Assembly (NCBI RefSeq): GCF_004341885.1
Contig: NZ_SLVX01000023.1
Location: 1-64,000, forward strand
Direction of reading: 5' to 3'
DNA: 64,000 nt
Source of the DNA: Shinella granuli
Lineage (GTDB): Bacteria > Pseudomonadota > Alphaproteobacteria > Rhizobiales > Rhizobiaceae
A program made the position numbers and the translations under genes. The notes below the pieces were generated by a model. It was not told where the DNA came from, ran no database searches, and saw only the letters and a list, made by a program, of their open reading frames with translations. Numbering within the stretch: position 1 is the first letter of the stretch; the number at the start of each line of letters is the position of its first letter. Below are positions 1 through 64,000 of this stretch, piece by piece.

Positions 1-105
1 GCCGCACCGACCTCCTACCCGACCGATCCGGCAACAACCGCCTATCGCAAGGCCAGCCTCGAACTCTGGCCGCGCGTCGACGATCCGCTCGGGCTTGAAA
101 GCTGA
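1..105 (+). CDS. 3' end of an unidentified gene (partial)
   Basis: The first 34 codons of the window form an open frame closed by TGA at 103-105. The peptide ends in ELWPRVDDPLGLES. Codon use and GC at third positions look like a real coding end, and the next gene starts 60 bases downstream in the same direction, so it may belong to the peptide-transporter operon that follows. Too little is present to name a family. Confidence 0.55.
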   Translation, partial: AAPTSYPTDPATTAYRKASLELWPRVDDPLGLES

Positions 106-165
106 ACCACCCGCCGGACGGGAGCCGGCGCGGATATGAACCTTGTGGAACCAGAGGGATATAAG

Positions 166-1683
166 ATGAAAAATACATTTGTCATGATCACGTTGGCCGC
201 GGCGCTTGCCAGCACCAGCAGCCTCGCCATCGCCCAGACGACGGACGGCGTCCTGACCGTCGCGACCATCGGCGAGCCGCCGACGCTCGACGTCATGCAG
301 ACGGCGACCGACATCGTGCTGACCATCGACCAGCACATTTTCGAGACGCTCTACACCTATGACAACGAATGGCGCTCCGTGCCGCTGCTGGCGCTCGCCC
401 AGCCGGAGATCTCCGAGGACGGCCTGACCTATCGCATCCCGCTGCGCGAGGGCGTCAAGTTCCACGACGGCAGCGACCTCGACGCCAAGGACGTCACCGC
501 CTCGCTGACGCGCTGGATGGCCGTCAACTCCAAGGGCAAACAGGTCGCCGAAGTGGTCGAGAGCCTGTCCGAGGACGGGCCGAACACCGTCGTCGTCAAG
601 CTGAAGTCGCGTTATGCGCCGCTGCTCGCCACCTTCTCGCAGGCTTCCGTCATCATGCCCTCGGAGAAGATCGCCGATACGCTGACCGAATTCGTCGGCA
701 CCGGCCCCTATGCGCTGAAGGAGCGCAAGCCCGACCAATATACCCAGCTCGTGCGCTTCGACGGCTACACATCGCCCGAGGGCGAGCCCAGCAACTATGC
801 CGGCAAGCGCGTGGCGATCGCCAAGGAGATCCGCTTCGTGCCGGTTCCCGATGCGAACACTCGCGTCGAGGGCCTGATCTCCGGCCAGTTCGATTTTGCC
901 GATTCGCTGCCCGTCAGCGCCTATGAGCGCATCGAGGCGAGCGGCAAGGCGAAGGCGGTGATCTACGAGAACACCGGCTGGGCCTCGCTCAACATGAACA
1001 TGAAGGAAGGCCTGCTTATCAAGAAGGAGCTGCGCCAGGCCGTGCAGGCCGCGCTCAACCCCAACGACATGATGCTCGCCGCCTTCTCCGACGAGCGCTT
1101 CTTCAGCGTCGATGCCTCGATCTTCCCGAAGGGCTCGCTCTGGTACACCGAGGCGGGCGTCGCGCGCTACGGCGAGGGCGACCCGGAAGAGGCCGGCAAG
1201 CTGCTTGCGGATGCCGGCTATGACGGCACGCCGCTGCGCCTGATGACCAGCCGCCAGTACGAGTTCCACTACAAGATCGGCGAGGTCGCCAAGGCCTATC
1301 TCGAAGCCGCCGGCTTCAAGGTCGACCTGCAGGTGGTGGACTGGGCGACCCTGACGACCCGCCGCGCCGACCCGAAGGAATGGGACATCTTCATCACCCA
1401 TTCCAACTTCCCGGGCGACCCGACGACGATCAACACGATCACCGACAGCTATCCGGGCTGGTATGTCTCCGACCAGAAGGCGGCGGCCGTCGCCACCTAC
1501 ATGGACGCCGTGTCCGACGCCGACAAGCAGAAGGCCTGGGAAGGCATCCAGACCGTGATCTACGACGACGCGCCGCTCTTCAAGGTCGGCAATTTCAACG
1601 CGGTCACGGGCGTCGGCGCCGGAATTGCCGACTACACGCCGACCTACTGGCCGCATTTCTGGAACGTCACGCCGAAGAAGTAA
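166..1683 (+). CDS. Peptide-type ABC transporter substrate-binding protein (SBP family 5)
   Basis: Periplasmic binding protein of the DppA/OppA family, delivering di- or oligopeptides or related solutes to the two permeases encoded next. It has 505 residues, the usual family size. Residues 1-24 are a Sec signal peptide ending SSLAIAQ, and the mature part carries typical motifs such as LREGVKFHDGS and GTGPYALKE. The start at 166 is preferred over an in-frame ATG at 136 because it gives a clean signal peptide and an AGAGGG ribosome site lies 7 bases before it. It heads a four-gene operon with the permease gene 10 bases downstream. The true ligand cannot be told; family members also carry opines, glutathione or heme. 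Confidence 0.93.
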   Translation: MKNTFVMITLAAALASTSSLAIAQTTDGVLTVATIGEPPTLDVMQTATDIVLTIDQHIFETLYTYDNEWRSVPLLALAQPEISEDGLTYRIPLREGVKFHDGSDLDAKDVTASLTRWMAVNSKGKQVAEVVESLSEDGPNTVVVKLKSRYAPLLATFSQASVIMPSEKIADTLTEFVGTGPYALKERKPDQYTQLVRFDGYTSPEGEPSNYAGKRVAIAKEIRFVPVPDANTRVEGLISGQFDFADSLPVSAYERIEASGKAKAVIYENTGWASLNMNMKEGLLIKKELRQAVQAALNPNDMMLAAFSDERFFSVDASIFPKGSLWYTEAGVARYGEGDPEEAGKLLADAGYDGTPLRLMTSRQYEFHYKIGEVAKAYLEAAGFKVDLQVVDWATLTTRRADPKEWDIFITHSNFPGDPTTINTITDSYPGWYVSDQKAAAVATYMDAVSDADKQKAWEGIQTVIYDDAPLFKVGNFNAVTGVGAGIADYTPTYWPHFWNVTPKK

Positions 1684-1693
1684 GGGGGATATC

Positions 1694-2644
1694 ATGGCAA
1701 GGATCGTCCGGGCACTGTTGAAACGGCTGGGGGGCATGGCCATCGTGCTCGCCCTCGTCGTGACGGTGGTTTTCGTCATCGTCCGCGTGACGCCGGGCGA
1801 TCCCGCCGCCGTGATGCTGGGGTCGGATGCGACCCCTGAGGACATCGCCGAACTGCGCACGAAAATGGGGCTCGATGCGCCGCTGATCGCCCAATACGGT
1901 CAGTTCGTGCTGGGTATATTGCAAGGCGATCTCGGCCAGTCGATCTTCCTCGACCAACCGGTGACATCGGCGCTCGCCGCACGGGCGGAGCCGACCTTCT
2001 TCCTCACGCTGTTCTCGATCCTGATCGCGGTCGCGATCGCGCTACCGGTCGGCATCTTCTCCGCCGTCAAGCGCGGTACGCTGTTCGACCAGGTCGTGGT
2101 GACGCTGACCATGGTGGCGGCGAGCGTGCCGAGCTTCTGGCTCGGCCTCATGCTGATCCAGGTCTTCGCCGTCGGCCAGGGCTGGTTCCCGGCCTCCGGC
2201 TATGGCGCGCCGGATACGACCTTCCTCGAGCGGCTGCATCATCTCGTGCTGCCGGCGGTGGCGCTCGGCATCGTCAATTCGGCGCTGATCACCCGCTTCA
2301 CCCGCGCCGCCATGCTGGACGTGCTCGGCGACGACTATGTGCGCACCGCCCGCGCCAAGGGGGCGAGCGAGCGGCGCGTGATCCTGAAACATGCACTGAA
2401 GAACGCCCTGATCCCGATCATCACCGTCATCGGCCTTTCCATCGCCATGCTGGTCGCCGGCGCGGTGGTGACGGAAACCGTGTTCGGCCTGCCGGGGGTC
2501 GGCAATCTCGTGGTCTCGGCCGTGCTGCGCCGCGACTATCCCGTCATCCAGGGCACGCTGCTCGTCGTCGCGGCGATCTACGTGCTGATCAACTTCATCG
2601 TCGACATGCTCTACATCCTCGTCGATCCGCGGGTGCGCCTATGA
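1694..2644 (+). CDS. Peptide-type ABC transporter permease (DppB-like)
   Basis: Inner-membrane permease of 316 residues, DppB/OppB type. An N-terminal membrane helix is followed by the large periplasmic segment with VRVTPGDPAAVMLG, typical of the B subunit, then five more hydrophobic segments. The EAA loop for ATPase docking is visible as DYVRTARAKGASERRVILKHALKNA, given here in two pieces: DYVRTARAKGAS and ERRVILKHALKNA. The start at 1694 follows a GGGGGAT ribosome site. Its stop overlaps the next start by four bases (ATGA), indicating translational coupling. Confidence 0.93.
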   Translation: MARIVRALLKRLGGMAIVLALVVTVVFVIVRVTPGDPAAVMLGSDATPEDIAELRTKMGLDAPLIAQYGQFVLGILQGDLGQSIFLDQPVTSALAARAEPTFFLTLFSILIAVAIALPVGIFSAVKRGTLFDQVVVTLTMVAASVPSFWLGLMLIQVFAVGQGWFPASGYGAPDTTFLERLHHLVLPAVALGIVNSALITRFTRAAMLDVLGDDYVRTARAKGASERRVILKHALKNALIPIITVIGLSIAMLVAGAVVTETVFGLPGVGNLVVSAVLRRDYPVIQGTLLVVAAIYVLINFIVDMLYILVDPRVRL

Positions 2645-3501
2645 TGACCGCTTCCCTCTCCATGCCGCTCGTTTCCAGCCTGCGGCGGCTCTTCCGAAAC
2701 AAGGCCATCCTCATCGGCGCGATCATCCTTGCCGTCGTGCTCGTGGCGGCGGTCCTCGCCCCGTGGGTCGCGCCCTATGCGCCGAACAAGCTGTCGATCG
2801 TCAACAAGCTGAAGGCGCCGTCCCTCGCCCATGTCTTCGGCACGGACGAATTCGGCCGCGACATCTTCTCCCGCGCCATCTATGCGGGGCGCATCTCGCT
2901 GCTCGTCAGCCTCGGCGTCGTCTGCATCTCCACGGTGCTCGGCGTCATCCTCGGGGTCGCCGCCGGCTTCTTCCGCAAGCTCGACGCACCGATCTCCCGG
3001 CTGCTCGACGCCATGATGTCCTTCCCGGACATTCTGCTCGCCATCGCGCTCGTCGCCGCCCTCGGGCCGTCGCTCACCACGGTCATCCTGGCGCTCGGCA
3101 TCACCTATGCGCCGCGCCTTGCCCGCATCGTGCGCGGCTCGACGCTGGTGCTGCGCGAATTGCCCTATATCGAGGCCGCCGTCGCCATGGGCCTGCCGAC
3201 CTGGCAGATCCTGACGCGCCACGTCCTGCTCAACCTCGCCTCGCCCATCCTCGTGCAGGCGACCTTCGTCTTCGCCTCGGCGATGCTGGCGGAAGCCAGC
3301 CTCTCCTTCCTCGGTGTCGGCGTCTCCACCGACATGCCGACCTGGGGCACCATGCTCGCCTCCGGCCGCGAATACATGAACAACGCGCCCTGGCTGATGG
3401 TGTTTCCCGGCCTTGCCATCGTCTTCTCGGTCCTCGCCCTGCAACTTCTCGGCGACGGGCTGCGCGATCTCGTCGATCCGCGTCTTGCGAAGGAAAGCTG
3501 A
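2641..3501 (+). CDS. Peptide-type ABC transporter permease (DppC-like)
   Basis: Second permease subunit, 286 residues, DppC/OppC type. The N-terminal helix, the family motif HVFGTDEFGRDIFSRAIYAG near residues 66-85 and the C-terminal EAA loop (YIEAAVAMGLPTWQI) are present. It should form a heterodimer with the preceding permease in the inner membrane. It is translationally coupled to its upstream partner and followed two bases later by the ATPase gene. Confidence 0.93.
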   Translation: MMTASLSMPLVSSLRRLFRNKAILIGAIILAVVLVAAVLAPWVAPYAPNKLSIVNKLKAPSLAHVFGTDEFGRDIFSRAIYAGRISLLVSLGVVCISTVLGVILGVAAGFFRKLDAPISRLLDAMMSFPDILLAIALVAALGPSLTTVILALGITYAPRLARIVRGSTLVLRELPYIEAAVAMGLPTWQILTRHVLLNLASPILVQATFVFASAMLAEASLSFLGVGVSTDMPTWGTMLASGREYMNNAPWLMVFPGLAIVFSVLALQLLGDGLRDLVDPRLAKES

Positions 3502-3503
3502 CC

Positions 3504-5306
<1,803 letters not shown>

Positions 5307-5332
5307 CGCGTTGCAAAGGATCCTCCCAGCCT

Positions 5333-5368
5333 GCCCGCCGGTTGCGATAGGCACCGGCGGGCTTTTTT
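5333..5368 (+). terminator. Rho-independent terminator of the peptide transporter operon
   Basis: A perfect 10-bp stem (GCCCGCCGGT / ACCGGCGGGC) with a 10-base loop is followed directly by six T. It lies 26 bases after the stop of the fused ATPase and reads in the operon's direction. Confidence 0.88.
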
Positions 5369-5381
5369 GCGTCCTGCAGGC

Positions 5382-5522
5382 TGCCCCTCACCCTAACCCT
5401 CTCCCCGCAAGCGGGGAGAGGGGACGCGGCCCACGAACCGGAGTGATTAGGAAAAGCGGCGCGGCATATCCCCTTCTCCCCGCCTGCGGGGAGAAGGTGG
5501 CCGGCAGGCCGGATGAGGGGCA
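5382..5522. repeat. Intergenic palindromic repeat element with two GC-rich hairpins
   Basis: A 141-bp unit bounded by 9-bp inverted ends (TGCCCCTCA / TGAGGGGCA). It holds two near-identical hairpins with 12-bp stems at 5397-5422 and 5472-5497, built on CTCCCCGC/GCGGGGAG, and a GGCCGGCAGGCCGG tail. This matches the mosaic intergenic elements common in rhizobial genomes. No coding sequence is seen between 5307 and 5671. Confidence 0.75.
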
Positions 5523-5671
5523 AAGCACACGCGAAAACCCCGATTTTTCCCGCTCCGCGCGAACCGTTGCGCGGGCGCCCCAGGGCGCATGCCTCGCGCC
5601 AGCCAGACCTGCAAATTAACCCTTTGTTAACCATTTCCTCGGTACACCGAAGCAACCGAAAATTAACGAAG

Positions 5672-6439
5672 ATGACTGACGTGTTAACCCAACCACGGCC
5701 GATCCGCCTCAAGGGGCGATCCTTCCTCGCGCTTGCGCTGACCCCGGAGCTGCCCTTCGAGGACTGGCTGGTGCGGCTCGACGATCTGGCGGCGCGCTCC
5801 GCCGGTTTCTTCCTGCGGCGGCCGGTGGTTCTCGATGTCGACGGGCTCGACATCGAGAAGGCGGAACTTCGCGAACTCGTCGGCCAGCTCAGCGCCCGCA
5901 ATGTGCGCGTCATGGGCATCGAGGGCGCGCGCTCCTCGCTGCTCGGCGCGGACATGCCGCCGGCCATGACCGACGGCCGCCCCGCGGCCGATATCGAGGA
6001 ACCGGCGGCGGAAGAGCCGGCGAAGAAGGCCGGCAAGGCTGCGAAGGCCGAGAAGGCAGAGCCCGTCGAGACGGCCGCGGCGCCCGCGAGCCCGCCGCCC
6101 GTGCAGGCGGTGCCATCGATGGTCGTTGCGCGGCCGGTCCGCTCGGGCCAGTCCATCTTCTTTCCCGAAGGCGACGTCACCATCGTCGGCTCGGTCGCAT
6201 CGGGCGCGGAAATCGTCGCCGGCGGCTCGATCCATGTCTACGGCCCGCTGCGCGGCCGGGCGATGGCCGGCACGACGGGCAACGCTTCGGCCCGCATCTT
6301 CTGCCGCAAGCTGGAAGCGGAGCTGATCGCCATCGACGGCTATTACAAGACGGCCGAGGACATGGAGCCGGAGTTGCGTGGCAAGCCCGTGCAGATCTGG
6401 CTGGAAGGCGAAGCCATCAAGGCGGCAACACTTGGCTGA
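5672..6439 (+). CDS. minC: Septum site-determining protein MinC
   Basis: FtsZ assembly inhibitor that blocks division away from midcell, recruited to the membrane by MinD. It has 255 residues. The N-terminal FtsZ-binding domain (about 1-105) contains FLALALTPELPFEDW. A linker rich in Ala, Glu, Lys and Pro (about 105-145) follows, then the C-terminal beta-helix dimerisation domain with the motif GSVASGAEIVAGGSIHVYG. The start at 5672 has only a weak ribosome site, but the N-terminus matches the rhizobial family. minD begins 31 bases after its stop. Confidence 0.93.
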   Translation: MTDVLTQPRPIRLKGRSFLALALTPELPFEDWLVRLDDLAARSAGFFLRRPVVLDVDGLDIEKAELRELVGQLSARNVRVMGIEGARSSLLGADMPPAMTDGRPAADIEEPAAEEPAKKAGKAAKAEKAEPVETAAAPASPPPVQAVPSMVVARPVRSGQSIFFPEGDVTIVGSVASGAEIVAGGSIHVYGPLRGRAMAGTTGNASARIFCRKLEAELIAIDGYYKTAEDMEPELRGKPVQIWLEGEAIKAATLG

Positions 6440-6470
6440 ACCGAAGGCGGTTCATAAAACGGAGAGGTCA

Positions 6471-7286
6471 ATGGGCAAGGTAATCGTGGTCACATCGGGC
6501 AAGGGCGGCGTCGGCAAGACGACGTCGTCGGCCGCGCTCGGCGCCGCGCTGGCGCAAAACGGCGAGAAGGTCGTGGTCGTGGATTTCGACGTCGGCCTGC
6601 GCAATCTCGATCTCGTCATGGGCGCGGAACGGCGCGTCGTCTATGACCTCGTCAACGTCATCCAGGGCGAGGCCAAGCTGACGCAGGCGCTGATCCGCGA
6701 CAAGCGCGTCGAGACGCTCTACCTGCTGCCGGCATCCCAGACCCGCGACAAGGACAATCTCACGCCCGAAGGCGTCGAGCAGGTCATCGCCGCCCTGAAG
6801 AACGCCTTCGACTGGGTGATATGCGACAGCCCGGCCGGCATCGAGCGCGGCGCGACGCTGGCCATGCGCCACGCCGACGTGGCGATCGTCGTCACCAATC
6901 CGGAAGTTTCGTCCGTGCGCGATTCGGACCGCATCATCGGTCTCCTCGATTCCAAGACGCTGAAGGCGGAGAACGGCGAGCGCATCGAAAAGCACCTGCT
7001 GCTGACCCGCTACGATGCCGCCCGCGCCGAGCGCGGCGACATGCTGAAAGTCGACGATGTGCTGGAAATCCTCTCGATCCCGCTGCTCGGCATCATCCCC
7101 GAAAGCATGGACGTGCTGCGCGCCTCCAATGTCGGCGCCCCGGTGACGCTCGCCGACGGCCGTTCAGCCCCGGCGCTCGCCTATTTCGAAGCGACGCGCC
7201 GCCTCAAGGGCGAAAGCCTGCCGGTCACCATTCCCGGCGACAAGCGCTCGTTCCTCGGCAAGATCTTCGGAAGGAAGGCGGCATGA
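6471..7286 (+). CDS. minD: Septum site-determining ATPase MinD
   Basis: Membrane-cycling ParA/MinD ATPase that carries MinC to the membrane and is released by MinE. It has 271 residues. The deviant Walker A GKGGVGKT places the two signature lysines at 11 and 16. [14 protein letters not shown] and the Walker B-like [10 protein letters not shown] follow. The last dozen residues ([12 protein letters not shown]) form the amphipathic membrane-targeting helix. A GGAGAGG ribosome site precedes the start. It overlaps minE by four bases. Confidence 0.96.
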
Positions 7287-7546
7287 ACCTGTTCCGTTTC
7301 TTCTCCCGCGCCCAGTCGGCGCCGGCCGCGCGCGAGCGGCTGCAGGTGCTGCTCGCCCATGAGCGGGCCGCCACCGGCGACAGCGATCTCGTCAACAAGC
7401 TGCGCGACGAGATCCTGAAGGCGATCTCCAAGCACATGCAGGTGGACGACGAGAAGGTCTCCATCAAGATGGAACGCGGCGCGCAGGTCTCGACGCTCGC
7501 CGTCGACATCGAAATCCCCTTCGACGCCGGCAAGAAGGCGGCGTAA
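7283..7546 (+). CDS. minE: Cell division topological specificity factor MinE
   Basis: Small protein of 87 residues that stimulates MinD ATPase and drives Min oscillation. It has the membrane-binding N-terminus (MNLFRFF), the MinD-interacting helix with [15 protein letters not shown], and the C-terminal dimerisation domain with KISKHMQ-type sequence and VDIEIPF. It is coupled to minD by an ATGA overlap and is the last gene of the operon. Confidence 0.95.
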
Positions 7547-7572
7547 GGCCGCCACCGGCAAGGCGAGATGGA

Positions 7573-7592
7573 CGCCCGGCAAAAGCCGGGCG
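7573..7592. terminator. Hairpin between convergent minE and msrC-like genes
   Basis: An 8-bp perfect stem (CGCCCGGC / GCCGGGCG) with a four-A loop lies 26 bases after the minE stop and 9 bases before the stop of the opposite gene. The following T content is modest, so it could end transcription weakly in the plus direction. Confidence 0.5.
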
Positions 7593-7601
7593 TTCGCCGT
7601 T

Positions 7602-8093
7602 TCAGGCGTCGCTTGCCGAGACGTAGAGCGCGGCGAGCGCCTCGAAGCCGGCCTGGTCTTCCGCCGTGAACCGGCCGGGCGACGGGCTGTCGAGATCGAG
7701 AACGCCGAACACCACGCCGTCGCGCACGAGCGGCGTGACGAGCTCGGAGCGCGAGGCCGCGTCGCAGGCGATGTGCCCCGGAAAGGCGTGCACATCCGGC
7801 ACGAGCTGGCTTTTCCCCTCGGCCACGGCGGCGCCGCAGACGCCCTTGCCGACCGGAATGCGCACGCAGGCGACCTTGCCCTGGAACGGGCCGAGCACCA
7901 GCTCCTGCGGGCCTTTGAGGAAATAGAAGCCCGCCCAGTTGAGATCGTCGACCGCATCGTAGATCAGCGCCGAGAGGTTCGCGGCATTGGCGACGGCATC
8001 GCGCTCGCCATGCAGCAGCCCCTCGGCCTGGGCGAGCAGCTCGCGATAGAAGGCCGGCTTGTCCGCGGCCTCGATTTTCCCGATCTCATGCAT
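7602..8093 (-). CDS. Free methionine-(R)-sulfoxide reductase (GAF domain)
   Basis: Cytoplasmic GAF-domain enzyme of 163 residues that reduces free methionine-R-sulfoxide to methionine. The family hallmarks NWAGFYF, LGPFQGKVACVRIP and GKGVCGAAV are all present. Cysteines at 76, 86 and 110 keep the spacing of the three redox cysteines of the E. coli enzyme (84, 94, 118), which supports activity. It is monocistronic and convergent with minE. A start at 8093 gives a full-length protein with an AGGA ribosome site. Confidence 0.92.
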   Translation of the reverse strand: MHEIGKIEAADKPAFYRELLAQAEGLLHGERDAVANAANLSALIYDAVDDLNWAGFYFLKGPQELVLGPFQGKVACVRIPVGKGVCGAAVAEGKSQLVPDVHAFPGHIACDAASRSELVTPLVRDGVVFGVLDLDSPSPGRFTAEDQAGFEALAALYVSASDA

Positions 8094-8193
8094 GGTCGTC
8101 CTCGTACATCATGGTTTCTCGGAACCGTCGATAGACCCGGACGCTTGACCTGACAAGGATGGCGAAGGAGACCGGCGGCGCCTTCAAGGCAGG

Positions 8194-8325
8194 CTAGACG
8201 CCGACGCGCTGCTTCTTGCGCCCGGCCCGCTGGTCGGCGGCGGCGGCGTTGACCTCCGCGCGGGCGCTCACCTGCGGCACGCCGACATCCCACCAGGCAT
8301 CGCCTGGGGTCCAGGTAAACGTCCC
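8194..8325 (-). pseudogene. 3' remnant of iolD-like gene (trihydroxycyclohexanedione hydrolase C-terminus)
   Basis: In the minus strand a 43-codon open stretch ends in TAG at 8194-8196. It encodes a C-terminus containing TPGDAWWDVGVPQVSARAEV and ending KKQRVGV. This looks like the last residues of IolD, the ThDP-dependent inositol-catabolism enzyme, as I recall it in rhizobia. The frame meets a TGA at 8323-8325 and upstream residues no longer resemble IolD, so only the tail survives. No start codon or ribosome site is present. The rest of 8094-8193 and 8326-8452 shows no gene. Confidence 0.6.
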
Positions 8326-8383
8326 TCAGCCGGCCTTTTCGCGGCGGCCACTGCCTGGAAATTTTTATTTTATGCTATTTCTT

Positions 8384-8403
8384 GTTGCAGTGTTTATTGC
8401 AAC
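8384..8403. promoter_or_regulatory. Operator-like inverted repeat GTTGCA-N8-TGCAAC
   Basis: A 20-bp imperfect palindrome in an AT-rich patch (8361-8403). Its right half TTTATTGCA recurs at 9751-9759. It sits between the iolD remnant and the downstream end of the hydroxyacid dehydrogenase gene, where no live promoter is obviously needed, so it may be a relic of the lost locus. Confidence 0.35.
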
Positions 8404-8452
8404 TCACGACGGCAGCGCGCCGTCCACCACCGTCGGATAGGCGAGCAGCCCT

Positions 8453-9457
8453 TCAGGCAGGGTCCTCCAGCGCCCCGATCGTCGCGGGTCGACGTGCGGC
8501 GATCTCCGCGCGGTTCACGACGAGCGCCGGATCGAGCGTGCCCTTGAAGAAATCGAGGATGTTCTGCGCTGCGGCGACTGCCATCCGACGCGCGCAGGCC
8601 TCCGTAAGGCCGGCATTGTGCGGGGACATCACAACCCGCTCGTTGGCGAGCAGAGGAGAGTTTGCGCGCGGCGGCTCATCCTCGAACACATCCAGGCCGG
8701 CAGCAGCAATGCGCCCGTCGTCGAGCGCCGCAACAAGCGCCGCCTCATCGATAAGCCCGCCGCGCGCCGTGTTGACGAGGATGGCCGACGGCTTCATCAC
8801 GGCCAGTTCCGCCGCGCCGATGAGGGCCTTGTCGCCGACCTTGGGCACATGGAGCGAAACGACGTCGGCCCGGCGCAGTCCATCCATCAGGTCGTCGACC
8901 GGGATGACGCCCGCCGCCGCGATCCCGGCAGCATCCTGGAACTTGTCATAGGCGAGCACCGTCATGCCGAGCGCGCCGGCGATCTGCGCCAACCGCTTGC
9001 CGATGCGGCCGAAACCGACGAGAAGCAGCGTGCCGCCGTCGAGCTCGGTGGCGTCCAGGCTGTTCCTGTAGTTCCAGTCGCCCGCACGCATCTTCCTGTC
9101 GAAAAGCACCGTGCGCCTGGCAGCGGCAAGCATGAGCATGGCGGCGTGCTCCGCCACGGCCCGGGAATTGACGTCGCCGACCACGGCAAGCGGGATGTGA
9201 CGGCTATTCAATGCACCGACATCGACGGAATCGTAGCCGACACCATGGCGCGACACGATCCTCAGATTCGGCGCTTCCTCGACATGCCCCGCGGTGAGAG
9301 GCTGCGTGCGGATCAGCAGCGCATCGGCGGTGGGAAGGAACGGACGGTAGCTCTCCGCCGAAACCTCCTCGACGTAATCGACCACGACGCCGGGCGCCTG
9401 GCGCAGGATGGCCAGCCCGTCAGCGTGGATCTTGCCGGCAACCAGAACCCGCGGCAT
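8453..9457 (-). CDS. D-isomer-specific 2-hydroxyacid dehydrogenase
   Basis: NAD(P)-dependent oxidoreductase of 334 residues in the phosphoglycerate dehydrogenase/glyoxylate reductase family. It has the Rossmann motif GFGRIGKRLAQ, the catalytic arginine in NTARGGLID, glutamate in DVFEDEPP and histidine in SPHNAG. It lacks the C-terminal ACT domain of biosynthetic SerA, so it probably reduces or oxidises a small hydroxyacid. A GGAGGAT ribosome site precedes the ATG at 9457, which directly follows the TGA of the upstream remnant. It may be the last gene of the 13913-8453 transcription unit. Confidence 0.88.
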   Translation of the reverse strand: MPRVLVAGKIHADGLAILRQAPGVVVDYVEEVSAESYRPFLPTADALLIRTQPLTAGHVEEAPNLRIVSRHGVGYDSVDVGALNSRHIPLAVVGDVNSRAVAEHAAMLMLAAARRTVLFDRKMRAGDWNYRNSLDATELDGGTLLLVGFGRIGKRLAQIAGALGMTVLAYDKFQDAAGIAAAGVIPVDDLMDGLRRADVVSLHVPKVGDKALIGAAELAVMKPSAILVNTARGGLIDEAALVAALDDGRIAAAGLDVFEDEPPRANSPLLANERVVMSPHNAGLTEACARRMAVAAAQNILDFFKGTLDPALVVNRAEIAARRPATIGALEDPA

Positions 9458-9691
9458 TCAGTATCCTCCCGTATCGATCTTGTTTGCCGGAACCACCTCC
9501 TGCGTCAGCTCACGGAATGTCCGCACGCTCGCCTCAGCGGCGATGTCGATTTCCGGATCCGCCACCAGGCTGCGCCAGTCGTCCGTGGCGCGCCGGAAGC
9601 CGAGCGCCGCGCGGGCGGCCGCAAAGCCGAAGACATGCGTCTTGCCCATGAAACCCGACCCGATGAGGCCAAGGCGAAGCGTCTTCTTCAT
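9458..9691 (-). pseudogene. Chimeric remnant of a Gfo/Idh/MocA-type oxidoreductase
   Basis: A 77-codon frame starts with MKKTLRLGLIGSGFMGKTHV, a textbook Gfo/Idh/MocA NAD-binding N-terminus. It then jumps to ALGFRRATDDWRSLVADPEID, a segment normally about thirty residues further on. It ends with an unrelated tail (FRELTQEVVPANKIDTGGY). Intact family members are about 330-390 residues. The simplest reading is two internal deletions that fused the start of one gene to the end of another. TGA is immediately followed by the ATG of the dehydrogenase, so the tail probably came from that gene's former neighbour. Confidence 0.7.
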
Positions 9692-9743
9692 TCTCTCTGT
9701 TCCCCGGATGACGGCGCACGGGATTTTCCATAAAATCCATTTC

Positions 9744-9764
9744 CACAACATTTATTGCATTGTG
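9744..9764. promoter_or_regulatory. Operator-like inverted repeat CACAA-N11-TTGTG
   Basis: A 21-bp element with 5-bp inverted ends encloses CATTTATTGCA. It stands 53 bases upstream of the Gfo/Idh/MocA remnant start and shares TTTATTGCA with the 8384-8403 palindrome. Confidence 0.35.
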
Positions 9765-9804
9765 AACGTTCGGCGCGCGGGCGACGCCCCGGCGCCTGGT
9801 CCTG

Positions 9805-10581
9805 TCAGATCGTGCCGCCGAGCGAGGCCTCCAGCAGCGCCAGCTCCTGCCCGCCCGCCATCATGTCCTGCAGGGCCGCCGCATCCACCGTGCCGCGCTC
9901 GGCCGTGCCCAGCGTCTGGCCGCGGTTGAGCACCGTGAACCGGTCACCGACGGCGAGCGCATGGCGCACATTGTGGGTGATGAAGACGACGCCGATGCCC
10001 TGCTTGCGCACCCGGTCGATGGTGCTGAGCACGTTCGCCGTCTGGCGCACACCGAGCGCCGAGGTCGGCTCGTCGAGGATCAGCACCTTGGCGCCGAAAT
10101 AGACCGCGCGCGCGATGGCGACGGTCTGGCGTTCGCCGCCGGAGAGCGTGCCCACCGCCTGGTCCGGCCCGCGCAGGTTGATGCCCATCTTGCGCATCTC
10201 GGTGACGGTGATCTCGTCGGCCTTGCCGGTGTCGAAGGTCTTGAACGGCCAGACGCCGCGCTCCGGCTCGCGGCCCATCCAGAAATTGCGGCTGACGCTC
10301 ATCAGCGGGATCATCGCGAGGTCCTGGTAGACCGTGGCGATGCCCGCCGTCATGGCGTCGCGCGGGCTCTGGAAGAGCGTCGGCACGCCCTCGACGAGCA
10401 CCTCGCCGCCGCTCGGCTTGTAGACGCCGGACATGATCTTGATGAAGGTCGACTTGCCCGCGCCGTTGTCGCCGAGCAGGCAGTGGCACTCGCCCTGCCG
10501 GATGTCGAAGGAGACGCCGGCCAGCGCGATGACATGGCCGAAGTGCTTGGTGATGTTTCTCATCTCCACGATGGCGGACAT
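9805..10581 (-). CDS. Sugar ABC transporter ATP-binding protein (single-domain, FrcA type)
   Basis: Cytoplasmic ATPase of 258 residues for a ribose/fructose-class (CUT2) importer. Walker [10 protein letters not shown], signature [14 protein letters not shown] and Walker [12 protein letters not shown] are present. Most CUT2 ATPases have two fused domains; this one has a single domain, as in the FrcA fructose type. The start at 10581 shares one base with the permease stop (TGATG). Its substrate follows from the binding protein and remains unknown. Confidence 0.9.
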
Positions 10582-11702
10582 CAGCGTTCTCCCGTGATGA
10601 TGCGGCGGATGTAGGTGTTCATGATCACGGCGGTCAGAAGGATGACGCCGAGGAACACCCGGAAGAGCGAGCTTTCCGCATTGGCGAAGAACAGGCCCTG
10701 CTGCACCACGCCGAAGATGACCGCCCCGAGCGCCGCGCCGATCACCGAGCCGTAGCCGCCGGTGAGCAGCGCCCCGCCGATGACGACGCAGATGATCGCC
10801 TCGAACTCCTTGAGCAGGCCCCGGTCGGCCGCCGCCGAGCCGAACTCCATCACCTGGCAGGTGGCGAAGACACAGGCGCAGAAGGCGGAGAACATGAACA
10901 TCAGGATCTTCACCCGGTTGACCGGCACGCCGACATAACGCGCGGCGAGCGCATCGCCGCCGGCCGCGAAGATCCAGTTGCCGAACTTGGTGCGGGTGAG
11001 CAGCCAATGGCCGAAGACGACGAGCACGATCGCCCAGACGACGAGCATGGGAATGCCGTCGATGACCGGCTGGCCGGCGCGGTTGCCGCGGGTGAAGGTG
11101 GCGATCCAGCCCATCTCGCCCATCCAGGTGAAGAGGCCGCCGAGGATCTTGCCGCCGAAGAGCGGCGCCAGCCAGTCGGTGGCCGCCTTTTCCGCGACGC
11201 CGCCGATGATCGTCTGGCGGGTGAAGTAGATCGAACTCCAGATCGTCAGCCCGCGCAGGATGTAGAGGAAGGCGAGCGTGACGATGAAGGACGGCAGGCC
11301 GGTGCGGATGACGAGCCAGCCGTTCACCCCGCCGAGCAGGATGCAGAAGACGAAGGTCATGACGATGGCGAGCCAGAGCGGCACGCCGATATGGACCGAG
11401 AGAATGGCGATCATCACGCCGGAAAAGCCGATCATCGAGCCGGTGGAGAGGTCGAACTCGCCGGCGATCATCAAAAGGCAGGCGCCGACCGCGATGACCA
11501 TGAACTGGGCCGACACCACCGTCCAGTTCATCACGCCCTCGGCGGCGAACATGCCGCTGTCGCCGGCGACCACCGCAAAGAGCAGGAAGACCAGGATGGT
11601 GCCGCAGATGCCGCCGAGCTCGGGGCGGATCAGCGCGCGCCGGAGCGGCGAGACGGGCTTGATGCGCTCGTCCTTCAGCGCGTCTGGAATGACGTCCGTC
11701 AT
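10581..11702 (-). CDS. Sugar ABC transporter permease (BPD_transp_2)
   Basis: Inner-membrane permease of 373 residues in the RbsC/FrcC class. It shows about nine to ten hydrophobic segments, the motif [16 protein letters not shown] in the third region, and the C-terminal [15 protein letters not shown] loop typical of the family. An unusually long loop near the middle (about residues 175-215) separates two halves. It lies between the binding-protein and ATPase genes in the order of frcBCA operons. Confidence 0.9.
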
Positions 11703-11788
11703 GAATGCATTCTCCTCCCTCGAAAGATCGGGCCTCGAAAGACCGGGGCGCGGACGGCTGCCCGCCCGCGCCCGCGAAAACCGTCAGG

Positions 11789-12733
11789 TCAACGGTACTG
11801 GCCCGCCAGGGACTCGACCAGCGCGATATTGTCCTTCGTCACGAAGCCCGGGCCGGTGAAGATGGAATTGGCCGGGGCGACGCCGTAGCGCACATAGCTC
11901 GTCAGCACCTGGATCGGGATCGAGCCCTGCAGGAACGGCTGCTGGTCGATCGCGAAGTTGATCGTGCCGTCCTTGATGGCGGCGGAGATTTCCGCCGAGA
12001 GGTCGAAGGTGCCGAAATAGATGTCGCCGTCGAGGCCCATGTCCTTGACCGCGCGGATCGAGGGTTCGGCCGAGTTGGGGCCGAGCGTCAGGATGGCGCC
12101 GGTATCGGGATTGGCGGTGAGATAGGCCTTCACCTTGTTCTGCACTTCCGACGGGTCGATGCCGGAATCGACCATCTGGTTGCCAAGCTCGACGCCGATG
12201 CCTTCCGCGAAACCCTGGCAACGCTGTACCGAGGCGGGGTTGGTGATGTAGTGGTTGACGCACAGGAAGCTCTTGATGCCGGCCTCCTTCGCGCGCTTGC
12301 CGGCGCCGAGGCCCGCTTCATATTCCGGTTGGCCGACATGCATCAGCGCGCCGAGCTTCTCGCTCTCCTCCACCGTGCCGGAGTTGACGGTGACGACCGG
12401 AATGCCCTTGGCGACGGCATCCTTGATCGGCCCTTCCAGCACGTTGAAATCGGCGATGGTGACGATGATGCCGTCGACGCCGGCGGCCGAGCTCTGCTGG
12501 ACGATGCGCGCCATGTCGGCAAGGTCGCCGGTCGGCGGGTTGCGGTACTCGGTCGTCACGCCCATCTGCTCGTTCGTCACCTTGATCGCGTTCTTGATGA
12601 CGTTGAACCAGCTGTCGCTGTCCGGGCCGTGGCTGATCCAGACGAATTTCTCGCCATCCGCATGGGCAGCACCGGAAAGCGCCGTCGTCGCCAGCAGCGC
12701 ACCGAGGGCCAGGGATTGCAGGATTTTCTTCAT
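11789..12733 (-). CDS. Sugar ABC transporter periplasmic binding protein (type I fold)
   Basis: Periplasmic binding protein of 314 residues in the RbsB/FrcB class. Residues 1-25 are a Sec signal peptide ending SGAAHA. The mature protein begins with [20 protein letters not shown], where the DSW segment helps bind the ligand in this class. [11 protein letters not shown] and [12 protein letters not shown] match the two-lobed fold. The start at 12733 has an AGGAAG ribosome site. It is 55 bases downstream of the dioxygenase gene and 86 upstream of the permease. Confidence 0.9.
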
Positions 12734-12803
12734 GCTTAACTTCCTCCCGAAGTTGGCTTCCTGTTCGCTCCCCGCCCGAAGCCTTTGCGGGTAACTTCCT
12801 GCG

Positions 12804-13913
12804 TCAGGCCGCGCGCTTGGCGCCCTGCGCGACAAGGGCCGCGTCGAGGCGCGCCTGGTCCCAGCCCTCCTCGACGGCCCGGGCGACGAGATCCTGCTGG
12901 CTTTCCGGCGCAAGGCCGCCAAGCGGCGGATCGGTGTCGAGATTGGTCGGGAACGGATAACCGTCCGCCGTCGCGGCGATCACCGCCCGCCGCCCGGCCG
13001 GCGACAGCGCCGCCAGATGCGGATAGACCGCGCGGACCATCGCGGTGCGGTCGAGGCTTTCCATGTGGCGGGCGAAGGCCGAGGCCGTCTGGATGAGGTT
13101 GACCATGCGCACGACATCCGCCGTGCGGTTCTCGCCGGCCGCGTGGAACAGCGCGGGGGAGAAGAAGATCGCGTCGCCCTTTTCCAAGGGAAGCTGGACA
13201 TGGTTCTCCTCGAAATAATCCCGGAACTCCGGCCGCGTGGCGGCGACATAGCCCGGCAGGTAGCGCTGCGAATGGGGCAGGAGCTTCGTCGTGCCGCTTT
13301 CCACCGGCATGTCGCAATGCGCGACGCCGCCCTGCAGGATGAGCGTCGGGCCGGTTGCGTGGATATGGCTCGGATATTGCGCCATCTGCTCGGGCTTCAT
13401 GAAGCCGAGGTGATAGTCGCGGTGCGGCGCCTGCGCCTTGCCGCCGGGGCGGACCTGGTTGACCTGGGTGGCGATCTGGTAGCCCGGGCCGAGCCAGGCG
13501 CGGCAGGCGATGTCGATCACCGGATTGGCCATGTAGCGGGCATAGACGGCGGGATCGCGCAGGCAGAGCTTCTGCAGCGAGTTCCAGATGCGGTCGTTGG
13601 CGCCTGCCTTGGCGAAATGGTCGCCCGCCGCCGTGCCCGCCGCCCGCTCGTCGGCGATGATCGCGCGGAAGACCTCGCTTGCCGCGTCGATGGCGCCGGG
13701 ATCGGTGAAGGCGCGCTTGACGACGAAGACCCCCGGCCCCTCCCCGATGACCGAGGCCCATTCCGGGCCGATGCCGTCATCGACCGATGCGCCGTCATAG
13801 ATGGGGATGTTCTTCTCGATGGCGATCGCCGTCGGGCACATCGCCATGGTCGTCTCGGTCTCCACCTGGCGCCGGAATTGCGCAAGGTCGATCGCCGTTG
13901 CAATATCGTTCAT
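12804..13913 (-). CDS. Phytanoyl-CoA dioxygenase (PhyH) family protein
   Basis: Probable Fe(II)/2-oxoglutarate-dependent oxygenase of 369 residues. The metal-binding triad is visible as HRD in QAPHRDYHLGF and a distal histidine in LFHAAGENRT, whose arginine could hold 2-oxoglutarate. The start at 13913 has a strong AGGAGG site 7 bases upstream; an open frame extends further but lacks such a signal. It heads the transcript that continues into a sugar-type importer, suggesting that the imported compound or its product is hydroxylated. No specific substrate can be assigned. Confidence 0.85.
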   Translation of the reverse strand: MNDIATAIDLAQFRRQVETETTMAMCPTAIAIEKNIPIYDGASVDDGIGPEWASVIGEGPGVFVVKRAFTDPGAIDAASEVFRAIIADERAAGTAAGDHFAKAGANDRIWNSLQKLCLRDPAVYARYMANPVIDIACRAWLGPGYQIATQVNQVRPGGKAQAPHRDYHLGFMKPEQMAQYPSHIHATGPTLILQGGVAHCDMPVESGTTKLLPHSQRYLPGYVAATRPEFRDYFEENHVQLPLEKGDAIFFSPALFHAAGENRTADVVRMVNLIQTASAFARHMESLDRTAMVRAVYPHLAALSPAGRRAVIAATADGYPFPTNLDTDPPLGGLAPESQQDLVARAVEEGWDQARLDAALVAQGAKRAA

Positions 13914-14035
13914 CGAAATCCTCCTGTCCGATGCCTGAAAGCCGGCCCGGCGGCAGCCGCCGTCGCTCTCACCCCGCCCCTCCCCGGGCACGGCGAACCG
14001 CAAGCGCAGATCAAAAATTGCAGCCATAAATTGGA

Positions 14036-14060
14036 TGCAATATTAATTGTGAAATTTCAC
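14036..14060. promoter_or_regulatory. Candidate operator before the dioxygenase/sugar importer operon
   Basis: TGCAATATTAATTG followed by the perfect palindrome GTGAAATTTCAC, in an AT-rich island about 125-145 bases upstream of the dioxygenase start. The reverse complement contains AATATTGCA, resembling the TTATTGCA element seen at 8384-8403 and 9744-9764, which hints at a common regulator of this cluster. Confidence 0.45.
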
Positions 14061-14285
14061 CGGTGTCAATACGGCTGGCCCGGTTCGTTGCAAAGACATC
14101 CGCAGCCGCCGGCAATCGAAAGGCCACCGCCATTGCGGCCGAACAGCCGGGGAAGATCGAGGTTTTCGCAAGGGGGGACACGGTTTGCGTTTCCAGCTGG
14201 CGAGATCGGTGGGGACCACCTCCTCCCCGCGGGGGAGAAGGGAGGAGCGGCATTGTCGCACTCCACATGCAGCTGCCCTGCTCCC

Positions 14286-14376
14286 GGCCGGATAGATCGG
14301 ACCTTCGCCGGTGCCTCCGGCGCGCATCTCTGCGGCCGGCCGAAGATCACATATCAGGACAGACCGTCCCTCGCCG
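14286..14376 (-). repeat. Two degenerate copies of the ETF-QO gene 3' end
   Basis: The final codons of the ETF-QO gene (GEGPVYPNM and stop, 14422-14450) recur twice downstream: a better copy at 14345-14376, including the CACATAT stop region, and a shorter copy around 14286-14310 that would read GEGPIYPA. The unit spacing is 75 and 67 bases. They are not translated with the gene, which has already stopped. Confidence 0.55.
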
Positions 14377-14421
14377 TGCTCTTTCAGGCGAGGGTCCGTG
14401 CGGCCCGACCTCTCCCAGACA

Positions 14422-16086
14422 TCACATATTCGGATAGACCGGCCCTTCGCCGCCCTGCGGAGGCACCCAGTTGATGTTCTGGTTGGGGTCCTTGATGTCG
14501 CAGGTCTTGCAGTGCACGCAGTTCTGCGCGTTGATGACGAAGACTTGCCTGCCGTCCTTCTCCACCCACTCGTAGACCCCGGCGGGACAGTAGCGGGTGG
14601 ACGGACCGGCATAGACGTCGAGCTCCGAGGTCTTCTGCAGCTCCGGGTTCTTCAGCTGGAGGTGGATCGGCTGGTCCTCCTCGTGGTTGGTGTTCGACAG
14701 GAACACCGAGGAGAGACGGTCGAAGGTGAGGACGCCATCCGGCTTGGGATAGTCGATGCGGCTGTGCTTGGCCGCCGGCTCCAGGCTCTGCGCGTCCGTC
14801 TTGCCGTGCTTCAGCGTGCCGAAGAAGGAGAAGCCCAACAGCGTGTTCGTCCACATGTCGAGGCCACCGAGCGCCACGCCCACCGCCGTGCCGAACTTCG
14901 ACCACAGCGGCTTGACGTTCCTGACCTTCTTCAGGTCCGAGCCGATGGCGCTGTCGCGCCAGCCCTGCTCGATCTCGATCGGCTCGTCATTGGCGCGGCC
15001 CGCCGCAATCGCATCCGCCAGCTTCTCCGCCGCAAGGATGCCCGAGAGCACCGCATTGTGGCTGCCCTTGATGCGCGGCACGTTGACGAAGCCGGCCGAG
15101 CAGCCGATCAGCGCGCCGCCCGGGAACGACAGCTTCGGCACCGACTGGTAGCCGCCCTCGGTGATGGCGCGCGCGCCATAGGACAGCCGCTTGCCGCCCT
15201 CGAAGGTGCCGCGGATGGCCGGATGCGTCTTGAAGCGCTGGAATTCCTCGAAGGGGAAGAGGTACGGGTTCTTGTAGTTGAGGTGCACGACGAAGCCGAC
15301 GGCGACGAGGTTGTCTTCCAGGTGATAGAGGAACGAGCCGCCACCGGTCTTCATGCCGAGCGGCCAGCCGAAGGAGTGCTGGACGAGGCCGGGCCTGTGG
15401 TTCTCGGGCCTCACCTGCCAGAGTTCCTTGAGGCCGATGCCGTATTTTTGGGGTTCGCGGCCCTCGTCCAGCCTGAACTTCGCGATGAGCTGCTTGGCCA
15501 GCGAGCCGCGCACGCCTTCGGAGATCAGCGTGTACTTGCCGAGCAGCGCCATGCCGCGGGTGTAGTTCGGGCCGGGCTCGCCGCTCCGCTCGATGCCCAT
15601 GTCGCCGGTGGCGACGCCGATGACGGCGCCCTCGTCGTTGTAGAGCACTTCGGTTGCGGCAAAGCCGGGATAGATCTCGACGCCGAGTTCTTCCGCCTTG
15701 GTCGCGAGCCACCGACAGACATTGCCGAGCGAGACGATGTAGTTGCCGTGGTTGTTCATCAGCGGCGGCATGGCGAAGTTCGGCAGGCGCACCGAGCCGG
15801 CCGGGCCGAGCAAGAGGAAATGATCGTCCGTCACCTCGGTCTTGAAGGGATGGTCGGCGTCCTCGCGCCAGTCGGGCAGGAGGCGATCGATACCGATGGG
15901 ATCGACCACCGCGCCCGACAGGATATGGGCGCCGACTTCCGCGCCCTTCTCCAGCACGACGACGGTCAGGTCCGGGTTCACCTGCTTCAGCCGGATCGCT
16001 GCCGACAGGCCCGCCGGACCCGCGCCGACGATCACCACGTCGAATTCCATGCTCTCGCGTTCGGGGAGTTCCTCCATCGACGCCAT
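14422..16086 (-). CDS. Electron transfer flavoprotein-ubiquinone oxidoreductase (ETF-QO)
   Basis: Membrane-associated flavoprotein/iron-sulfur enzyme of 554 residues that moves electrons from reduced ETF to ubiquinone. The N-terminal FAD motif is [17 protein letters not shown]. The C-terminal 4Fe-4S region has CPAGVYEW and [13 protein letters not shown], giving the four cluster cysteines. The ATG at 16086 lies six bases after the etfA stop; a TTG at 16095 overlapping that stop and an ATG at 16077 are alternatives. It is the last gene of the acyl-CoA dehydrogenase operon, so the whole electron path from substrate to quinone is encoded together. Confidence 0.94.
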
Positions 16087-16091
16087 GCTGG

Positions 16092-17021
16092 TCAAAGCGC
16101 CTTTTCGAGTTCCGGGAGGGCGTCGAAGAGGTCTGCGACGAGGCCGTAGTCGGCGACCTGGAAGATCGGCGCCTCCTCGTCCTTGTTGATCGCGACGATC
16201 ACCTTCGAGTCCTTCATGCCGGCAAGGTGCTGGATCGCGCCCGAGATGCCGCAGGCGATGTAGAGTTGCGGGGCGACGACCTTGCCCGTCTGCCCGACCT
16301 GCCAGTCGTTGGGGGCGTAGCCCGCATCGACGGCAGCGCGGGACGCACCGACGGCGGCACCGAGCTTGTCGGCGACGGGAAGGATGACTTCCTGGAACTT
16401 CTCCGACGAGCCGAGCGCACGGCCGCCCGAGATGATGATCTTCGCAGACGTCAGCTCCGGACGATCGGAGGACGACAGCGCGTCCTGGACGTGGGTCGAC
16501 AGGCCCGGATCGGCAGCGGCCGGAACGGTCTCGACCGAGGCGCTGCCGCCTTCGCCGGCTGCGGCGAAGGAGGCCGTGCGCACGGTGATCACCTTCCTGG
16601 CGTCGGTGGACTGCACCGTCTGGATGGCATTGCCGGCATAGATCGGACGCTTGAACGTGTCGGGGCTGACGACCTCGACGATTTCCGAGACCTGCGCCAC
16701 GTCGAGAAGGGCGGCGACGCGCGGCAGCACGTTCTTGCCGACAGAGGTAGCGGCCGAGACAATCGCATCGTAGTTGCCCGAAAGCGAGACGATGAGGGCG
16801 GCCAGCGGCTCGGCCAGGTTGTTGGCAAGGCTGGCGTCGTCGGCGACGAGCACCTTGGATACGCCCGACAGCTTTGCCGCCTGTTCGGCCGCAGCCTTGG
16901 CATTGCTGCCGGCGACGAGCACATGCACATCGGAACCGATCTTGGAGGCTGCCGTCAGCGCTTTTGCCGTCTGGTCGGAAAGGTGTGCGTTGTCGTGATC
17001 TGCCAGAAGAAGAATGGCCAT
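16092..17021 (-). CDS. etfA: Electron transfer flavoprotein alpha subunit
   Basis: Alpha subunit (309 residues) of the FAD-containing ETF heterodimer that takes electrons from acyl-CoA dehydrogenases. The C-terminal FAD-binding domain shows the family signature [17 protein letters not shown] and [19 protein letters not shown]. The N-terminal domain starts [19 protein letters not shown] ribosome site precedes the ATG. It lies 23 bases downstream of etfB and just before the ETF-QO gene. Confidence 0.96.
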
Positions 17022-17044
17022 GGTTTAGTTCTCCCTTTCCGTTC

Positions 17045-17794
17045 TCAGAGCACGCCGGCTTCGGTCTTGAGCTTCTCGACCAGCTCGGCGACCGACTTGA
17101 CCTTGACGCCAGCCTTGCGGCCGGACGGCTCCTCGGTCTTCAGCACTTTCAGGCGCGGGGCGGTATCGACGCCGAAGTCGGAAGGCGTCTTCTTGTCGAG
17201 CGGCTTCTTCTTCGCCTTCATGATGTTCGGCAGCGAGGCGTAGCGCGGCTCGTTGAGGCGAAGGTCCGTCGTGACGACGGCCGGAAGCTTCACGTCGATC
17301 GTCTGGAGACCGCCGTCGACTTCGCGGGTGACCTGGGCCGAACCGTTACCGATCTCGACCTTGGAGGCGAAGGTCGCCTGCGCCCAGCCGAGAAGGGCCG
17401 AGAGCATCTGGCCGGTCTGGTTGCTGTCGTCGTCGATCGCCTGCTTGCCGACGATGACGAGGCCGGGCTGCTCGGCCTCGGCGACGCCCTTGAGGATCTT
17501 GGCGACGGCGAGCGGCTCGACGGCATCGTCCGTCTCGACCAGCACGGCGCGGTCGGCGCCCATGGCGAGCGCGGTGCGCAGCGTTTCCTCGGCCTTGGCC
17601 GGGCCGATGGAGACGACGACGACCTCCTCGGCCTTGCCGGCTTCCTTCAGGCGCAGCGCCTCTTCCACGGAGATTTCGTCGAACGGGTTCATCGACATCT
17701 TCACGTTGGCAAGCTCGACGCCCGAGCCGTCCGCCTTCACGCGGATCTTAACGTTGTAGTCTACGACCCGCTTTACAGGGACCAGGATCTTCAT
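17045..17794 (-). CDS. etfB: Electron transfer flavoprotein beta subunit
   Basis: Beta subunit (249 residues) of ETF. It begins [20 protein letters not shown], and has the family signature segment [20 protein letters not shown] and the AMP-site motif [17 protein letters not shown]. The recognition loop and the leucine of [15 protein letters not shown], which dock onto dehydrogenases, are intact. It follows the TIM-barrel gene by 17 bases in one operon. It strongly resembles ordinary rhizobial EtfB, so it may be a second copy of the housekeeping gene recruited to this operon or the only copy. Confidence 0.96.
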
Positions 17795-17811
17795 GGCATT
17801 CTCCTCAATTG

Positions 17812-18675
17812 TCAGCAGAGTGTGCGGAAACGCTCGACCATCACATCGAGAACCGCGCCGGGATCCCGCTTCCACCAGTTGTTCGCCGAGAAGATCTCGA
17901 CCTCGCAGGGGCCGGCATAGCCCGCACCCTCGACGCCGGCACGGATCGCCTTGAGATCGGCAACGCCATCGCCCATCATGCCGCGATCCAGCAGCACGTC
18001 GGTCGTATCGGCGAGCCAGTCGCAGAGGTGGTAGCCGAAAATCCGCTCCGGCCCGGCGCGTTGCATCTGGACATCGATCCCCCTGTCCCACCAGACATGA
18101 TAGACGTCGACCGCGACGCCCAGGCTCGGCGCACCGACCGCATCGCAGATATCGAGGGCGTCCCGCAGCGTCACCAGGCACGAGCGGTTGCCGGCATAGA
18201 CCGGGTTCAGCGGCTCGAGCGCCAGCCGGACGTTGCGTTGGGCCGCGTAGGGCGCGATCTCGCCGACGCGGTCGGTGACGATCTTCAGGCTCTCGGCCGT
18301 GCCTTTCGTGCCGGGATGCACGCCGCCGACCACGATCGTCAGCACGGCAGCGCCAAGGCCCGCCGCCATGTCGATGGAGGCCTTCGCACCGTCGATGACC
18401 GCCTGCCGGTCCGTCGCCTCGGCGCCGACGAGAAACGGCGTCCGGCAGAGCCCCGCGACGGACAGCCCGGCCGCCCGCACCCGCTCGCCGATTTCCACCG
18501 CCCGCGAACCGATTTCGCGGCGCCAGAAGACAATCGAGCCGAAGCCGCGCGCTGCACAGGCGTCGATCACGCGCTCCGGCGACCAGCCCGCGCCGTGGCC
18601 GTCCAGGTTGTGGCCCAGGCTCGCGGTGTTGAGCGCGAGCGCCGAATGATCCGTCGAGAAGTCGCGCATCGTCAT
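17812..18675 (-). CDS. Sugar phosphate isomerase/epimerase family protein (TIM barrel)
   Basis: Xylose-isomerase-like TIM-barrel protein of 287 residues. Conserved metal-ligand positions are visible in [10 protein letters not shown] (Glu), DVYHVWWD (Asp, His), YHLCDW (His) and CEVEIFS (Glu). Family members isomerise or epimerise keto-sugars, or dehydrate inosose. The start at 18675 overlaps the stop of the DUF993 gene by four bases (ATGA), indicating coupled synthesis and perhaps consecutive reactions. Confidence 0.87.
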
Positions 18676-19820
18676 GCACCGTAAAGGGCGAGCAGCTTCT
18701 TCATGCGCTCGACCGCAAGCTCCGGATCGCGCAGCAGGCCGCACTGGTCGGCCAGGCGGAAGACCTCGACGAAATAGGGCAGCGGCCGCATGGCCTGGGC
18801 GCCGTTCAGCATCACGAAATGATCCTGGAAACCGTTCAGCCAGGCGAGGAAGACGACGCCCGTCTTGTAGTATTGCGTGGGCGCGCGGAAGATCAGGCGG
18901 GCGAGCGGCACGGTCGGGTCGAGCGCGGCGCGGAAGCCGGCGTGATCGCCCTCGCCCAGCCGCTCCACCGCATAGGCCGCCGCCGGCGCCAGCGGGTCGA
19001 AGATACCGAGCAGCGCATGAGAGAAGCCTTCGCTGTCGCCTTCGATGAGTTCGGGATAGTTGAAGTCGTCGCCCGTGTACATTTTCACGCCGGCCGGCAG
19101 GCGGCGGCGCATGACGATTTCCTTCTCCTCGTCGAGGAGGGAGATCTTGATGCCATCGACCTTGGCCGCGTTCGCTTCGATGACGGCAAGCGCCGTCTGC
19201 ATGGCGGGATCGAAACCGGCGCTCCCCCAATAGCCGGCGAGCTGCGGGTCGAACATGTCGCCGAGCCAGTGCAGGATCACCGGCTCATCGCAGGCGGAAA
19301 GCACGTCCGAATAGATCCTGACGTAATCTTCCGGCCCCTTGGCGACACGCACCAGCGCGCGCGAAGCCATGAGGATGAGGCGGCCACCGACCGTCTGGAT
19401 CGCTTCGGCCTGTTCGAGATAGGCCCGGCGGACGTCGTCGACGCTGCGGGCGTCGGCGGGATCGAGATGATCCGTGCCGCAGCCATTGGCGACCAGCGCA
19501 TCCGGAAGTTCCTCGCGCGTGCGGCGGATCAGCTCCAGCGCGCCCGGCCAGTCGAGGCCCATGCCGCGCTGGGCCGTGTCCATCGCCTCGGCGATGCCGA
19601 GGCCGAGGCCGGCGAGATAGCGGCGAAACTCCATCGTCTTCGCCCAATCGACCGTGGCGCGGCCCGAAGGATCATTCGCCGTGAAGGGATCGGCGACGAC
19701 GTGCGCGGCCGAATAGACAACACGCGCCGGATTCTTTCCCAGAGCCGCAGCCGCGATCGGTGTTCCGGAAAGGGCGTAATCGGTGAAACGGCCGGTGGTA
19801 TCGGGAAGAGCGATTTTCAT
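18672..19820 (-). CDS. DUF993 family protein (dihydrodipicolinate-synthase-like aldolase fold)
   Basis: Protein of 382 residues matching the DUF993 family, which is commonly described as dihydrodipicolinate-synthase-like. Recognisable segments include [44 protein letters not shown] and [17 protein letters not shown]; the KISLLD lysine is at the place where class I aldolases of this fold hold their Schiff-base lysine. The biochemical role is unknown. Retro-aldol cleavage of a 2-oxo-3-deoxy compound is a reasonable guess. It is coupled to the TIM-barrel gene and 11 bases downstream of an SDR gene. Confidence 0.82.
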
Positions 19821-19831
19821 GGAAGGAAACC

Positions 19832-20611
19832 TCAGAAGCGCGGGACGAGCATGCCGGCATCGGCCGGGATCGACAGTCCGGTTGTGTAGGGAAGCCGGCC
19901 CGTCGCAAGCGACGCCACCAGCGTGCCGACCTCATCGGGCTCACCGACGCGCGGGAAGAGCGTGAGCCCCTGGGCGGCCCGTTCGCGATAGGCCGCGATG
20001 ACAGGCGCGGTCATCTCGGTGGCGATCAGGCCCGGCTGCACGTCGTAGACGGCGATGTTCTCGCGCCCGAGGCGGACGGCGAGCGTCTTGGAGACCATGG
20101 CGGCAGCGGCCTTCGAGGCGCAATATTCCGCGCGCTGCTCCGCCACCGCGACGGCATTCGACGAGGTGACGTTGACGATCGAATGAAAGAGCGGCGCCCG
20201 GCTGCGCGCAAGAAGACGACGCGCGAAGGCCTGGCTCAGGAAGAACATCGCCTTGGCGTTGACGGCAAAGCAGCGATCCCAGCTCTCTTCCGAAACGTCC
20301 AGCATGTCGCCGCGCTTCAGAACGCCGACGCCCGCATTGTTGACCAATGTGGTGAGCGGCCCGAGCGCCTGCTCGACCGCATCGAGCGCCGCAGCGTGAC
20401 CCGCAACCGCTGCGACATCGAACGGAGCGGCCGCGACCGGCACGCCGTGCGCGGCGATGCGCTCGACGGCCGCGGCAAGTTCGGCATCGTCCGCCGGCCC
20501 GTTGACGGCGACCGCGAAACCCTCGCGCGCCAAGGCCTCGGCGACGGCAAGCCCGATGCCGCGCGAAGAGCCGGTCACAAGCGCGACCGGCCGGGCGGAT
20601 GCGGCGCTCAT
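19832..20611 (-). CDS. Short-chain dehydrogenase/reductase
   Basis: Classical NAD(P)-dependent SDR of 259 residues. It has the cofactor motif TGSSRGIG, the structural NNAGVG, catalytic serine in NVTSSNA and YCASKAA with the catalytic Tyr and Lys. It likely oxidises a hydroxyl on a sugar or acyl intermediate. Its start at 20611 overlaps the acyl-CoA dehydrogenase stop by four bases. Confidence 0.9.
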   Translation of the reverse strand: MSAASARPVALVTGSSRGIGLAVAEALAREGFAVAVNGPADDAELAAAVERIAAHGVPVAAAPFDVAAVAGHAAALDAVEQALGPLTTLVNNAGVGVLKRGDMLDVSEESWDRCFAVNAKAMFFLSQAFARRLLARSRAPLFHSIVNVTSSNAVAVAEQRAEYCASKAAAAMVSKTLAVRLGRENIAVYDVQPGLIATEMTAPVIAAYRERAAQGLTLFPRVGEPDEVGTLVASLATGRLPYTTGLSIPADAGMLVPRF

Positions 20612-21750
20612 GCCCGCGCCCCCTTCTTCAGAAGCTCGCGCGCGATGATCATGCGCTGGATCTGGTTCGTGCCCTCGTAGATCTGCGTGATCTTCGCATC
20701 GCGGTAGAGCCGCTCCACCTCGAAGCCGCGGATATAGCCGGAGCCGCCAAAGACCTGCACGGCATCGGCCGTGCGCTGCACGGCCATGTCGCCGGCAAAA
20801 CATTTGGCGATGGAGCAGGCTTTCGTCGCATCCGCCCCGCTATCGATCTTCGAGGCGGCGGAGTGGACGAGCAGGCGCGCGGCCTCGATGTCCTTCGCCA
20901 TGTCGGCGAGCAGCCATTGCACGCCCTGGAAATCGGATATCGCCTTGCCGAACTGTTTTCGCGTGCCGGCATAATCGAGCGCAGCTTCGAGGCCGGCCTG
21001 GGCGATGCCGACGGCCAGCGAGGCGATGCCGACGCGGCCCTTGTCGAGCACGCACATCATCATGTGGAAGCCGCGTCCTTCGGCGCCGAGCAGGGCATCG
21101 GCGGACAGGCGCACATCGGTGAAGTTCAGCGCGCCGACCTGGCTGGCGCGCTGGCCCATCTTGTGTTCCTTCGGCCCCTTCTCGACACCATCGGCATGCA
21201 GGTCGACGATGAAGATGGACATGCCGCGATTGCCGGCGTCCTTGTCGGTGCGCGCCAGCACGAAGCCGTAATCGGCGACCGGCGCATTGTGGATCCAGAT
21301 CTTGCCGCCGTTGAGCCGCCAGCCATCGCCGTCCCGCTCGGCCGTGGTGCGGATGCCCGAAACATCGGTGCCCGCCTCCGGCTCGGTGATGCAATAGGCG
21401 ACCTTCGCGCGCATGCCGAGGATTTCCGGCAGCATGGCCTTTTGATTTTCCGTGCCGTGGCGCACCAGCAGGGTCGAGATGAGCTCGACGAGGCCGCACT
21501 GGTCGGCGACGGAGGCGTAACCCCGGCTCAGTTCCTCCATGACGAGCGCATAGGTCAGCGTATCGAAACCCGGCCCGCCGAGCGCTTCCGGCACGCCGAT
21601 GCCGAAGAGACCGAGCTTGGCCATTTCGTCGTAAAGCGCGGCCGGGAAGCGCTCCTCGCGGTCCAGCTCCTCGGCCATCGGCCGGATCACTTCGTCGGCG
21701 AACGTGCGCGCCATCTCGCGCACCTGCTCCTGCGTTTCGGTGAGATACAT
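20608..21750 (-). CDS. Acyl-CoA dehydrogenase
   Basis: FAD-dependent acyl-CoA dehydrogenase of 380 residues that introduces an alpha,beta double bond and hands electrons to ETF. It has CITEPEAGTDVSGI and the C-terminal IYEGTNQIQRM, whose glutamate is the catalytic base in short/medium-chain members. The start at 21750 is chosen over an ATG at 21756 because GGAGG is six bases upstream of it. It is first in the operon that also encodes its electron acceptors. A perfect operator-like palindrome lies 17 bases upstream, before the ribosome site. Confidence 0.93.
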   Translation of the reverse strand: MYLTETQEQVREMARTFADEVIRPMAEELDREERFPAALYDEMAKLGLFGIGVPEALGGPGFDTLTYALVMEELSRGYASVADQCGLVELISTLLVRHGTENQKAMLPEILGMRAKVAYCITEPEAGTDVSGIRTTAERDGDGWRLNGGKIWIHNAPVADYGFVLARTDKDAGNRGMSIFIVDLHADGVEKGPKEHKMGQRASQVGALNFTDVRLSADALLGAEGRGFHMMMCVLDKGRVGIASLAVGIAQAGLEAALDYAGTRKQFGKAISDFQGVQWLLADMAKDIEAARLLVHSAASKIDSGADATKACSIAKCFAGDMAVQRTADAVQVFGGSGYIRGFEVERLYRDAKITQIYEGTNQIQRMIIARELLKKGARA

Positions 21751-21767
21751 CCGCATCCTCCAATCTA

Positions 21768-21783
21768 GTAACTATCTAGTTAC
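21768..21783. promoter_or_regulatory. TetR-type operator, site A (acyl-CoA dehydrogenase operon)
   Basis: GTAACTATCTAGTTAC: perfect 7-bp inverted repeats with a 2-bp spacer, directly upstream of the dehydrogenase ribosome site. It is the best copy of an element found at four promoters in this window and is assigned by inference to the TetR regulator at 36714. Confidence 0.75.
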
Positions 21784-21872
21784 ATACATTTGAAGCTGAT
21801 CTTCCGTCAAGATGGAAAAACCTCCGCACGACGAGGAAGCCGCTTGCACAGGGGTTCAACGCATGCATATTA

Positions 21873-21888
21873 TTCACTATCTGGTTAC
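21873..21888. promoter_or_regulatory. TetR-type operator, site B (aldo/keto reductase)
   Basis: TTCACTATCTGGTTAC matches site A at 13 of 16 positions and lies 15 bases upstream of the divergent aldo/keto reductase start, just before its ribosome site. Sites A and B together cover both directions of this 150-base divergent promoter region. Confidence 0.65.
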
Positions 21889-21903
21889 TTATGGAGGAGA
21901 ACC

Positions 21904-22920
21904 ATGCATCCTGGAGAAAAGCGGAAATTCGGCCGGACGGATCTGGAGGTGACGGCCTTCGGTTTCGGGACCGCCCCGCTCGGCAATATCTTCCGCGAGA
22001 TCGACGAGGCGACGTCGGAAGCGATGTTCGCGCGCGCCTGGGAGGCCGGTGTGCGCTTCTTCGACAGCGCACCCATGTATGGGCATGGGCTCGCCGAGCT
22101 TCGCACCGGCCATGCCCTGCGCTGGAAGAAGCGGGACGACTTCATCCTCGCTTCCAAGGTCGGCCGCCTGCTGCGCCCGGCCAGGCGCGAGAGCATCGAT
22201 TTCGCGCCCTGGACGAATGCCGCCCCCTTCACCCTGCATTTCGACTACAGCTATGACGGCACGATGCGCGCCTTCGAGGACAGCCTGCAAAGGCTGGGGC
22301 TGGAGCGCATGGACATGTGCTTCATCCACGATATCGACGTCTTCACGCGCGGAAGCGAGCAGCCGGAGGTGTTCGAACAGGCGATGGACGGCGCCTGGCG
22401 GGCACTGGAGCGGCTGCGGTCGGAAAAGGTCGTGACGGCGATCGGCGTCGGGGTGAATGAATGGCAGGTCTGCCACGAGGCCTTGCTGCGCCACGATTTC
22501 GACGGATTCCTGCTCGCCGGTCGCTATACGCTCCTCGAACAGGAGGCGCTCGACAGTTTCCTTCCGCTCTGCGCGACACGCGGCGCGGCGGTCGTCGTGG
22601 GCGGCGGCTTCAATTCGGGCATCCTCGCCACCGGCGCGGTGGAGGGTGCGAAGTACAATTACGCGCCGGCCCCGCGCGATGTGATGGAAAAGGTCGCGAA
22701 GATCGAGGCCGTCTGTGCCGACCATGGCGTGCCGCTTGCCGCCGCGGCCCTGCAATTCGTCGTCGCCCATCCCGCCGTCCCGTCCTTCATGGCGGGCACG
22801 CGCACGATCGAACAGCTCGACCAGAACCTTGTCTGGTTCTCCCATCCGATCCCGGCCGATTTCTGGGCGGACCTCAAGAAGAAGGGCTTGCTGCGCGAGG
22901 ACGCGCCCGTTCCGGCCTGA
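21904..22920 (+). CDS. Aldo/keto reductase (aldose 1-dehydrogenase/pyridoxal dehydrogenase-like)
   Basis: NAD(P)-dependent oxidoreductase of 338 residues. It starts near FGRTDLEVTAFGFGTAPLGN and has the catalytic tetrad in FFDSAPMYGHG (Asp, Tyr), LASKVGR (Lys) and CFIHDID (His). Its pattern is nearest to D-threo-aldose 1-dehydrogenase, L-fucose dehydrogenase and pyridoxal 4-dehydrogenase relatives, which oxidise sugar hemiacetals to lactones. GGAGGAG precedes the ATG. It is transcribed alone, divergently from the acyl-CoA dehydrogenase operon, and convergent with the glycerate kinase gene. Confidence 0.9.
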   Translation: MHPGEKRKFGRTDLEVTAFGFGTAPLGNIFREIDEATSEAMFARAWEAGVRFFDSAPMYGHGLAELRTGHALRWKKRDDFILASKVGRLLRPARRESIDFAPWTNAAPFTLHFDYSYDGTMRAFEDSLQRLGLERMDMCFIHDIDVFTRGSEQPEVFEQAMDGAWRALERLRSEKVVTAIGVGVNEWQVCHEALLRHDFDGFLLAGRYTLLEQEALDSFLPLCATRGAAVVVGGGFNSGILATGAVEGAKYNYAPAPRDVMEKVAKIEAVCADHGVPLAAAALQFVVAHPAVPSFMAGTRTIEQLDQNLVWFSHPIPADFWADLKKKGLLREDAPVPA

Positions 22921-22931
22921 AGCCCGGTCTG

Positions 22932-22956
22932 CCCGCGCTGCAAAAAGCGGCGCGGG
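22932..22956. terminator. Hairpin between convergent aldo/keto reductase and glycerate kinase genes
   Basis: A 7-bp CCCGCGC / GCGCGGG stem with an 11-base A-rich loop lies between the two stop codons. There is no strong T run on either strand, so termination is only suggested. Confidence 0.35.
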
Positions 22957-22958
22957 GA

Positions 22959-24218
22959 CTACCGAATCAGAATTGCCCGGAAATCGTTGACATTGGTCCC
23001 GGTCGGGCCGGGCACGAACAGGTCTCCCAGACGGTGGAAGGCTGTCCAGGCATCGTTGCCGGCAAGCAGGGCGGCCGGGTCGGCACCCATTCCACGCAAA
23101 CGCTGCATGCTGGCGCCGTCGGTAAAGGCGCCCGCATTGTCCTCGGAACCGTCGATGCCGTCCGTATCGGCGGCGAGCGCGGCGAACGGGACGCCCTCGC
23201 CGGCAAGCGCGAGCGACAACAGGAATTCCGTATTGCGGCCGCCCTTGCCCTGCCCCCGGATCGTCACCGTCGTTTCGCCGCCCGACAGGATGACGACCGG
23301 GCGCGCGAACGGGCGGCCACGGCCGGCGACTTCGCGGGCGATGGCCGCATGCACGCGCGCGACGTCCCGCGCCTCGCCCTCGATGCTATCGGACAGGATG
23401 ACCGCCGGCACGCCGCGCGCTTCCGCCCGCGCGGCGGCGGCCTCCAGGGAGAGACGCGCCGAAGCGACGACGTGAACCGCATGGGCGGCAAAGACCGGAT
23501 CGTCTGGGGACGGCGGCTGCCCCTCCTCTCCGGCAAGCCAGGTTTCCACCGCCTCCGGCAGCCTGATGCCCCAGGTCTTGACCAGCGCCCGCGCCTCCAC
23601 GCGATCGGCGGCGTCCGGTATGGTCGGCCCACTGGCGACCTGCGCCGGATCGTCGCCCGGCACGTCGGAGACGACCAGCGTCACGACCTTCGCCGGATGG
23701 CAGGCCGCGGCAAGCCGGCCGCCCTTGATGCCGGAGACCTGCTTGCGGATCGCATTCATGACGGAGATCGGCGCGCCGCTGGCAAGAAGCGCGCTGTTCA
23801 TCGCCGCCTCGTCCGCCAGCGTGAGAGGCCCGGGCGGACAGGGAAGCAACGCCGATCCGCCGCCGCAGATCAGGGCGACCACAAGGTCGTCTTCACCGAG
23901 GCCTTCCACCGCCTCGAAAAGCGCGCGCGAGGCCTGCAGCCCTGCCGCATCCGGCACGGGATGGGCGGCTTCGAGTACGCGGATGCGCTGGCAGGGGGCG
24001 GCGTAACCGTAGCGCGTCACCACCACGCCTTCGAGCGGCCCGTCCCACAACCTTTCGAAGGCCGCCGCGAGCTGCGCCACGCCCTTGCCCGCGCCGATGA
24101 CGACGGTGCGCCCGCGCGGCCGGGCTGGAAGACGGGCACGGAGCGCCGCCTCCGGATCGGCGGCCTCGACCGCCGCACCGAAGAGTTCGGCAAGGAATTC
24201 TTTGTCGCCTGGTTTCAT
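22959..24218 (-). CDS. Glycerate 2-kinase, MOFRL family (GckA/TtuD-like)
   Basis: Protein of 419 residues in the glycerate kinase family once called hydroxypyruvate reductase TtuD; it phosphorylates D-glycerate to 2-phosphoglycerate. Visible motifs are VIGAGKGVAQLAAAFE, LICGGGSALLPCPP, the long SGGPT-like segment VASGPTIPDAADR and the C-terminal MOFRL stretch with SGGETTVTIRG, GRNTEFLLSLA and AADTDGIDGSEDNAGAF. It ends a three-gene unit after the CoA-transferase and hydratase genes, from which it is separated by a palindromic repeat. Confidence 0.92.
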   Translation of the reverse strand: MKPGDKEFLAELFGAAVEAADPEAALRARLPARPRGRTVVIGAGKGVAQLAAAFERLWDGPLEGVVVTRYGYAAPCQRIRVLEAAHPVPDAAGLQASRALFEAVEGLGEDDLVVALICGGGSALLPCPPGPLTLADEAAMNSALLASGAPISVMNAIRKQVSGIKGGRLAAACHPAKVVTLVVSDVPGDDPAQVASGPTIPDAADRVEARALVKTWGIRLPEAVETWLAGEEGQPPSPDDPVFAAHAVHVVASARLSLEAAAARAEARGVPAVILSDSIEGEARDVARVHAAIAREVAGRGRPFARPVVILSGGETTVTIRGQGKGGRNTEFLLSLALAGEGVPFAALAADTDGIDGSEDNAGAFTDGASMQRLRGMGADPAALLAGNDAWTAFHRLGDLFVPGPTGTNVNDFRAILIR

Positions 24219-24257
24219 GACCTGTGTCCCACGGGTCGAATGTATTGCCGATGTTCC

Positions 24258-24359
24258 AGAGCATTTCCGCTTTTCTCCAAATCGCGAAAACGCTCTATCT
24301 CCTTGTTTTTCCGCATTTCCGGACGCAAAATCGCTTCGCACTTCTGCTGGAAATGCTCT
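24258..24359. repeat. Rhizobial intergenic palindromic element
   Basis: About 102 bases bounded by 11-bp inverted ends (AGAGCATTTCC / GGAAATGCTCT) with internal partial palindromes around CGCGAAAACGCTCTA and GCAAAATCGCTTCGC. This resembles a repeat widespread between genes in Rhizobiaceae. Its right end overlaps the stop codon of the enoyl-CoA hydratase gene. Confidence 0.7.
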
Positions 24360-25131
24360 ATTGTCCGAATCGGGCCGGGCGCTTCTGCCGATAGGCTGCA
24401 AGGCCCTCCGCCAGATCGGCTGAGGAGGCAGCGACGGCGCCGGCCAGAGCCTCGACCACCCGCTCGCTCTCCTCGCCCTCGGCGGCGTTGACCAGCATCT
24501 TGGTGAGTTCCGTCGCACGGGTAGACCGCTGCAACACGCGCGCCGCGGCAATCTGCGCGGCCGCCGCGCCCTCTCCCGTCGCCACGACCCGGTCCACCAG
24601 CCCGAGCGCCAGCGCGTCCCCGGCGGAAAACATCTCGCCGAACAGCGCCATGCGGCGGACAAGACCCGCACCGAACCGCCGCGCGGCCCGCTGCGTGCCC
24701 GACCAGCCGGGAATGATGCCGAGGCCGGGCTCCGGCTGGCCGATCTTCACATGCGCCTCGGCGATGCGCAGGTCCGCGCAGGCGGCAAGCTCCAGCCCGC
24801 CGCCGAGCGCATGCCCGTTCAGCACCGCGATCAGCGGCACGGTGAGGCGCGCCAGCGCATCGAAGGCATCGTGCCCATCGCGCAGCCAGCGGCGGGAGAA
24901 CGTCTCGGCGTCGAGGCTGCTCCAGGCCTCGATATCCCCGCCCGCGCAAAAGGATTTTTGCCCCTCGCCCGTCAGGATGGCGACGCGGGCATCCGAACGT
25001 TCGATGGTGCGACAGGCCTGCAACAGCGCATCGACCATGTCCGCGTCGATCGCGTTCAGCTTTTCCGGGCGGCGAAGGGTCAGCCGCGCGATGCGGTCCG
25101 CGATGACGAGTTCGATGCGCGGATCGCTCAC
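24358..25131 (-). CDS. Enoyl-CoA hydratase/isomerase family protein
   Basis: Crotonase-fold protein of 257 residues. The oxyanion-hole segments SFCAGGDIEAW and ALGGGLELAA are present, and PEPGLGIIPGWSGTQR holds the first catalytic glutamate; a second glutamate at the usual position is not evident, so the exact reaction is open. The GTG start at 25131 overlaps the CoA-transferase stop (GTGA). The TAG stop is formed by the end of the adjoining palindromic element. Confidence 0.87.
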   Translation of the reverse strand: MSDPRIELVIADRIARLTLRRPEKLNAIDADMVDALLQACRTIERSDARVAILTGEGQKSFCAGGDIEAWSSLDAETFSRRWLRDGHDAFDALARLTVPLIAVLNGHALGGGLELAACADLRIAEAHVKIGQPEPGLGIIPGWSGTQRAARRFGAGLVRRMALFGEMFSAGDALALGLVDRVVATGEGAAAAQIAAARVLQRSTRATELTKMLVNAAEGEESERVVEALAGAVAASSADLAEGLAAYRQKRPARFGQ

Positions 25132-26699
25132 AGGCTGAGCCCCATGGTCTCGGCCCGGAACAGCGCATCGTCCATGACCTTGAGCCCCTTCGAGACCCGC
25201 AGCGGCGTTGCCGCCTGGTCGAGAATATCGCGCTGGAGGTCGAGGCCGGGGGCGATTTCGGTGACGACAAGCCCGTCCGCATCGAGCCGGATCACGCAGC
25301 GCTCGGTGACATAGGTGATGTCCTGTCCCTGCGCCTGGGCGCGCTTGCCGGAGAAACTGACCTGGTCGACCTTTTGCACGAACTTGGCGATGCGGCCCTC
25401 CTTGTCGATCACCAGGCGCCCATCCTCGACATGCATCTTCGCCCCCGCATTGAAATTGCCGGAGAAGACGATCTTTTTCGCCCGGGCGGTGATGTCGACA
25501 AAGCCGCCGGCGCCGGCGGTGCGGTGCGGCGTTGCGGCAAGACGGCTGACATTGACCGAGCCTTCGGCGTCGATTTCGAGGAAGGACAGCAGCGAGCAAT
25601 CGAAGGCGCCCGCCTGGAAATAACAGAACTGGTGCGGCGAGGCGACGAAGGCTTCCGCATTGGAAGCACAGCCGAACTTGAAATCGAGCAGCGGCACGCC
25701 GCCGACGGCGCCCTGCTCGATCACCCAGGTCACCTTGCCATGAAGCCCTTCCTCGATGAGGATGCGCGGCACATTGGCCGAAATGCCGAAGCCGATATTG
25801 ACCGCCCAGTCCGCCTTGAGTTCCTGCGCCACGCGACGGGCGATGACCTTGCCAACATCCAGCCCCGGCAGGCGGAACGTTTCGAGCGGCCGGAAAAGCT
25901 CGCCCGATATCGCCGGATCATAGGGCGTCGCGGTCGTCTGCAACTGGTCGGGCGCCTCCACGATGACATCGACGAGGATGCCGGGCACCCGCACATCATG
26001 CGGCCGCAGCGTGCCGCTCGCCGCCACGCGCTTGACCTGCGCGATGACGAGGCCGCCGGAATTGCGCGCGGCGAGCGCCATCTCCATCGCGCCGAGCGTC
26101 GCGCCCTCCTGCTCGAAGGTAAGGTTGCCCTTCTCGTCGGCGGTCGTCGCCCGGATGATCGCCACGTCGGGGCGGATGGCCGGGAAATGCAGCCACTCCT
26201 CCCCCTCGAAGGAAACGCGCTTGACGAGCGGCGCGGCGCGCGCGCTGGCATTCATGGCGCAGCCGTCCTCAACGGGATCGACGAAGGTCTCCATGCCGAC
26301 CTGGGTCAGCACGCCCGGGCGCTTGGCGGCCCCCTCGCGCAGCATGTCGAAGACGATGCCTGACGGCACGTTCCAGGCGGCAAGCTCTTCCTTCAAAATC
26401 ATCTGCCAGACGAGCGGCGGTTCGGCATTGCTCGGCCCGGAGGGATAGGAGCCGCCGATGATCTTCACCAGCATGCCGGGCTTGGCGATGTGATCGACGC
26501 CTTTGGTGCCGAAGAAATCGCCGGCCGCGATGGGGTGGACAGAGGTGAGCCCGCGCGGATAACCCTCGCGATCGAAACGCTCGCCGAGCGCCTTCAGCAC
26601 GGCATCGGGGCAGCACAGGCCCGAGGAAGAATTGACGGCGACCACCGCCCCATCCCTGACGAGCCGGGCCGCCTCCTCCGCGGTCTTCACCTTCTTCAT
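25128..26699 (-). CDS. Family I CoA-transferase (propionate/acetoacetate CoA-transferase type)
   Basis: Fused alpha-beta CoA-transferase of 523 residues, similar in layout to YdiF and propionate CoA-transferase, moving CoA between acyl-CoA and a free carboxylate. N-terminal KVKTAEEAARLVRDGAVVAV, the glycine-rich VHPIAAGDFFGTKG and the second-half stretch EIDAEGSVNVS match the family. The ATG at 26699 has GGAGG eight bases upstream; an in-frame start at 26726 lacks one. It heads the unit with the hydratase and glycerate kinase and faces operator site C. Confidence 0.9.
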   Translation of the reverse strand: MKKVKTAEEAARLVRDGAVVAVNSSSGLCCPDAVLKALGERFDREGYPRGLTSVHPIAAGDFFGTKGVDHIAKPGMLVKIIGGSYPSGPSNAEPPLVWQMILKEELAAWNVPSGIVFDMLREGAAKRPGVLTQVGMETFVDPVEDGCAMNASARAAPLVKRVSFEGEEWLHFPAIRPDVAIIRATTADEKGNLTFEQEGATLGAMEMALAARNSGGLVIAQVKRVAASGTLRPHDVRVPGILVDVIVEAPDQLQTTATPYDPAISGELFRPLETFRLPGLDVGKVIARRVAQELKADWAVNIGFGISANVPRILIEEGLHGKVTWVIEQGAVGGVPLLDFKFGCASNAEAFVASPHQFCYFQAGAFDCSLLSFLEIDAEGSVNVSRLAATPHRTAGAGGFVDITARAKKIVFSGNFNAGAKMHVEDGRLVIDKEGRIAKFVQKVDQVSFSGKRAQAQGQDITYVTERCVIRLDADGLVVTEIAPGLDLQRDILDQAATPLRVSKGLKVMDDALFRAETMGLSL

Positions 26700-26729
26700 C
26701 GCCGAAACCTCCGTTCTCCATTGCATTAA

Positions 26730-26745
26730 GTAACTAACTAGTTAT
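26730..26745. promoter_or_regulatory. TetR-type operator, site C (CoA-transferase operon / second aldo/keto reductase)
   Basis: GTAACTAACTAGTTAT: 7-bp inverted repeats with one mismatch, in the divergent region between the CoA-transferase (start 26699) and the aldo/keto reductase (start 26814). It matches site A at 14 of 16 positions. Confidence 0.72.
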
Positions 26746-26813
26746 ACATTAATTGCGGAAAGATCAATCCGCCGCCCGCGATTTTCCATCGCGCCGGCAG
26801 CCAAGGAGGAGGC

Positions 26814-27632
26814 ATGAACATCTATTTCCAGAAGAGCTTTCAGCGGGGTTTCGGCACCTTTCCATTGAAGGGTGACGATCTCAGGAACGCCATCGACGCC
26901 GCCATTGCCGCCGGCTACCGGGCTTTCGATACGGCGCAGATGTACGGCAACGAGGCTGAAACCGGCGCAGCGCTGGCCGCCTGCGGCGTCGCGCGTGAAA
27001 AGCTCTGCATCACGACGAAGGTGCATCCGGACAACTACACCGAAGCGGCCTTTCTCCCCTCGGTCGTGGCCAGCCTGAAGGCCTTGCAGATCGATCGCGT
27101 CGACGTGCTTCTGCTCCACTGGCCGCCGGCGGATGGCGACGTCGCCCCCTCCCTCCGCCTGCTGCAATCCGCCAGGGAGGCGGGCCTTGCGGGCGCCATC
27201 GGCGTCTCGAACTACACGGCACGCATGATGCATGTGGCCCGCGCCACCGTCGATGGGCCGCTCGTCACCAACCAGGTGGAATTCCACCCGCTGCTCGATC
27301 AGCGGAAACTGCTCGCGGCAGCCACGGAGACGGGCATTCCGCTGTCATCCTACGCCTCGGTGGCCCGCGGCGAAGTGTTCAAGCACGGCCTCTTCGCCGA
27401 GATAGGCACGGCTTACGGCAAGTCCGCCGCGCAGGTCGTGCTGCGCTGGATTCTCCAGAAGGGCGTGCCGCTCAACACCATGTCGACGAAGCCGGAAAAT
27501 ATCCGGGCGAATTTCGAGATCATGGATTTCACGCTGTCGTCCATCGACATGGACCGCATCGATGCCCTGACGGCGACCGGTCACCGCATCGTCAAGACCG
27601 GGCTTTTGCCCTGGGTTCCCGAATGGGATTGA
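26814..27632 (+). CDS. Aldo/keto reductase (2,5-diketogluconate reductase-like)
   Basis: NAD(P)H-dependent reductase of 272 residues in the AKR5/DkgA-like branch. It shows GFGTFPLKGDDL, the catalytic Asp and Tyr in FDTAQMYGNE, Lys in ITTKVHP and His in LLLHWPP, plus the cofactor-binding STKPENIRANFE. It has a strong AGGAGG ribosome site. It is transcribed alone, divergently from the CoA-transferase operon, with operator site C between them. Confidence 0.9.
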   Translation: MNIYFQKSFQRGFGTFPLKGDDLRNAIDAAIAAGYRAFDTAQMYGNEAETGAALAACGVAREKLCITTKVHPDNYTEAAFLPSVVASLKALQIDRVDVLLLHWPPADGDVAPSLRLLQSAREAGLAGAIGVSNYTARMMHVARATVDGPLVTNQVEFHPLLDQRKLLAAATETGIPLSSYASVARGEVFKHGLFAEIGTAYGKSAAQVVLRWILQKGVPLNTMSTKPENIRANFEIMDFTLSSIDMDRIDALTATGHRIVKTGLLPWVPEWD

Positions 27633-27638
27633 CGCAAA

Positions 27639-27660
27639 AGGGCGGCCGCAAGGCCGCCCT
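27639..27660. terminator. Bidirectional terminator between convergent aldo/keto reductase and GMC genes
   Basis: A 9-bp perfect stem (AGGGCGGCC / GGCCGCCCT) with a four-base loop lies between the stop codons. Read on the minus strand it is followed by TTTTG, so it best serves the seven-gene minus-strand operon. Confidence 0.7.
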
Positions 27661-27676
27661 TCCTGCCTGCGATGGA

Positions 27677-29275
27677 TCAGGCATTGCCGCGGATCATGTC
27701 CGCGGCCTTTTCGCCGATCATGATCGTCGCCGCATTGGTGTTGGAGCCGACAAGGCTCGGCATGGCGGAACTGTCGCAGATGCGGATGCCGTCGAGGCCG
27801 TGCACGCGCAACTGCGGATCGACCACCGCCATCTCGTCCCGTCCCATCTTGCAGGTGCAGGTGGGGTGGTAGGAGGTGCGGCCGTACTGGCGGGTGTAGG
27901 CGACATAGTCGTCCTGCGTGCGCACATTCCTGCCAGGGAAATGCAGCGTCTTGATGTATTTTTGCAGCGATGGCTGAGCAAAGATCTCCTGGCTGATTTT
28001 CACGCCCTCGACCGAGATTTTCACATCCTCCGGATCGGCCAGGAAATTCGGGTCGATGACCGGCAGGGCGCGCGGATCGGCCGAGCGCAGGCTCACCGTT
28101 CCACGGGATTTCGGCCGCAGCGTATAGGAATTGAGCGTGATGCCGGAGGAGCCCTTCGGCACGCCGGGAACGCCCGCTTCCGCCCCCGCCCCTGCGAGAA
28201 AGTGGAATTGCAGGTCCGGCGTGGGGTTCGCCTTGTCGCCGTACCAGAAGGCGCCGCCCTCCACCACGTTGGAGGTGATGGGGCCGGACTTGAACAGCGT
28301 ATATTGAATGCCCGCCCAGATCGACCAATGCAGCCTGTTGTACTTGTCGAGGCTGTCGTGGTTCTTCAGTTCCGCGACGATATCGACGCCGAAATGGTCC
28401 TGGAGGTTCTGGCCGACGCCGGCCATGTCCTGCACCACGTCGATGCCGTGGTTTTTCAGCGCATCGGCCGGGCCGACGCCCGAGAGCATCATCAGCTTCG
28501 GCGTGCCGATGGCGCCCGACGTGACCAGCACCTCGCTCTCCGCCCGCGCCGTCATGCGCTTGCCGTCGACCGCGTAGTCGACGCCCACGGCGCGGCGCCC
28601 CTCGAAGACGATGCGCAGGACGAGCGCGCCGGTGACGACCGTGAGGTTCTTGCGCTTGAGGGCCGGGCGCAGATAGCCGACGGCGGCCGAGCAGCGGCGG
28701 TTGTCGCGCGTCGTCGTCTGGTAGACGCCGGCGCCCTCCTGTACCGGGCCGTTGAAGTCCGGGTTGTAGGGAATGCCGAATTCCTGGCAGCTCTGCACGA
28801 AGGCCCGCGTCATGCGCTGCGGTTCGGGAATGTTCGAGACGCCGAGCGGGCCATCCGTGCCATGCCAGGCGCCGGACAGAATAGCGTTGCCCTCCGAGCG
28901 CAGGAAATATTTCTGGATGTCCCGGAAACCCCAGCCCTCGGCGCCTTCCTCGACCCAGCGGTCATAATCGCCGGGAACGCCGCGCGTGAAAACTTCCGCA
29001 TTGATGGAAGAACCGCCGCCGAGCACCTTTGCCTGCGCGTAAAGGATCTCGCGGTTGTTGGCATGTTTCTGGGGCGCGGTCTTCAGGCCCCAGGTCAGCG
29101 GACCCGTCGTCATCTTGGCGAAGCCGACGGGCATGTGGATGAGCGGATTGGTATCGCGCCCGCCCGCCTCGATGAGGCAGACGCGCGCGGACGGGTTTTC
29201 CGAAAGCCGCGCCGCCAAAACGCAGCCAGCGCTGCCGCCGCCGACGATCACATAGTCATAGCCGGCGGACATCAT
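27677..29275 (-). CDS. GMC family oxidoreductase (choline dehydrogenase-like)
   Basis: FAD-dependent alcohol dehydrogenase of 532 residues. The N-terminal FAD motif is YVIVGGGSAGCVLAARL, followed by GGGSSINAEVF. The C-terminal active-site region has HPTCTCKMGRDEM and SNTNAATIMIGEKAAD. GMC enzymes oxidise primary alcohols, often to aldehydes. The start at 29275 overlaps the aldehyde dehydrogenase stop by four bases, so the pair probably acts in sequence. It is the last gene of the importer operon. Confidence 0.92.
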   Translation of the reverse strand: MMSAGYDYVIVGGGSAGCVLAARLSENPSARVCLIEAGGRDTNPLIHMPVGFAKMTTGPLTWGLKTAPQKHANNREILYAQAKVLGGGSSINAEVFTRGVPGDYDRWVEEGAEGWGFRDIQKYFLRSEGNAILSGAWHGTDGPLGVSNIPEPQRMTRAFVQSCQEFGIPYNPDFNGPVQEGAGVYQTTTRDNRRCSAAVGYLRPALKRKNLTVVTGALVLRIVFEGRRAVGVDYAVDGKRMTARAESEVLVTSGAIGTPKLMMLSGVGPADALKNHGIDVVQDMAGVGQNLQDHFGVDIVAELKNHDSLDKYNRLHWSIWAGIQYTLFKSGPITSNVVEGGAFWYGDKANPTPDLQFHFLAGAGAEAGVPGVPKGSSGITLNSYTLRPKSRGTVSLRSADPRALPVIDPNFLADPEDVKISVEGVKISQEIFAQPSLQKYIKTLHFPGRNVRTQDDYVAYTRQYGRTSYHPTCTCKMGRDEMAVVDPQLRVHGLDGIRICDSSAMPSLVGSNTNAATIMIGEKAADMIRGNA

Positions 29276-30768
29276 GCGATCCAATGCGTGCGCTTGCCGA
29301 TCTCGACATGAACGGACTTCACCTGCGTATACTCCTCCACGCCATAGACGCCGGCCTCGCGGCCCCAGCCGGATTGCTTGAAGCCGCCGAGCGGCATTTC
29401 GGGACCGCCCGCCATGATCGTGTTGACCCAGAAGCGCCCGGCGCGAACCCGGCGGCTCACCGTCAGCGCCTTGTCGATATTCTTCGTCCAGACGCTCGCC
29501 GCAAGTCCGTAGACGGTGTCATTGGCAAGCTGGATGGCTTCTTCCACCGTATCGAAATGCATGGAGCACAGGACGGGCCCAAAAATCTCGTCGCGGGCGA
29601 TCGCCATGTCGCGGGACACGCCGGAGAACAGCGTCGGCGCGATATATTGGCCGCGGCCGAGATCGATCGGCCCGCCACCGGCCAGAAGCTGCGCGCCTGC
29701 GGCTTTCCCCTTGGCGATATAGTCGAGGATCGTGGCGTTCTGCGCCTCTGTGGTGATGGCACCGACCTGCGTCGCCTCGTCCAGCGGATCGCCGACGCGG
29801 ATTCTTGTCATCTTTTCGGCAAGCAGTTTCTCGAAATCGGCCGCGACGGAGCGCTCGACGATCAGCCGCGAGGACGAGACGCAGCACTGCCCGGTGTTGA
29901 AGCTGATGCCGAAGGCCGCACCATCGGCGGCGTCTTCCAGATCGGAATCGGCGAAGACGATGATCGGGTTCTTGCCGCCAAGCTCCAAGCCAAGCTTCTT
30001 GAAATTGCTGTCGGCGGCGGCGTGGACGCAAGAACGGCCGACGGCCGTCGAACCGGTGAAGGACAGCATGTCGACGTCCGGATGCTCCGACAACGCCTGG
30101 CCGATCACGCGGCCGGAACCGGTGACGACATTGTAGACCCCGGCCGGCAGGCCCGCTTCATCAAGCACTTCGGCGAGCAGCAGCGTCGTGGCGGAGGTGA
30201 CTTCCGATGGCTTGACGACCATCGTGCAGCCGGAAGCGAGGATGAAGGGCACCCGCTCGCACAGGATCAGGAAGGGGAAATTCCAGGGCGTGATCAGGCC
30301 GACGACGCCGATCGGCTCGCGCAGCACCATGCCGAAGAGGTCGTCGCCGAGCGAATTGAAGCTGTCGCCATGCAACATGCGCGCCGCACCGGCGCCGACC
30401 TCGAAGCAGGCGATGCAATGGTCGATCTCGCCGCGCGCCTGGGAGATCGGCTTGCCGTTCTCCAGCGCCTCCCAATAGGCGATCTCGTCCCGGCGGCGGC
30501 GCAGGATTTCGGCGACGCGCAACAGGACGCTCCCGCGCGCCGCGCCCGAAAGGCCCGACCAGCGGCGATCCTCGAAGGCCTGCCTTGCCGCGGCGACCAC
30601 GGCGTTCAGGTCCTCGACCGTGCAGCGGACCGTGCGCGTGACGGGCGTGCCGTGGCCCGGCGAGGCGCGCTCGAAGTGCTCCGCGCCGTCCCTCCACTGC
30701 CCGTCGACGAAAAAGCCGAAGGTGCGCGCTGCGGTCGGGGCAGAAAGATACGGGTTTTTCTGGTCCAT
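29272..30768 (-). CDS. Aldehyde dehydrogenase
   Basis: NAD(P)-dependent aldehyde dehydrogenase of 498 residues. It has the N-terminal FFVDGQW, TPWNFPF, the catalytic glutamate in LELGGKNP and the catalytic cysteine in NTGQCCVSSSR. It should oxidise the aldehyde made by the neighbouring alcohol-oxidising enzymes. GGAGGAG precedes the ATG. It lies 25 bases downstream of the zinc alcohol dehydrogenase gene. Confidence 0.94.
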   Translation of the reverse strand: MDQKNPYLSAPTAARTFGFFVDGQWRDGAEHFERASPGHGTPVTRTVRCTVEDLNAVVAAARQAFEDRRWSGLSGAARGSVLLRVAEILRRRRDEIAYWEALENGKPISQARGEIDHCIACFEVGAGAARMLHGDSFNSLGDDLFGMVLREPIGVVGLITPWNFPFLILCERVPFILASGCTMVVKPSEVTSATTLLLAEVLDEAGLPAGVYNVVTGSGRVIGQALSEHPDVDMLSFTGSTAVGRSCVHAAADSNFKKLGLELGGKNPIIVFADSDLEDAADGAAFGISFNTGQCCVSSSRLIVERSVAADFEKLLAEKMTRIRVGDPLDEATQVGAITTEAQNATILDYIAKGKAAGAQLLAGGGPIDLGRGQYIAPTLFSGVSRDMAIARDEIFGPVLCSMHFDTVEEAIQLANDTVYGLAASVWTKNIDKALTVSRRVRAGRFWVNTIMAGGPEMPLGGFKQSGWGREAGVYGVEEYTQVKSVHVEIGKRTHWIA

Positions 30769-30793
30769 GAGATCTCCTCCACTTCGATGGTGT

Positions 30794-31828
30794 TTACGCC
30801 GAAACGGCGATTTGCGTCTTCAGGTGCTGCGGCCGGTCGCCGAGGGTTTCGAAAGCCTCCTGGATTTTTTCCAGCGGATAGCTCGCCTTCGTGAAATCCT
30901 CCGTATGGAACCGGCCATGCGACAGGAGGGTCAACGCATCGTGCATATCCTCCCCCATGCCCGCGACGGAGCCCTTGAGGCTCGCCTCCTCCAGAACCGT
31001 GCGGAGAATATCGATCGGCACGGTCTCGCCGGGCGGCGTGATGCCGAAGAAGGCGACGTGCCCGCCGCGGCGCGCCAGGCCAAATGCCTGCTCATAGAGC
31101 TTCCTGTTGCCGACGCTTTCGATCACCAGGTCCGCGCCGCGCCCGCCGGTCATCCGCAGCACGGTTTCCCCGAGTTCGGCCGGGTCGGACACCGCCGCAT
31201 CCGCCCCCGCCGCAAGCGCCATCCGGCAGCGCTCGGCCGAGAGATCGGCGACGATGATGGGCGCGGCACCGACAAGCCGCATCATCTGCACATGCAGGTT
31301 GCCGATCGGCCCGGCGCCGAAGATGACCACCGATTGGCCGAACGCCGCCTTCGCCTTGCGCGCCGCACGAACGACGCAGGCGACCGGTTCGGTGAGCACG
31401 AGAACCTCGTCGGCGATATCGGCCGCGACGGGGATGGCGAGCCGGGCGGGCACGGCGACGAATTCGGCGAAGGCGCCATCCCTGGTGATACCGACCTGGG
31501 TGACCTCGGCGCAGTTCAGCACCTCGTTGCGGCGGCACCAGAAGCAGGTACCGCAGCCGATATTGATATCGACGACGACCCGCGTGCCGGCCGCAAGGTG
31601 GCGGACATTGGCGCCGCATTCGGCAATCGTGCCGCAGAATTCATGACCGGGGACCAGCGGCAGCCGGTCCGCGGCGTAGTGACCGTTGAAGATGTGGATA
31701 TCCGTGCCGCAGATGCCCGTGCGCGTCACCCGCACCAGCACATCGTCCGGGCCGATGGACGGCACCGGGACCGCACGGATCTCGAAGCGTTTCGGCGCGG
31801 TGAGGACGGCGGCTTGCATGGTGTTCAT
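30794..31828 (-). CDS. Zinc-dependent alcohol dehydrogenase (sorbitol/threonine dehydrogenase-like)
   Basis: Medium-chain dehydrogenase of 344 residues. Catalytic zinc ligands appear in GICGTDIH and PGHEFCGTIAE, the structural-zinc region in CGTCFWCRRNEVLNC and the NAD motif in IFGAGPIGNLH. It probably oxidises a secondary alcohol of a polyol or sugar. A GAGG site six bases before the ATG at 31828 favours that start; a GTG at 31840 overlapping the permease stop is an alternative. Confidence 0.91.
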   Translation of the reverse strand: MNTMQAAVLTAPKRFEIRAVPVPSIGPDDVLVRVTRTGICGTDIHIFNGHYAADRLPLVPGHEFCGTIAECGANVRHLAAGTRVVVDINIGCGTCFWCRRNEVLNCAEVTQVGITRDGAFAEFVAVPARLAIPVAADIADEVLVLTEPVACVVRAARKAKAAFGQSVVIFGAGPIGNLHVQMMRLVGAAPIIVADLSAERCRMALAAGADAAVSDPAELGETVLRMTGGRGADLVIESVGNRKLYEQAFGLARRGGHVAFFGITPPGETVPIDILRTVLEEASLKGSVAGMGEDMHDALTLLSHGRFHTEDFTKASYPLEKIQEAFETLGDRPQHLKTQIAVSA

Positions 31829-31836
31829 GGCCGGCC

Positions 31837-32778
31837 TCACTTCACGGTGCGCAGCTTGGCGCGGTCGATGGTCAGCGCGATGGCGACGATCAGCACGACA
31901 CCGAAGACGATCTGCTGGCGTGTCGCGTCGATCTCGAAATAGAGCATCGAGGCGCGGATGACGGCGACGATGAGCGTGCCGACCACCGTATTGGCCACGC
32001 CGCCGACACCGCCCGTCAACGGCGTGCCGCCGACCAGCACGGCGACGATGGCCGGCAGCAGGAAGCCGTTGGCAATGGTCGGCGCGCCGCCGGAAAGCTT
32101 GACCGCAAAGAGCAGGCCGGCGATGGCGGCAAGCGCGCCGGATATCGCGAAGGCGAGGATTTTGTAGCGCGCGACATTGAGGCCCGAGGCGGCGGCGGCA
32201 AGCTCGCCCGCGCCGACCGCCTTCAGGGCGCGCCCCAGCGTCGTGCGGCGCTCGATGAACAGGCAGAGGACAACGAGCACGGCGGCGATCAGCAGTTCAT
32301 GCGGCACGCCCCAGGTGCGGCCGATCATCCAGCCGAAGGTCTCGTTGCGCTGGGCGGCGTCCATGTTGAGCGCGCGCTGGCCGGACAGCCATTGCGCAAT
32401 GGAGAAGGCGACGCCGCCGACGGCGAGCGTCGAGATGAAGGACGGCACGAAGAGCCGTGTCGTCACATAGCCGGAGAGCATGCCGAGCAGGAAGCCGGCC
32501 ATCACGCAGAGCACGGCGACCCACGCCCCCATCGAGGCGAGATAGACCGAGGCGACGACTGTCACCATGTTGGCCATGGACTGGGCCGAAAGGTCGATGC
32601 CGCCGATATAGATGGCGAAGGTGAGCCCCAGCGCCATGATGAACAGCGGCACGATATCGCCGGCAATGCCGAGCAGGTTCGACGGGCGCAGGAAGCCGGG
32701 ATCGTTGACGCCGACGATGGCGACGAGCACGACCAGCGTGATCCAGGGCAGGTGCGGTTTGAGGCGCTGAATATCCAT
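31837..32778 (-). CDS. Sugar ABC transporter permease (BPD_transp_2), second copy
   Basis: Inner-membrane permease of 313 residues in the RbsC class. It has the motif IGGIDLSAQSMANMV and the C-terminal GGTPLTGGVGGV loop with many hydrophobic segments. With the other permease of this operon it likely forms a heterodimeric channel, unlike the single-gene homodimers of many ribose-type systems. It follows the ATPase gene by 8 bases. Confidence 0.91.
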   Translation of the reverse strand: MDIQRLKPHLPWITLVVLVAIVGVNDPGFLRPSNLLGIAGDIVPLFIMALGLTFAIYIGGIDLSAQSMANMVTVVASVYLASMGAWVAVLCVMAGFLLGMLSGYVTTRLFVPSFISTLAVGGVAFSIAQWLSGQRALNMDAAQRNETFGWMIGRTWGVPHELLIAAVLVVLCLFIERRTTLGRALKAVGAGELAAAASGLNVARYKILAFAISGALAAIAGLLFAVKLSGGAPTIANGFLLPAIVAVLVGGTPLTGGVGGVANTVVGTLIVAVIRASMLYFEIDATRQQIVFGVVLIVAIALTIDRAKLRTVK

Positions 32779-32786
32779 CTTGTCCC

Positions 32787-34292
32787 TCAGATCATGTAGT
32801 GCAGGAGGTCGAAGGGCGTGGGCTTGGCACCCGGCTCGCAGGAAAACTGCTTCTGGATGCGCCCGTCCTTGACGACGATGATGGTGTGCGACAGGCCGAT
32901 CGCCTCTTCCAGCGTATCGGCGACCAGCACGATGCCGACACCCGCCGCGCTCATGGCGCGGATCATGTCGTAGACGTCTTCCTTGGCGCCGATGTCGAGG
33001 CCGCGCGTCGGGTGGTCGAGCAGCATGATGTCGGAGCCGCCGGAGCGCCATTTGGCGAGAACCACCTTTTGCTGGTTGCCGCCGGAGAGATTGCCGCAAT
33101 CGGCGAACTCGGAATGCGCCTTGATCGACAGTTTCCTGATCCAGTCGCGCGCCAGCGCCCGTTCTTCGGCAACGCGCAGCACCCCGCCGCGCGAATGGTT
33201 CTTCATCTGCGAGAGCGTCATGTTCTCATAGACGTTCATGCCGGCGACGATGCCCTCGACCTTGCGCTCGCGCGGCACATAGCCGACGCCATGGGCGACC
33301 GACTGGCGCGGAGAATAGCCGTTCGCCGCCGCGCCCTTAATCGTTAGGCGGCCGGTCACCGGCGTCAGCATGCCGTAGATGGTGCGCAGGATCGCCTCGC
33401 GGCCCGAGCCTTCCGTGCCGACGAGACACAGGACTTCGCCGGCATGCAGCTTCAGCGAGATATCCTGGATGCGGCCGGGAAGGCCGACGCCCTCCATCTC
33501 GACCAGCCTTTTCGACGCATCGAACGGCTTTTGCAGGTGCTCGCGGTAATATTGCTTGTCGACATTGCGGCCGACCATCTTGTGCTGGATGGCCTCGGCC
33601 GTCGCGCCGCCGCGCTCCACCACGTCGACCACCTCGCCGTCCTTCATCACATAGATGCGGTCGGAAAGGTCCATCACCTCGTCCATGCGGTGCGAGACGA
33701 AGATGAAGGAGGCGCGGGTCGTCAGTTCGCGCACCAGCTTGAAGAGCAGCGCCACCTCTTCCTTCGAGAGGACCGAGGTCGGCTCGTCGAGCAGGATGAC
33801 GAGGTCGCCCTTCACCCGCTCCTCCAGCGTCAGCACCTTGGCAAGCTCGACGAGCTGGCGCTGGGCGAAGGAGAGCTTTGACGTCACCATCGCCGGGTCG
33901 ATATCGAGCTTCACCTTGGCAAGCTGCGCCCTGGCGGCGCTCGCCATCGCCTTCCAGTCGACGACGCCGAAGCGGACGAACTGGCGCTCGTAGCCGAGGA
34001 AGATGTTCTCCATGACGGAGAGGTTCGGGATCAGGGACTGTTCCTGGAACACCATCCCGATGCCCTTTTCCATCGCCTGGCGCGGATTGGCAAAGCGGAC
34101 GGGCGCGCCCTTGATGAGGACCTGGCCGCCATCCGGCTGGTAGGCGCCGTAGATGACCTTCATCAGGGTGGATTTTCCGGCGCCGTTCTCGCCCACCAGC
34201 CCGACGATCTCGCCGCGCCTGATGTGGAAATCGATCGCCTTCAGCGCATGGACGCCGGGGAATTTCTTGTCGACGGCTTTCAGCTCATACAT
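32787..34292 (-). CDS. Sugar ABC transporter ATP-binding protein (two-domain, RbsA type)
   Basis: Cytoplasmic ATPase of 501 residues with two nucleotide-binding domains. The first has Walker A GENGAGKST and Walker B ILLDEPTSVL with a degenerate signature (LSFAQRQLVELAKVL). The second has the altered P-loop VGTEGSGREAIL, signature NLSGGNQQK and IMLLDHPTRGLD. This asymmetric pattern is normal for CUT2 sugar ATPases. It is placed between the two permease genes. Confidence 0.92.
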   Translation of the reverse strand: MYELKAVDKKFPGVHALKAIDFHIRRGEIVGLVGENGAGKSTLMKVIYGAYQPDGGQVLIKGAPVRFANPRQAMEKGIGMVFQEQSLIPNLSVMENIFLGYERQFVRFGVVDWKAMASAARAQLAKVKLDIDPAMVTSKLSFAQRQLVELAKVLTLEERVKGDLVILLDEPTSVLSKEEVALLFKLVRELTTRASFIFVSHRMDEVMDLSDRIYVMKDGEVVDVVERGGATAEAIQHKMVGRNVDKQYYREHLQKPFDASKRLVEMEGVGLPGRIQDISLKLHAGEVLCLVGTEGSGREAILRTIYGMLTPVTGRLTIKGAAANGYSPRQSVAHGVGYVPRERKVEGIVAGMNVYENMTLSQMKNHSRGGVLRVAEERALARDWIRKLSIKAHSEFADCGNLSGGNQQKVVLAKWRSGGSDIMLLDHPTRGLDIGAKEDVYDMIRAMSAAGVGIVLVADTLEEAIGLSHTIIVVKDGRIQKQFSCEPGAKPTPFDLLHYMI

Positions 34293-34300
34293 GGCGCGCC

Positions 34301-35266
34301 TCACTTCACGAAGGAAACCATCTTGCGGTCGGTCGAAAGCACGACGGCAAGAATGACGAGCAGGCCGAGCACGCCGTCCTGGAGGAAATCCGGCAGGCCG
34401 ATGACGACCATGCCGTTGTCGATGACATTGACGATGAGGACGCCAACGAGCGCGTTCCACACGCCGCCGATGCCGCCCCACAGCGCCACGCCCCCGACCA
34501 CGACGGAGGTGATGGAGACGAACATGAAGTTCGCCCCCGTCACCGATTCCGCCTGCCCGATGCGGGCGACGACGAGGATTGCGGCGATGGCATAGAACAC
34601 GCCGGCCAGCGCAAAGCCGGTGACGCGGACGCGGGTGACGTTGAGGCCCGAGGCATGCGCCAGATCCTCGCCGCCGCCGACGGCATAGAAGTTGCGCCCG
34701 AGCGTCGTGTGGGTCTGGATGAACCAGCCGACGAAGAGGAAGAAGGCCGCGACATAGACCATCAGCGGAAAGCCGAGCCAGCGCACCGTCAAGAGGCCGC
34801 GGAAGGCGGCGTCGCCGACCTTCACGATATCGCCGCCGGTGAGGAGGATCGCCGCGCCCGTGCCGACGAAGCCCATGGCAAGGCTCGCCATGAAGGACGG
34901 GATCTTCAACTTCACATGGACCAGCCCGTTCAAAAGCCCGATCAGGCCGCCGAGCACCAGCACCAGCGGAATCGCGATCCAGCCGAACCCGGCGAGCGAG
35001 CCGCCGAGCTGGGCGAAGATGAAGGCGAAGGAGACCGCCGTGAGCGAGACCGTTCCCTCCATGGAAAGGTCGATCGATCCCATGACGATGATGAAGGTGA
35101 CGCCGATGGCGACCATCAGCGCCGGGGCCGCCGCAATCGCGATGCGGGCAAAGTTCCGCAGCGAGAAGAAGGTCGGATTGAGCGCGGTGAAAAAGATCAC
35201 CAGCGCGATCAGCACCAGCAGCGGCGCCCATTTGATCAAGGTTTCGCGCGATAGGCGACGTGTCAC
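34301..35266 (-). CDS. Sugar ABC transporter permease (BPD_transp_2), first copy
   Basis: Inner-membrane permease of 321 residues in the RbsC class, with IVMGSIDLSMEGTVSL and the C-terminal VGGVALWGGIGGVWNA loop. A GTG at 35266 is the best start because GAGGGG lies eight bases before it; another GTG at 35275 is too close to that site. It follows the binding-protein gene after a 74-base gap that contains a hairpin. Confidence 0.89.
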   Translation of the reverse strand: MTRRLSRETLIKWAPLLVLIALVIFFTALNPTFFSLRNFARIAIAAAPALMVAIGVTFIIVMGSIDLSMEGTVSLTAVSFAFIFAQLGGSLAGFGWIAIPLVLVLGGLIGLLNGLVHVKLKIPSFMASLAMGFVGTGAAILLTGGDIVKVGDAAFRGLLTVRWLGFPLMVYVAAFFLFVGWFIQTHTTLGRNFYAVGGGEDLAHASGLNVTRVRVTGFALAGVFYAIAAILVVARIGQAESVTGANFMFVSITSVVVGGVALWGGIGGVWNALVGVLIVNVIDNGMVVIGLPDFLQDGVLGLLVILAVVLSTDRKMVSFVK

Positions 35267-35306
35267 GTCAGACACCCCTCTTCCAGGAAAATTTCTCAGG
35301 AGAAGC

Positions 35307-35331
35307 GGCGGCAGCGCGTGCGGCTGCCGCC
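35307..35331 (-). promoter_or_regulatory. Intercistronic hairpin after the binding-protein gene
   Basis: A 9-bp perfect stem (GGCGGCAGC / GCTGCCGCC) just after the binding-protein stop and before the first permease. Such stems often stabilise the upstream mRNA segment or partially terminate, giving more binding protein than permease. No T run follows, so full termination is unlikely. Confidence 0.55.
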
Positions 35332-35340
35332 TTGGCCCTA

Positions 35341-36456
35341 TTAGGCCTTGTACTGGATCTGGCCGTTCGACGGCCCCCAGAAATCTTTCCAGTCGTAGGC
35401 CGGCACGGAATCGAGGTACTTCGCCTTGAATTCCGCCGCGTCCCTGGCCGTGACGAGGATGGTCGGGCCGTAGAATTCGCGGTGCTCCTTCGGCTCCTCG
35501 GAAGGCTTGAAGGTGCCGATGGCGGCATGGTAGGCGAGCGCCGCGCTGATGCCGCCGCCCCAATGCGGATTGGTGAAGACGGTGGCGAGCAGCTGGCCGT
35601 CCATGACCATCTGCACGGCCTCCGGATTGCCGTCATAGGCGACGATCGGCATGTCCTCGATGCCCTCGGCGCGCAGCGCCTCGATGACGCCATAGGCGAT
35701 GTTGTCGTTGGCGCAGTGCACGCCCTTGATCCTGTCGCCGTAGCGCGTAAGGAACGAGGCCATCAGGGCGGCGCCCTTCTGGGTGTCCCAGTCGGCGGGC
35801 TGCGCGTCGAGAAGCTCGATGTTCGGGAAATCCTTCAGCGCATTCTGGAGGCCGGCGAGGCGCTCGACGGCCGGGTTGTTGGCCGCGATGCCGCCGAGAT
35901 GGACCACGCCGCCCTCGCCGCCCATCGCCTCGAAGAGGATGCGGGCGGTCTCTTCCGCCGGCTTCTCGTCTGACCAGGTCATGTGCGAGACGTAGTTGTC
36001 GCCGAAATCCCACGGATGCAGGTCATCGGTCTTGTTCCAGATCGTGGAAATATAGGCGCCGGCCGCCTGGACCGCCTCGACGACCGGGCGGGCGTTCGGG
36101 CTGTCATTGGCATCGCAGGCGATGGCGCAATTGCCGTTGTTCTTGGCGAGGAAGGCCTTGATGTCGGACAGCGACTTTTCCGTCGAGCCCTCGTTGATGA
36201 GGCTGACCAGCGCGCTCTTCGGCCTGCCGAGCGATTCCACGAAGGCCTCGCCGCCGGCGATGACCGAGTTCCAGTAGGCGGACGCCCGGTCGCGATAGCT
36301 CCAGGCGATCGCCGGGTCCGTCAGCGCTGCCGCGGCCGTCCCGCGGCCGAACACGCCCGGCACCGCGGCAACGCCGAGACCGGCGGCCGTGGCGAAGAGA
36401 AAGTTGCGGCGACTGATCGTCTCCCGCTCGATGAAATCCTTGATGAAGGTCGACAT
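35341..36456 (-). CDS. Sugar ABC transporter binding protein with Tat-type signal
   Basis: Periplasmic type I binding protein of 371 residues. The N-terminus carries SRRNFLF (residues 15-21) and a hydrophobic stretch, a twin-arginine export signal that is less usual for this class. The mature part has NNGNCAIACDANDSPNARPV, GVHCANDNIAYGVIEAL and VAYDGNPEAVQMVMDG, as in ribose/xylitol-type binding proteins. It is first in a seven-gene operon with two permeases, ATPase and three alcohol/aldehyde oxidising enzymes, so the ligand is probably a polyol or sugar. Operator site D lies about 107 bases upstream. Confidence 0.91.
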   Translation of the reverse strand: MSTFIKDFIERETISRRNFLFATAAGLGVAAVPGVFGRGTAAAALTDPAIAWSYRDRASAYWNSVIAGGEAFVESLGRPKSALVSLINEGSTEKSLSDIKAFLAKNNGNCAIACDANDSPNARPVVEAVQAAGAYISTIWNKTDDLHPWDFGDNYVSHMTWSDEKPAEETARILFEAMGGEGGVVHLGGIAANNPAVERLAGLQNALKDFPNIELLDAQPADWDTQKGAALMASFLTRYGDRIKGVHCANDNIAYGVIEALRAEGIEDMPIVAYDGNPEAVQMVMDGQLLATVFTNPHWGGGISAALAYHAAIGTFKPSEEPKEHREFYGPTILVTARDAAEFKAKYLDSVPAYDWKDFWGPSNGQIQYKA

Positions 36457-36562
36457 TGGCTCCTCCGGTTCCCGTTTGAAAAATCCACTTTCGCGTTACG
36501 GCAGATCTGGCAGGCCACAATGCCCGGATGTCCGCTGCCAACAACACGCGCCACTCCACTAA

Positions 36563-36578
36563 CGCACTAACTAGTTAC
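36563..36578. promoter_or_regulatory. TetR-type operator, site D (sugar importer operon / tetR)
   Basis: CGCACTAACTAGTTAC carries a perfect right half and core of the shared palindrome, with a degenerate outer left half. It sits in the 257-base divergent region between the importer operon and the regulator gene and could control both. Otherwise the region 36457-36713 shows no gene. Confidence 0.65.
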
Positions 36579-36713
36579 TGCATTATTGCCATTGCCGTCA
36601 AGTGGGGTACACTGGCTGCGAGCGCATCGCGCGGTTCAGGCGTTTTTGACGCCGCGCGATTCGTGCGTATATGACTGGAAGTGTGGAAACCTCGACCGCG
36701 GCGGAGAACGGCC

Positions 36714-37373
36714 TTGAGAACGACAAGCGAGCAGCAAGACAAACCCGGCCGCAAGCCGCGCATCCGCGATGCGGAAGCCACCAAGGCGCGCATTCTTGAT
36801 GCTGCCAAAAAGGAATTCGCCAAGAACGGCTTGGGCGGCGCGCGCGTCGATGACATCGCCGAGAAGGCGAAAGCCAACAAGCGCATGATCTACCACTATT
36901 TCGAGAGCAAGGAGGGCCTGTTCCGGACGATCCTGGAGGAAGTCTATCTCGACATACGCAGCGCCGAGCAGAAGCTGCACCTGGAGGATCTCGAGCCCAC
37001 CGCCGCACTCGAAAAACTTGTGCGGTTCACATGGGAATATTACCTGAAAAACCCGGAATTCCTGACACTCGTGAACAGCGAGAACCTTCACCGCGCAAAG
37101 CACCTGAAAAAATCCGAGATCGTCAAGGCCTCCAGCCGCAAGCTCGTCAGCCTGGTCTCCAGCATCCTCGAGCGGGGCGTGAAGGCGGGCGTCTTCCGCG
37201 ACGGCGTCGACCCCGTGCAGCTCAACATCACCATTGCCGCCGTCGGCTATTACTATCTGACAAACCGCTTTACCGGCTCAATCATCTATGAGCGGGACCT
37301 GATGGCCAAGGAGGCCTTGGAGGAGCGCATCCAGTTCAACATCGAGACAATCATGCGCCTGGTCGCCGTTTGA
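36714..37373 (+). CDS. TetR/AcrR family transcriptional regulator
   Basis: One-component repressor-like protein of 219 residues. The N-terminal helix-turn-helix region spans about residues 18-65 with ILDAAKKEFAKNGLGGARV, DDIAEKAKANKRMIYHYFES and KEGLFRTIL. The C-terminal ligand domain (about 75-215) is helical with EYYLKNPEFLTLVNSEN. A TTG at 36714 with GGAG seven bases upstream is the favoured start; a GTG at 36681 would add 11 residues. It is divergent from the sugar-importer operon, with operator site D between, and is the likely controller of sites A-D. Confidence 0.92.
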   Translation: MRTTSEQQDKPGRKPRIRDAEATKARILDAAKKEFAKNGLGGARVDDIAEKAKANKRMIYHYFESKEGLFRTILEEVYLDIRSAEQKLHLEDLEPTAALEKLVRFTWEYYLKNPEFLTLVNSENLHRAKHLKKSEIVKASSRKLVSLVSSILERGVKAGVFRDGVDPVQLNITIAAVGYYYLTNRFTGSIIYERDLMAKEALEERIQFNIETIMRLVAV

Positions 37374-37407
37374 CATGAAGGGAACCCTCGTTCCAACCGC
37401 TCATGCA

Positions 37408-37984
37408 CTAACCAGTTCGCATTGAGGCTTGCGCCGCATCCTGAAGGGCTTGCTCCAACCGGCTGACGGAAGGACGTTGCGGCTGATCCCGGGGCTGTTC
37501 GAGATAATAATTGCCCGGACCAGGCGTTCCCGGCACGAACGGGCAAACGACGAGGCCAAGGGCGGCGGCAATCGGACCGCATACCGGAAGGTGGCCGATC
37601 GCAAGTCCCAGGCCCTGGCTGACCATCATGAGGGACAGAGGCGTCGTATCGACGGTTTCGAGTTTCAATTGCCGGCCCGGCTGCGGACCGAAATTGTGAT
37701 TGAGAAGCGCGGTCCAGCCAATGGCGTGGGACGCCACGTCATAGAGGCGAAACGACAGCAGATCCTCCAGACTGGCAATGCGCGCGGAATCCTCCTTGCG
37801 GCACATGATGACGTGGGACATGCCCATCAACCACCGCGGATGCCGCACAAGATGCGGCTCCTCCCCGAAGCGGATCATCAGGTCCGGATTCGCCTTGCGC
37901 TGCGTTCCCTCCATCAGAAGATCGACGCGAACCGTCGGATTCTCCGCTTCGAAATCGGCCAGAACGCGCGGCAGCTCCGCCAGC
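37408..37984 (-). pseudogene. LysR-type regulator remnant (effector-binding domain only)
   Basis: The minus strand encodes a stretch that reads RLAELPRVLADFEAENPTVR, then a LysR co-inducer domain with HVIMCRKEDSARIASLEDLL and VSQGLGLAIGHLPV. The frame continues upstream without the helix-turn-helix half, which should lie where an unrelated hydrolase gene ends (38049). The truncated domain of about 190 codons has no proper start, so it is probably a dead 3' fragment left after a rearrangement. Confidence 0.65.
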
Positions 37985-38048
37985 CGGGGCGTTTCTGCAC
38001 GGCAAGAATCTGGAGGTGGCGCGAAACGTCCGCGCCACCATCCGCCGG

Positions 38049-38960
38049 TCAGGCCGCCAGGTTGGCCCTGTAGAAGGGGCCGAGCTTCGACATGGCCTCC
38101 TCCATCTGGTTCGGCGTGTCGTAGAGCGACATGTGGGTGGCGCCTTCGACGACGTGCAGCTCCTTCACGCTGCTCGCTGCCTTGGCGAGGATGGTCTCGC
38201 TGTACCAGAAGGATCCCGCCTCGCGCCCGACCACCAGTTGCAGCGGCCGGGTCAGAAGCTGGTCGGCCAGATGGAAGGCGTCGTAGGTGACCAGTTGCGG
38301 CAGGCTTACCGCCGTGAACTTGCTTTCGGTGTTGCAGTGCTGGGCGCGCTGGGTGCGGTAGTAGTCGTAGGCTTCCTGCATGTCGCGCTCCTCGACACCT
38401 TCGAGGCTCGGGGGCGAGAAGGGAACGAAAGCCGCTTCGCCGCCATTGGCCTCCGCCGTGCGCTGGGCCGCGCCCATCTCCAGGAGGCCGATGGCCTGCG
38501 CCACGTCGCTATCGCCAGTCCAGCCCTTACGGAACATGTCGCCGATATTGACCGCGCTGACGCCGCCCACCGCCTTGATGCGACGGTCGGTCATGGTCGC
38601 GTGGATGGCATAGCCGCCGCCCGCGCAGATGCCGAGCGCGCCGATGCGCTCGTTGTCGACGAAGTCGAGGGTGGTCAGGTAGTCGACCGCCGCGCGGACG
38701 TCGTTCACGCGGGCATAGGGATCTTCCTGGAAGCGCGGCGCGCCGCCGCTCTCGCCCTGGAAGGAAGCGTCGAAGGCGAGCGCCACGAAGCCCTCGGCCG
38801 CCAGCCTCCGCGCATAGCCGCCTGCGGTCTGCTCCTTCACGCCGCCGCCGGGATGCACGACGACGATGCCCGCATAGGTCCCGGCCTCGTCGAAGGCTTC
38901 CGGCAGACAGAGGTTTGCGGCCATTTCAAGATTGCCGTTGGGGAATTTGACAGGGTTCAT
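38049..38960 (-). CDS. Alpha/beta hydrolase (dienelactone hydrolase-like)
   Basis: Cytoplasmic hydrolase of 303 residues. The nucleophile elbow is GICAGGGYA with cysteine as the likely nucleophile, as in dienelactone hydrolases rather than serine esterases. GIVVVHPGGGVKEQT supplies the oxyanion region and EGATHMSLYD the catalytic histidine. GGAG lies eight bases before the ATG at 38960; other in-frame starts exist upstream. It is divergent from a LysR gene that probably controls it. Confidence 0.87.
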   Translation of the reverse strand: MNPVKFPNGNLEMAANLCLPEAFDEAGTYAGIVVVHPGGGVKEQTAGGYARRLAAEGFVALAFDASFQGESGGAPRFQEDPYARVNDVRAAVDYLTTLDFVDNERIGALGICAGGGYAIHATMTDRRIKAVGGVSAVNIGDMFRKGWTGDSDVAQAIGLLEMGAAQRTAEANGGEAAFVPFSPPSLEGVEERDMQEAYDYYRTQRAQHCNTESKFTAVSLPQLVTYDAFHLADQLLTRPLQLVVGREAGSFWYSETILAKAASSVKELHVVEGATHMSLYDTPNQMEEAMSKLGPFYRANLAA

Positions 38961-39065
38961 CAGCATCACTCCGCTTCTGTCGTTTGCGATGAAGGGAATA
39001 TAGCGCCGCACCGTTTTTTCGATTATGGGTGGCAAACGGGATGCCATCATTAGACAGGCTTATGA

Positions 39066-39959
39066 ATGCCGAACGAGAACCTCAGGGACTTGCAGGCCTT
39101 TGTCACCGTGGCCCGCGAGGGCAGCTTCACCCGCGCGGCGGCACGGCTGGGCGTGTCGCAATCCGCGCTCAGCCAGACGCTGCGCAATCTGGAGGAACGG
39201 GTCGGCATCCGCCTGCTCAATCGCACGACCCGGAACGTCTCCCCGACCGAGGCTGGTGAACGGCTGCTGACGCATGTGACGCCCGCGCTGGAGGAGATCG
39301 AGCGCGGCTTCGCGCAGATCGGAGCATTGCTCGACCGGCCGACGGGCACGATCCGCATCTCGGCGGACGAATATGCGATCGAGACGGTTCTCTGGCCGCG
39401 GCTGTCGCCGTTCCTGGCCGATTATCCCGAGATCGGCATCGAGCTCGTCACCGACTACGGCCGCACCGATATCGTGCGCGAGCGGTTCGATGCCGGGGTG
39501 CGGCGGGGGAAGCTTGTCTCAAAGGACATGATCGCCATGCGCATCGGGCCGGATGTGCCCATGACGGTCGTCGCGGCCCCGTCCTGCCTTGCCGGCCGGA
39601 AGAGACCCCGCACGCCGCAGGACCTGTCGGGCCATCCCTGCATCAACCTGCGCCTGCCCACCCATGGCGAGTTGATGGCCTGGACCTTCAGCAAGGGCGG
39701 CAAGGATCTGCGCGCCACCGCGGAGGGCCGGCTGGTCTTCACCAGCGTGCGCCAGATACGGGAGGCGGCCCTGGCCGGCTTCGGGCTGGCCTATCTTCCG
39801 GTGGACTACGTTTCCGACGCGATCGAGGCCGGCCGGCTGGTCGAGGTCCTGGCCGACTGGCGCAAGACTTTCGAGGGCTATCACCTCTATTACCCCAATC
39901 GCCGCCAGCAATCGCCCGCGCTCGCGGCCCTGATCGCGGCGTTGCGTTATCGAGCGTGA
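39066..39959 (+). CDS. LysR family transcriptional regulator
   Basis: DNA-binding regulator of 297 residues. The N-terminal winged helix is LQAFVTVAREGSFTRAAARL followed by GVSQSALSQTLRNLEERVG. The effector domain starts near GTIRISADEYA. It belongs to the subgroup typified by short IRLLNRTTRNVSPTEAG wording, often repressing or activating a divergent oxidoreductase or hydrolase. It is divergent from the hydrolase gene with 105 bases between. No clear ribosome site is visible before the start. Confidence 0.92.
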   Translation: MPNENLRDLQAFVTVAREGSFTRAAARLGVSQSALSQTLRNLEERVGIRLLNRTTRNVSPTEAGERLLTHVTPALEEIERGFAQIGALLDRPTGTIRISADEYAIETVLWPRLSPFLADYPEIGIELVTDYGRTDIVRERFDAGVRRGKLVSKDMIAMRIGPDVPMTVVAAPSCLAGRKRPRTPQDLSGHPCINLRLPTHGELMAWTFSKGGKDLRATAEGRLVFTSVRQIREAALAGFGLAYLPVDYVSDAIEAGRLVEVLADWRKTFEGYHLYYPNRRQQSPALAALIAALRYRA

Positions 39960-40073
39960 TCCGGGCTAGCCTGCCATGGGCTCCAATCCGCCGACATGCG
40001 CCTCACACCATGCCGGCGACGCCCTCCCCCGCCTCACCGGGATAGAGGACACGAACGCAGAAACGCGCCGAAC

Positions 40074-41093
40074 CTATTGCAGGATGCCAGAAAGGAAGGC
40101 GGCCAGCGTTCCGGTGAGGAAGGGCGAGACATAGCCCCCCTCCTGAACGATGACGGTCGGGATCCGCAGGTCCGCGATGTCCTCTGCGATGCGGGCGAAG
40201 TCCTCGTCGTTCACCGTCATGCAGGCGAAGGGATCGTTCACGGACGCATCGAGGCCGAGGGCAAGGACCAGGAAGTCGGCGCCGAACCGTCGGACTTCGT
40301 CACATGCTGCCCGCACCGCTGCCCGGTACGCCGCGCCGTCGCTGCCGAGCGGAAGGGGAAAATTGCGGTTCCTTCCCGCCCCCGCGCCGATCCCGGCCTC
40401 ATCGGCATAACCGGCATAGTAGGGATAGAGATATGCAGGATCGCCATGCACCGACAGCGTCAGCACGTCACCGCGATCGTAGAACATCGTCTGCGTTCCG
40501 TTGCCGTGGTGCACATCGATGTCGAGGATCGCGACGCGCCGCCCTGCCAGGACCGCCCGTTCGGCGGCAAGGGCGGAATTGTTGAGGTAGCAGAAGCCGC
40601 CGGCCTTGTCGCGATAGGCATGGTGGCCGGGCGGCCGGCACAGGGCGTAGACCATGTCGCAGCCGCCGAGCACGCGCGCCGCGGCATCGAGCGCCGTCAG
40701 CGCGCTCGCCCGGGCGGCCTGCCAGGTTCCTTCCACCAGAACGCAGCCCGCATCGGCCTGATAGAAGCCGGCACGCCCGAGAAGATCGTCGGGACGCCGG
40801 TTCATGTAGACGTTCGGATGGATGCTGGAGCGCAGCTCCGGGCCATTGCCCGGGATCGCGCGCCAGGCGGCAAAGCCGTTCTCCAGGAAATCGAGATAGC
40901 CGGGATCATGCAACGCACGGATCAGGCCCGCATCGTCGCCGGCGGGCGCGACGACATCGATGCCCGCCAGCGCCAACCCCTCGCGCAGCAGCACTATGCG
41001 CTCGGGAACCTCGAGATTGGGCTTCAGCACGCCGCCCGCAATGCGCGTCAGCGGCCGGTGCAGCGCCTGCCGTTCGTCATGGATCGCCAGCAC
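40074..41093 (-). CDS. Histone deacetylase-like amidohydrolase (acetylpolyamine aminohydrolase type)
   Basis: Zinc hydrolase of 339 residues in the arginase/deacetylase fold, similar to acetylpolyamine amidohydrolases that remove acetyl from N-acetylated polyamines. Motifs in order: RPPGHHAYRDKAGGFCYLNN (catalytic His pair), AILDIDVHHGNGTQ (zinc Asp and His), VLALGLDASVNDPF (zinc Asp) and EGGYV (transition-state Tyr). The GTG start at 41093 has GGAGG five bases upstream. As last gene of the polyamine-type importer and aminotransferase operon, it probably deacylates the imported amine. Confidence 0.91.
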   Translation of the reverse strand: MLAIHDERQALHRPLTRIAGGVLKPNLEVPERIVLLREGLALAGIDVVAPAGDDAGLIRALHDPGYLDFLENGFAAWRAIPGNGPELRSSIHPNVYMNRRPDDLLGRAGFYQADAGCVLVEGTWQAARASALTALDAAARVLGGCDMVYALCRPPGHHAYRDKAGGFCYLNNSALAAERAVLAGRRVAILDIDVHHGNGTQTMFYDRGDVLTLSVHGDPAYLYPYYAGYADEAGIGAGAGRNRNFPLPLGSDGAAYRAAVRAACDEVRRFGADFLVLALGLDASVNDPFACMTVNDEDFARIAEDIADLRIPTVIVQEGGYVSPFLTGTLAAFLSGILQ

Positions 41094-41105
41094 GATGGCC
41101 TCCCC

Positions 41106-42488
41106 TCATTCGCCGAGCCGGCCGCCGCCGGCAAGGTAGGCATCGAGAGACCTGTCGAGAGCGTCGCGGAACCGCGAGACGACCGCGTCGATCTGCTCCG
41201 GCGTGCTGATGAGCGGCGGCGCGAAGGCGATCGCCGTGCCGAGCGAACGGCAGACCAGCCCGTTCTCGAAGGCGCGGTTCTGGATGCCGATGCCGAACTG
41301 CATGTCGGCGGGGAAGGCTTCGCGCGTCCGTTTGTCGCGGACGATCTCGACGCCCCACATCAGGCCGACGCCGCGCACCTCGCCGACGAGCGGATGCTCG
41401 GCAAGCGGCAACATGCCCTCGGCCATGCGCTCCCCGAGCGCCGCGACACCGTCGATGATGCCGTCCTCCTCGTAGATCCTCAGCGCCTCGACACCGACGG
41501 CGCACGCAACGGGATGCGCGCCGTAGGTGTAACCATGGCCGAAGACGCCGATCTTCTCGCTTTGCGCCTTCATGCCGGCATAAAGCCGCTCGGAAAGCAG
41601 CACCGCCGAGAGCGGCATATAGGCGGCGGTCAGCGCCTTGGCGCAGGTGATCATGTCCGGCTCCAGCCCGAAGGTCTGGCTTCCCCACCAGGCGCCGGTG
41701 CGCCCGAAGCCGGTGATGACCTCATCGGCCACGAGCAGGACGTCGTGCTTCTTCAGAACCTTCTGGATCTTCTCGAAATAGGTTTTCGGCGGAATGACGA
41801 CGCCGCCCGTCCCCATGGCCGGCTCGGCGAAGAAGGCCGCAACCGTGTCCGGCCCCTCCGCCACGATCAGCGCATCCAACTCCTCCGCAAGACGCGTGGA
41901 AAAGTCCTCCTCCGTCTCCCCCGGCCGGCCCTCGCGATAGAAATGCGGGCATGTGACATGCAGGAAGCCCGGCAGCGGCAGGTTGAACTCCCGGTGCAGG
42001 TGCGGCAGGCCGGTGATGCTGGCCGAACCGATCGAGGTTCCGTGATAGCCGCGGTTGCGCGCAATGATCTTCTTCTTTTCCGGCTTGCCCTGGGCATGGA
42101 AATAGTACCAGGCGAGCTTGACGGCGGTGTCGTTCGCCTCCGAGCCGGAGCTCTGGAAGAGCACCTTGGACATCGGCACCGGCGCAATCTTCAGGAGGCG
42201 CTCCGAAAGCTCGATCGCCGGCTCCGTCGCGCGGTGGGCGAAGTTCTGGTAGTAGGGCAAGGTATTGAGCTGGCGCGTCGCCGCATCGACCAGCCGCTTC
42301 TCGCTCATGCCGAGCGCCGCGCACCAGAGGCCGGACATGCCCTCGATATATTGCTTGCCGTCGTCGTCATAGACATAGGCGCCCTCGCCGCGGGCCATGA
42401 TCGTCGGTCCGACGGTCTCGTGGGCGGCAAGATTGGTCTGCGGGTGGATCTGGGACGCGATGTCGCGCATGCGCAGCGAGTTGTACAT
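41106..42488 (-). CDS. Class III aminotransferase (omega-amino acid/putrescine:pyruvate type)
   Basis: PLP-dependent enzyme of 460 residues. It has the cofactor-binding SSGSEANDTAVKLAW, the motif LLVADEVITGFGRTG whose aspartate pairs with the PLP nitrogen, and the lysine of CAKALTAAYMPLSAVLL that forms the Schiff base. Relatives convert putrescine, spermidine or beta-alanine using pyruvate. GGAGG precedes the ATG at 42488. It lies between the permease and deacetylase genes, supporting catabolism of an imported amine. Confidence 0.93.
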   Translation of the reverse strand: MYNSLRMRDIASQIHPQTNLAAHETVGPTIMARGEGAYVYDDDGKQYIEGMSGLWCAALGMSEKRLVDAATRQLNTLPYYQNFAHRATEPAIELSERLLKIAPVPMSKVLFQSSGSEANDTAVKLAWYYFHAQGKPEKKKIIARNRGYHGTSIGSASITGLPHLHREFNLPLPGFLHVTCPHFYREGRPGETEEDFSTRLAEELDALIVAEGPDTVAAFFAEPAMGTGGVVIPPKTYFEKIQKVLKKHDVLLVADEVITGFGRTGAWWGSQTFGLEPDMITCAKALTAAYMPLSAVLLSERLYAGMKAQSEKIGVFGHGYTYGAHPVACAVGVEALRIYEEDGIIDGVAALGERMAEGMLPLAEHPLVGEVRGVGLMWGVEIVRDKRTREAFPADMQFGIGIQNRAFENGLVCRSLGTAIAFAPPLISTPEQIDAVVSRFRDALDRSLDAYLAGGGRLGE

Positions 42489-42530
42489 GGTTTCCTCCTG
42501 AAATGAGATGCGGGGCGTATCGGACGGCCG

Positions 42531-43343
42531 TCACGCGTCCTTGCGCTTCACGAACTGGGCGGCGATCAGGACGACGATCGACAGGGCCACCAGCATGGAC
42601 GAGATGGCGGCGACGGTCGGATCGACCTGGTCGCGGATGTTGGCGAACATGCGCTTGGTCAGCGTGGAATTCGCGCCGCTCGACACGAACAGCGAGACGA
42701 CGACCTCGTCGAAGGACGTGACGAAGGCGAACAGCATGCCGGAGAAGACCGAGATGCGGATCTGCGGCAGCGTGACGGTGAGAAAGGCCGTCACGGGCGA
42801 GGCCCCGAGGCTGCGGGCGGCGCGTTCGAGGTTGGGGTCGAAACTCTTCAGCCCGTTGCCGACGGCGATCATGACGAAGGGGATGGCGAGCGTGGTATGC
42901 GCCAGGACGAGGCCGGTAATGGTGTTGTTGAGCCCGAAGCGGGCGTAGACGAAGAACACGCCAATGGCGACGAAGATCAGCGGGATCATCATCGGCAGCA
43001 TCAAGAGGCCCCGGGTAATCGGCGTGAAGACACTGGTCGCCTTGTAGAGCCCGTAGGAGGCCAGCATGCCGAGCACGGTGGCCAGCACCGTCGTGAGGCC
43101 CGCGACCTTGAGCGAGACCACCGCGGACTGGATCCATTCCGTCGAGGTGAAGAAGGCTTCGTACCAGCGCAGGCTGAGGCTGCGCGGCGGAAACTCGAGA
43201 TACTGCGAGTCCGAGAACGACATGGGGATGACGAGGATGCAGGGAATGACCAGGAAGGCCATGACGAGCGCAACCGTCGCATAGAGCCAGAGGCGCTGGC
43301 CGTGCGTGACCTGGGTGGAGGTGGCGGGCGTGTTCAGCATCAT
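42531..43343 (-). CDS. Spermidine/putrescine-type ABC transporter permease (PotC-like)
   Basis: Inner-membrane permease of 270 residues, second permease of the polyamine/opine class. It has about six hydrophobic segments and the EAA motif ERAARSLGASPVTAFLTVTLP. The start at 43343 overlaps the preceding permease stop by four bases. It pairs with that permease. Confidence 0.92.
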   Translation of the reverse strand: MMLNTPATSTQVTHGQRLWLYATVALVMAFLVIPCILVIPMSFSDSQYLEFPPRSLSLRWYEAFFTSTEWIQSAVVSLKVAGLTTVLATVLGMLASYGLYKATSVFTPITRGLLMLPMMIPLIFVAIGVFFVYARFGLNNTITGLVLAHTTLAIPFVMIAVGNGLKSFDPNLERAARSLGASPVTAFLTVTLPQIRISVFSGMLFAFVTSFDEVVVSLFVSSGANSTLTKRMFANIRDQVDPTVAAISSMLVALSIVVLIAAQFVKRKDA

Positions 43344-44242
43344 GGTTTCCCCGCGGAAAAGCTCAGGGCGTCGGTCAGCCTGCGCACGCCCCACAGAACG
43401 ACGGCCGTCACCACCAGCAGCGCCACGCTGAGGGCGCTTGCCGCGCCCCAGTTGGAGAATTTCGAGACGGCATCGGCGATCTGCGTGGACCACATGGCGA
43501 CACGGCCGCCGCCGAGAAGGGCCGGCGTCAGGTAGAAACCGAGGCAAAGCACGAAGGTCAGCGCGATGCCCGAGGCAAGGCCGGGCATCGACAACGGCAG
43601 GAAGACCTGTCGGAACGCCTGGCTCGGCGAGGCGCCGCAATTGGCCGCCGCGCGCAAAAGCACCGGGTCGATCGCCTTCATGGACGCATAGAGCGGCAGG
43701 ATCAGGAAGGGCAGCATGACATGCACCATGCCGATGATCGTGCCCGTCAGATTGTGCACCAGCGCAAGCGGTTCGCCGATCACGCCCATCGAAAGCAGCC
43801 AGTCGTTGATGACGCCGTTGCGCTGCAGCAGGACCAGCCAGGCATAGGTGCGCACCAGCACCGACGTCCAGAACGGCAGGATGACGAACACCAGGAGGAT
43901 CTGTGCGGCACGCGCGGAAAGCTGCGACAGGAGATAGGCGACCGGATAGCCGAAGACCACGCACAGCGCCGTCACCAGGCCGGCGACCTTGAAAGTGGTG
44001 AGGAAGCTGCCGACATAGGCGGGCCGCAGCAGCCGGGCATAGTTCTGGGCCGAGAGATTGCCGGCGGCGTCGAACAGCGACAGCCAGGCAAGCCAGGCGA
44101 AGGGGATGAGAAGAATGCAGGCGACGAGGACCAGCGCCGGCAGGGCAAGCCCGCTGAGAATGCGCCGTTCCCGGCGCCTGGCGCTCTTGAGCATGGCGCG
44201 GTTGAGCGGCATGCCCGGGGCTTCATCCATGGCGAGCGTCAT
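43340..44242 (-). CDS. Spermidine/putrescine-type ABC transporter permease (PotB-like)
   Basis: Inner-membrane permease of 300 residues, first permease of the polyamine/opine class. PFWTSVLVRTYAWLVLL and the EAA loop LRAAANCGASPSQAFRQVFLP are typical. Choosing the ATG at 44242 gives a four-base overlap with the ATPase stop. Several upstream in-frame starts exist but would overlap the ATPase gene more. Confidence 0.92.
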   Translation of the reverse strand: MTLAMDEAPGMPLNRAMLKSARRRERRILSGLALPALVLVACILLIPFAWLAWLSLFDAAGNLSAQNYARLLRPAYVGSFLTTFKVAGLVTALCVVFGYPVAYLLSQLSARAAQILLVFVILPFWTSVLVRTYAWLVLLQRNGVINDWLLSMGVIGEPLALVHNLTGTIIGMVHVMLPFLILPLYASMKAIDPVLLRAAANCGASPSQAFRQVFLPLSMPGLASGIALTFVLCLGFYLTPALLGGGRVAMWSTQIADAVSKFSNWGAASALSVALLVVTAVVLWGVRRLTDALSFSAGKP

Positions 44243-45306
44243 GGCGCGGCGCTCCCGATGACGAGGCTCGCTTCCGCCGGCAGCCACAGGGCAAGGGTAT
44301 CGCCAGGCTGCGGCAAGGGTTGCCGTTCCGCCCCGGAATGGCGGATGGCGACCTCATGCCCGCCGGGCAGCGAGACGGAAACCTGGTTGCAGTCCCCCCG
44401 ATAGACGACATCGAGCACCCTGCCCTCGATGCGGTTGTCGCTGCTGGCATCGCCCTGCCAGCGCAGCCGCTCCGGGCGGACCATGAGCCAGGTCTCCCCC
44501 GTCGACGAGACGGCTCTCGTATCGGCGAGCCGGAGCGGCCGTCCATCGAGGACATAGGACTGATCGCGGCGCTCGACGGGCAGGAAGCGGGTCTCGCCCA
44601 TGAAGCCGGCGACGAACTTGCAGTTCGGGCGGTCATAAACCGTCGCGGGCACGTCGAGCTGGACGATCCTTCCCTTGTCGAGAACCGCGATGCGGTCCGA
44701 CATGGTCAGGGCCTCCTGCTGGTCGTGCGTGACATAGATCGTCGTCATGCCGAGCTGCTTGTGCAGCCGCTTGAGCTCGATCTGCATGTGCTCGCGCAGG
44801 TTCTTGTCGAGTGCGGAGAGCGGCTCGTCCATCAGCAGCAGGCGCGGTTCGAAGACGAAGGCACGCGCCAGCGCCACACGCTGGCGCTGGCCGCCCGACA
44901 GCGCGGTGATGCGCCGGTCGGCAAGGTGCTGCATGTGCACGATCTCCAGCGCGTCCATCACCCGCCTGCGGATGGAGGGCTTGTCCACCTTCCGCAGCTT
45001 CAGCGGATAGGCGACGTTCGAGAAGACGTCCATGTGAGGGAACAACGCATAGTTCTGGAACACCATGCCGAGGTCGCGCTTGTGCGGCGGACGCGTGATG
45101 AACTCGACGTCATCGACCAGCAAGCTGCCGAGATCGGGCCGCTCGAAGCCGGCGATGACGTTGAGAAGCGTGGTCTTTCCCGAGCCGGAAGGACCGAGAA
45201 GCGTCAGGAACTCCCCCGCCTTGATATCCAGGGAAACGCCGTCGAGCGCCCTGAAGCTGCCATAGGCCTTGTGGACCTCGCGAAGGTTGACTCTGCCCGA
45301 GCGCAT
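44239..45306 (-). CDS. Spermidine/putrescine-type ABC transporter ATPase (PotA-like)
   Basis: Cytoplasmic ATPase of 355 residues. Walker A is GPSGSGKTT, signature LSGGQRQRVALARA, Walker B LLLMDEPLSALD, and the switch histidine is in VTHDQQEA. A C-terminal TOBE domain (about 265-350) ends the protein. GGGAGGA precedes the ATG. It is the second gene of the operon after the binding protein. Confidence 0.94.
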   Translation of the reverse strand: MRSGRVNLREVHKAYGSFRALDGVSLDIKAGEFLTLLGPSGSGKTTLLNVIAGFERPDLGSLLVDDVEFITRPPHKRDLGMVFQNYALFPHMDVFSNVAYPLKLRKVDKPSIRRRVMDALEIVHMQHLADRRITALSGGQRQRVALARAFVFEPRLLLMDEPLSALDKNLREHMQIELKRLHKQLGMTTIYVTHDQQEALTMSDRIAVLDKGRIVQLDVPATVYDRPNCKFVAGFMGETRFLPVERRDQSYVLDGRPLRLADTRAVSSTGETWLMVRPERLRWQGDASSDNRIEGRVLDVVYRGDCNQVSVSLPGGHEVAIRHSGAERQPLPQPGDTLALWLPAEASLVIGSAAP

Positions 45307-45328
45307 CCTGTCCTCCCGGCTCGTTCGA

Positions 45329-46372
45329 TCAGTTCGACATCAGCAAGCTGTAGTCCTCACGAACCAGCTCGTTGTTGTCGCGCCACCAGTTGGCGTCGAG
45401 GAAGGTCTGCTTCTTGACGTTTTCCGGCGACATGTTGGATTGCGCCAGCACCTCCGGCGAAAACGCCTTCACCTCGAAGGCCAGGCTGTTGGTCGGGCCA
45501 TAATAGGGCATCATTTCCGGAATGCGCGCCTGAACTTCGGGCGACACGACGCCGGCGATGAACTTCTGGGCGCTCGCCGCGTGCGGCGCGCCCTTGAGGA
45601 TCGCCAGGCAGCCGTAGCCGAGGATCGCATCCTGGTAGGTGAACTTGACGGGCGCCCCGTCCGTGATCACCGACGCCACGCGGCTGCCCCAGATCGCCAT
45701 CATGTCGACCTCGCCATCCTTGAGGAGCTGGGCGGATTGCGCCCCGGACGACCACCAGACGCCGACATTGGCCTTGATCTTCTCGAGGGCCGCGAGCGCC
45801 CGCTCGGTGTCGAGCGGATAGAGGCTGTCCTTGTCGACGCCGTCGGCGATGAGCGCGATCTCCATCATTTCCTGCGGATAGGTGCTGAGCGCGCGACGGC
45901 CGGGAAAGGCCTCCACGTTCCAGAAATCCTGCCAGCTTGCCGGCGCCTTGTCCTTGTAGACATCGGTGCGCCAGGCCAGAACGACGGAATAGGTGTTCGT
46001 CGCGATCCAGTGCTCGCCGTATCCGCGCGCGTCAAAACCCTTCGTGCTGATCGTACCGTAGTCGAGCGGCTCGAAAAGCCCTTCCTTGCCGCCGACCGCG
46101 CATTCGTCCGCGCCGAGATGCACGACATCCCAGGTCGGGGAGCCGGACTGGACCTGCACCCGCACGGCAGCGAGCCCGTCATGGGTTTCCTCGCGCAATT
46201 CGACGCCTGCGGCATCGGCCGCGGGCTGCCAGATCGTCTTGCGCAGGTCTGTCTGAAGGTTGCCGCCGAAGCCGGCGACGGTGAGGACGTCCTGCGCCAC
46301 AGCGACGCCGGCGAAGGAGAGCACGCCCGCTGTCGCGGCGATGGTCAAGAATGCGCGATTACACGATGCCAT
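45329..46372 (-). CDS. Spermidine/putrescine-type periplasmic binding protein (PotD-like)
   Basis: Extracellular solute-binding protein of 347 residues, type II fold. Residues 1-27 are a signal peptide ending GVAVA-Q, followed by DVLTVAGFGGNLQTDLRKT. PGRRALSTYPQEMMEIALIADG and VDMMAIWGSRVASV match the polyamine/opine binding class. The start at 46372 follows GGAGG by nine bases. It is first in the operon that ends with the deacetylase, and it is divergent from a marR gene. The ligand could be a polyamine, an acylated polyamine or another amine. Confidence 0.91.
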   Translation of the reverse strand: MASCNRAFLTIAATAGVLSFAGVAVAQDVLTVAGFGGNLQTDLRKTIWQPAADAAGVELREETHDGLAAVRVQVQSGSPTWDVVHLGADECAVGGKEGLFEPLDYGTISTKGFDARGYGEHWIATNTYSVVLAWRTDVYKDKAPASWQDFWNVEAFPGRRALSTYPQEMMEIALIADGVDKDSLYPLDTERALAALEKIKANVGVWWSSGAQSAQLLKDGEVDMMAIWGSRVASVITDGAPVKFTYQDAILGYGCLAILKGAPHAASAQKFIAGVVSPEVQARIPEMMPYYGPTNSLAFEVKAFSPEVLAQSNMSPENVKKQTFLDANWWRDNNELVREDYSLLMSN

Positions 46373-46482
46373 TACCAAGTTCCTCCTCTGGTGATGCCCG
46401 GCCGGAGCCATCCTCCACGGCCCGAATGCATGATCGACATTCCGTTCCCTGCGTGCCAATCTGGTTGATGAAATGAACTATA

Positions 46483-46501
46483 TTGTTCACCTTGTCAACT
46501 A
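46483..46501. promoter_or_regulatory. MarR-type operator, site 1 (marR / polyamine-type importer)
   Basis: TTGTTCACCTTGTCAACTA, an imperfect palindrome in the 177-base divergent promoter region, 48 bases upstream of marR and about 110 upstream of the binding-protein gene. Its reverse complement equals site 2 at 16 of 19 positions. A partly overlapping palindrome TGAACTATATTGTTCA occupies 46474-46489. Confidence 0.7.
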
Positions 46502-46549
46502 AATTTCTGCGCATAAAATCGCTGGGCGGGAACCGTAAGGAGCAACCAT

Positions 46550-47116
46550 TTGAATAAGAAAGTCGAAAACATGACGGACCGCTCCGACGGCAGTTTCTTT
46601 CGCGGACACCTGGCACCCCAGAAGAGCGAACCGGACATACGGGACCTGTTCTCCTTCGAACTGCAGCGACTGGCCGGGCTTTCCACCCGCATCGCAGCCC
46701 TTTCGATCCGGCCGAAATACGGCATCACCGCACGCGAATGGCGCGCGCTCGCCGTCCTCAAATATCTCGGCGAAGTGCCGCTCCAGGAACTGGCAAAACA
46801 CAGCGGACTGCTGAAAAGCCAGATGAGCCGGACGGTTTCGTCGATGATCGAGCGCGGCTACATCCTGAAGACCGCCAATCCCGAGGACGGACGCAGCATC
46901 CTGCTCAAGCTCAGCCCGGAAGGGCTGGACCTGTCGCAGGCGATCCTGGCCGACGCCTTCGAGCGCAACGAAAACATGCTCTCGACACTCAGCCACGCCG
47001 AACGGCAGATCCTGATCGAACTCCTGCAGCGGGTGGGACGCAACAGCGCGCACTATTTCCACGACCTGAAAACCAGGGCGTCCCAGGAGGATCTGCGCGA
47101 ACTGGACGAGGAGTGA
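46550..47116 (+). CDS. MarR family transcriptional regulator
   Basis: Winged-helix regulator of 188 residues. The DNA-binding core is REWRALAVLKYLGEVPLQEL, KHSGLLKSQMSRTVSSMIER and GYILKTANPEDGRSILLKLS (wing). A TTG at 46550 is preferred because AAGGAG lies seven bases before it; an ATG at 46571 lacks a ribosome site. MarR proteins often sense acyl-CoA or phenolic ligands. It sits between two operons that share an operator-like sequence and is the natural regulator of both. Confidence 0.92.
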   Translation: MNKKVENMTDRSDGSFFRGHLAPQKSEPDIRDLFSFELQRLAGLSTRIAALSIRPKYGITAREWRALAVLKYLGEVPLQELAKHSGLLKSQMSRTVSSMIERGYILKTANPEDGRSILLKLSPEGLDLSQAILADAFERNENMLSTLSHAERQILIELLQRVGRNSAHYFHDLKTRASQEDLRELDEE

Positions 47117-47135
47117 ACATGCATCGCCAGAATTA

Positions 47136-47154
47136 TAGTTGACAATATGAACTA
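47136..47154. promoter_or_regulatory. MarR-type operator, site 2 (CoA-ester catabolic operon)
   Basis: TAGTTGACAATATGAACTA, 41 bases before the lyase gene. It begins and ends with inverted TAGTT/AACTA and repeats the element of site 1 in the opposite orientation. TTGACA within it could also be a -35 box, so a bound repressor would block this promoter. Confidence 0.7.
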
Positions 47155-47195
47155 AATTTCGCATCACTACCTCCAAGGAAACCGGGAGGATCGAG

Positions 47196-48122
47196 ATGTC
47201 GGAGGCGCTGACAATCTGCGAGTGCTTTGCAAGGGACGGCTTGCAGCACGAAACGACGGACCTTTCCACGCAAACCAAGATCGCCCTGATCGACGCCATT
47301 TCCGAAGCCGGCTTCCCGCGCGTGGAAGCGACGAGCTACAGCAGCCCCCGCCATGTGCCGGTTTTCGCCGATGCCAGCTACGTGCTGGCCGGCATCCGCC
47401 GCCGACCGGGCACGGCCTACAAGGCGACCTGCCCCAACCTTCATGCCGTCAAGCGGGCAATCGAGGATCGCGAAGCCGGCCATGGACCGGAGGAGATAAG
47501 CCTGCTGGTGTCGGCGACACAGGCGCACACCGAGAAGAACCTGCGCACGACGCGCGAGCAGCAATGGCGCAACATCGCCGAGATGGTCGCGCTGGCGGAT
47601 GGCCGGTTCCGCCTGATCGGCGTGATCTCCATGGCGCTCGGCTGCCCCTTCGAAGGCCGGGTCGACCCGGCATCCGTCATCGGCGACCTGAAGGCCTTCT
47701 CCGACCTCGGCGTGCGCCACGTCTCCATCTGCGACACGACCGGCCACGGCACGCCCGGCAGCGTGCGCCGCCTCTTTGCCCGCGCCATGGCCGAGGTGCC
47801 CGACGTCACGCCCATCGCCCATTTCCACGACACGCGCGGCACCGGCATCGCCAATTGCATGGCCGCCTATGAGGCCGGCTGCCGCTGGTTCGACAGCGCC
47901 ATCGGCGGCGTCGGCGGCCATCCCGCCCAGATCCGCTATGGCGGCGGCTATACCGGCAATGTGGCGACGGAAGATCTCGTCAACCTCTTCGAGGCCGAGG
48001 GCATTGCGACCGGCATCGACATCGACAGGCTCCAGGCCGCCTCGCTGCAATGCGAGCGGGCGCTTGGGCGCGAGTTGCAGAGCAAGGTGGCGCGGACCGG
48101 TTTCGGCCATCTGGCAGCGTAG
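47196..48122 (+). CDS. Hydroxymethylglutaryl-CoA lyase-like protein
   Basis: TIM-barrel acyl-CoA lyase of 308 residues in the HMG-CoA lyase/DRE-TIM family. It has the catalytic RDGLQ near residue 13 and the metal-binding HFHDTRGTG. The signature loop that normally contains the catalytic cysteine (GGxGGCP) reads GGVGGHP, with His instead of Cys, so the classic HMG-CoA reaction may be altered. A related 3-hydroxyacyl-CoA cleavage is likely. It has a GGGAGG ribosome site and is first in an eight-gene operon. Confidence 0.85.
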   Translation: MSEALTICECFARDGLQHETTDLSTQTKIALIDAISEAGFPRVEATSYSSPRHVPVFADASYVLAGIRRRPGTAYKATCPNLHAVKRAIEDREAGHGPEEISLLVSATQAHTEKNLRTTREQQWRNIAEMVALADGRFRLIGVISMALGCPFEGRVDPASVIGDLKAFSDLGVRHVSICDTTGHGTPGSVRRLFARAMAEVPDVTPIAHFHDTRGTGIANCMAAYEAGCRWFDSAIGGVGGHPAQIRYGGGYTGNVATEDLVNLFEAEGIATGIDIDRLQAASLQCERALGRELQSKVARTGFGHLAA

Positions 48123-48130
48123 GATTTCTC

Positions 48131-48877
48131 ATGACACAGACTGACGCTTCACCCATCCTCATCAGCGAAGACCGTGGCCCGGTCCGCATCCTCTCGCTCA
48201 ACCGGCCCGGCAAGCTGAATGCCCTCGACACGGCCCTGACGCAGGCGCTGCATGACGCGCTGCTGGCCGCGGACGCCGACAAGGCCGTGCGGGCGGTCGT
48301 GCTGACGGGGACGGGACGGGCCTTTTGCGCGGGAGCGGATCTGGCGGAGTTCTCCACCCTGACGCCGGCCAACCAGGAGCTCGTGGAAAAGCGCGCCGAC
48401 CTCACCTGCCGGACCCAGGCGATGATGCAGCGCCTTTCCAAACCGGTCGTTTCGGCCGTGCGCGGCGCGGCCGTCGGCGGCGGCGCCGGACTGGCGATCG
48501 GTTGCGACATGATGGTGGCCGGCACCGACCTGAAATTCGGCTATCCCGAACTGAAGCATTCCATCGTGCCGGCATTGGTGATGACCGGCCTGCAACGCTC
48601 GCTCGGCCGCAAGGCGGCCTTCGAGATGGTCAGCCTCGGCCGCCTCATCGGGGCCGAGGAGGCACGCGCCCTCGGCCTCGTCAACCGGATCGTCGCGCCG
48701 GAGGCCGTCGTCGAGGCGGCCCTTGATATCGCCGGGCAATGGGCGGCCGCGCATCCGAAGGCGATGGCCGCCGTCAAGTCGCTGTACTATCGCGTCGCCG
48801 ACCTCCCCTATGACGAGGCGATGGCGGCCGGGCGCACCGTCAACGCGCAGATGCGCAGCTTCCGGGAGGAGTGCTGA
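48131..48877 (+). CDS. Enoyl-CoA hydratase
   Basis: Crotonase-fold protein of 248 residues. Oxyanion-hole segments AFCAGADLAEF and AVGGGAGLAIG are clear. Both catalytic glutamates seem present, in GYPELKHSIVP and KAAFEMVSLG, favouring true hydratase activity. It is 8 bases after the lyase gene and shares one base with the CaiB gene (TGATG). Confidence 0.9.
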   Translation: MTQTDASPILISEDRGPVRILSLNRPGKLNALDTALTQALHDALLAADADKAVRAVVLTGTGRAFCAGADLAEFSTLTPANQELVEKRADLTCRTQAMMQRLSKPVVSAVRGAAVGGGAGLAIGCDMMVAGTDLKFGYPELKHSIVPALVMTGLQRSLGRKAAFEMVSLGRLIGAEEARALGLVNRIVAPEAVVEAALDIAGQWAAAHPKAMAAVKSLYYRVADLPYDEAMAAGRTVNAQMRSFREEC

Positions 48878-50064
48878 TGAAGCCGCTGGAAGGCATTCGC
48901 ATCCTCGATTTTTCCCGCGTGCTCGCCGGTCCCATGGCGACGCAGATCCTCGCCGAGCTCGGCGCGGAGGTGACGAAGGTCGAGCGGCCGGGCACGGGCG
49001 ATGAATCCCGCCTGTTCGAGCCCCGGCTGCCCCGCGGCGAAAGCGCCTATTTCTTCGCGTTCAACCGCGCCAAGCGCTCCATGACGCTGAACCTGAAATC
49101 GCCGGAAGGACAGGAGATCGCCGCCAGGCTGGCGGAGACGCACGACGTCGTTGTGGAGAACTTCCTGCCCGGCGAGATGGACCGCTTCAATCTCGGCTAC
49201 GACGCGCTCTCCCGCCGCAATCCCGGCCTCGTCTATGTCTCCAATACCGGCTTCGGGCAGACCGGGCCCTATCGCCTGCGCAATGGCTATGACACGATCT
49301 TCCAGGCGCTCTCCGGCATCATGCATCTCACCGGCCATCCCGACGCGCCGCCCGCCAAGGCCGGCATTCCGGTCTCGGACATGACCTCGGGCCTGTGGAT
49401 CGCGATCGCGATCCTGACGGGGCTGGTCGGGCGCGGGCGCAGCGGCCGGGGATGCCATGTCGACCTGTCGATGATGGATGTCCAGACGAGCCTCCTGGCA
49501 CTTGCCGCCGCCCGCCTCTTCGCGCTGGACGAGGATATCGGCCGCTCGGGAACGGAACATCCGGGCCGTGTTCCCTCCGCGGCGTTCCAGTGCGCCGACG
49601 GAACATGGCTGCATATCAGCGGCAGCGACCAGCACTGGGACGATATCTGCGAGGTCCTCGGCCTCGACGAACTTGCCGCCGACGCAGCCTTGAAGAAGAA
49701 TATCGCCCGCGTCGACGCCCGCGAACGGGTGATGGCGGGCATGCGGCAGGCGATCGCGCTGCGCGAACGCGCAACGCTCGCCGAGGCGCTGCGAGACCGC
49801 GGCGTGCCGGCCGGCGAGGTGAACACGGTCCGCGAGATCCTGAGCGATCCCCACAGCGAGGCCCGCGGCGTGGTCGGCACGTTCGACCACCCGGAGGAGG
49901 GCACCGTCCGCGCCTTGCGCACGCCGCTGCGCTTTGCGGGTTACGAGGATCCCGCCATCGGTTGCCCGCCGCCGCTCGGTGCTAACACGGCGGCGCTGCT
50001 TGCCGGGGAACTCGGCATGCCGGCCGAGACCATAGACCGGCTGAGGAATGAGGGAGTGATCTGA
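48877..50064 (+). CDS. CaiB/BaiF (family III) CoA-transferase
   Basis: Formyl-CoA-transferase-fold enzyme of 395 residues that moves CoA between acids. N-terminal LEGIRILDFSRVLAGPMATQ, VVENFLPGEMDRFNLGYDAL and the catalytic aspartate in GIPVSDMTSGLW are typical; the C-terminal GVPAGEVNTVREILSDPH also matches. GGGAGGA precedes the start. It is coupled at both ends with one-base overlaps. Confidence 0.94.
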   Translation: MKPLEGIRILDFSRVLAGPMATQILAELGAEVTKVERPGTGDESRLFEPRLPRGESAYFFAFNRAKRSMTLNLKSPEGQEIAARLAETHDVVVENFLPGEMDRFNLGYDALSRRNPGLVYVSNTGFGQTGPYRLRNGYDTIFQALSGIMHLTGHPDAPPAKAGIPVSDMTSGLWIAIAILTGLVGRGRSGRGCHVDLSMMDVQTSLLALAAARLFALDEDIGRSGTEHPGRVPSAAFQCADGTWLHISGSDQHWDDICEVLGLDELAADAALKKNIARVDARERVMAGMRQAIALRERATLAEALRDRGVPAGEVNTVREILSDPHSEARGVVGTFDHPEEGTVRALRTPLRFAGYEDPAIGCPPPLGANTAALLAGELGMPAETIDRLRNEGVI

Positions 50065-50843
50065 TGAGCAAAGCGAAACCCCCGGTTCTCCTGCGGCGTG
50101 AGGAAGGCGTCGCCCATGTGGTCCTGGACCGCACGGAAGCGCGCAACGCCCTCAACCTGCCGATGTGCCTTGTCCTGAAGGAGATTTTCGAGGCGCTCGA
50201 TGCCGATGCCGACATCCGCGCCGTCGTGCTTTCGGCGAACGGTCCCGTCTTCTGCGCCGGAGCGGACCTGAAGGAGCGCAACGGCCGGGACGAGGCCTGG
50301 GTGATCGCCCGGCGGCGCGCCTCCTTCGCCGCCTACGACGCCATTGCCCGCTGCCGCAAGCCGGTGGTCGCGGCAACGCAAGGCCCCGTGGTCGGCTCCG
50401 GCGGCGAGATCCTGATGAGCTGCGACTTCGTCATCGCATCGGACAGGACGACCTTCCGCTTCCCCGAGCCGCAATGGGGCACGGTCGGCGCAACGCAGCG
50501 CCTGCAACGCACGATCGGCAAGATGCGGGCCAAGGAGCTCCTGTTCACCGGCCGCACCATGCCGGTCGAGGAGGCCTACCAGCTCGGTCTCGTCGCCCGT
50601 ATCGTGCCGGCGGAGGCCCTGGCCGAAACCATCGCCAGCATCGCCGAGGCGATCGCCGCCGCGCCGCCCCTCGCCATGGCGCTGACCAAGCAGGCGGTGG
50701 ATCTCGGCAGCGAAACCGACCTCAACAACGGCATTCGCGTCGAAATGGCCGCGATCGAGCGGTGCCTGGCGGACGGCGGCTGGCGCGATGGCCTGAACCG
50801 CTTCGCAAACAGCGTCGGAGGCAAGGAAAATCATGATCTCTGA
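50064..50843 (+). CDS. Enoyl-CoA hydratase/isomerase, second paralogue of the operon
   Basis: Crotonase-fold protein of 259 residues. It has VFCAGADLKERN, GPVVGSGGEILMSCD and glutamates in FRFPEPQWGTVG and RAKELLFTG. Its sequence is clearly different from the hydratase at 48131, more like methylglutaconyl-CoA hydratase relatives, so the two probably act on different intermediates. Its end overlaps the ligase start by 11 bases. Confidence 0.9.
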   Translation: MSKAKPPVLLRREEGVAHVVLDRTEARNALNLPMCLVLKEIFEALDADADIRAVVLSANGPVFCAGADLKERNGRDEAWVIARRRASFAAYDAIARCRKPVVAATQGPVVGSGGEILMSCDFVIASDRTTFRFPEPQWGTVGATQRLQRTIGKMRAKELLFTGRTMPVEEAYQLGLVARIVPAEALAETIASIAEAIAAAPPLAMALTKQAVDLGSETDLNNGIRVEMAAIERCLADGGWRDGLNRFANSVGGKENHDL

Positions 50844-52455
50844 CCATGCCGCCCCCTTCGACATAGACGCGCTCTGCGCAACGACGATCTCCGCCGCACT
50901 GGCACGGGCCGCAACGCTTGCCGGCGACGTCGAGGCCGTCGTGGCGACAGACGGGCGGCTGACCTATGCCGCGCTCGCCGCCGAGGTCGCACGCATCCGC
51001 GACGGACTTGCGGCACAGGGCGTGAAGAAGGGCGAGCACATCGGCCTTTGCCTCGGCAATTCCACGCGCTGGGTGGCGATCTTTCTGGCGATCGGCTCGC
51101 TCGGCGCGGTGACCGTGCCGATCAACACCCGCTTCGTCGCCGCCGAGATGGCCTATGCGCTTTCCCAGTCGAAAGTCTCGCGCCTCATCCTGTGCGACCG
51201 GTTCCTCAAGATCGATTTCATCGGCCTGCTGCGGCAGATCGACCCCGCGCTCACCGACCGGCTGCCCGCCCCCGCCCTTCCCGATCTCAGGCAACTGATC
51301 GTCATCGGGGACAACGTGCCGCCCGCGGCCCTCGCCTGGGAGGCCTTGCTCGCAAGCGGCACCGAGCCCGCGCAGGCACAGGGCGAGGCCAACGACCCGC
51401 TGCTCATCCAGTATACGTCCGGCACCACATCCTTTCCGAAAGGCGTTCTCCTGACCCAGCGCAGCATGCTGGGCAACGCCTTCGTCTCCGGTCATCGCAT
51501 GGGCCTTCGCGTCGGCGACCGGTTCCATAGCGCCCGGCCGTTCTTCCACGTCGCAGGCACGACGCTCTCCATCCTCTCCTGCCTCCAGCACATGGCGACG
51601 CTCGTCTCCATGGACCGGTTCGAGCCGGGCGAGGCGCTGCGCCTGATGGAGGCCGAGCGCTGCACGCATTTCTCCGGCAACGACACGATGGCGCTGATGC
51701 TGCTCAGCCATCCCGAGCGCCCGGAGCGACGCCTCGTCCTGCGCGGCGCCTGGCTCGCCGCCTCGCCGACCATCGTCGCCCGCGTCATCGACGAGCTCGG
51801 CGCGGGCGAATGCGTTGTCGGCTACGGGCTTTCGGAAGCCGCGCCCAACGTCGCGCAATCCTCCTGGTGGGAGCCGGAGGCCGTCCGAATATCCGCCGCC
51901 ATGCGGCCGCAACCGGGCATCGACATCCGCATCCTGAAGGAAGACGGCGAGGATGCCGCCTGCGGCGAACCGGGGGAAATCCTCGTGCGCGGCTGGAGCG
52001 TCATGCGGGAATATTTCGACAAGCCCGCCGAAACGCGGGCCGCGCTCTCGGCCGACGGCTGGCTGTCCACCGGCGACCTCGGCGCACTGGACGAGAACGG
52101 CAGGCTGAGCTTCCTCGGCCGCGCCAAGGAAATCGTGCGCGTCGGCGGCGAGAACGTCTCGCCGGCCGATGTGGAGAATGTCCTGCATCGCCATGCGGCG
52201 ATCCGCCAGGCGGCGGTGGTCGGCGTGCCGGACGAGCGCCTCGTCGAGGTGACCGGCGCCTTCGTCATCCTGAAGGAGGGCGCCAGGGCCGAACCGGCGG
52301 AAATCATGGACTGGGCGAAGGCCAACATGGCCGGCTTCAAGGTGCCGCGCCATGTCTGGATCGTCGAGAGCTTCGAAGCGATCGGCATGACGGCAAGCGC
52401 CAAGATCCAGAAGAAGCAGCTTGCCGAACACGCCCGCAAGCTGATCGGAGCGTGA
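50833..52455 (+). CDS. AMP-forming acyl-CoA ligase
   Basis: ANL-superfamily ligase of 540 residues activating a carboxylate to its CoA ester with ATP. The P-loop YTSGTTSFPKGV, GYGLSEAAPN, STGDLGALDENGRLSFLGR, hinge KEIVRVGGENVSPADVE and the catalytic lysine region TASAKIQKKQL are all present. The acyl group is not predictable. With the CaiB enzyme, the operon has two ways to make CoA esters. Confidence 0.93.
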   Translation: MISDHAAPFDIDALCATTISAALARAATLAGDVEAVVATDGRLTYAALAAEVARIRDGLAAQGVKKGEHIGLCLGNSTRWVAIFLAIGSLGAVTVPINTRFVAAEMAYALSQSKVSRLILCDRFLKIDFIGLLRQIDPALTDRLPAPALPDLRQLIVIGDNVPPAALAWEALLASGTEPAQAQGEANDPLLIQYTSGTTSFPKGVLLTQRSMLGNAFVSGHRMGLRVGDRFHSARPFFHVAGTTLSILSCLQHMATLVSMDRFEPGEALRLMEAERCTHFSGNDTMALMLLSHPERPERRLVLRGAWLAASPTIVARVIDELGAGECVVGYGLSEAAPNVAQSSWWEPEAVRISAAMRPQPGIDIRILKEDGEDAACGEPGEILVRGWSVMREYFDKPAETRAALSADGWLSTGDLGALDENGRLSFLGRAKEIVRVGGENVSPADVENVLHRHAAIRQAAVVGVPDERLVEVTGAFVILKEGARAEPAEIMDWAKANMAGFKVPRHVWIVESFEAIGMTASAKIQKKQLAEHARKLIGA

Positions 52456-52459
52456 CCCC

Positions 52460-53467
52460 ATGTGGATAGAACCCCCCATGCGGATCGAAACCGATGTGAC
52501 GCGGCTTCTCGGCATCGACCTTCCGATCATCCAGGCCGGCATGTCGTGGGCATCGTCCAACGCGGCCCTGCCGCTTGCCGTGTCGGCTGCCGGCGGTCTC
52601 GGCGTGATCGCCGCAGGTCCCATGTATGCGCACGACCTCGCCGCGGCGATCGATGCGGTGCGGGCGGGCACGGACAGGCCGTTCGCCGTCAACCTGCCGC
52701 TCTATCGCAAGGGCGCCGACGAGATCATGGACCTCCTCGTCGAAAAGCGGGTGCCCGTGCTCATCGCCTCCCAGGGCGGACCGAAGCGCTACCTCGAGCG
52801 CTTCAAGGCCATCGGCACCGTCTGCCTGCACGTGGTCGCCGGTGCGGAGCATGCGGCCAAGGCGGCGGCGGCCGGTGTCGACGGCCTGATCGCCGTCGGC
52901 GGGGAAGCCGGCGGCCATCCTCCGCCGGACCTCGTCTCCACGCTCGTTCTCGGCCGTGCGATCGCAAGGGCCGTGCCCGGCATGCCGCTCATCCTCAGCG
53001 GCGGCTTTGCCGATGGATACGGCCTTGCCGCCGCCCTGGCGCTGGGGGCCGGCGCGGCGCAGTTTGGCACGCGCTTCATGTTGTCCTGCGAGGCGCGTCT
53101 GCACGCCGCCTACAGCCGGCGCCTGCTGTCCGCCTCCGTCACCGACACGATGGTGGTCGGCCACGGCCTCGGCATGATCCGCATCCTGCGCAACGACTTT
53201 GGCGAACGGATGGGGGCGGCGGAAGCGGAAGGACGGCAATTGGAGGAGCGCAAGGCGCTTTTCGCCGCCGCTTCGCTCAAGGCCGCGGCCTTCGACGGCG
53301 ATGTCGAGAACGGCAAGGTCGAGGCCGGCCAGAGCGCAGGCCTCGTCGACGACATCCTACCGGCGGCGGATATCGTCGCCGCCATCGCGCGGGACTATGC
53401 GGCGGCGCTTTCCGCCCTGCCCCGCCCCATGACACGCTCTCATGAAGGACTGAGCCATGCTGGATAA
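52460..53467 (+). CDS. Nitronate monooxygenase / 2-nitropropane dioxygenase-like flavoprotein
   Basis: FMN-dependent TIM-barrel protein of 335 residues. It starts near LLGIDLPIIQAGMSWASS and has VDGLIAVGGEAGGHPPP, LILSGGFADGYGLAAALALG and AAQFGTRFML. These resemble nitronate monooxygenases and related FMN oxidoreductases. In acyl-CoA operons such proteins often have unclear roles. An ATG at 52478 is an alternative start. Its end overlaps the ALDH gene by 11 bases. Confidence 0.85.
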   Translation: MWIEPPMRIETDVTRLLGIDLPIIQAGMSWASSNAALPLAVSAAGGLGVIAAGPMYAHDLAAAIDAVRAGTDRPFAVNLPLYRKGADEIMDLLVEKRVPVLIASQGGPKRYLERFKAIGTVCLHVVAGAEHAAKAAAAGVDGLIAVGGEAGGHPPPDLVSTLVLGRAIARAVPGMPLILSGGFADGYGLAAALALGAGAAQFGTRFMLSCEARLHAAYSRRLLSASVTDTMVVGHGLGMIRILRNDFGERMGAAEAEGRQLEERKALFAAASLKAAAFDGDVENGKVEAGQSAGLVDDILPAADIVAAIARDYAAALSALPRPMTRSHEGLSHAG

Positions 53468-54887
53468 ACCGCTTCTCATCAACGGCGAATGGCGCGCGCC
53501 CGCCGGCAACCGGTCGGCCGGCGTTCACAATCCGGCAACCGGCGAGGTGATCGCGCAACTGGCCTTGTGCGAACACGCCGATCTCGACGCGGCGCTGGAA
53601 GCGGCGCAGCAGGGTTTCGAAACCTGGCGCAGGACCACCGCCCTCGAACGCGCGAAGATCCTGCACAAGGCGGCCGCCCTTGTGCGAGAGCGCGCCGAAA
53701 CCATGGCGCAGCTCATGTCCCGGGAGCAGGGAAAGCCGATCGCCGAGGCGCGCGGCGAGGCGAATGCCGCCGCCGAGCACATCGAATGGCATGCCGAGGA
53801 GGGCCGGCGCGCCTATGGCCGCATCATCCCCGCGCGCGTGCCCGGCGCCCGCCAGGTCGTCCTGCGCGAGCCCGTAGGCCCGGTCGCCGCGTTCACCCCC
53901 TGGAACTTCCCGATCAACCAGCTCGTGCGCAAGGTCTCCGCCGCGCTCGCCAGCGGGTGCTCGATCATCGCCAAGCCGCCGGAGGAGGCGCCGTCCGCCT
54001 GTATCGCGCTTGCCCGCGCGTTCCAGGATGCCGGCCTGCCGCCGGGCGTGCTCGGCATCGTCTTCGGCCCGGCCGCCGAGGTTTCCGAGCACCTCATCGC
54101 CTCGCCGGTCGTCCGCAAGATCTCGTTCACCGGCTCCGTTCCGGTCGGCAAGAAGCTCGGGGCGATGGCCGCCGCCGGGGTCAAGCGCGCGACGATGGAG
54201 CTCGGCGGCCATGCGCCCTACATCGTCGCGAAGGACGCCGATGTCGAGGCCGCCGTCAAGCTCGGCCTGATGCTGAAATACCGCAATGCCGGCCAGGTCT
54301 GCGCCGCGCCCACTCGCTTCTACATCGAGGAAGACGTCTACGACGCGTTCCGGTCGGGCTTCGTGGCCGGCGCGCGCGCCATCAAGGTCGGCGACGGCCT
54401 GTCGGACGGCGTGCAGATGGGGCCGCTCACGCACGCCCGGCGGCTCGATGCGATGGCGCGCTTCGTGGACGACGCCGTCTCACATGGCGCCCGGCTGGAA
54501 TGCGGCGGCAAACGCATCGGCAACAGCGGCTATTTCTTCGAGCCGACGGTGCTCGGCGACGTGCCGGAAGACGCAGCGATCATGAATGACGAGCCGTTCG
54601 GCCCGCTCGCGGCGCTCGTGCCCGTCTCCGATATCGACGAGGCGATCCGGCGGTCCAACCGCCTGCCCTTCGGCCTCGCCGCCTTCGGCTTCACCCGCTC
54701 GCTCGCCACGGCCGACCGGTTTTCGACCGAGCTTGAAGCCGGCATGGTCTCGATCAACCATTTCGGCCTCGCGGCCGCGGAAACGCCGTTCGGCGGCCTC
54801 AAGGAGAGCGGCTACGGCAGCGAGGGCGGCAGCGAAACGCTCGATGCCTACCTGACGACGAAGTTCGTCAGCCATATCGGCCTGTGA
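53457..54887 (+). CDS. Aldehyde dehydrogenase (succinate-semialdehyde dehydrogenase-like)
   Basis: NAD(P)-dependent aldehyde dehydrogenase of 476 residues. TPWNFPIN, the catalytic glutamate in MELGGHAPYIV and catalytic cysteine in NAGQVCAAPTRF are intact. The layout resembles GabD-type enzymes, which would suit the last step of amine breakdown, but aldehyde made by the next gene's product is equally possible. Confidence 0.93.
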   Translation: MLDKPLLINGEWRAPAGNRSAGVHNPATGEVIAQLALCEHADLDAALEAAQQGFETWRRTTALERAKILHKAAALVRERAETMAQLMSREQGKPIAEARGEANAAAEHIEWHAEEGRRAYGRIIPARVPGARQVVLREPVGPVAAFTPWNFPINQLVRKVSAALASGCSIIAKPPEEAPSACIALARAFQDAGLPPGVLGIVFGPAAEVSEHLIASPVVRKISFTGSVPVGKKLGAMAAAGVKRATMELGGHAPYIVAKDADVEAAVKLGLMLKYRNAGQVCAAPTRFYIEEDVYDAFRSGFVAGARAIKVGDGLSDGVQMGPLTHARRLDAMARFVDDAVSHGARLECGGKRIGNSGYFFEPTVLGDVPEDAAIMNDEPFGPLAALVPVSDIDEAIRRSNRLPFGLAAFGFTRSLATADRFSTELEAGMVSINHFGLAAAETPFGGLKESGYGSEGGSETLDAYLTTKFVSHIGL

Positions 54888-54894
54888 GCGCCTG

Positions 54895-56478
54895 ATGAAA
54901 AGCTACGACTACATCATCGCCGGCGGCGGCTCGTCCGGCTGCGTTCTCGCAAACCGGCTCGTGACGGCAGGCAAGAGCGTCCTGCTTCTCGAAGCGGGGC
55001 CTGCCGACAACACGCCCTATATCCACATCCCCGCCACCTTCGTGAAGGTTCTCGGCACCCGGCGGACTTTTATGTACGCCACCGAGCCGGAACCAGGCGC
55101 CAACAACCGGGTCCTGCTCGTGCCGCAAGGCAGGACGCTCGGCGGCGGCTCGTCCGTCAACGCGATGATCTACATCCGCGGCCAGGCCGAGGACTATGAC
55201 ACCTGGCGCGACCTCGGCTGCGAGGGTTGGGGATACGAGGACGTGCTGCCGGTCTTCCGCCGTTCGGAGGACAACGAGGTTCTCGCCGACGACTATCACG
55301 GCACCGGCGGTCCCCTGAAGGTCTCCGAGCCCCGCTTCCGCCACCCGATCAGCGCGGCCTTCGTGCGGGCCGCGCAGCAGGTCGGCCTTGCCTATTCACA
55401 CGATTTCAACGGCGTCCGGCAGGACGGCGTCGGCTTCTACCAGACGACGACGACCAATGCCCGGCGCGGCTCCACGGCGGTGACCTACCTGAAGACGGTG
55501 CGCCGCTCCCCTCTCCTGGACATCAGCACGGAGAGCATCGCGACGAAGATCATCCTGGAGAACGGCGCGGCGGCCGGCCTTGCCTATCGTCGGCGGGACG
55601 GCAGCATTTATGAAGCAAGGGCGAAAGAGGAGGTCATCCTTTGCGCCGGGGCGCTCGCCACGCCGAAAATCCTGATGTTGTCCGGCATCGGCCCGGGCGA
55701 GATGCTCGCGCAGCATGGCATCCCGGTCGTCCGCGAGCTTCCCGGTGTCGGCGAGAATTTCCAGGACCACATCGCCGTCTCCGTCTACGGCATCACCGAT
55801 CGGCCGATCTCGCTGAAGGACCAGGACAAGGGCCTGAAGGCCATCGCAAACGGGCTTCGTTATCTGTTCGGGCGGTCCGGCCTCTTGTCGTCGAATGTCG
55901 TGGAAAGCGGCGGCTTCATCGACACGAGCGGCGGCGGGCGGCCCGACATCCAGATCCACGTCACGCCCACTCTTGTGGGCGATGCCACCCGCGGCCAGAT
56001 GGAGGGCCACGGCGTCTCGATCAATCCCTGCATCCTGCGCCCCGTCTCGCGCGGCAAGGTTTCGCTGCGCAGCAACCGGGTGGAGGATCCGATCCATTTC
56101 GTCGGCAACAACCTGGTCGCCCGGGAAGACGTCGACACCCTGGTGCGCGGCATCAGGCTCTCGCGCGAGATTCTCGCCGCTCCCGCCATGAAGGCCCTCG
56201 GCTTCCGGGAACTGGCCCCCGGGGACGACAAGTCGTCCGATGCGGACTTCGAGGCGCATGCGCGGGCCAATGCCAAGACCGTCTACCACCCGGCCGGCAC
56301 CTGCAGGATGGGCCGGGACCGGCTGTCGGTCGTCGACAACCGGCTGCGGGTGCAGGGTATCCCGCGCCTGCGCATCGCCGACGCCTCGATCATGCCCACC
56401 CTCGTGAGCGGCAACACGAACGCGCCCTGCATCATGATCGCGGAACGGTGCTCCGACTTCCTGCTGGGCCAGCAATGA
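54895..56478 (+). CDS. GMC family oxidoreductase (choline dehydrogenase-like), second copy
   Basis: FAD-dependent alcohol oxidising enzyme of 527 residues. It has YIIAGGGSSGCVLANRL, GGGSSVNAMIYIRG, and the C-terminal active-site pair HPAGTCRMG and SGNTNAPCIMIAERC. It follows the aldehyde dehydrogenase by 7 bases, so an alcohol-to-acid oxidation in two steps is likely, before CoA activation. Last gene of the operon. Confidence 0.93.
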   Translation: MKSYDYIIAGGGSSGCVLANRLVTAGKSVLLLEAGPADNTPYIHIPATFVKVLGTRRTFMYATEPEPGANNRVLLVPQGRTLGGGSSVNAMIYIRGQAEDYDTWRDLGCEGWGYEDVLPVFRRSEDNEVLADDYHGTGGPLKVSEPRFRHPISAAFVRAAQQVGLAYSHDFNGVRQDGVGFYQTTTTNARRGSTAVTYLKTVRRSPLLDISTESIATKIILENGAAAGLAYRRRDGSIYEARAKEEVILCAGALATPKILMLSGIGPGEMLAQHGIPVVRELPGVGENFQDHIAVSVYGITDRPISLKDQDKGLKAIANGLRYLFGRSGLLSSNVVESGGFIDTSGGGRPDIQIHVTPTLVGDATRGQMEGHGVSINPCILRPVSRGKVSLRSNRVEDPIHFVGNNLVAREDVDTLVRGIRLSREILAAPAMKALGFRELAPGDDKSSDADFEAHARANAKTVYHPAGTCRMGRDRLSVVDNRLRVQGIPRLRIADASIMPTLVSGNTNAPCIMIAERCSDFLLGQQ

Positions 56479-56511
56479 CCTGTGCTTGCATACCCATTTG
56501 AACTGTTGATG

Positions 56512-57624
56512 TTATCTGAGGAAATTCCGGAAATGGTTTAGTGAGAAGACGAACAGCGCCGCGCCGATAAGGAACATGGCGGCCAGTTGCGGCCACACCA
56601 CATCGAACCCGGCACCACGGAACAGCACGGCCTGCGCCAGCATCACGAAATGCGTGTTGGGCGCGGCGAGCATGATGAACTGGATGATATCAGGCATGCT
56701 TTCGCGCGGGGTGACGCCGCCCGACAGCAGTTGCAGCGGCATCAGCACCATCATCAGCAGGAGCCCGAATTGCGGCATCGAGCCGGCAATGGTGGCGAGG
56801 AAGATGCCGAGGCAGGTCATGGCGAAGATGTCGAGCGCGGCGCCGGCAAGGAACAGGAGCAGCGAACCGTTGACCGGCACGGCGAGCAGTCCCTCCACGA
56901 CGAAGACGAGGCAGAAGGCCGACGCCGCCAGCACGATGAGGCCCATCGACCAGACCTTGCTCACCATGATCTCGAAGGCCGTCACCGGCATCACCAGGAG
57001 GTGCTCGATGGTGCCGTGCTCGCGCTCGCGGATGAGCGCGGCGCCGGTGAGGACGATCGACAGCATGGTGATCGAGGTGATGACGTCGCTGATCGCGCCG
57101 AACCATCCCTTGTTCAATTCCGGATTGAACCGGGCGCGCAGGTCGAGGGTGACGGGCAGGACGGCCTCGGACCGATGGCCGGCGAGGAATTCGCTGATCT
57201 CGCCCGATACGATCGACTGCACGTAGCCCCCGCCGGTGAAGGCCTGCGACATGCGTGTCGCGTCTATGTTGAGCTGGAGGGCCGGCGCGCGGCCGGCGAG
57301 GAGATCGCGCTGGAAGTTCGGCGGGATGTCGAGCGCGAACGTGTCGAGGCCGGCATTCATGCGGCTGTCCATCTCCTGCTGGGAAATGAGCGCCGGGGCG
57401 AGGAAATAGGGCGGATAGAAGGCGCCGGCGATGCGCGTCGACACGGCCGATCGGTCCTCGTCGACGATGGCGATCGGCGCCCGGTTGAGCGTTTCCGGCA
57501 TCGCCTTCGACGCCGTGTAGATCGCGGCCGTGAAGGCGTAGACGATCAGCACCAGAAGCATCGGATCGCGCAACAGGCCGCGCAGTTCCTTGATGCCGAG
57601 ATGGAGGACGTTCGCCGCCCGCAT
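56512..57624 (-). CDS. ABC-2 type transporter permease (YhhJ/YbhR-like)
   Basis: Membrane protein of 370 residues with an N-terminal helix, a large periplasmic domain (about 45-175) containing IAIVDEDRSAVSTRI, and five C-terminal helices with IREREHGTIEHLLVMPVTAFEI, the conserved ABC-2 loop. It shares one base with the fused ATPase/permease gene before it (TGATG). The gene order equals the E. coli yhiI-rbbA-yhhJ operon. Confidence 0.92.
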   Translation of the reverse strand: MRAANVLHLGIKELRGLLRDPMLLVLIVYAFTAAIYTASKAMPETLNRAPIAIVDEDRSAVSTRIAGAFYPPYFLAPALISQQEMDSRMNAGLDTFALDIPPNFQRDLLAGRAPALQLNIDATRMSQAFTGGGYVQSIVSGEISEFLAGHRSEAVLPVTLDLRARFNPELNKGWFGAISDVITSITMLSIVLTGAALIREREHGTIEHLLVMPVTAFEIMVSKVWSMGLIVLAASAFCLVFVVEGLLAVPVNGSLLLFLAGAALDIFAMTCLGIFLATIAGSMPQFGLLLMMVLMPLQLLSGGVTPRESMPDIIQFIMLAAPNTHFVMLAQAVLFRGAGFDVVWPQLAAMFLIGAALFVFSLNHFRNFLR

Positions 57625-60356
57625 CAGCGTGCCTGCTTTCTGAGGAACGCCGCGCCGAGGCCGATGAGGACCGGAATGGCGATCAGCAGCGGCACGAAGG
57701 CGCCCGACAGCTCCGCAAAACCGAGCGCCTTGGAGAAGGTGCCGCGCGCGATGGTGACGAAATAGGTCGTCGGGTAGATATGGCCGATGAAGGCCCCGAA
57801 GCCCTGGAGCGAGGAGACGGGATCGATGAGGCCGGAATATTGCGCGGCCGGGATCATGGTGACGAGCGCGGTGCCGAAGATCGCCGCGATCTGGCTGTTC
57901 AGGAAGGTGGAAAGGACGAGCCCCATGGCGGTTGCCACGATGACATAGAGGAACGCCGCTGCCGCAAGGGTCGCGAAGCTGCCGGTGAAGGGCACGGCGA
58001 ACACGACGACGGCGAAGGCCGCCAGCAGCAGGAAATTCAGCATCGCCACGGCCACATAGGGGATCTGCTTGCCGATGAGGAATTCCAGCCGCGTCACCGG
58101 CGTGACGTAGAAATTGACGATCGAGCCCAGTTCCTTCTCGCGCACCACGCTCAGCACCGCCAGCATGGACGGGATCATCAACAGCAGCATCGGGATGACG
58201 GCCGGCGCCATGGCATCGAGGCTGCGCACATCCGGATTGTAGCGATAGCGGACCTCGAACCGGAAATCGCCTTGCGCGGCATCCTTGCCGTAGATCTCGC
58301 GCGCCTTCTGCGCCAGCCAGGTCATGTGCATGCCTTCGACATAGCCGCGAACGGTCTCGGCCCGCGCCGGCATCGCGCCGTCGATCCAGGCGCCGATGGC
58401 GACGGTGCGGCCGCGCGCCAGGTCACGCCCGAAGCCCGGCGGGATTTCCAGCGCAAGACTGATCTCGCCGCTTTCCATGCGCCGGTCCATGTCGGCATAG
58501 CCGGTGAGCGGCGGCCTTTCGGTGAAGAAGCGCGAGCCCGACAGCTGGAGCCCGTAATCCCGGCTGATGGCGGTGTCGTCGTGGTCGAGGATGGCGAAGG
58601 ACAGGTTCTCGACATCCATGTTGATGCCGTAGCCGATCACGAACATCAGGATCAGGCTGCCGATCGTGGCGAGCGTCGCCCGGATCGGGTCGCGCACGAG
58701 TTCGAGCGTTTCGCGCCGCGTATAGGCGAACATGCGGCGGACGTCGAAAAGGCGGGACCGGGCGCGCGGGGTTTCGTCGCGCGAGGGCGGTGCCGCCGGT
58801 GCGGAGACGGTGACCGCCTGTGCCGCCGTGGCGTCCTCCAGATAGCCGACGAAGGCCGCCTCCAGCGTATCAGCGGAGCGACTGGCGACGATGGCCGCCG
58901 GGGTATCGCTGACGAGAACCTTCCCGGCATGCATCAGCGAAATGCGGTCGCAGCGCTCGGCCTCGTTCATGAAATGGGTCGACACGAAGATCGTGACGCC
59001 CTGGCGCCGCGACAGGTCGGCGAGGATGCGCCAGAAGCCGTCGCGCGCGACGGGATCGACGCCGGACGTGGGCTCGTCGAGGATCAGGATATCGGGCGCA
59101 TGGATGGTCGCGACCGCCAGCGACAGCCGCTGGCGGATGCCGAGCGGCAGGGCGCCGGGCAGCGCGTCCATGTGGCCGGCAAGCTCGAATTGTCCGGCCG
59201 TCTCCCCGACCCGCGCCGGGATCGTTTCCGCGGGAAGGCCGAAAAGGCGGGCGTGCAGTTCGAGATTTTGGCGGACCGTGAGTTCCGAATAGAGGGAGAA
59301 GCCCTGCGACATGTAGCCGACGCGCCGCCGGATCGTGAGGTCGCGCGGATCGATATCCCGGCCGAACAGTCTCGCCCGGCCGCCGCTCGCCTCCAGAAGG
59401 CCGGTCAGCATCTTCATGGTGGTCGTCTTGCCGCAGCCGTTCGAGCCGAGGAAGCCGAAAATCTCGCCGCGCGCGATGCGGAAGCTCACATCGTCGACGG
59501 CCGTGAAATCGCCGAACCGCATGCTCAGGTGCTCCGCCTCGATGGCGGTCTCCTCGCCGCCGCCGGCCGGGCGCGGCGGGATGACGACCTTCCGATAGCC
59601 GTCGCGCTTTGCGGCGGGCAGGAGGGCGATGAAGGCGGCGTCGAGGTCGGTGGTGCCCGTGCGCCGGAGAAGCTCGGCCGGCGGGCCGCAGGCGAGGATC
59701 CGCCCGCCATCCATGGCCACCAGCCAGTCGAAGCGCGCCGCCTCCTCCATATAGGCGGTGGCGACGATCACGCTCATGCCCTCGCGGCTCAAGCGGATCC
59801 GTTCGATCAACTGCCAGAACTGCCGGCGCGCCAGCGGATCAACGCCGGTCGTCGGCTCGTCGAGGATCAGGAGGTCCGGGTCGTGGATCAGGGCGCAGCA
59901 GAGGCCGAGCTTCTGCTTCATGCCGCCCGAGAGTTTTCCGGCGGGGCGCTCCGCGAAAGGGGCGAGCCCGGTATCGTCCAGAAGCTCGGCGATGCGGCGC
60001 TCCCGCTCCTGCCGGCCGTGACCGAAAAGCCGGCCGAAGAAGTCGATATTGTCGAACACGGAAAGGGTCGGATAGAGGTTGCGCCCGAGACCCTGCGGCA
60101 TGTAGGCGATGCGCGGATAGACGCCGTGCCGGTGCGCGGCGCGCGCCATGTCGCCACCGAGAACCTCGATGCGGCCCTGCTGGATCGCCCGCGCGCCCGC
60201 AATCAACGAGAGCAGGCTGGACTTGCCCACGCCGTCCGGCCCGATCAGGCCCACCATGCAGCCGGCCGGAATGTCCAGCGTCACGGCGTCGAGCGCCCGC
60301 GTCCTGCCGTAGGAAAGGCCGACATTCTCCAGCCGGGCCACCGGGGACCCGCTCAT
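57624..60356 (-). CDS. RbbA-like fused ABC protein: two ATPase domains plus ABC-2 permease
   Basis: Protein of 910 residues. ABC domain 1 (about 5-235) has Walker [10 protein letters not shown], signature [11 protein letters not shown] and Walker [16 protein letters not shown] domain 2 (about 260-480) has GSNGCGKTT, a degenerate signature [10 protein letters not shown] and [12 protein letters not shown]. The C-terminal half (about 530-905) is an ABC-2 permease with a periplasmic domain and the loop [23 protein letters not shown]. coli RbbA was linked to ribosomes, but with the HlyD-like and permease neighbours an exporter role is more direct. The ATG at 60356 overlaps the HlyD-like stop by four bases. 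Confidence 0.92.
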
Positions 60357-61423
60357 TGCAGCAGGCTTTTCTGGAGGGCGGCGGGCCATTCGGCCTCGGG
60401 GTCGATGCGGATATAGGCGACGCCGGGAAGCCCGGTCTTCACCTGCTGGATGTATTTGCGCAGCAGCTCCGGCGCGATCTTCGCCTTGATCCGGAACATC
60501 AGCTTCTGGCGCTCCTCCTCGGTCTCGACCGTCTTCGGCGTGAACTGCGCCACATCCGCGACGAAGGTCGCCCGGGCCGGGATGACATATTGCGGCGCGG
60601 CGTCGAGGACGAGCCGGACCTCCGTGCCGATCGCGACGCGGCCGGCCTCCGCCGTCGGCAGGAAGAACGTCATGGAGACATCGCCGAGATCGACGAGGTT
60701 GAGCACCCGGCCGCCGCTGCCCAGCACCTCGCCCGGCTGGGCGACGCGATACTGCACGCGCCCGTCGCGCGGCGCGCGCAGCGTCCCGTCGTCGATTTCC
60801 GTGTCGATGGCCTCGATCGCCGCGCGCGCCGCATCGACGGCGGCTTCCGCATCCACGACCAGCGCCTTCGCCGCGTTGATCGCCGCATCGCTTGCCGCAA
60901 GCTGCGCCTCGGCGGCGGCGACCGCGGCGGCGGCGCTGCGCTCGGCCGCGCGGCCGTTGTCGAGGATCTGCTGCGAGATCGTGCTGCTGGCGGCAAGCTG
61001 TTCCGAGCGCGCCAGCGTGCGCTGCGCCACGTCGTGCTCGGCCTCGCGCTGCGTCACCACGGCGGCGGCGGCCGTCCTTTCGGCCTCCCGCTGGACGATC
61101 AGCGTCCTGGCGGTGTCCACGCCGATCGACGCGCGCTGCAACTGCGCCTCCGCCTGCCGGCGCCGGGCCTGCATCTCCGACATATCCATGCGGGCAAGGA
61201 CGTCGCCCGCCTTCACCAGATCGCCTTCGTCGACGAGGATGTCCCTGATCCGCCCCGGCGACTTCGCCGAGATATCGATCTCGACGGCCTCGATGCGCCC
61301 GTTGCCGCGCGCCAGGCCTTGCGGCAACGCGCCGTTGCGGGATTGCTGCCAGGCATAATATCCACCGGCGGCAAGGACCGCGAGCAGGATGGCGCCGAGC
61401 CGGAAGCCGCCGCCGGCCTTCAT
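60353..61423 (-). CDS. HlyD-family periplasmic adaptor (YhiI-like)
   Basis: Membrane-fusion protein of 356 residues. A single N-terminal anchor ([17 protein letters not shown]) is followed by biotinyl-lipoyl-like halves ([20 protein letters not shown] and [20 protein letters not shown]) around an Ala/Glu-rich coiled coil (about 95-205), then a beta-barrel domain. It should link the ABC-2 permeases to the periplasm or outer membrane. The start at 61423 matches family length but has no clear ribosome site; a TTG at 61588 would add 55 unusual residues. Confidence 0.87.
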
Positions 61424-61618
61424 GGCGAGACCGGACGGTTCGCGGCCCGCAACGCCGGGTTCCCGTCGCCGCTGCTCTCTCGTGATGCTGTCATGGCTCC
61501 TTGCTCCGCTATCCTGCGATCCTTCCGAAATCAAAACCAGAACCCGGCCGCGGCGGCCTTGATCCGCGTCAATGCAGCGGGAGATCAAGGGGCGTTTCGC
61601 ATGGCGGGATCGCGCAGG

Positions 61619-63484
61619 TCAGGAACGCGATGAAGAAATCCCTGCGCGATCCGTGGCCGGCGGATTGACCCGTCGTTGCGACGTCTCTTCCCGGCGCCGG
61701 AGCGGCGGGAAATCGTCCGGCGTGATGGTCTCGCGCTCAAGCAACAGGCGGGCGCCGGCCTTGAGGTCGTCGATGCGGGAGCGCAGGAGATCCCTTGCCG
61801 CCGCGTCGGCCTCGTCGAGAATCTCGCGCACCGCAAGATCGACTTCCCGTGCGGTCGCTTCGGAATAGTCCCGGGGATGGAGGCGGGCGCCGTCGCCCAG
61901 CCATTGCTGCTTTTCCTCCTCCAGCACGGCCGGGCCGACGGAAGCGCTCATGCCGAAGCGGGTGACGCTCTGGCGGGCGACATCGGTCGCCTTGGCGAGA
62001 TCGTCGGCAGCGCCCGTCGAGACCTCGCCGTAGATGACCTCCTCGGCCGCGCGCCCGGCCAGCAGCACGATCATCCGCTCCTTCAATTCGCTGGCAGTGA
62101 TCAGGAAACGGTCGTCGGTCGGCCGCTGCAAGGTGTAGCCGAGCGCGCCGATCGAGCGCGGAATGATCGAGACCTTGTGGACGGGATCGGTCTTCGCCAG
62201 CGACGCGGCGGCGAGCGCGTGGCCCATTTCGTGATAGGCGACGCGTTCCCGCTCCAGCGGGCCGAGCAACCGGCCCCGCCGCTCGGCGCCGGCGACGATG
62301 CGCTCCACCGCTTCGGTAAAATCCGCCATGGTCACCTGATCGGCATTGCGGCGGGTGGCAAAGATCGCCGCCTCGTTGACGAGATTGGCAAGGTCAGCGC
62401 CGGTGAAGCCGGGGGTGATCCCGGCAATGTCGCCGATATCCAGTCCCGGCGCAGTCCTCACCGCCTTCATGTGAACCTTGAGGATGGCTTCGCGCCCCTT
62501 GCGGTCGGGCCGGTCGAGCACGACCTGGCGGTCGAAGCGGCCGGCGCGGGTGAGCGCGGGATCGAGTATTTCCGGCCGGTTGGTCGCCGCCAGCAGAACG
62601 ATGCCGACGCGCGGATCGAAACCGTCGAGTTCGGAAAGCAGCTGGTTGAGCGTCTGCTCCTTCTCGTCGCCGCCGCCATAGCCGCTGAACGGCGTGCGCG
62701 CCCGGCCGAGCGCATCGAGTTCGTCGATGAAGATGATGCAGGGAGCCGCCTTGCGCGCCTGCTCGAAGAGATCGCGCACCCGGGCGGCCCCGACGCCGAC
62801 GAACATCTCGACGAACTCGGACCCGGAGATCGAGAAGAACGGCACGCCGGCCTCGCCCGCCACCGCGCGCGCCATCAGGGTCTTGCCGGTCCCCGGCGGG
62901 CCGACCAGCAGGATGCCCTTCGGAATCCGAGCGCCGAGACGCCCGTATTTCTCCTTGTCCTTCAGGAAGGACACGATCTCCATCAGTTCGAGCTTGGCCT
63001 CGTCGACCCCGGCGACGTCCTCGAAGCTCACCCCGGTCTCCCGTTCGAGATAGACCTTCGCCTTGGACTTGCCGATGTTGATGAGGCCGCCCATGCCCTG
63101 CCGCTCGGCGAAACCGCGGAACAGGAACATCCAGATGCCGAAGAAGAGCAGCATCGGCACAATCCAGGAAAGGATCGTGGCGAGCCAATTGCTGTCGGTG
63201 CCGCCTGTCACCTGGACTCCCGCCCTTTCGAAGGCGGCGGCCGCATCCGGCTCGACGCGGGCGGAAACGAACAGGCTCCGGCCGTCCTGCGGTTCCTTGA
63301 ACCGGCCCTGGATCGTCGTCTCGGTGATCGTAACCGACGCCACCTTGCCCTGGTCCACCATCCGCATCAGCTCGGTATGGGAAAGCGGGGCGACGTCGCG
63401 CCAGGCCAGCCACATCTGGAACGCGCCGAACAGAACGAGCGCCAGAAGGAAGTAACCGATGTTGAACGTGTGTTTCCGGTCCAT
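61619..63484 (-). CDS. FtsH-family ATP-dependent zinc metalloprotease (likely paralogue)
   Basis: Membrane-bound AAA protease of 621 residues. Two N-terminal helices ([38 protein letters not shown]) flank a periplasmic domain. The AAA domain has [19 protein letters not shown] and the second region of homology [20 protein letters not shown]. The zinc site is HEMGH with the distal aspartate in [12 protein letters not shown]. Placement before an export operon, and not beside the usual tilS/glmM neighbours, suggests it is not the housekeeping copy. An in-frame start 15 codons upstream (63529) is less likely. Confidence 0.93.
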
Positions 63485-63736
63485 GTCCGTCCCCAAGGGC
63501 CCAAAATCGCCTGCCCTGCTTTCTTTCACGTCCCGACGGCCGTATCCTTGACGTCAATCAAACGGGCTCCTCCGACGACGCCCATTCGTGCCGATGGGAA
63601 ACCATGCCGGCGTGCGATCTGCCAACGCTGCACGGGCGCTTCCTGCAAGCGATCCTTTCACGCCGTTTCGAGAACGGGGCGGGCTACGCACTGGCGCTCG
63701 TCGCGGTCGCGGCGGTGTTCGTTCTGTTCATTCCCC
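63485..63736. other. 252-base spacer between ftsH-like and araC-like genes
   Basis: It would contain the promoter of the FtsH-HlyD-ABC operon on the minus strand. No clear -10/-35 pair, terminator or reliable gene is seen. A short plus-strand frame with one hydrophobic segment starts at 63604 but is not convincing. Confidence 0.4.
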
Positions 63737-64000
63737 TCATCCTTGAACGACCCCGCGTGCGTAGAGCGCGGGCGGGATTCCAACGCGCCGGGCAAAGGCC
63801 GTGCTGAACGCGCTGGCCGATCCATAGCCAACGCGCTCAGCCGCCTCTGCGACCGTGATATTGCCCCGGCGCAAAAGACCCTTGGCAAGCGACATGCGCC
63901 AGCCGAAGACATACTCCATCGGCGCGACCCCGACTTCGCGCCGGAACCGCTCGAAGAAGGTGGTGCGCGACAGGGCTGCCTCGCGCGCCAGCGCATCCAC
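63737..64000 (-). CDS. AraC family transcriptional regulator (C-terminal part, runs off the window)
   Basis: The visible 87 residues form an AraC/XylS DNA-binding domain: MDALAREAALSRTTFFERFR (first helix-turn-helix), EVGVAPMEYVFGWRMSLAKG, and the second helix-turn-helix in ITVAEAAERVGYGSASAFST with AFARRVGIPPALYARG. The N-terminal sensing domain lies beyond 64000. Its direction matches the FtsH operon downstream, but the 252-base gap suggests separate transcription. Confidence 0.9.
   Translation of the reverse strand: MDALAREAALSRTTFFERFRREVGVAPMEYVFGWRMSLAKGLLRRGNITVAEAAERVGYGSASAFSTAFARRVGIPPALYARGVVQG

Follow-up and report, generated by a model that had tools for sequence, protein, structure and literature searches.

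A 16-bp palindrome and a TetR-type gene mark a putative regulon of about 20 catabolic genes, including a DUF993 gene, in Shinella granuli

Results

Genes and palindromes at the locus

The window analyzed here, by which we mean the whole 64,000-nucleotide (64-kb) stretch of DNA from the soil bacterium Shinella granuli, contains 20 genes in six transcription units that lie downstream of copies of a 16-bp palindrome. On the minus strand, an acyl-CoA dehydrogenase gene (ACAD, 20608..21750) is the first of a seven-gene operon that continues with an SDR of the '3-ketoacyl-ACP reductase' type (19832..20611), a DUF993 protein that is a candidate class I aldolase with a DHDPS-type barrel (18672..19820; PF06187, E 7e-179; a relative of 4dnh), a sugar phosphate isomerase/epimerase-like TIM barrel (17812..18669; PF01261), the ETF beta (17045..17794) and alpha (16092..17021) subunits, and an ETF-ubiquinone oxidoreductase (14422..16086) with 93% identity to the annotated protein of locus L010. 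Divergent from ACAD, on the plus strand, is aldo/keto reductase 1 (AKR1, 21904..22920; PF00248). A second minus-strand operon has three genes, for a fused acyl CoA:acetate/3-ketoacid CoA-transferase (25128..26699; PF01144; FadX-like, below the cut-off of that model), an enoyl-CoA hydratase/isomerase family protein (24358..25131; PF00378) and a glycerate kinase (22959..24218; DUF4147 and MOFRL), and it is divergent from aldo/keto reductase 2 on the plus strand (AKR2, 26814..27632; DkgB-like, below that model's cut-off).

The third minus-strand operon, again of seven genes, begins with a CUT2-type sugar-binding protein (SBP, 35341..36456; a relative of 2rjo, E 5e-79), followed by ABC permease 1 (34301..35266), an AraG/RbsA-like sugar ABC ATPase (32787..34292), ABC permease 2 (31837..32778), a zinc-type alcohol dehydrogenase (ADH, 30794..31828), an aldehyde dehydrogenase (ALDH, 29272..30768; best model betaine-aldehyde dehydrogenase, below cut-off) and a GMC oxidoreductase (27677..29272; best model choline dehydrogenase, below cut-off). 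Divergent from SBP on the plus strand is tetR (36714..37373; TetR_N and TetR_C_29), which encodes a probable repressor and whose start codon is uncertain, being either TTG at 36714 or GTG at 36681. Family models did not yield a named pathway: the SDR alone among the 20 proteins had an NCBIfam match over cut-off, to a model with a generic name (NF009386), and for the other 19 the best 25 families per protein included no such match.

When up to 3 mismatches are allowed, the palindrome, GTAACTANNTAGTTAC, is present at four positions of the window only, and 100 dinucleotide shuffles of the window gave no match at this threshold. Putative operator 1 (21768..21783) is a perfect palindrome with no mismatch, 17 bp 5' of the ACAD start codon (21750), and putative operator 2 (21873..21888), which is imperfect with 3 mismatches, lies 4 bp 5' of the AKR1 Shine-Dalgarno sequence. 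Putative operator 3 (26730..26745; 1 mismatch) lies between the CoA-transferase gene and AKR2, and putative operator 4 (36563..36578; 3 mismatches), with a perfect right arm and a degenerate left arm (CGCACTA), between SBP and tetR. An earlier, sequence-only reading of this DNA had placed the palindrome at exactly these four positions and at no other promoter that it read, and both statements held. It had also counted four divergent promoter regions; all of the sites are indeed intergenic and divergent, but operators 1 and 2 share one region, so that there are three regions, which may serve up to six promoters or transcription units. Its estimate of about sixteen regulated genes was too low, given a downstream count of 20. 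Predicted promoters near the operators were weak, with 1, 0 and 1 found versus 0.5, 0.2 and 0.2 expected.

The palindrome in the genome and the family

In the 6.59-Mb assembly, nine places matched GTAACTANNTAGTTAC with up to 3 mismatches, four of them being the window sites; the pattern read backwards, which served as a control, matched 50 places at the same threshold. Copies with at most 1 mismatch numbered two in the whole assembly, both in the window. Two of the five other matches overlap (C3:344117 and 344121) and lie outside any reading frame of at least 80 codons, and the remaining three lie inside such frames, as judged from a check that covered 4 of the 5 loci.

In a survey of 199 genomes from the family, 8 of the 11 genomes that carry the TetR (at least 66% identity) had the strict motif, versus 9 of the other 188 (p 7e-8, uncorrected for relatedness). 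The eight genomes represent five genera; the strict site was absent from the other three with TetR. Of the 25 strict sites in this collection, 20 have a TetR relative or a DUF993 gene no more than 30 kb away, and five lie away from any such cluster. Looser sites (2-4 mismatches) were observed near cluster genes at L052, L056 and L079. The expectation that the 16-mer would track tetR and these operons was thereby borne out, and the palindrome did not prove to be common at unrelated genes.

Sites upstream of orthologous genes

Sites were counted at 106 loci in distinct 160-bp upstream regions, with up to 3 mismatches unless stated. Matches below 55% identity or 60% of the length had been removed beforehand, as had identical duplicates and upstreams that ran into a contig end. 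A site was present upstream of ACAD in 22/24, AKR1 in 18/19, CoA-transferase in 19/22 and AKR2 in 18/21 cases, although these classes together with SBP and tetR are not six independent results, because divergent pairs share one region, and the orthologous loci are not independent samples, because they are related (8 genomes in 5 genera). For SBP, 40 of 77 upstreams had a 3-mismatch site, 74 had one at up to 4 mismatches and none had one below 3. The corresponding tetR counts were 35/91 at up to 3 and 64/91 at up to 4 mismatches, the other 27 having no site within 160 bp even at 4 mismatches. Genes internal to the operons had no sites, whether in the transporter and oxidation operon (GMC 0/74, ADH 0/72, PERM1 0/75, ATPB 0/74, PERM2 0/73), the CoA-transferase operon (ECH 0/21, GLK 0/9) or the ACAD operon (SDR 0/21, DUF993 0/20, SPI 0/19, ETFB 0/6, ETFA 0/5, ETFQO 0/4); the sole exception was ALDH, which is operon-internal in the window and had a site in 12/71 upstreams. 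Scrambled palindromes (n=60) gave means of 0.12 to 0.80 across the six first-gene classes, single ones reaching 11 in ACAD and 10 in AKR1 upstreams.

A second, AKR1-proximal site (2-4 mismatches) was found at eleven loci (L010, L012, L013, L046, L047, L049, L053, L055, L062, L066, L076) and was absent at 4 mismatches from two (L011, L048). L053 and L055 have the cluster in separate parts, and these are preceded by sites. Homologous promoters with sites are present on two Ensifer adhaerens plasmids, in S. meliloti R28 and on the XES5 plasmid, and sites were also found in other genomes of the family and in another order (Paracoccus versutus, Sagittula). S. meliloti 1021 carries the cluster on pSymA (~765-787 kb), with sites at 770893, 775803 and 786645. 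No site precedes ACAD at L153, and the ACAD without a site at L079 is probably a second, 64%-identical copy, because the 86% copy at that locus has a 2-mismatch site. Rhizobium sp. NLR16a (TetR 73%) had 4-mismatch sites only, Caballeronia (TetR 57%) had one 4-mismatch site, beside tetR, and P. yeei, Chelatococcus and R. daejeonense had none at up to 3 mismatches.

The TetR-type regulator

Both TetR domains were over cut-off (PF00440, 55 bits; PF17938, 140 bits), and a confident structure model (pLDDT 88.7) showed a helix-turn-helix N-terminal and a helical C-terminal domain. Among the matches listed, the model was closest to E. coli RutR, with ~27% identity over the aligned part. Like the uracil-binding RutR, the protein appears from its model to combine TetR_N with an all-helical ligand domain, but it scored far below the RutR model cut-off (64.7 versus 368 bits), and the names of the 20 genes include no pyrimidine gene. 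The arrangement has features in common with local TetR repressor regulons, namely a divergent, apparently autoregulated regulator gene and palindromes at several promoters of one cluster, including tetR's own region, where the site is degenerate. ACAD operons are often under acyl-CoA-binding TetRs, and FadR with stearoyl-CoA was among the structure matches listed; however, an acyl-CoA inducer is not favored here because RutR was the closest of those matches.

When TetR relatives were compared at residues 54-56, GTAAC-N6-GTTAC (at most 1 mismatch, within 1.5 kb) accompanied 9 of 15 rows that keep KRM versus 0 of 11 in which it is changed, in a set of 26 rows drawn from 25 hand-picked remote loci and grouped after the fact. 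Some of the remote TetR relatives that adjoin DUF993 genes, at L088, L091, L095 and L096, carry GTAAC-N6-GTTAC sites.

The DUF993 protein

The DUF993 protein matched PF06187 over its full length (595 bits versus a cut-off of 24) and is 60% identical over the structural alignment to 4dnh, which is SMc04132 of S. meliloti 1021, a DUF993 family member deposited as an uncharacterised protein. Among the 50 Foldseek matches shown for the model, those below 4dnh were DHDPS enzymes and related proteins, N-acetylneuraminate lyase and 2-keto-3-deoxyarabonate dehydratase being examples, although identity to this superfamily is 13-18% and the DUF993 protein is ~80 residues longer. Lys225 ('GIK/GVK') was invariant in 17/17 DUF993 sequences compared and lies on the sixth barrel strand, as counted on the strands of a model of middling quality (pLDDT 73.8). 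The Schiff-base lysine of DHDPS is on the same strand. The modeled protein appears to have both the barrel fold and the strand-6 lysine of a DHDPS-type class I aldolase, which makes it a candidate for this activity. Searches of the open-access literature yielded no paper that names DUF993 or PF06187.

Discussion

The conserved first-gene sites, for instance before ACAD and the CoA-transferase gene, and the co-occurrence with TetR support what the sequence-only reading had proposed, that one TetR regulon spans these operons; on this evidence the TetR-type repressor whose gene lies at ~36714-37373 very likely has its operators in these palindromes. Without inducer, the repressor would occupy four operators in three divergent regions and block six transcription units: the ACAD/SDR/DUF993/isomerase/ETF/ETF-QO operon, AKR1 alone, the CoA-transferase/enoyl-CoA hydratase/glycerate kinase operon, AKR2 alone, the operon for the CUT2 sugar ABC transporter, ADH, ALDH and GMC, and, by way of operator 4, which is degenerate and presumably weaker, the tetR gene. 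The repressor would be released by a small metabolite derived from the compound that is imported.

The substrate is most likely a small sugar- or polyol-like compound, and the gene set would link its import by a CUT2-type system, and the oxidation of alcohol and aldehyde, with ACAD, hydratase, SDR, ETF, glycerate kinase and DUF993. After import, ADH, GMC and ALDH would convert an alcohol to an acid, which the CoA-transferase would activate; acyl-CoA dehydrogenation, with electrons passing via ETF/ETF-QO, then hydration and oxidation by the SDR would yield a 3-keto intermediate, and the DUF993 aldolase-type enzyme would cleave a C-C bond, the C3 fragment being returned via glycerate kinase. We propose the steps in this order with low confidence. 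It is similarly a speculative proposal that the genes encode a new route, taking an acid derived from a polyol or deoxysugar into a beta-oxidation-like CoA cycle, with a DUF993 class I aldolase in place of thiolase for the C-C cut and glycerate as the exit, and that the whole is controlled by one TetR subfamily which has kept GTAAC-N6-GTTAC operators next to DUF993 genes.

The same regulon might instead serve another chemistry, which we regard as a serious though minority possibility: a sugar would first be oxidized, DUF993 and the isomerase-like barrel would split the resulting keto-sugar, and just one of the fragments, oxidized by ALDH, would be activated by the CoA-transferase and pass through hydratase and ACAD, the other becoming glycerate. 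Elsewhere, DUF993 genes lie beside Gfo/Idh dehydrogenases and an isomerase, and both R. daejeonense and a second cluster in this genome have DUF993 with Gfo/Idh, CoA-transferase and hydratase, with no ACAD in the stretches examined, of which the own-genome one ends inside the hydratase gene. In the present cluster, however, ACAD, SDR, DUF993, isomerase and ETF share one ACAD-headed operon, and a Gfo/Idh gene is absent among the 20.

It is highly improbable that another regulator binds the palindrome and that tetR is a linked passenger, since the motif tracks TetR in the 199 genomes and, in the hand-picked set, a GTAAC-N6-GTTAC site accompanies 9 of 15 KRM-keeping TetR rows but none of the 11 changed ones, even though the site adjoining tetR is among the least perfect. 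We give equally little credence to activation, rather than repression, of some promoters by TetR. Sites before CoA-transferase and SBP lie further upstream (median gaps of 30 and 104 bp) and would suit an activator, but in ACAD upstreams the start codon follows the end of the operator by 12-58 bp (median 19; 22 upstreams), which is a repressor's position, where bound protein would block polymerase rather than recruit it. Repeats that are structural or due to chance and have no part in regulation are scarcely credible in view of the empty shuffles, the near-uniqueness of the motif in the genome, its first-gene conservation and its co-occurrence with TetR, and no evidence in their favor was found.

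The earlier remark that this was not recognized as a described pathway agrees with the literature: no description of the cluster or pathway was found in open-access PMC text, among the matches listed, and the titles listed for the operator halves looked unrelated. The logic resembles that of deoxyribonate catabolism in Klebsiella michiganensis, which, in the excerpted text of the source, is CoA-dependent and involves a CoA-synthetase and a thiolase (PMC6365646). Common to the two, according to those excerpts, would be a sugar-derived acid carried as a CoA thioester, a hydroxyacyl dehydrogenase step, a CoA-transferase, and glycerate kinase as exit (PMC6365646); glycerate kinase and CoA-transferase genes are both in the cluster. 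In contrast, the excerpts list no ACAD or ETF for the deoxyribonate route (PMC6365646), whereas the cluster has DUF993 and an ACAD-ETF set, with no thiolase or beta-keto acid cleavage enzyme among the 20 genes and no annotated CoA-synthetase.

As regulation, this is ordinary; new ground lies in the pathway and in the role of DUF993. The regulon marks out about 20 genes that would act together, and the predicted pathway links sugar-type import with acyl-CoA chemistry. It also offers a handle on DUF993, which has a solved structure and no function that we found in open-access print. The gene set occurs in Rhizobiales and Rhodobacterales, and also on pSymA in S. meliloti 1021, a model symbiont; because this strain carries both the cluster and the sites, the regulon is directly testable there, and loss of tetR should turn the cluster on without the identity of the substrate in hand.

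Palindrome positions and gene set

The sequence-only reading had proposed four copies of a 16-bp palindrome. At three or fewer mismatches, four copies of GTAACTAnnTAGTTAC were found in the window at the places that it had named (21768, 21873, 26730 and 36563), and zero copies were found in 100 dinucleotide shuffles of the window. Sites 21768 and 21873 lie in one common divergent region between the acyl-CoA dehydrogenase gene (ACAD, start 21750) and aldo/keto reductase 1 (AKR1, start 21904), each 4-6 bp from the ribosome-binding site of one of the two genes. Site 26730 lies between the CoA-transferase gene and aldo/keto reductase 2 (AKR2), and site 36563 between the sugar-binding protein gene (SBP) and tetR. 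The proposed four promoters thus became three regions with six transcription units (of 7, 1, 3, 1, 7 and 1 genes), and about sixteen genes became 20, as defined by family scans and by their homologues on the annotated plasmid NZ_CP084753 (L010). The window also encodes a histone-deacetylase-family protein (PF00850; 40074-41093) adjoining a class-III aminotransferase.

In the genome's own assembly (6.59 Mb, 97 contigs), nine places matched at three or fewer mismatches, versus 50 for the reversed pattern, and at one or fewer mismatches only 21768 and 26730 were found. Of the five further places, two overlap one another with no reading frame of at least 80 codons covering them, and three lie inside such frames. 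The two overlapping places, imperfect palindromes with 2 and 3 mismatches, stand away from the cluster at 344117-344136 of contig C3 (L086:9617-9636).

Sites mostly precede first genes and not internal genes

A TetR search of genome contigs found 430 relatives; the 80 best were combined with 26 further loci, including the window (106 in total), and distinct 160-bp upstreams were scored. In these class counts, which are non-independent trials since divergent neighbours use one region and the loci are related, sites at three or fewer mismatches preceded ACAD in 22/24, AKR1 in 18/19, CoA-transferase in 19/22 and AKR2 in 18/21 upstreams. SBP upstreams had a site in 40 of 77 cases (74 at four mismatches) and tetR upstreams in 35 of 91 (64 at four). 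Operon-internal upstreams had none: GMC 0/74, zinc-type ADH 0/72, permeases PERM1 0/75 and PERM2 0/73, the ABC ATPase 0/74, enoyl-CoA hydratase 0/21, glycerate kinase 0/9, SDR 0/21, DUF993 0/20, the sugar phosphate isomerase-like barrel 0/19, ETFB 0/6, ETFA 0/5 and ETF-QO 0/4; all 13 classes stayed at zero when four mismatches were allowed. The exception was ALDH, internal in the window, with 12/71 (18 at four mismatches). In the two cases inspected (L053 and L011) a gap lies ahead of ALDH, so that some lineages may have an additional promoter here.

Sixty scrambled palindromes gave means of 0.00 to 0.80 matches per class, with single-scramble maxima as high as 21 (PERM2), 13 (ATPase), 11 (ACAD) and 10 (AKR1) because related upstreams have chance matches in common. 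The telling result is therefore the contrast of first and internal genes within the same loci. Among the 27 tetR upstreams lacking a site at four mismatches, only those of L056, L134 and L166 also had no site on the SBP side; elsewhere it may sit outside the 160 bp that were scored.

Conservation of the sites in related clusters

Sites were present in all three regions of the clusters on Sinorhizobium meliloti R28 pSymA, two Ensifer adhaerens plasmids and L010, and were kept even though the DNA of these clusters is just ~80-87% identical. Among plasmids, L010 is the best match (87% identity, 87% of the query covered); it is labelled Roseateles sp. XES5 (UNVERIFIED_ORG), and this label may be wrong, because its TetR is 92% identical, as in Shinella TetRs. 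The S. meliloti 1021 cluster, which occupies pSymA at about 765-787 kb and gave no match for ETF-QO, has sites with 1, 2 and 3 mismatches across the three regions; the AKR1-proximal site was absent at 4 mismatches in both 1021 and R28.

In other genomes of the family, sites persist under changed gene order: in L053 a site precedes ALDH, which stands ~1 kb apart from ADH; L055 has two sites between AKR1 and ACAD, apart from the remaining cluster; and L062 has two sites in each of both divergent regions. The cluster also occurs in two Rhodobacterales, on pTAV3 of Paracoccus versutus and on a 49-kb plasmid (L076) of the marine Sagittula sp. P11; each of the three regions has sites there, with 1-4 mismatches. 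The stretch shown of the Sagittula plasmid has most of the genes but lacks ETF and glycerate kinase, and the presence of cluster and sites on this plasmid suggests that the cluster moved horizontally as a unit. Rhizobium sp. NLR16a (TetR 73% identical) had 4-mismatch sites only, Caballeronia (57%) had a single 4-mismatch site adjoining tetR, and P. yeei, Chelatococcus and R. daejeonense had no site at three or fewer mismatches.

Operator-like sites (1-4 mismatches) were also observed 3' of tetR in relatives (L010:30162-30177, L012:30611-30626, L013:29065-29080 and L011:31982-31997), that of L010 preceding another GMC oxidoreductase gene; in other species, the regulon may extend past the window's gene set. 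In Janthinobacterium (L069:6621-6640), the site before the sugar-binding protein gene is GTAACTATCTAGGGAGTTAC, a palindrome four bases wider.

The motif tracks TetR across the family

Among 199 genomes of the family, including the window's own, a TetR relative (E 1e-40 or better) was found in 92 and the motif at one or fewer mismatches in 17 (25 places). As to the suggested check of whether the 16-mer tracks tetR, this strict motif was present in 8 of the 11 genomes with a TetR at least 66% identical (the 8 span five genera) versus 9 of the 188 others (p 7e-8, uncorrected for relatedness). Nor is the palindrome common at unrelated genes: for 20 of its 25 strict copies, a TetR relative or DUF993 gene was found no more than 30 kb away. 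Five copies (in G168, G012, G185, G078 and G034) have neither so close, and matches to the 20 proteins around them were single and weak, or none. The three of the 11 genomes that lack the strict motif (G156, G087 and G082) had looser sites (2-4 mismatches) near cluster genes.

DUF993 was found within 30 kb of TetR in 8/11 places at 66% identity or more, 3/5 at 50-65%, 5/12 at 47-49%, 7/18 at 44-46%, 4/35 at 41-43% and 1/45 at 36-40%. Remote TetRs ~47-55% identical (L088, L091, L095 and L096) adjoin DUF993 genes and have GTAAC-N6-GTTAC sites; Gfo/Idh genes occur in L091 and L095, within this wider group of TetR and DUF993 clusters. Among 26 remote TetR rows from 25 hand-picked loci (L038 and L093 coincide, and L061 contributed two rows), those with KRM at residues 54-56 had a site (one or fewer mismatches, within 1.5 kb) in 9/15 cases versus 0/11 for the others (p 0.002), a covariation that, grouped post hoc, is a lead.

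Proposed mode of regulation

The TetR protein has TetR_N and TetR_C_29 domains, and its model (mean pLDDT 88.7) is closest in structure to RutR. ACAD operators end 12-58 bp (median 19) upstream of the start codon, 17 bp in the window, and operator 2 (21873) touches a weak predicted -10 element of AKR1 (1 found vs 0.5 expected), both of which fit repression. TetR would bind the palindromes, repress the promoters and be released by an inducer. Altogether, one TetR regulon with putative operators is supported.

A candidate catabolic pathway

CUT2-type import together with the ADH, GMC and ALDH genes suggests that a sugar- or polyol-like alcohol is oxidised to an acid; CoA-transferase, ACAD, hydratase, SDR, ETF and ETF-QO point to steps resembling beta-oxidation, and glycerate kinase to entry into glycolysis. 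No thiolase was found among the 20 genes; DUF993 is a candidate enzyme for the carbon-carbon cut. Its model (pLDDT 73.8) best matched 4dnh, followed by DHDPS enzymes and relatives, and all 17 DUF993 sequences compared keep the lysine of a GIK or GVK motif on the sixth barrel strand. By pathway logic alone, a C5 acid, e.g., 4,5-dihydroxyvalerate, would yield acetyl-CoA and a glyceryl unit. This order, with cleavage after CoA activation, is tentative, and the other order, with keto-sugar cleavage first, is likewise somewhat improbable; in support of the latter, DUF993 is elsewhere accompanied by Gfo/Idh dehydrogenases, and in the genome's own second DUF993 cluster (L085:14090-19997, contig C3 at about 269 kb) it adjoins genes for a LacI regulator and a Gfo/Idh oxidoreductase, as well as a CoA-transferase and a hydratase that are 69% and 54% identical, respectively. 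No operator-like site at three or fewer mismatches was found in the 20 kb fetched there.

The gene content itself argues for a single functional unit, as at least 15 of the 20 genes recur in Janthinobacterium in a different order (14 in one stretch, DUF993 just outside). In Caballeronia, DUF993 (62%), SDR (47%), isomerase (42%), CoA-transferase (39%) and hydratase (37%) lie next to the 57% TetR.

Within the open-access PMC literature, the nearest published logic appears to be the CoA-dependent deoxyribonate catabolism of Klebsiella michiganensis, whose described enzymes include CoA-synthetase, hydroxyacyl dehydrogenase, thiolase, CoA-transferase and glycerate kinase (PMC6365646). Of these, the 20-gene set has CoA-transferase, a dehydrogenase and glycerate kinase but lacks CoA-synthetase and thiolase, and to them it adds ACAD, ETF and DUF993. 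DUF993 (PF06187) was named in no paper found in this literature, nor was a description of the pathway found there, in agreement with the initial suggestion that it is not a described one. Thus, the pathway is uncharacterised as far as the open-access PMC literature goes, and testable; the regulation itself is a further case of the known TetR type.
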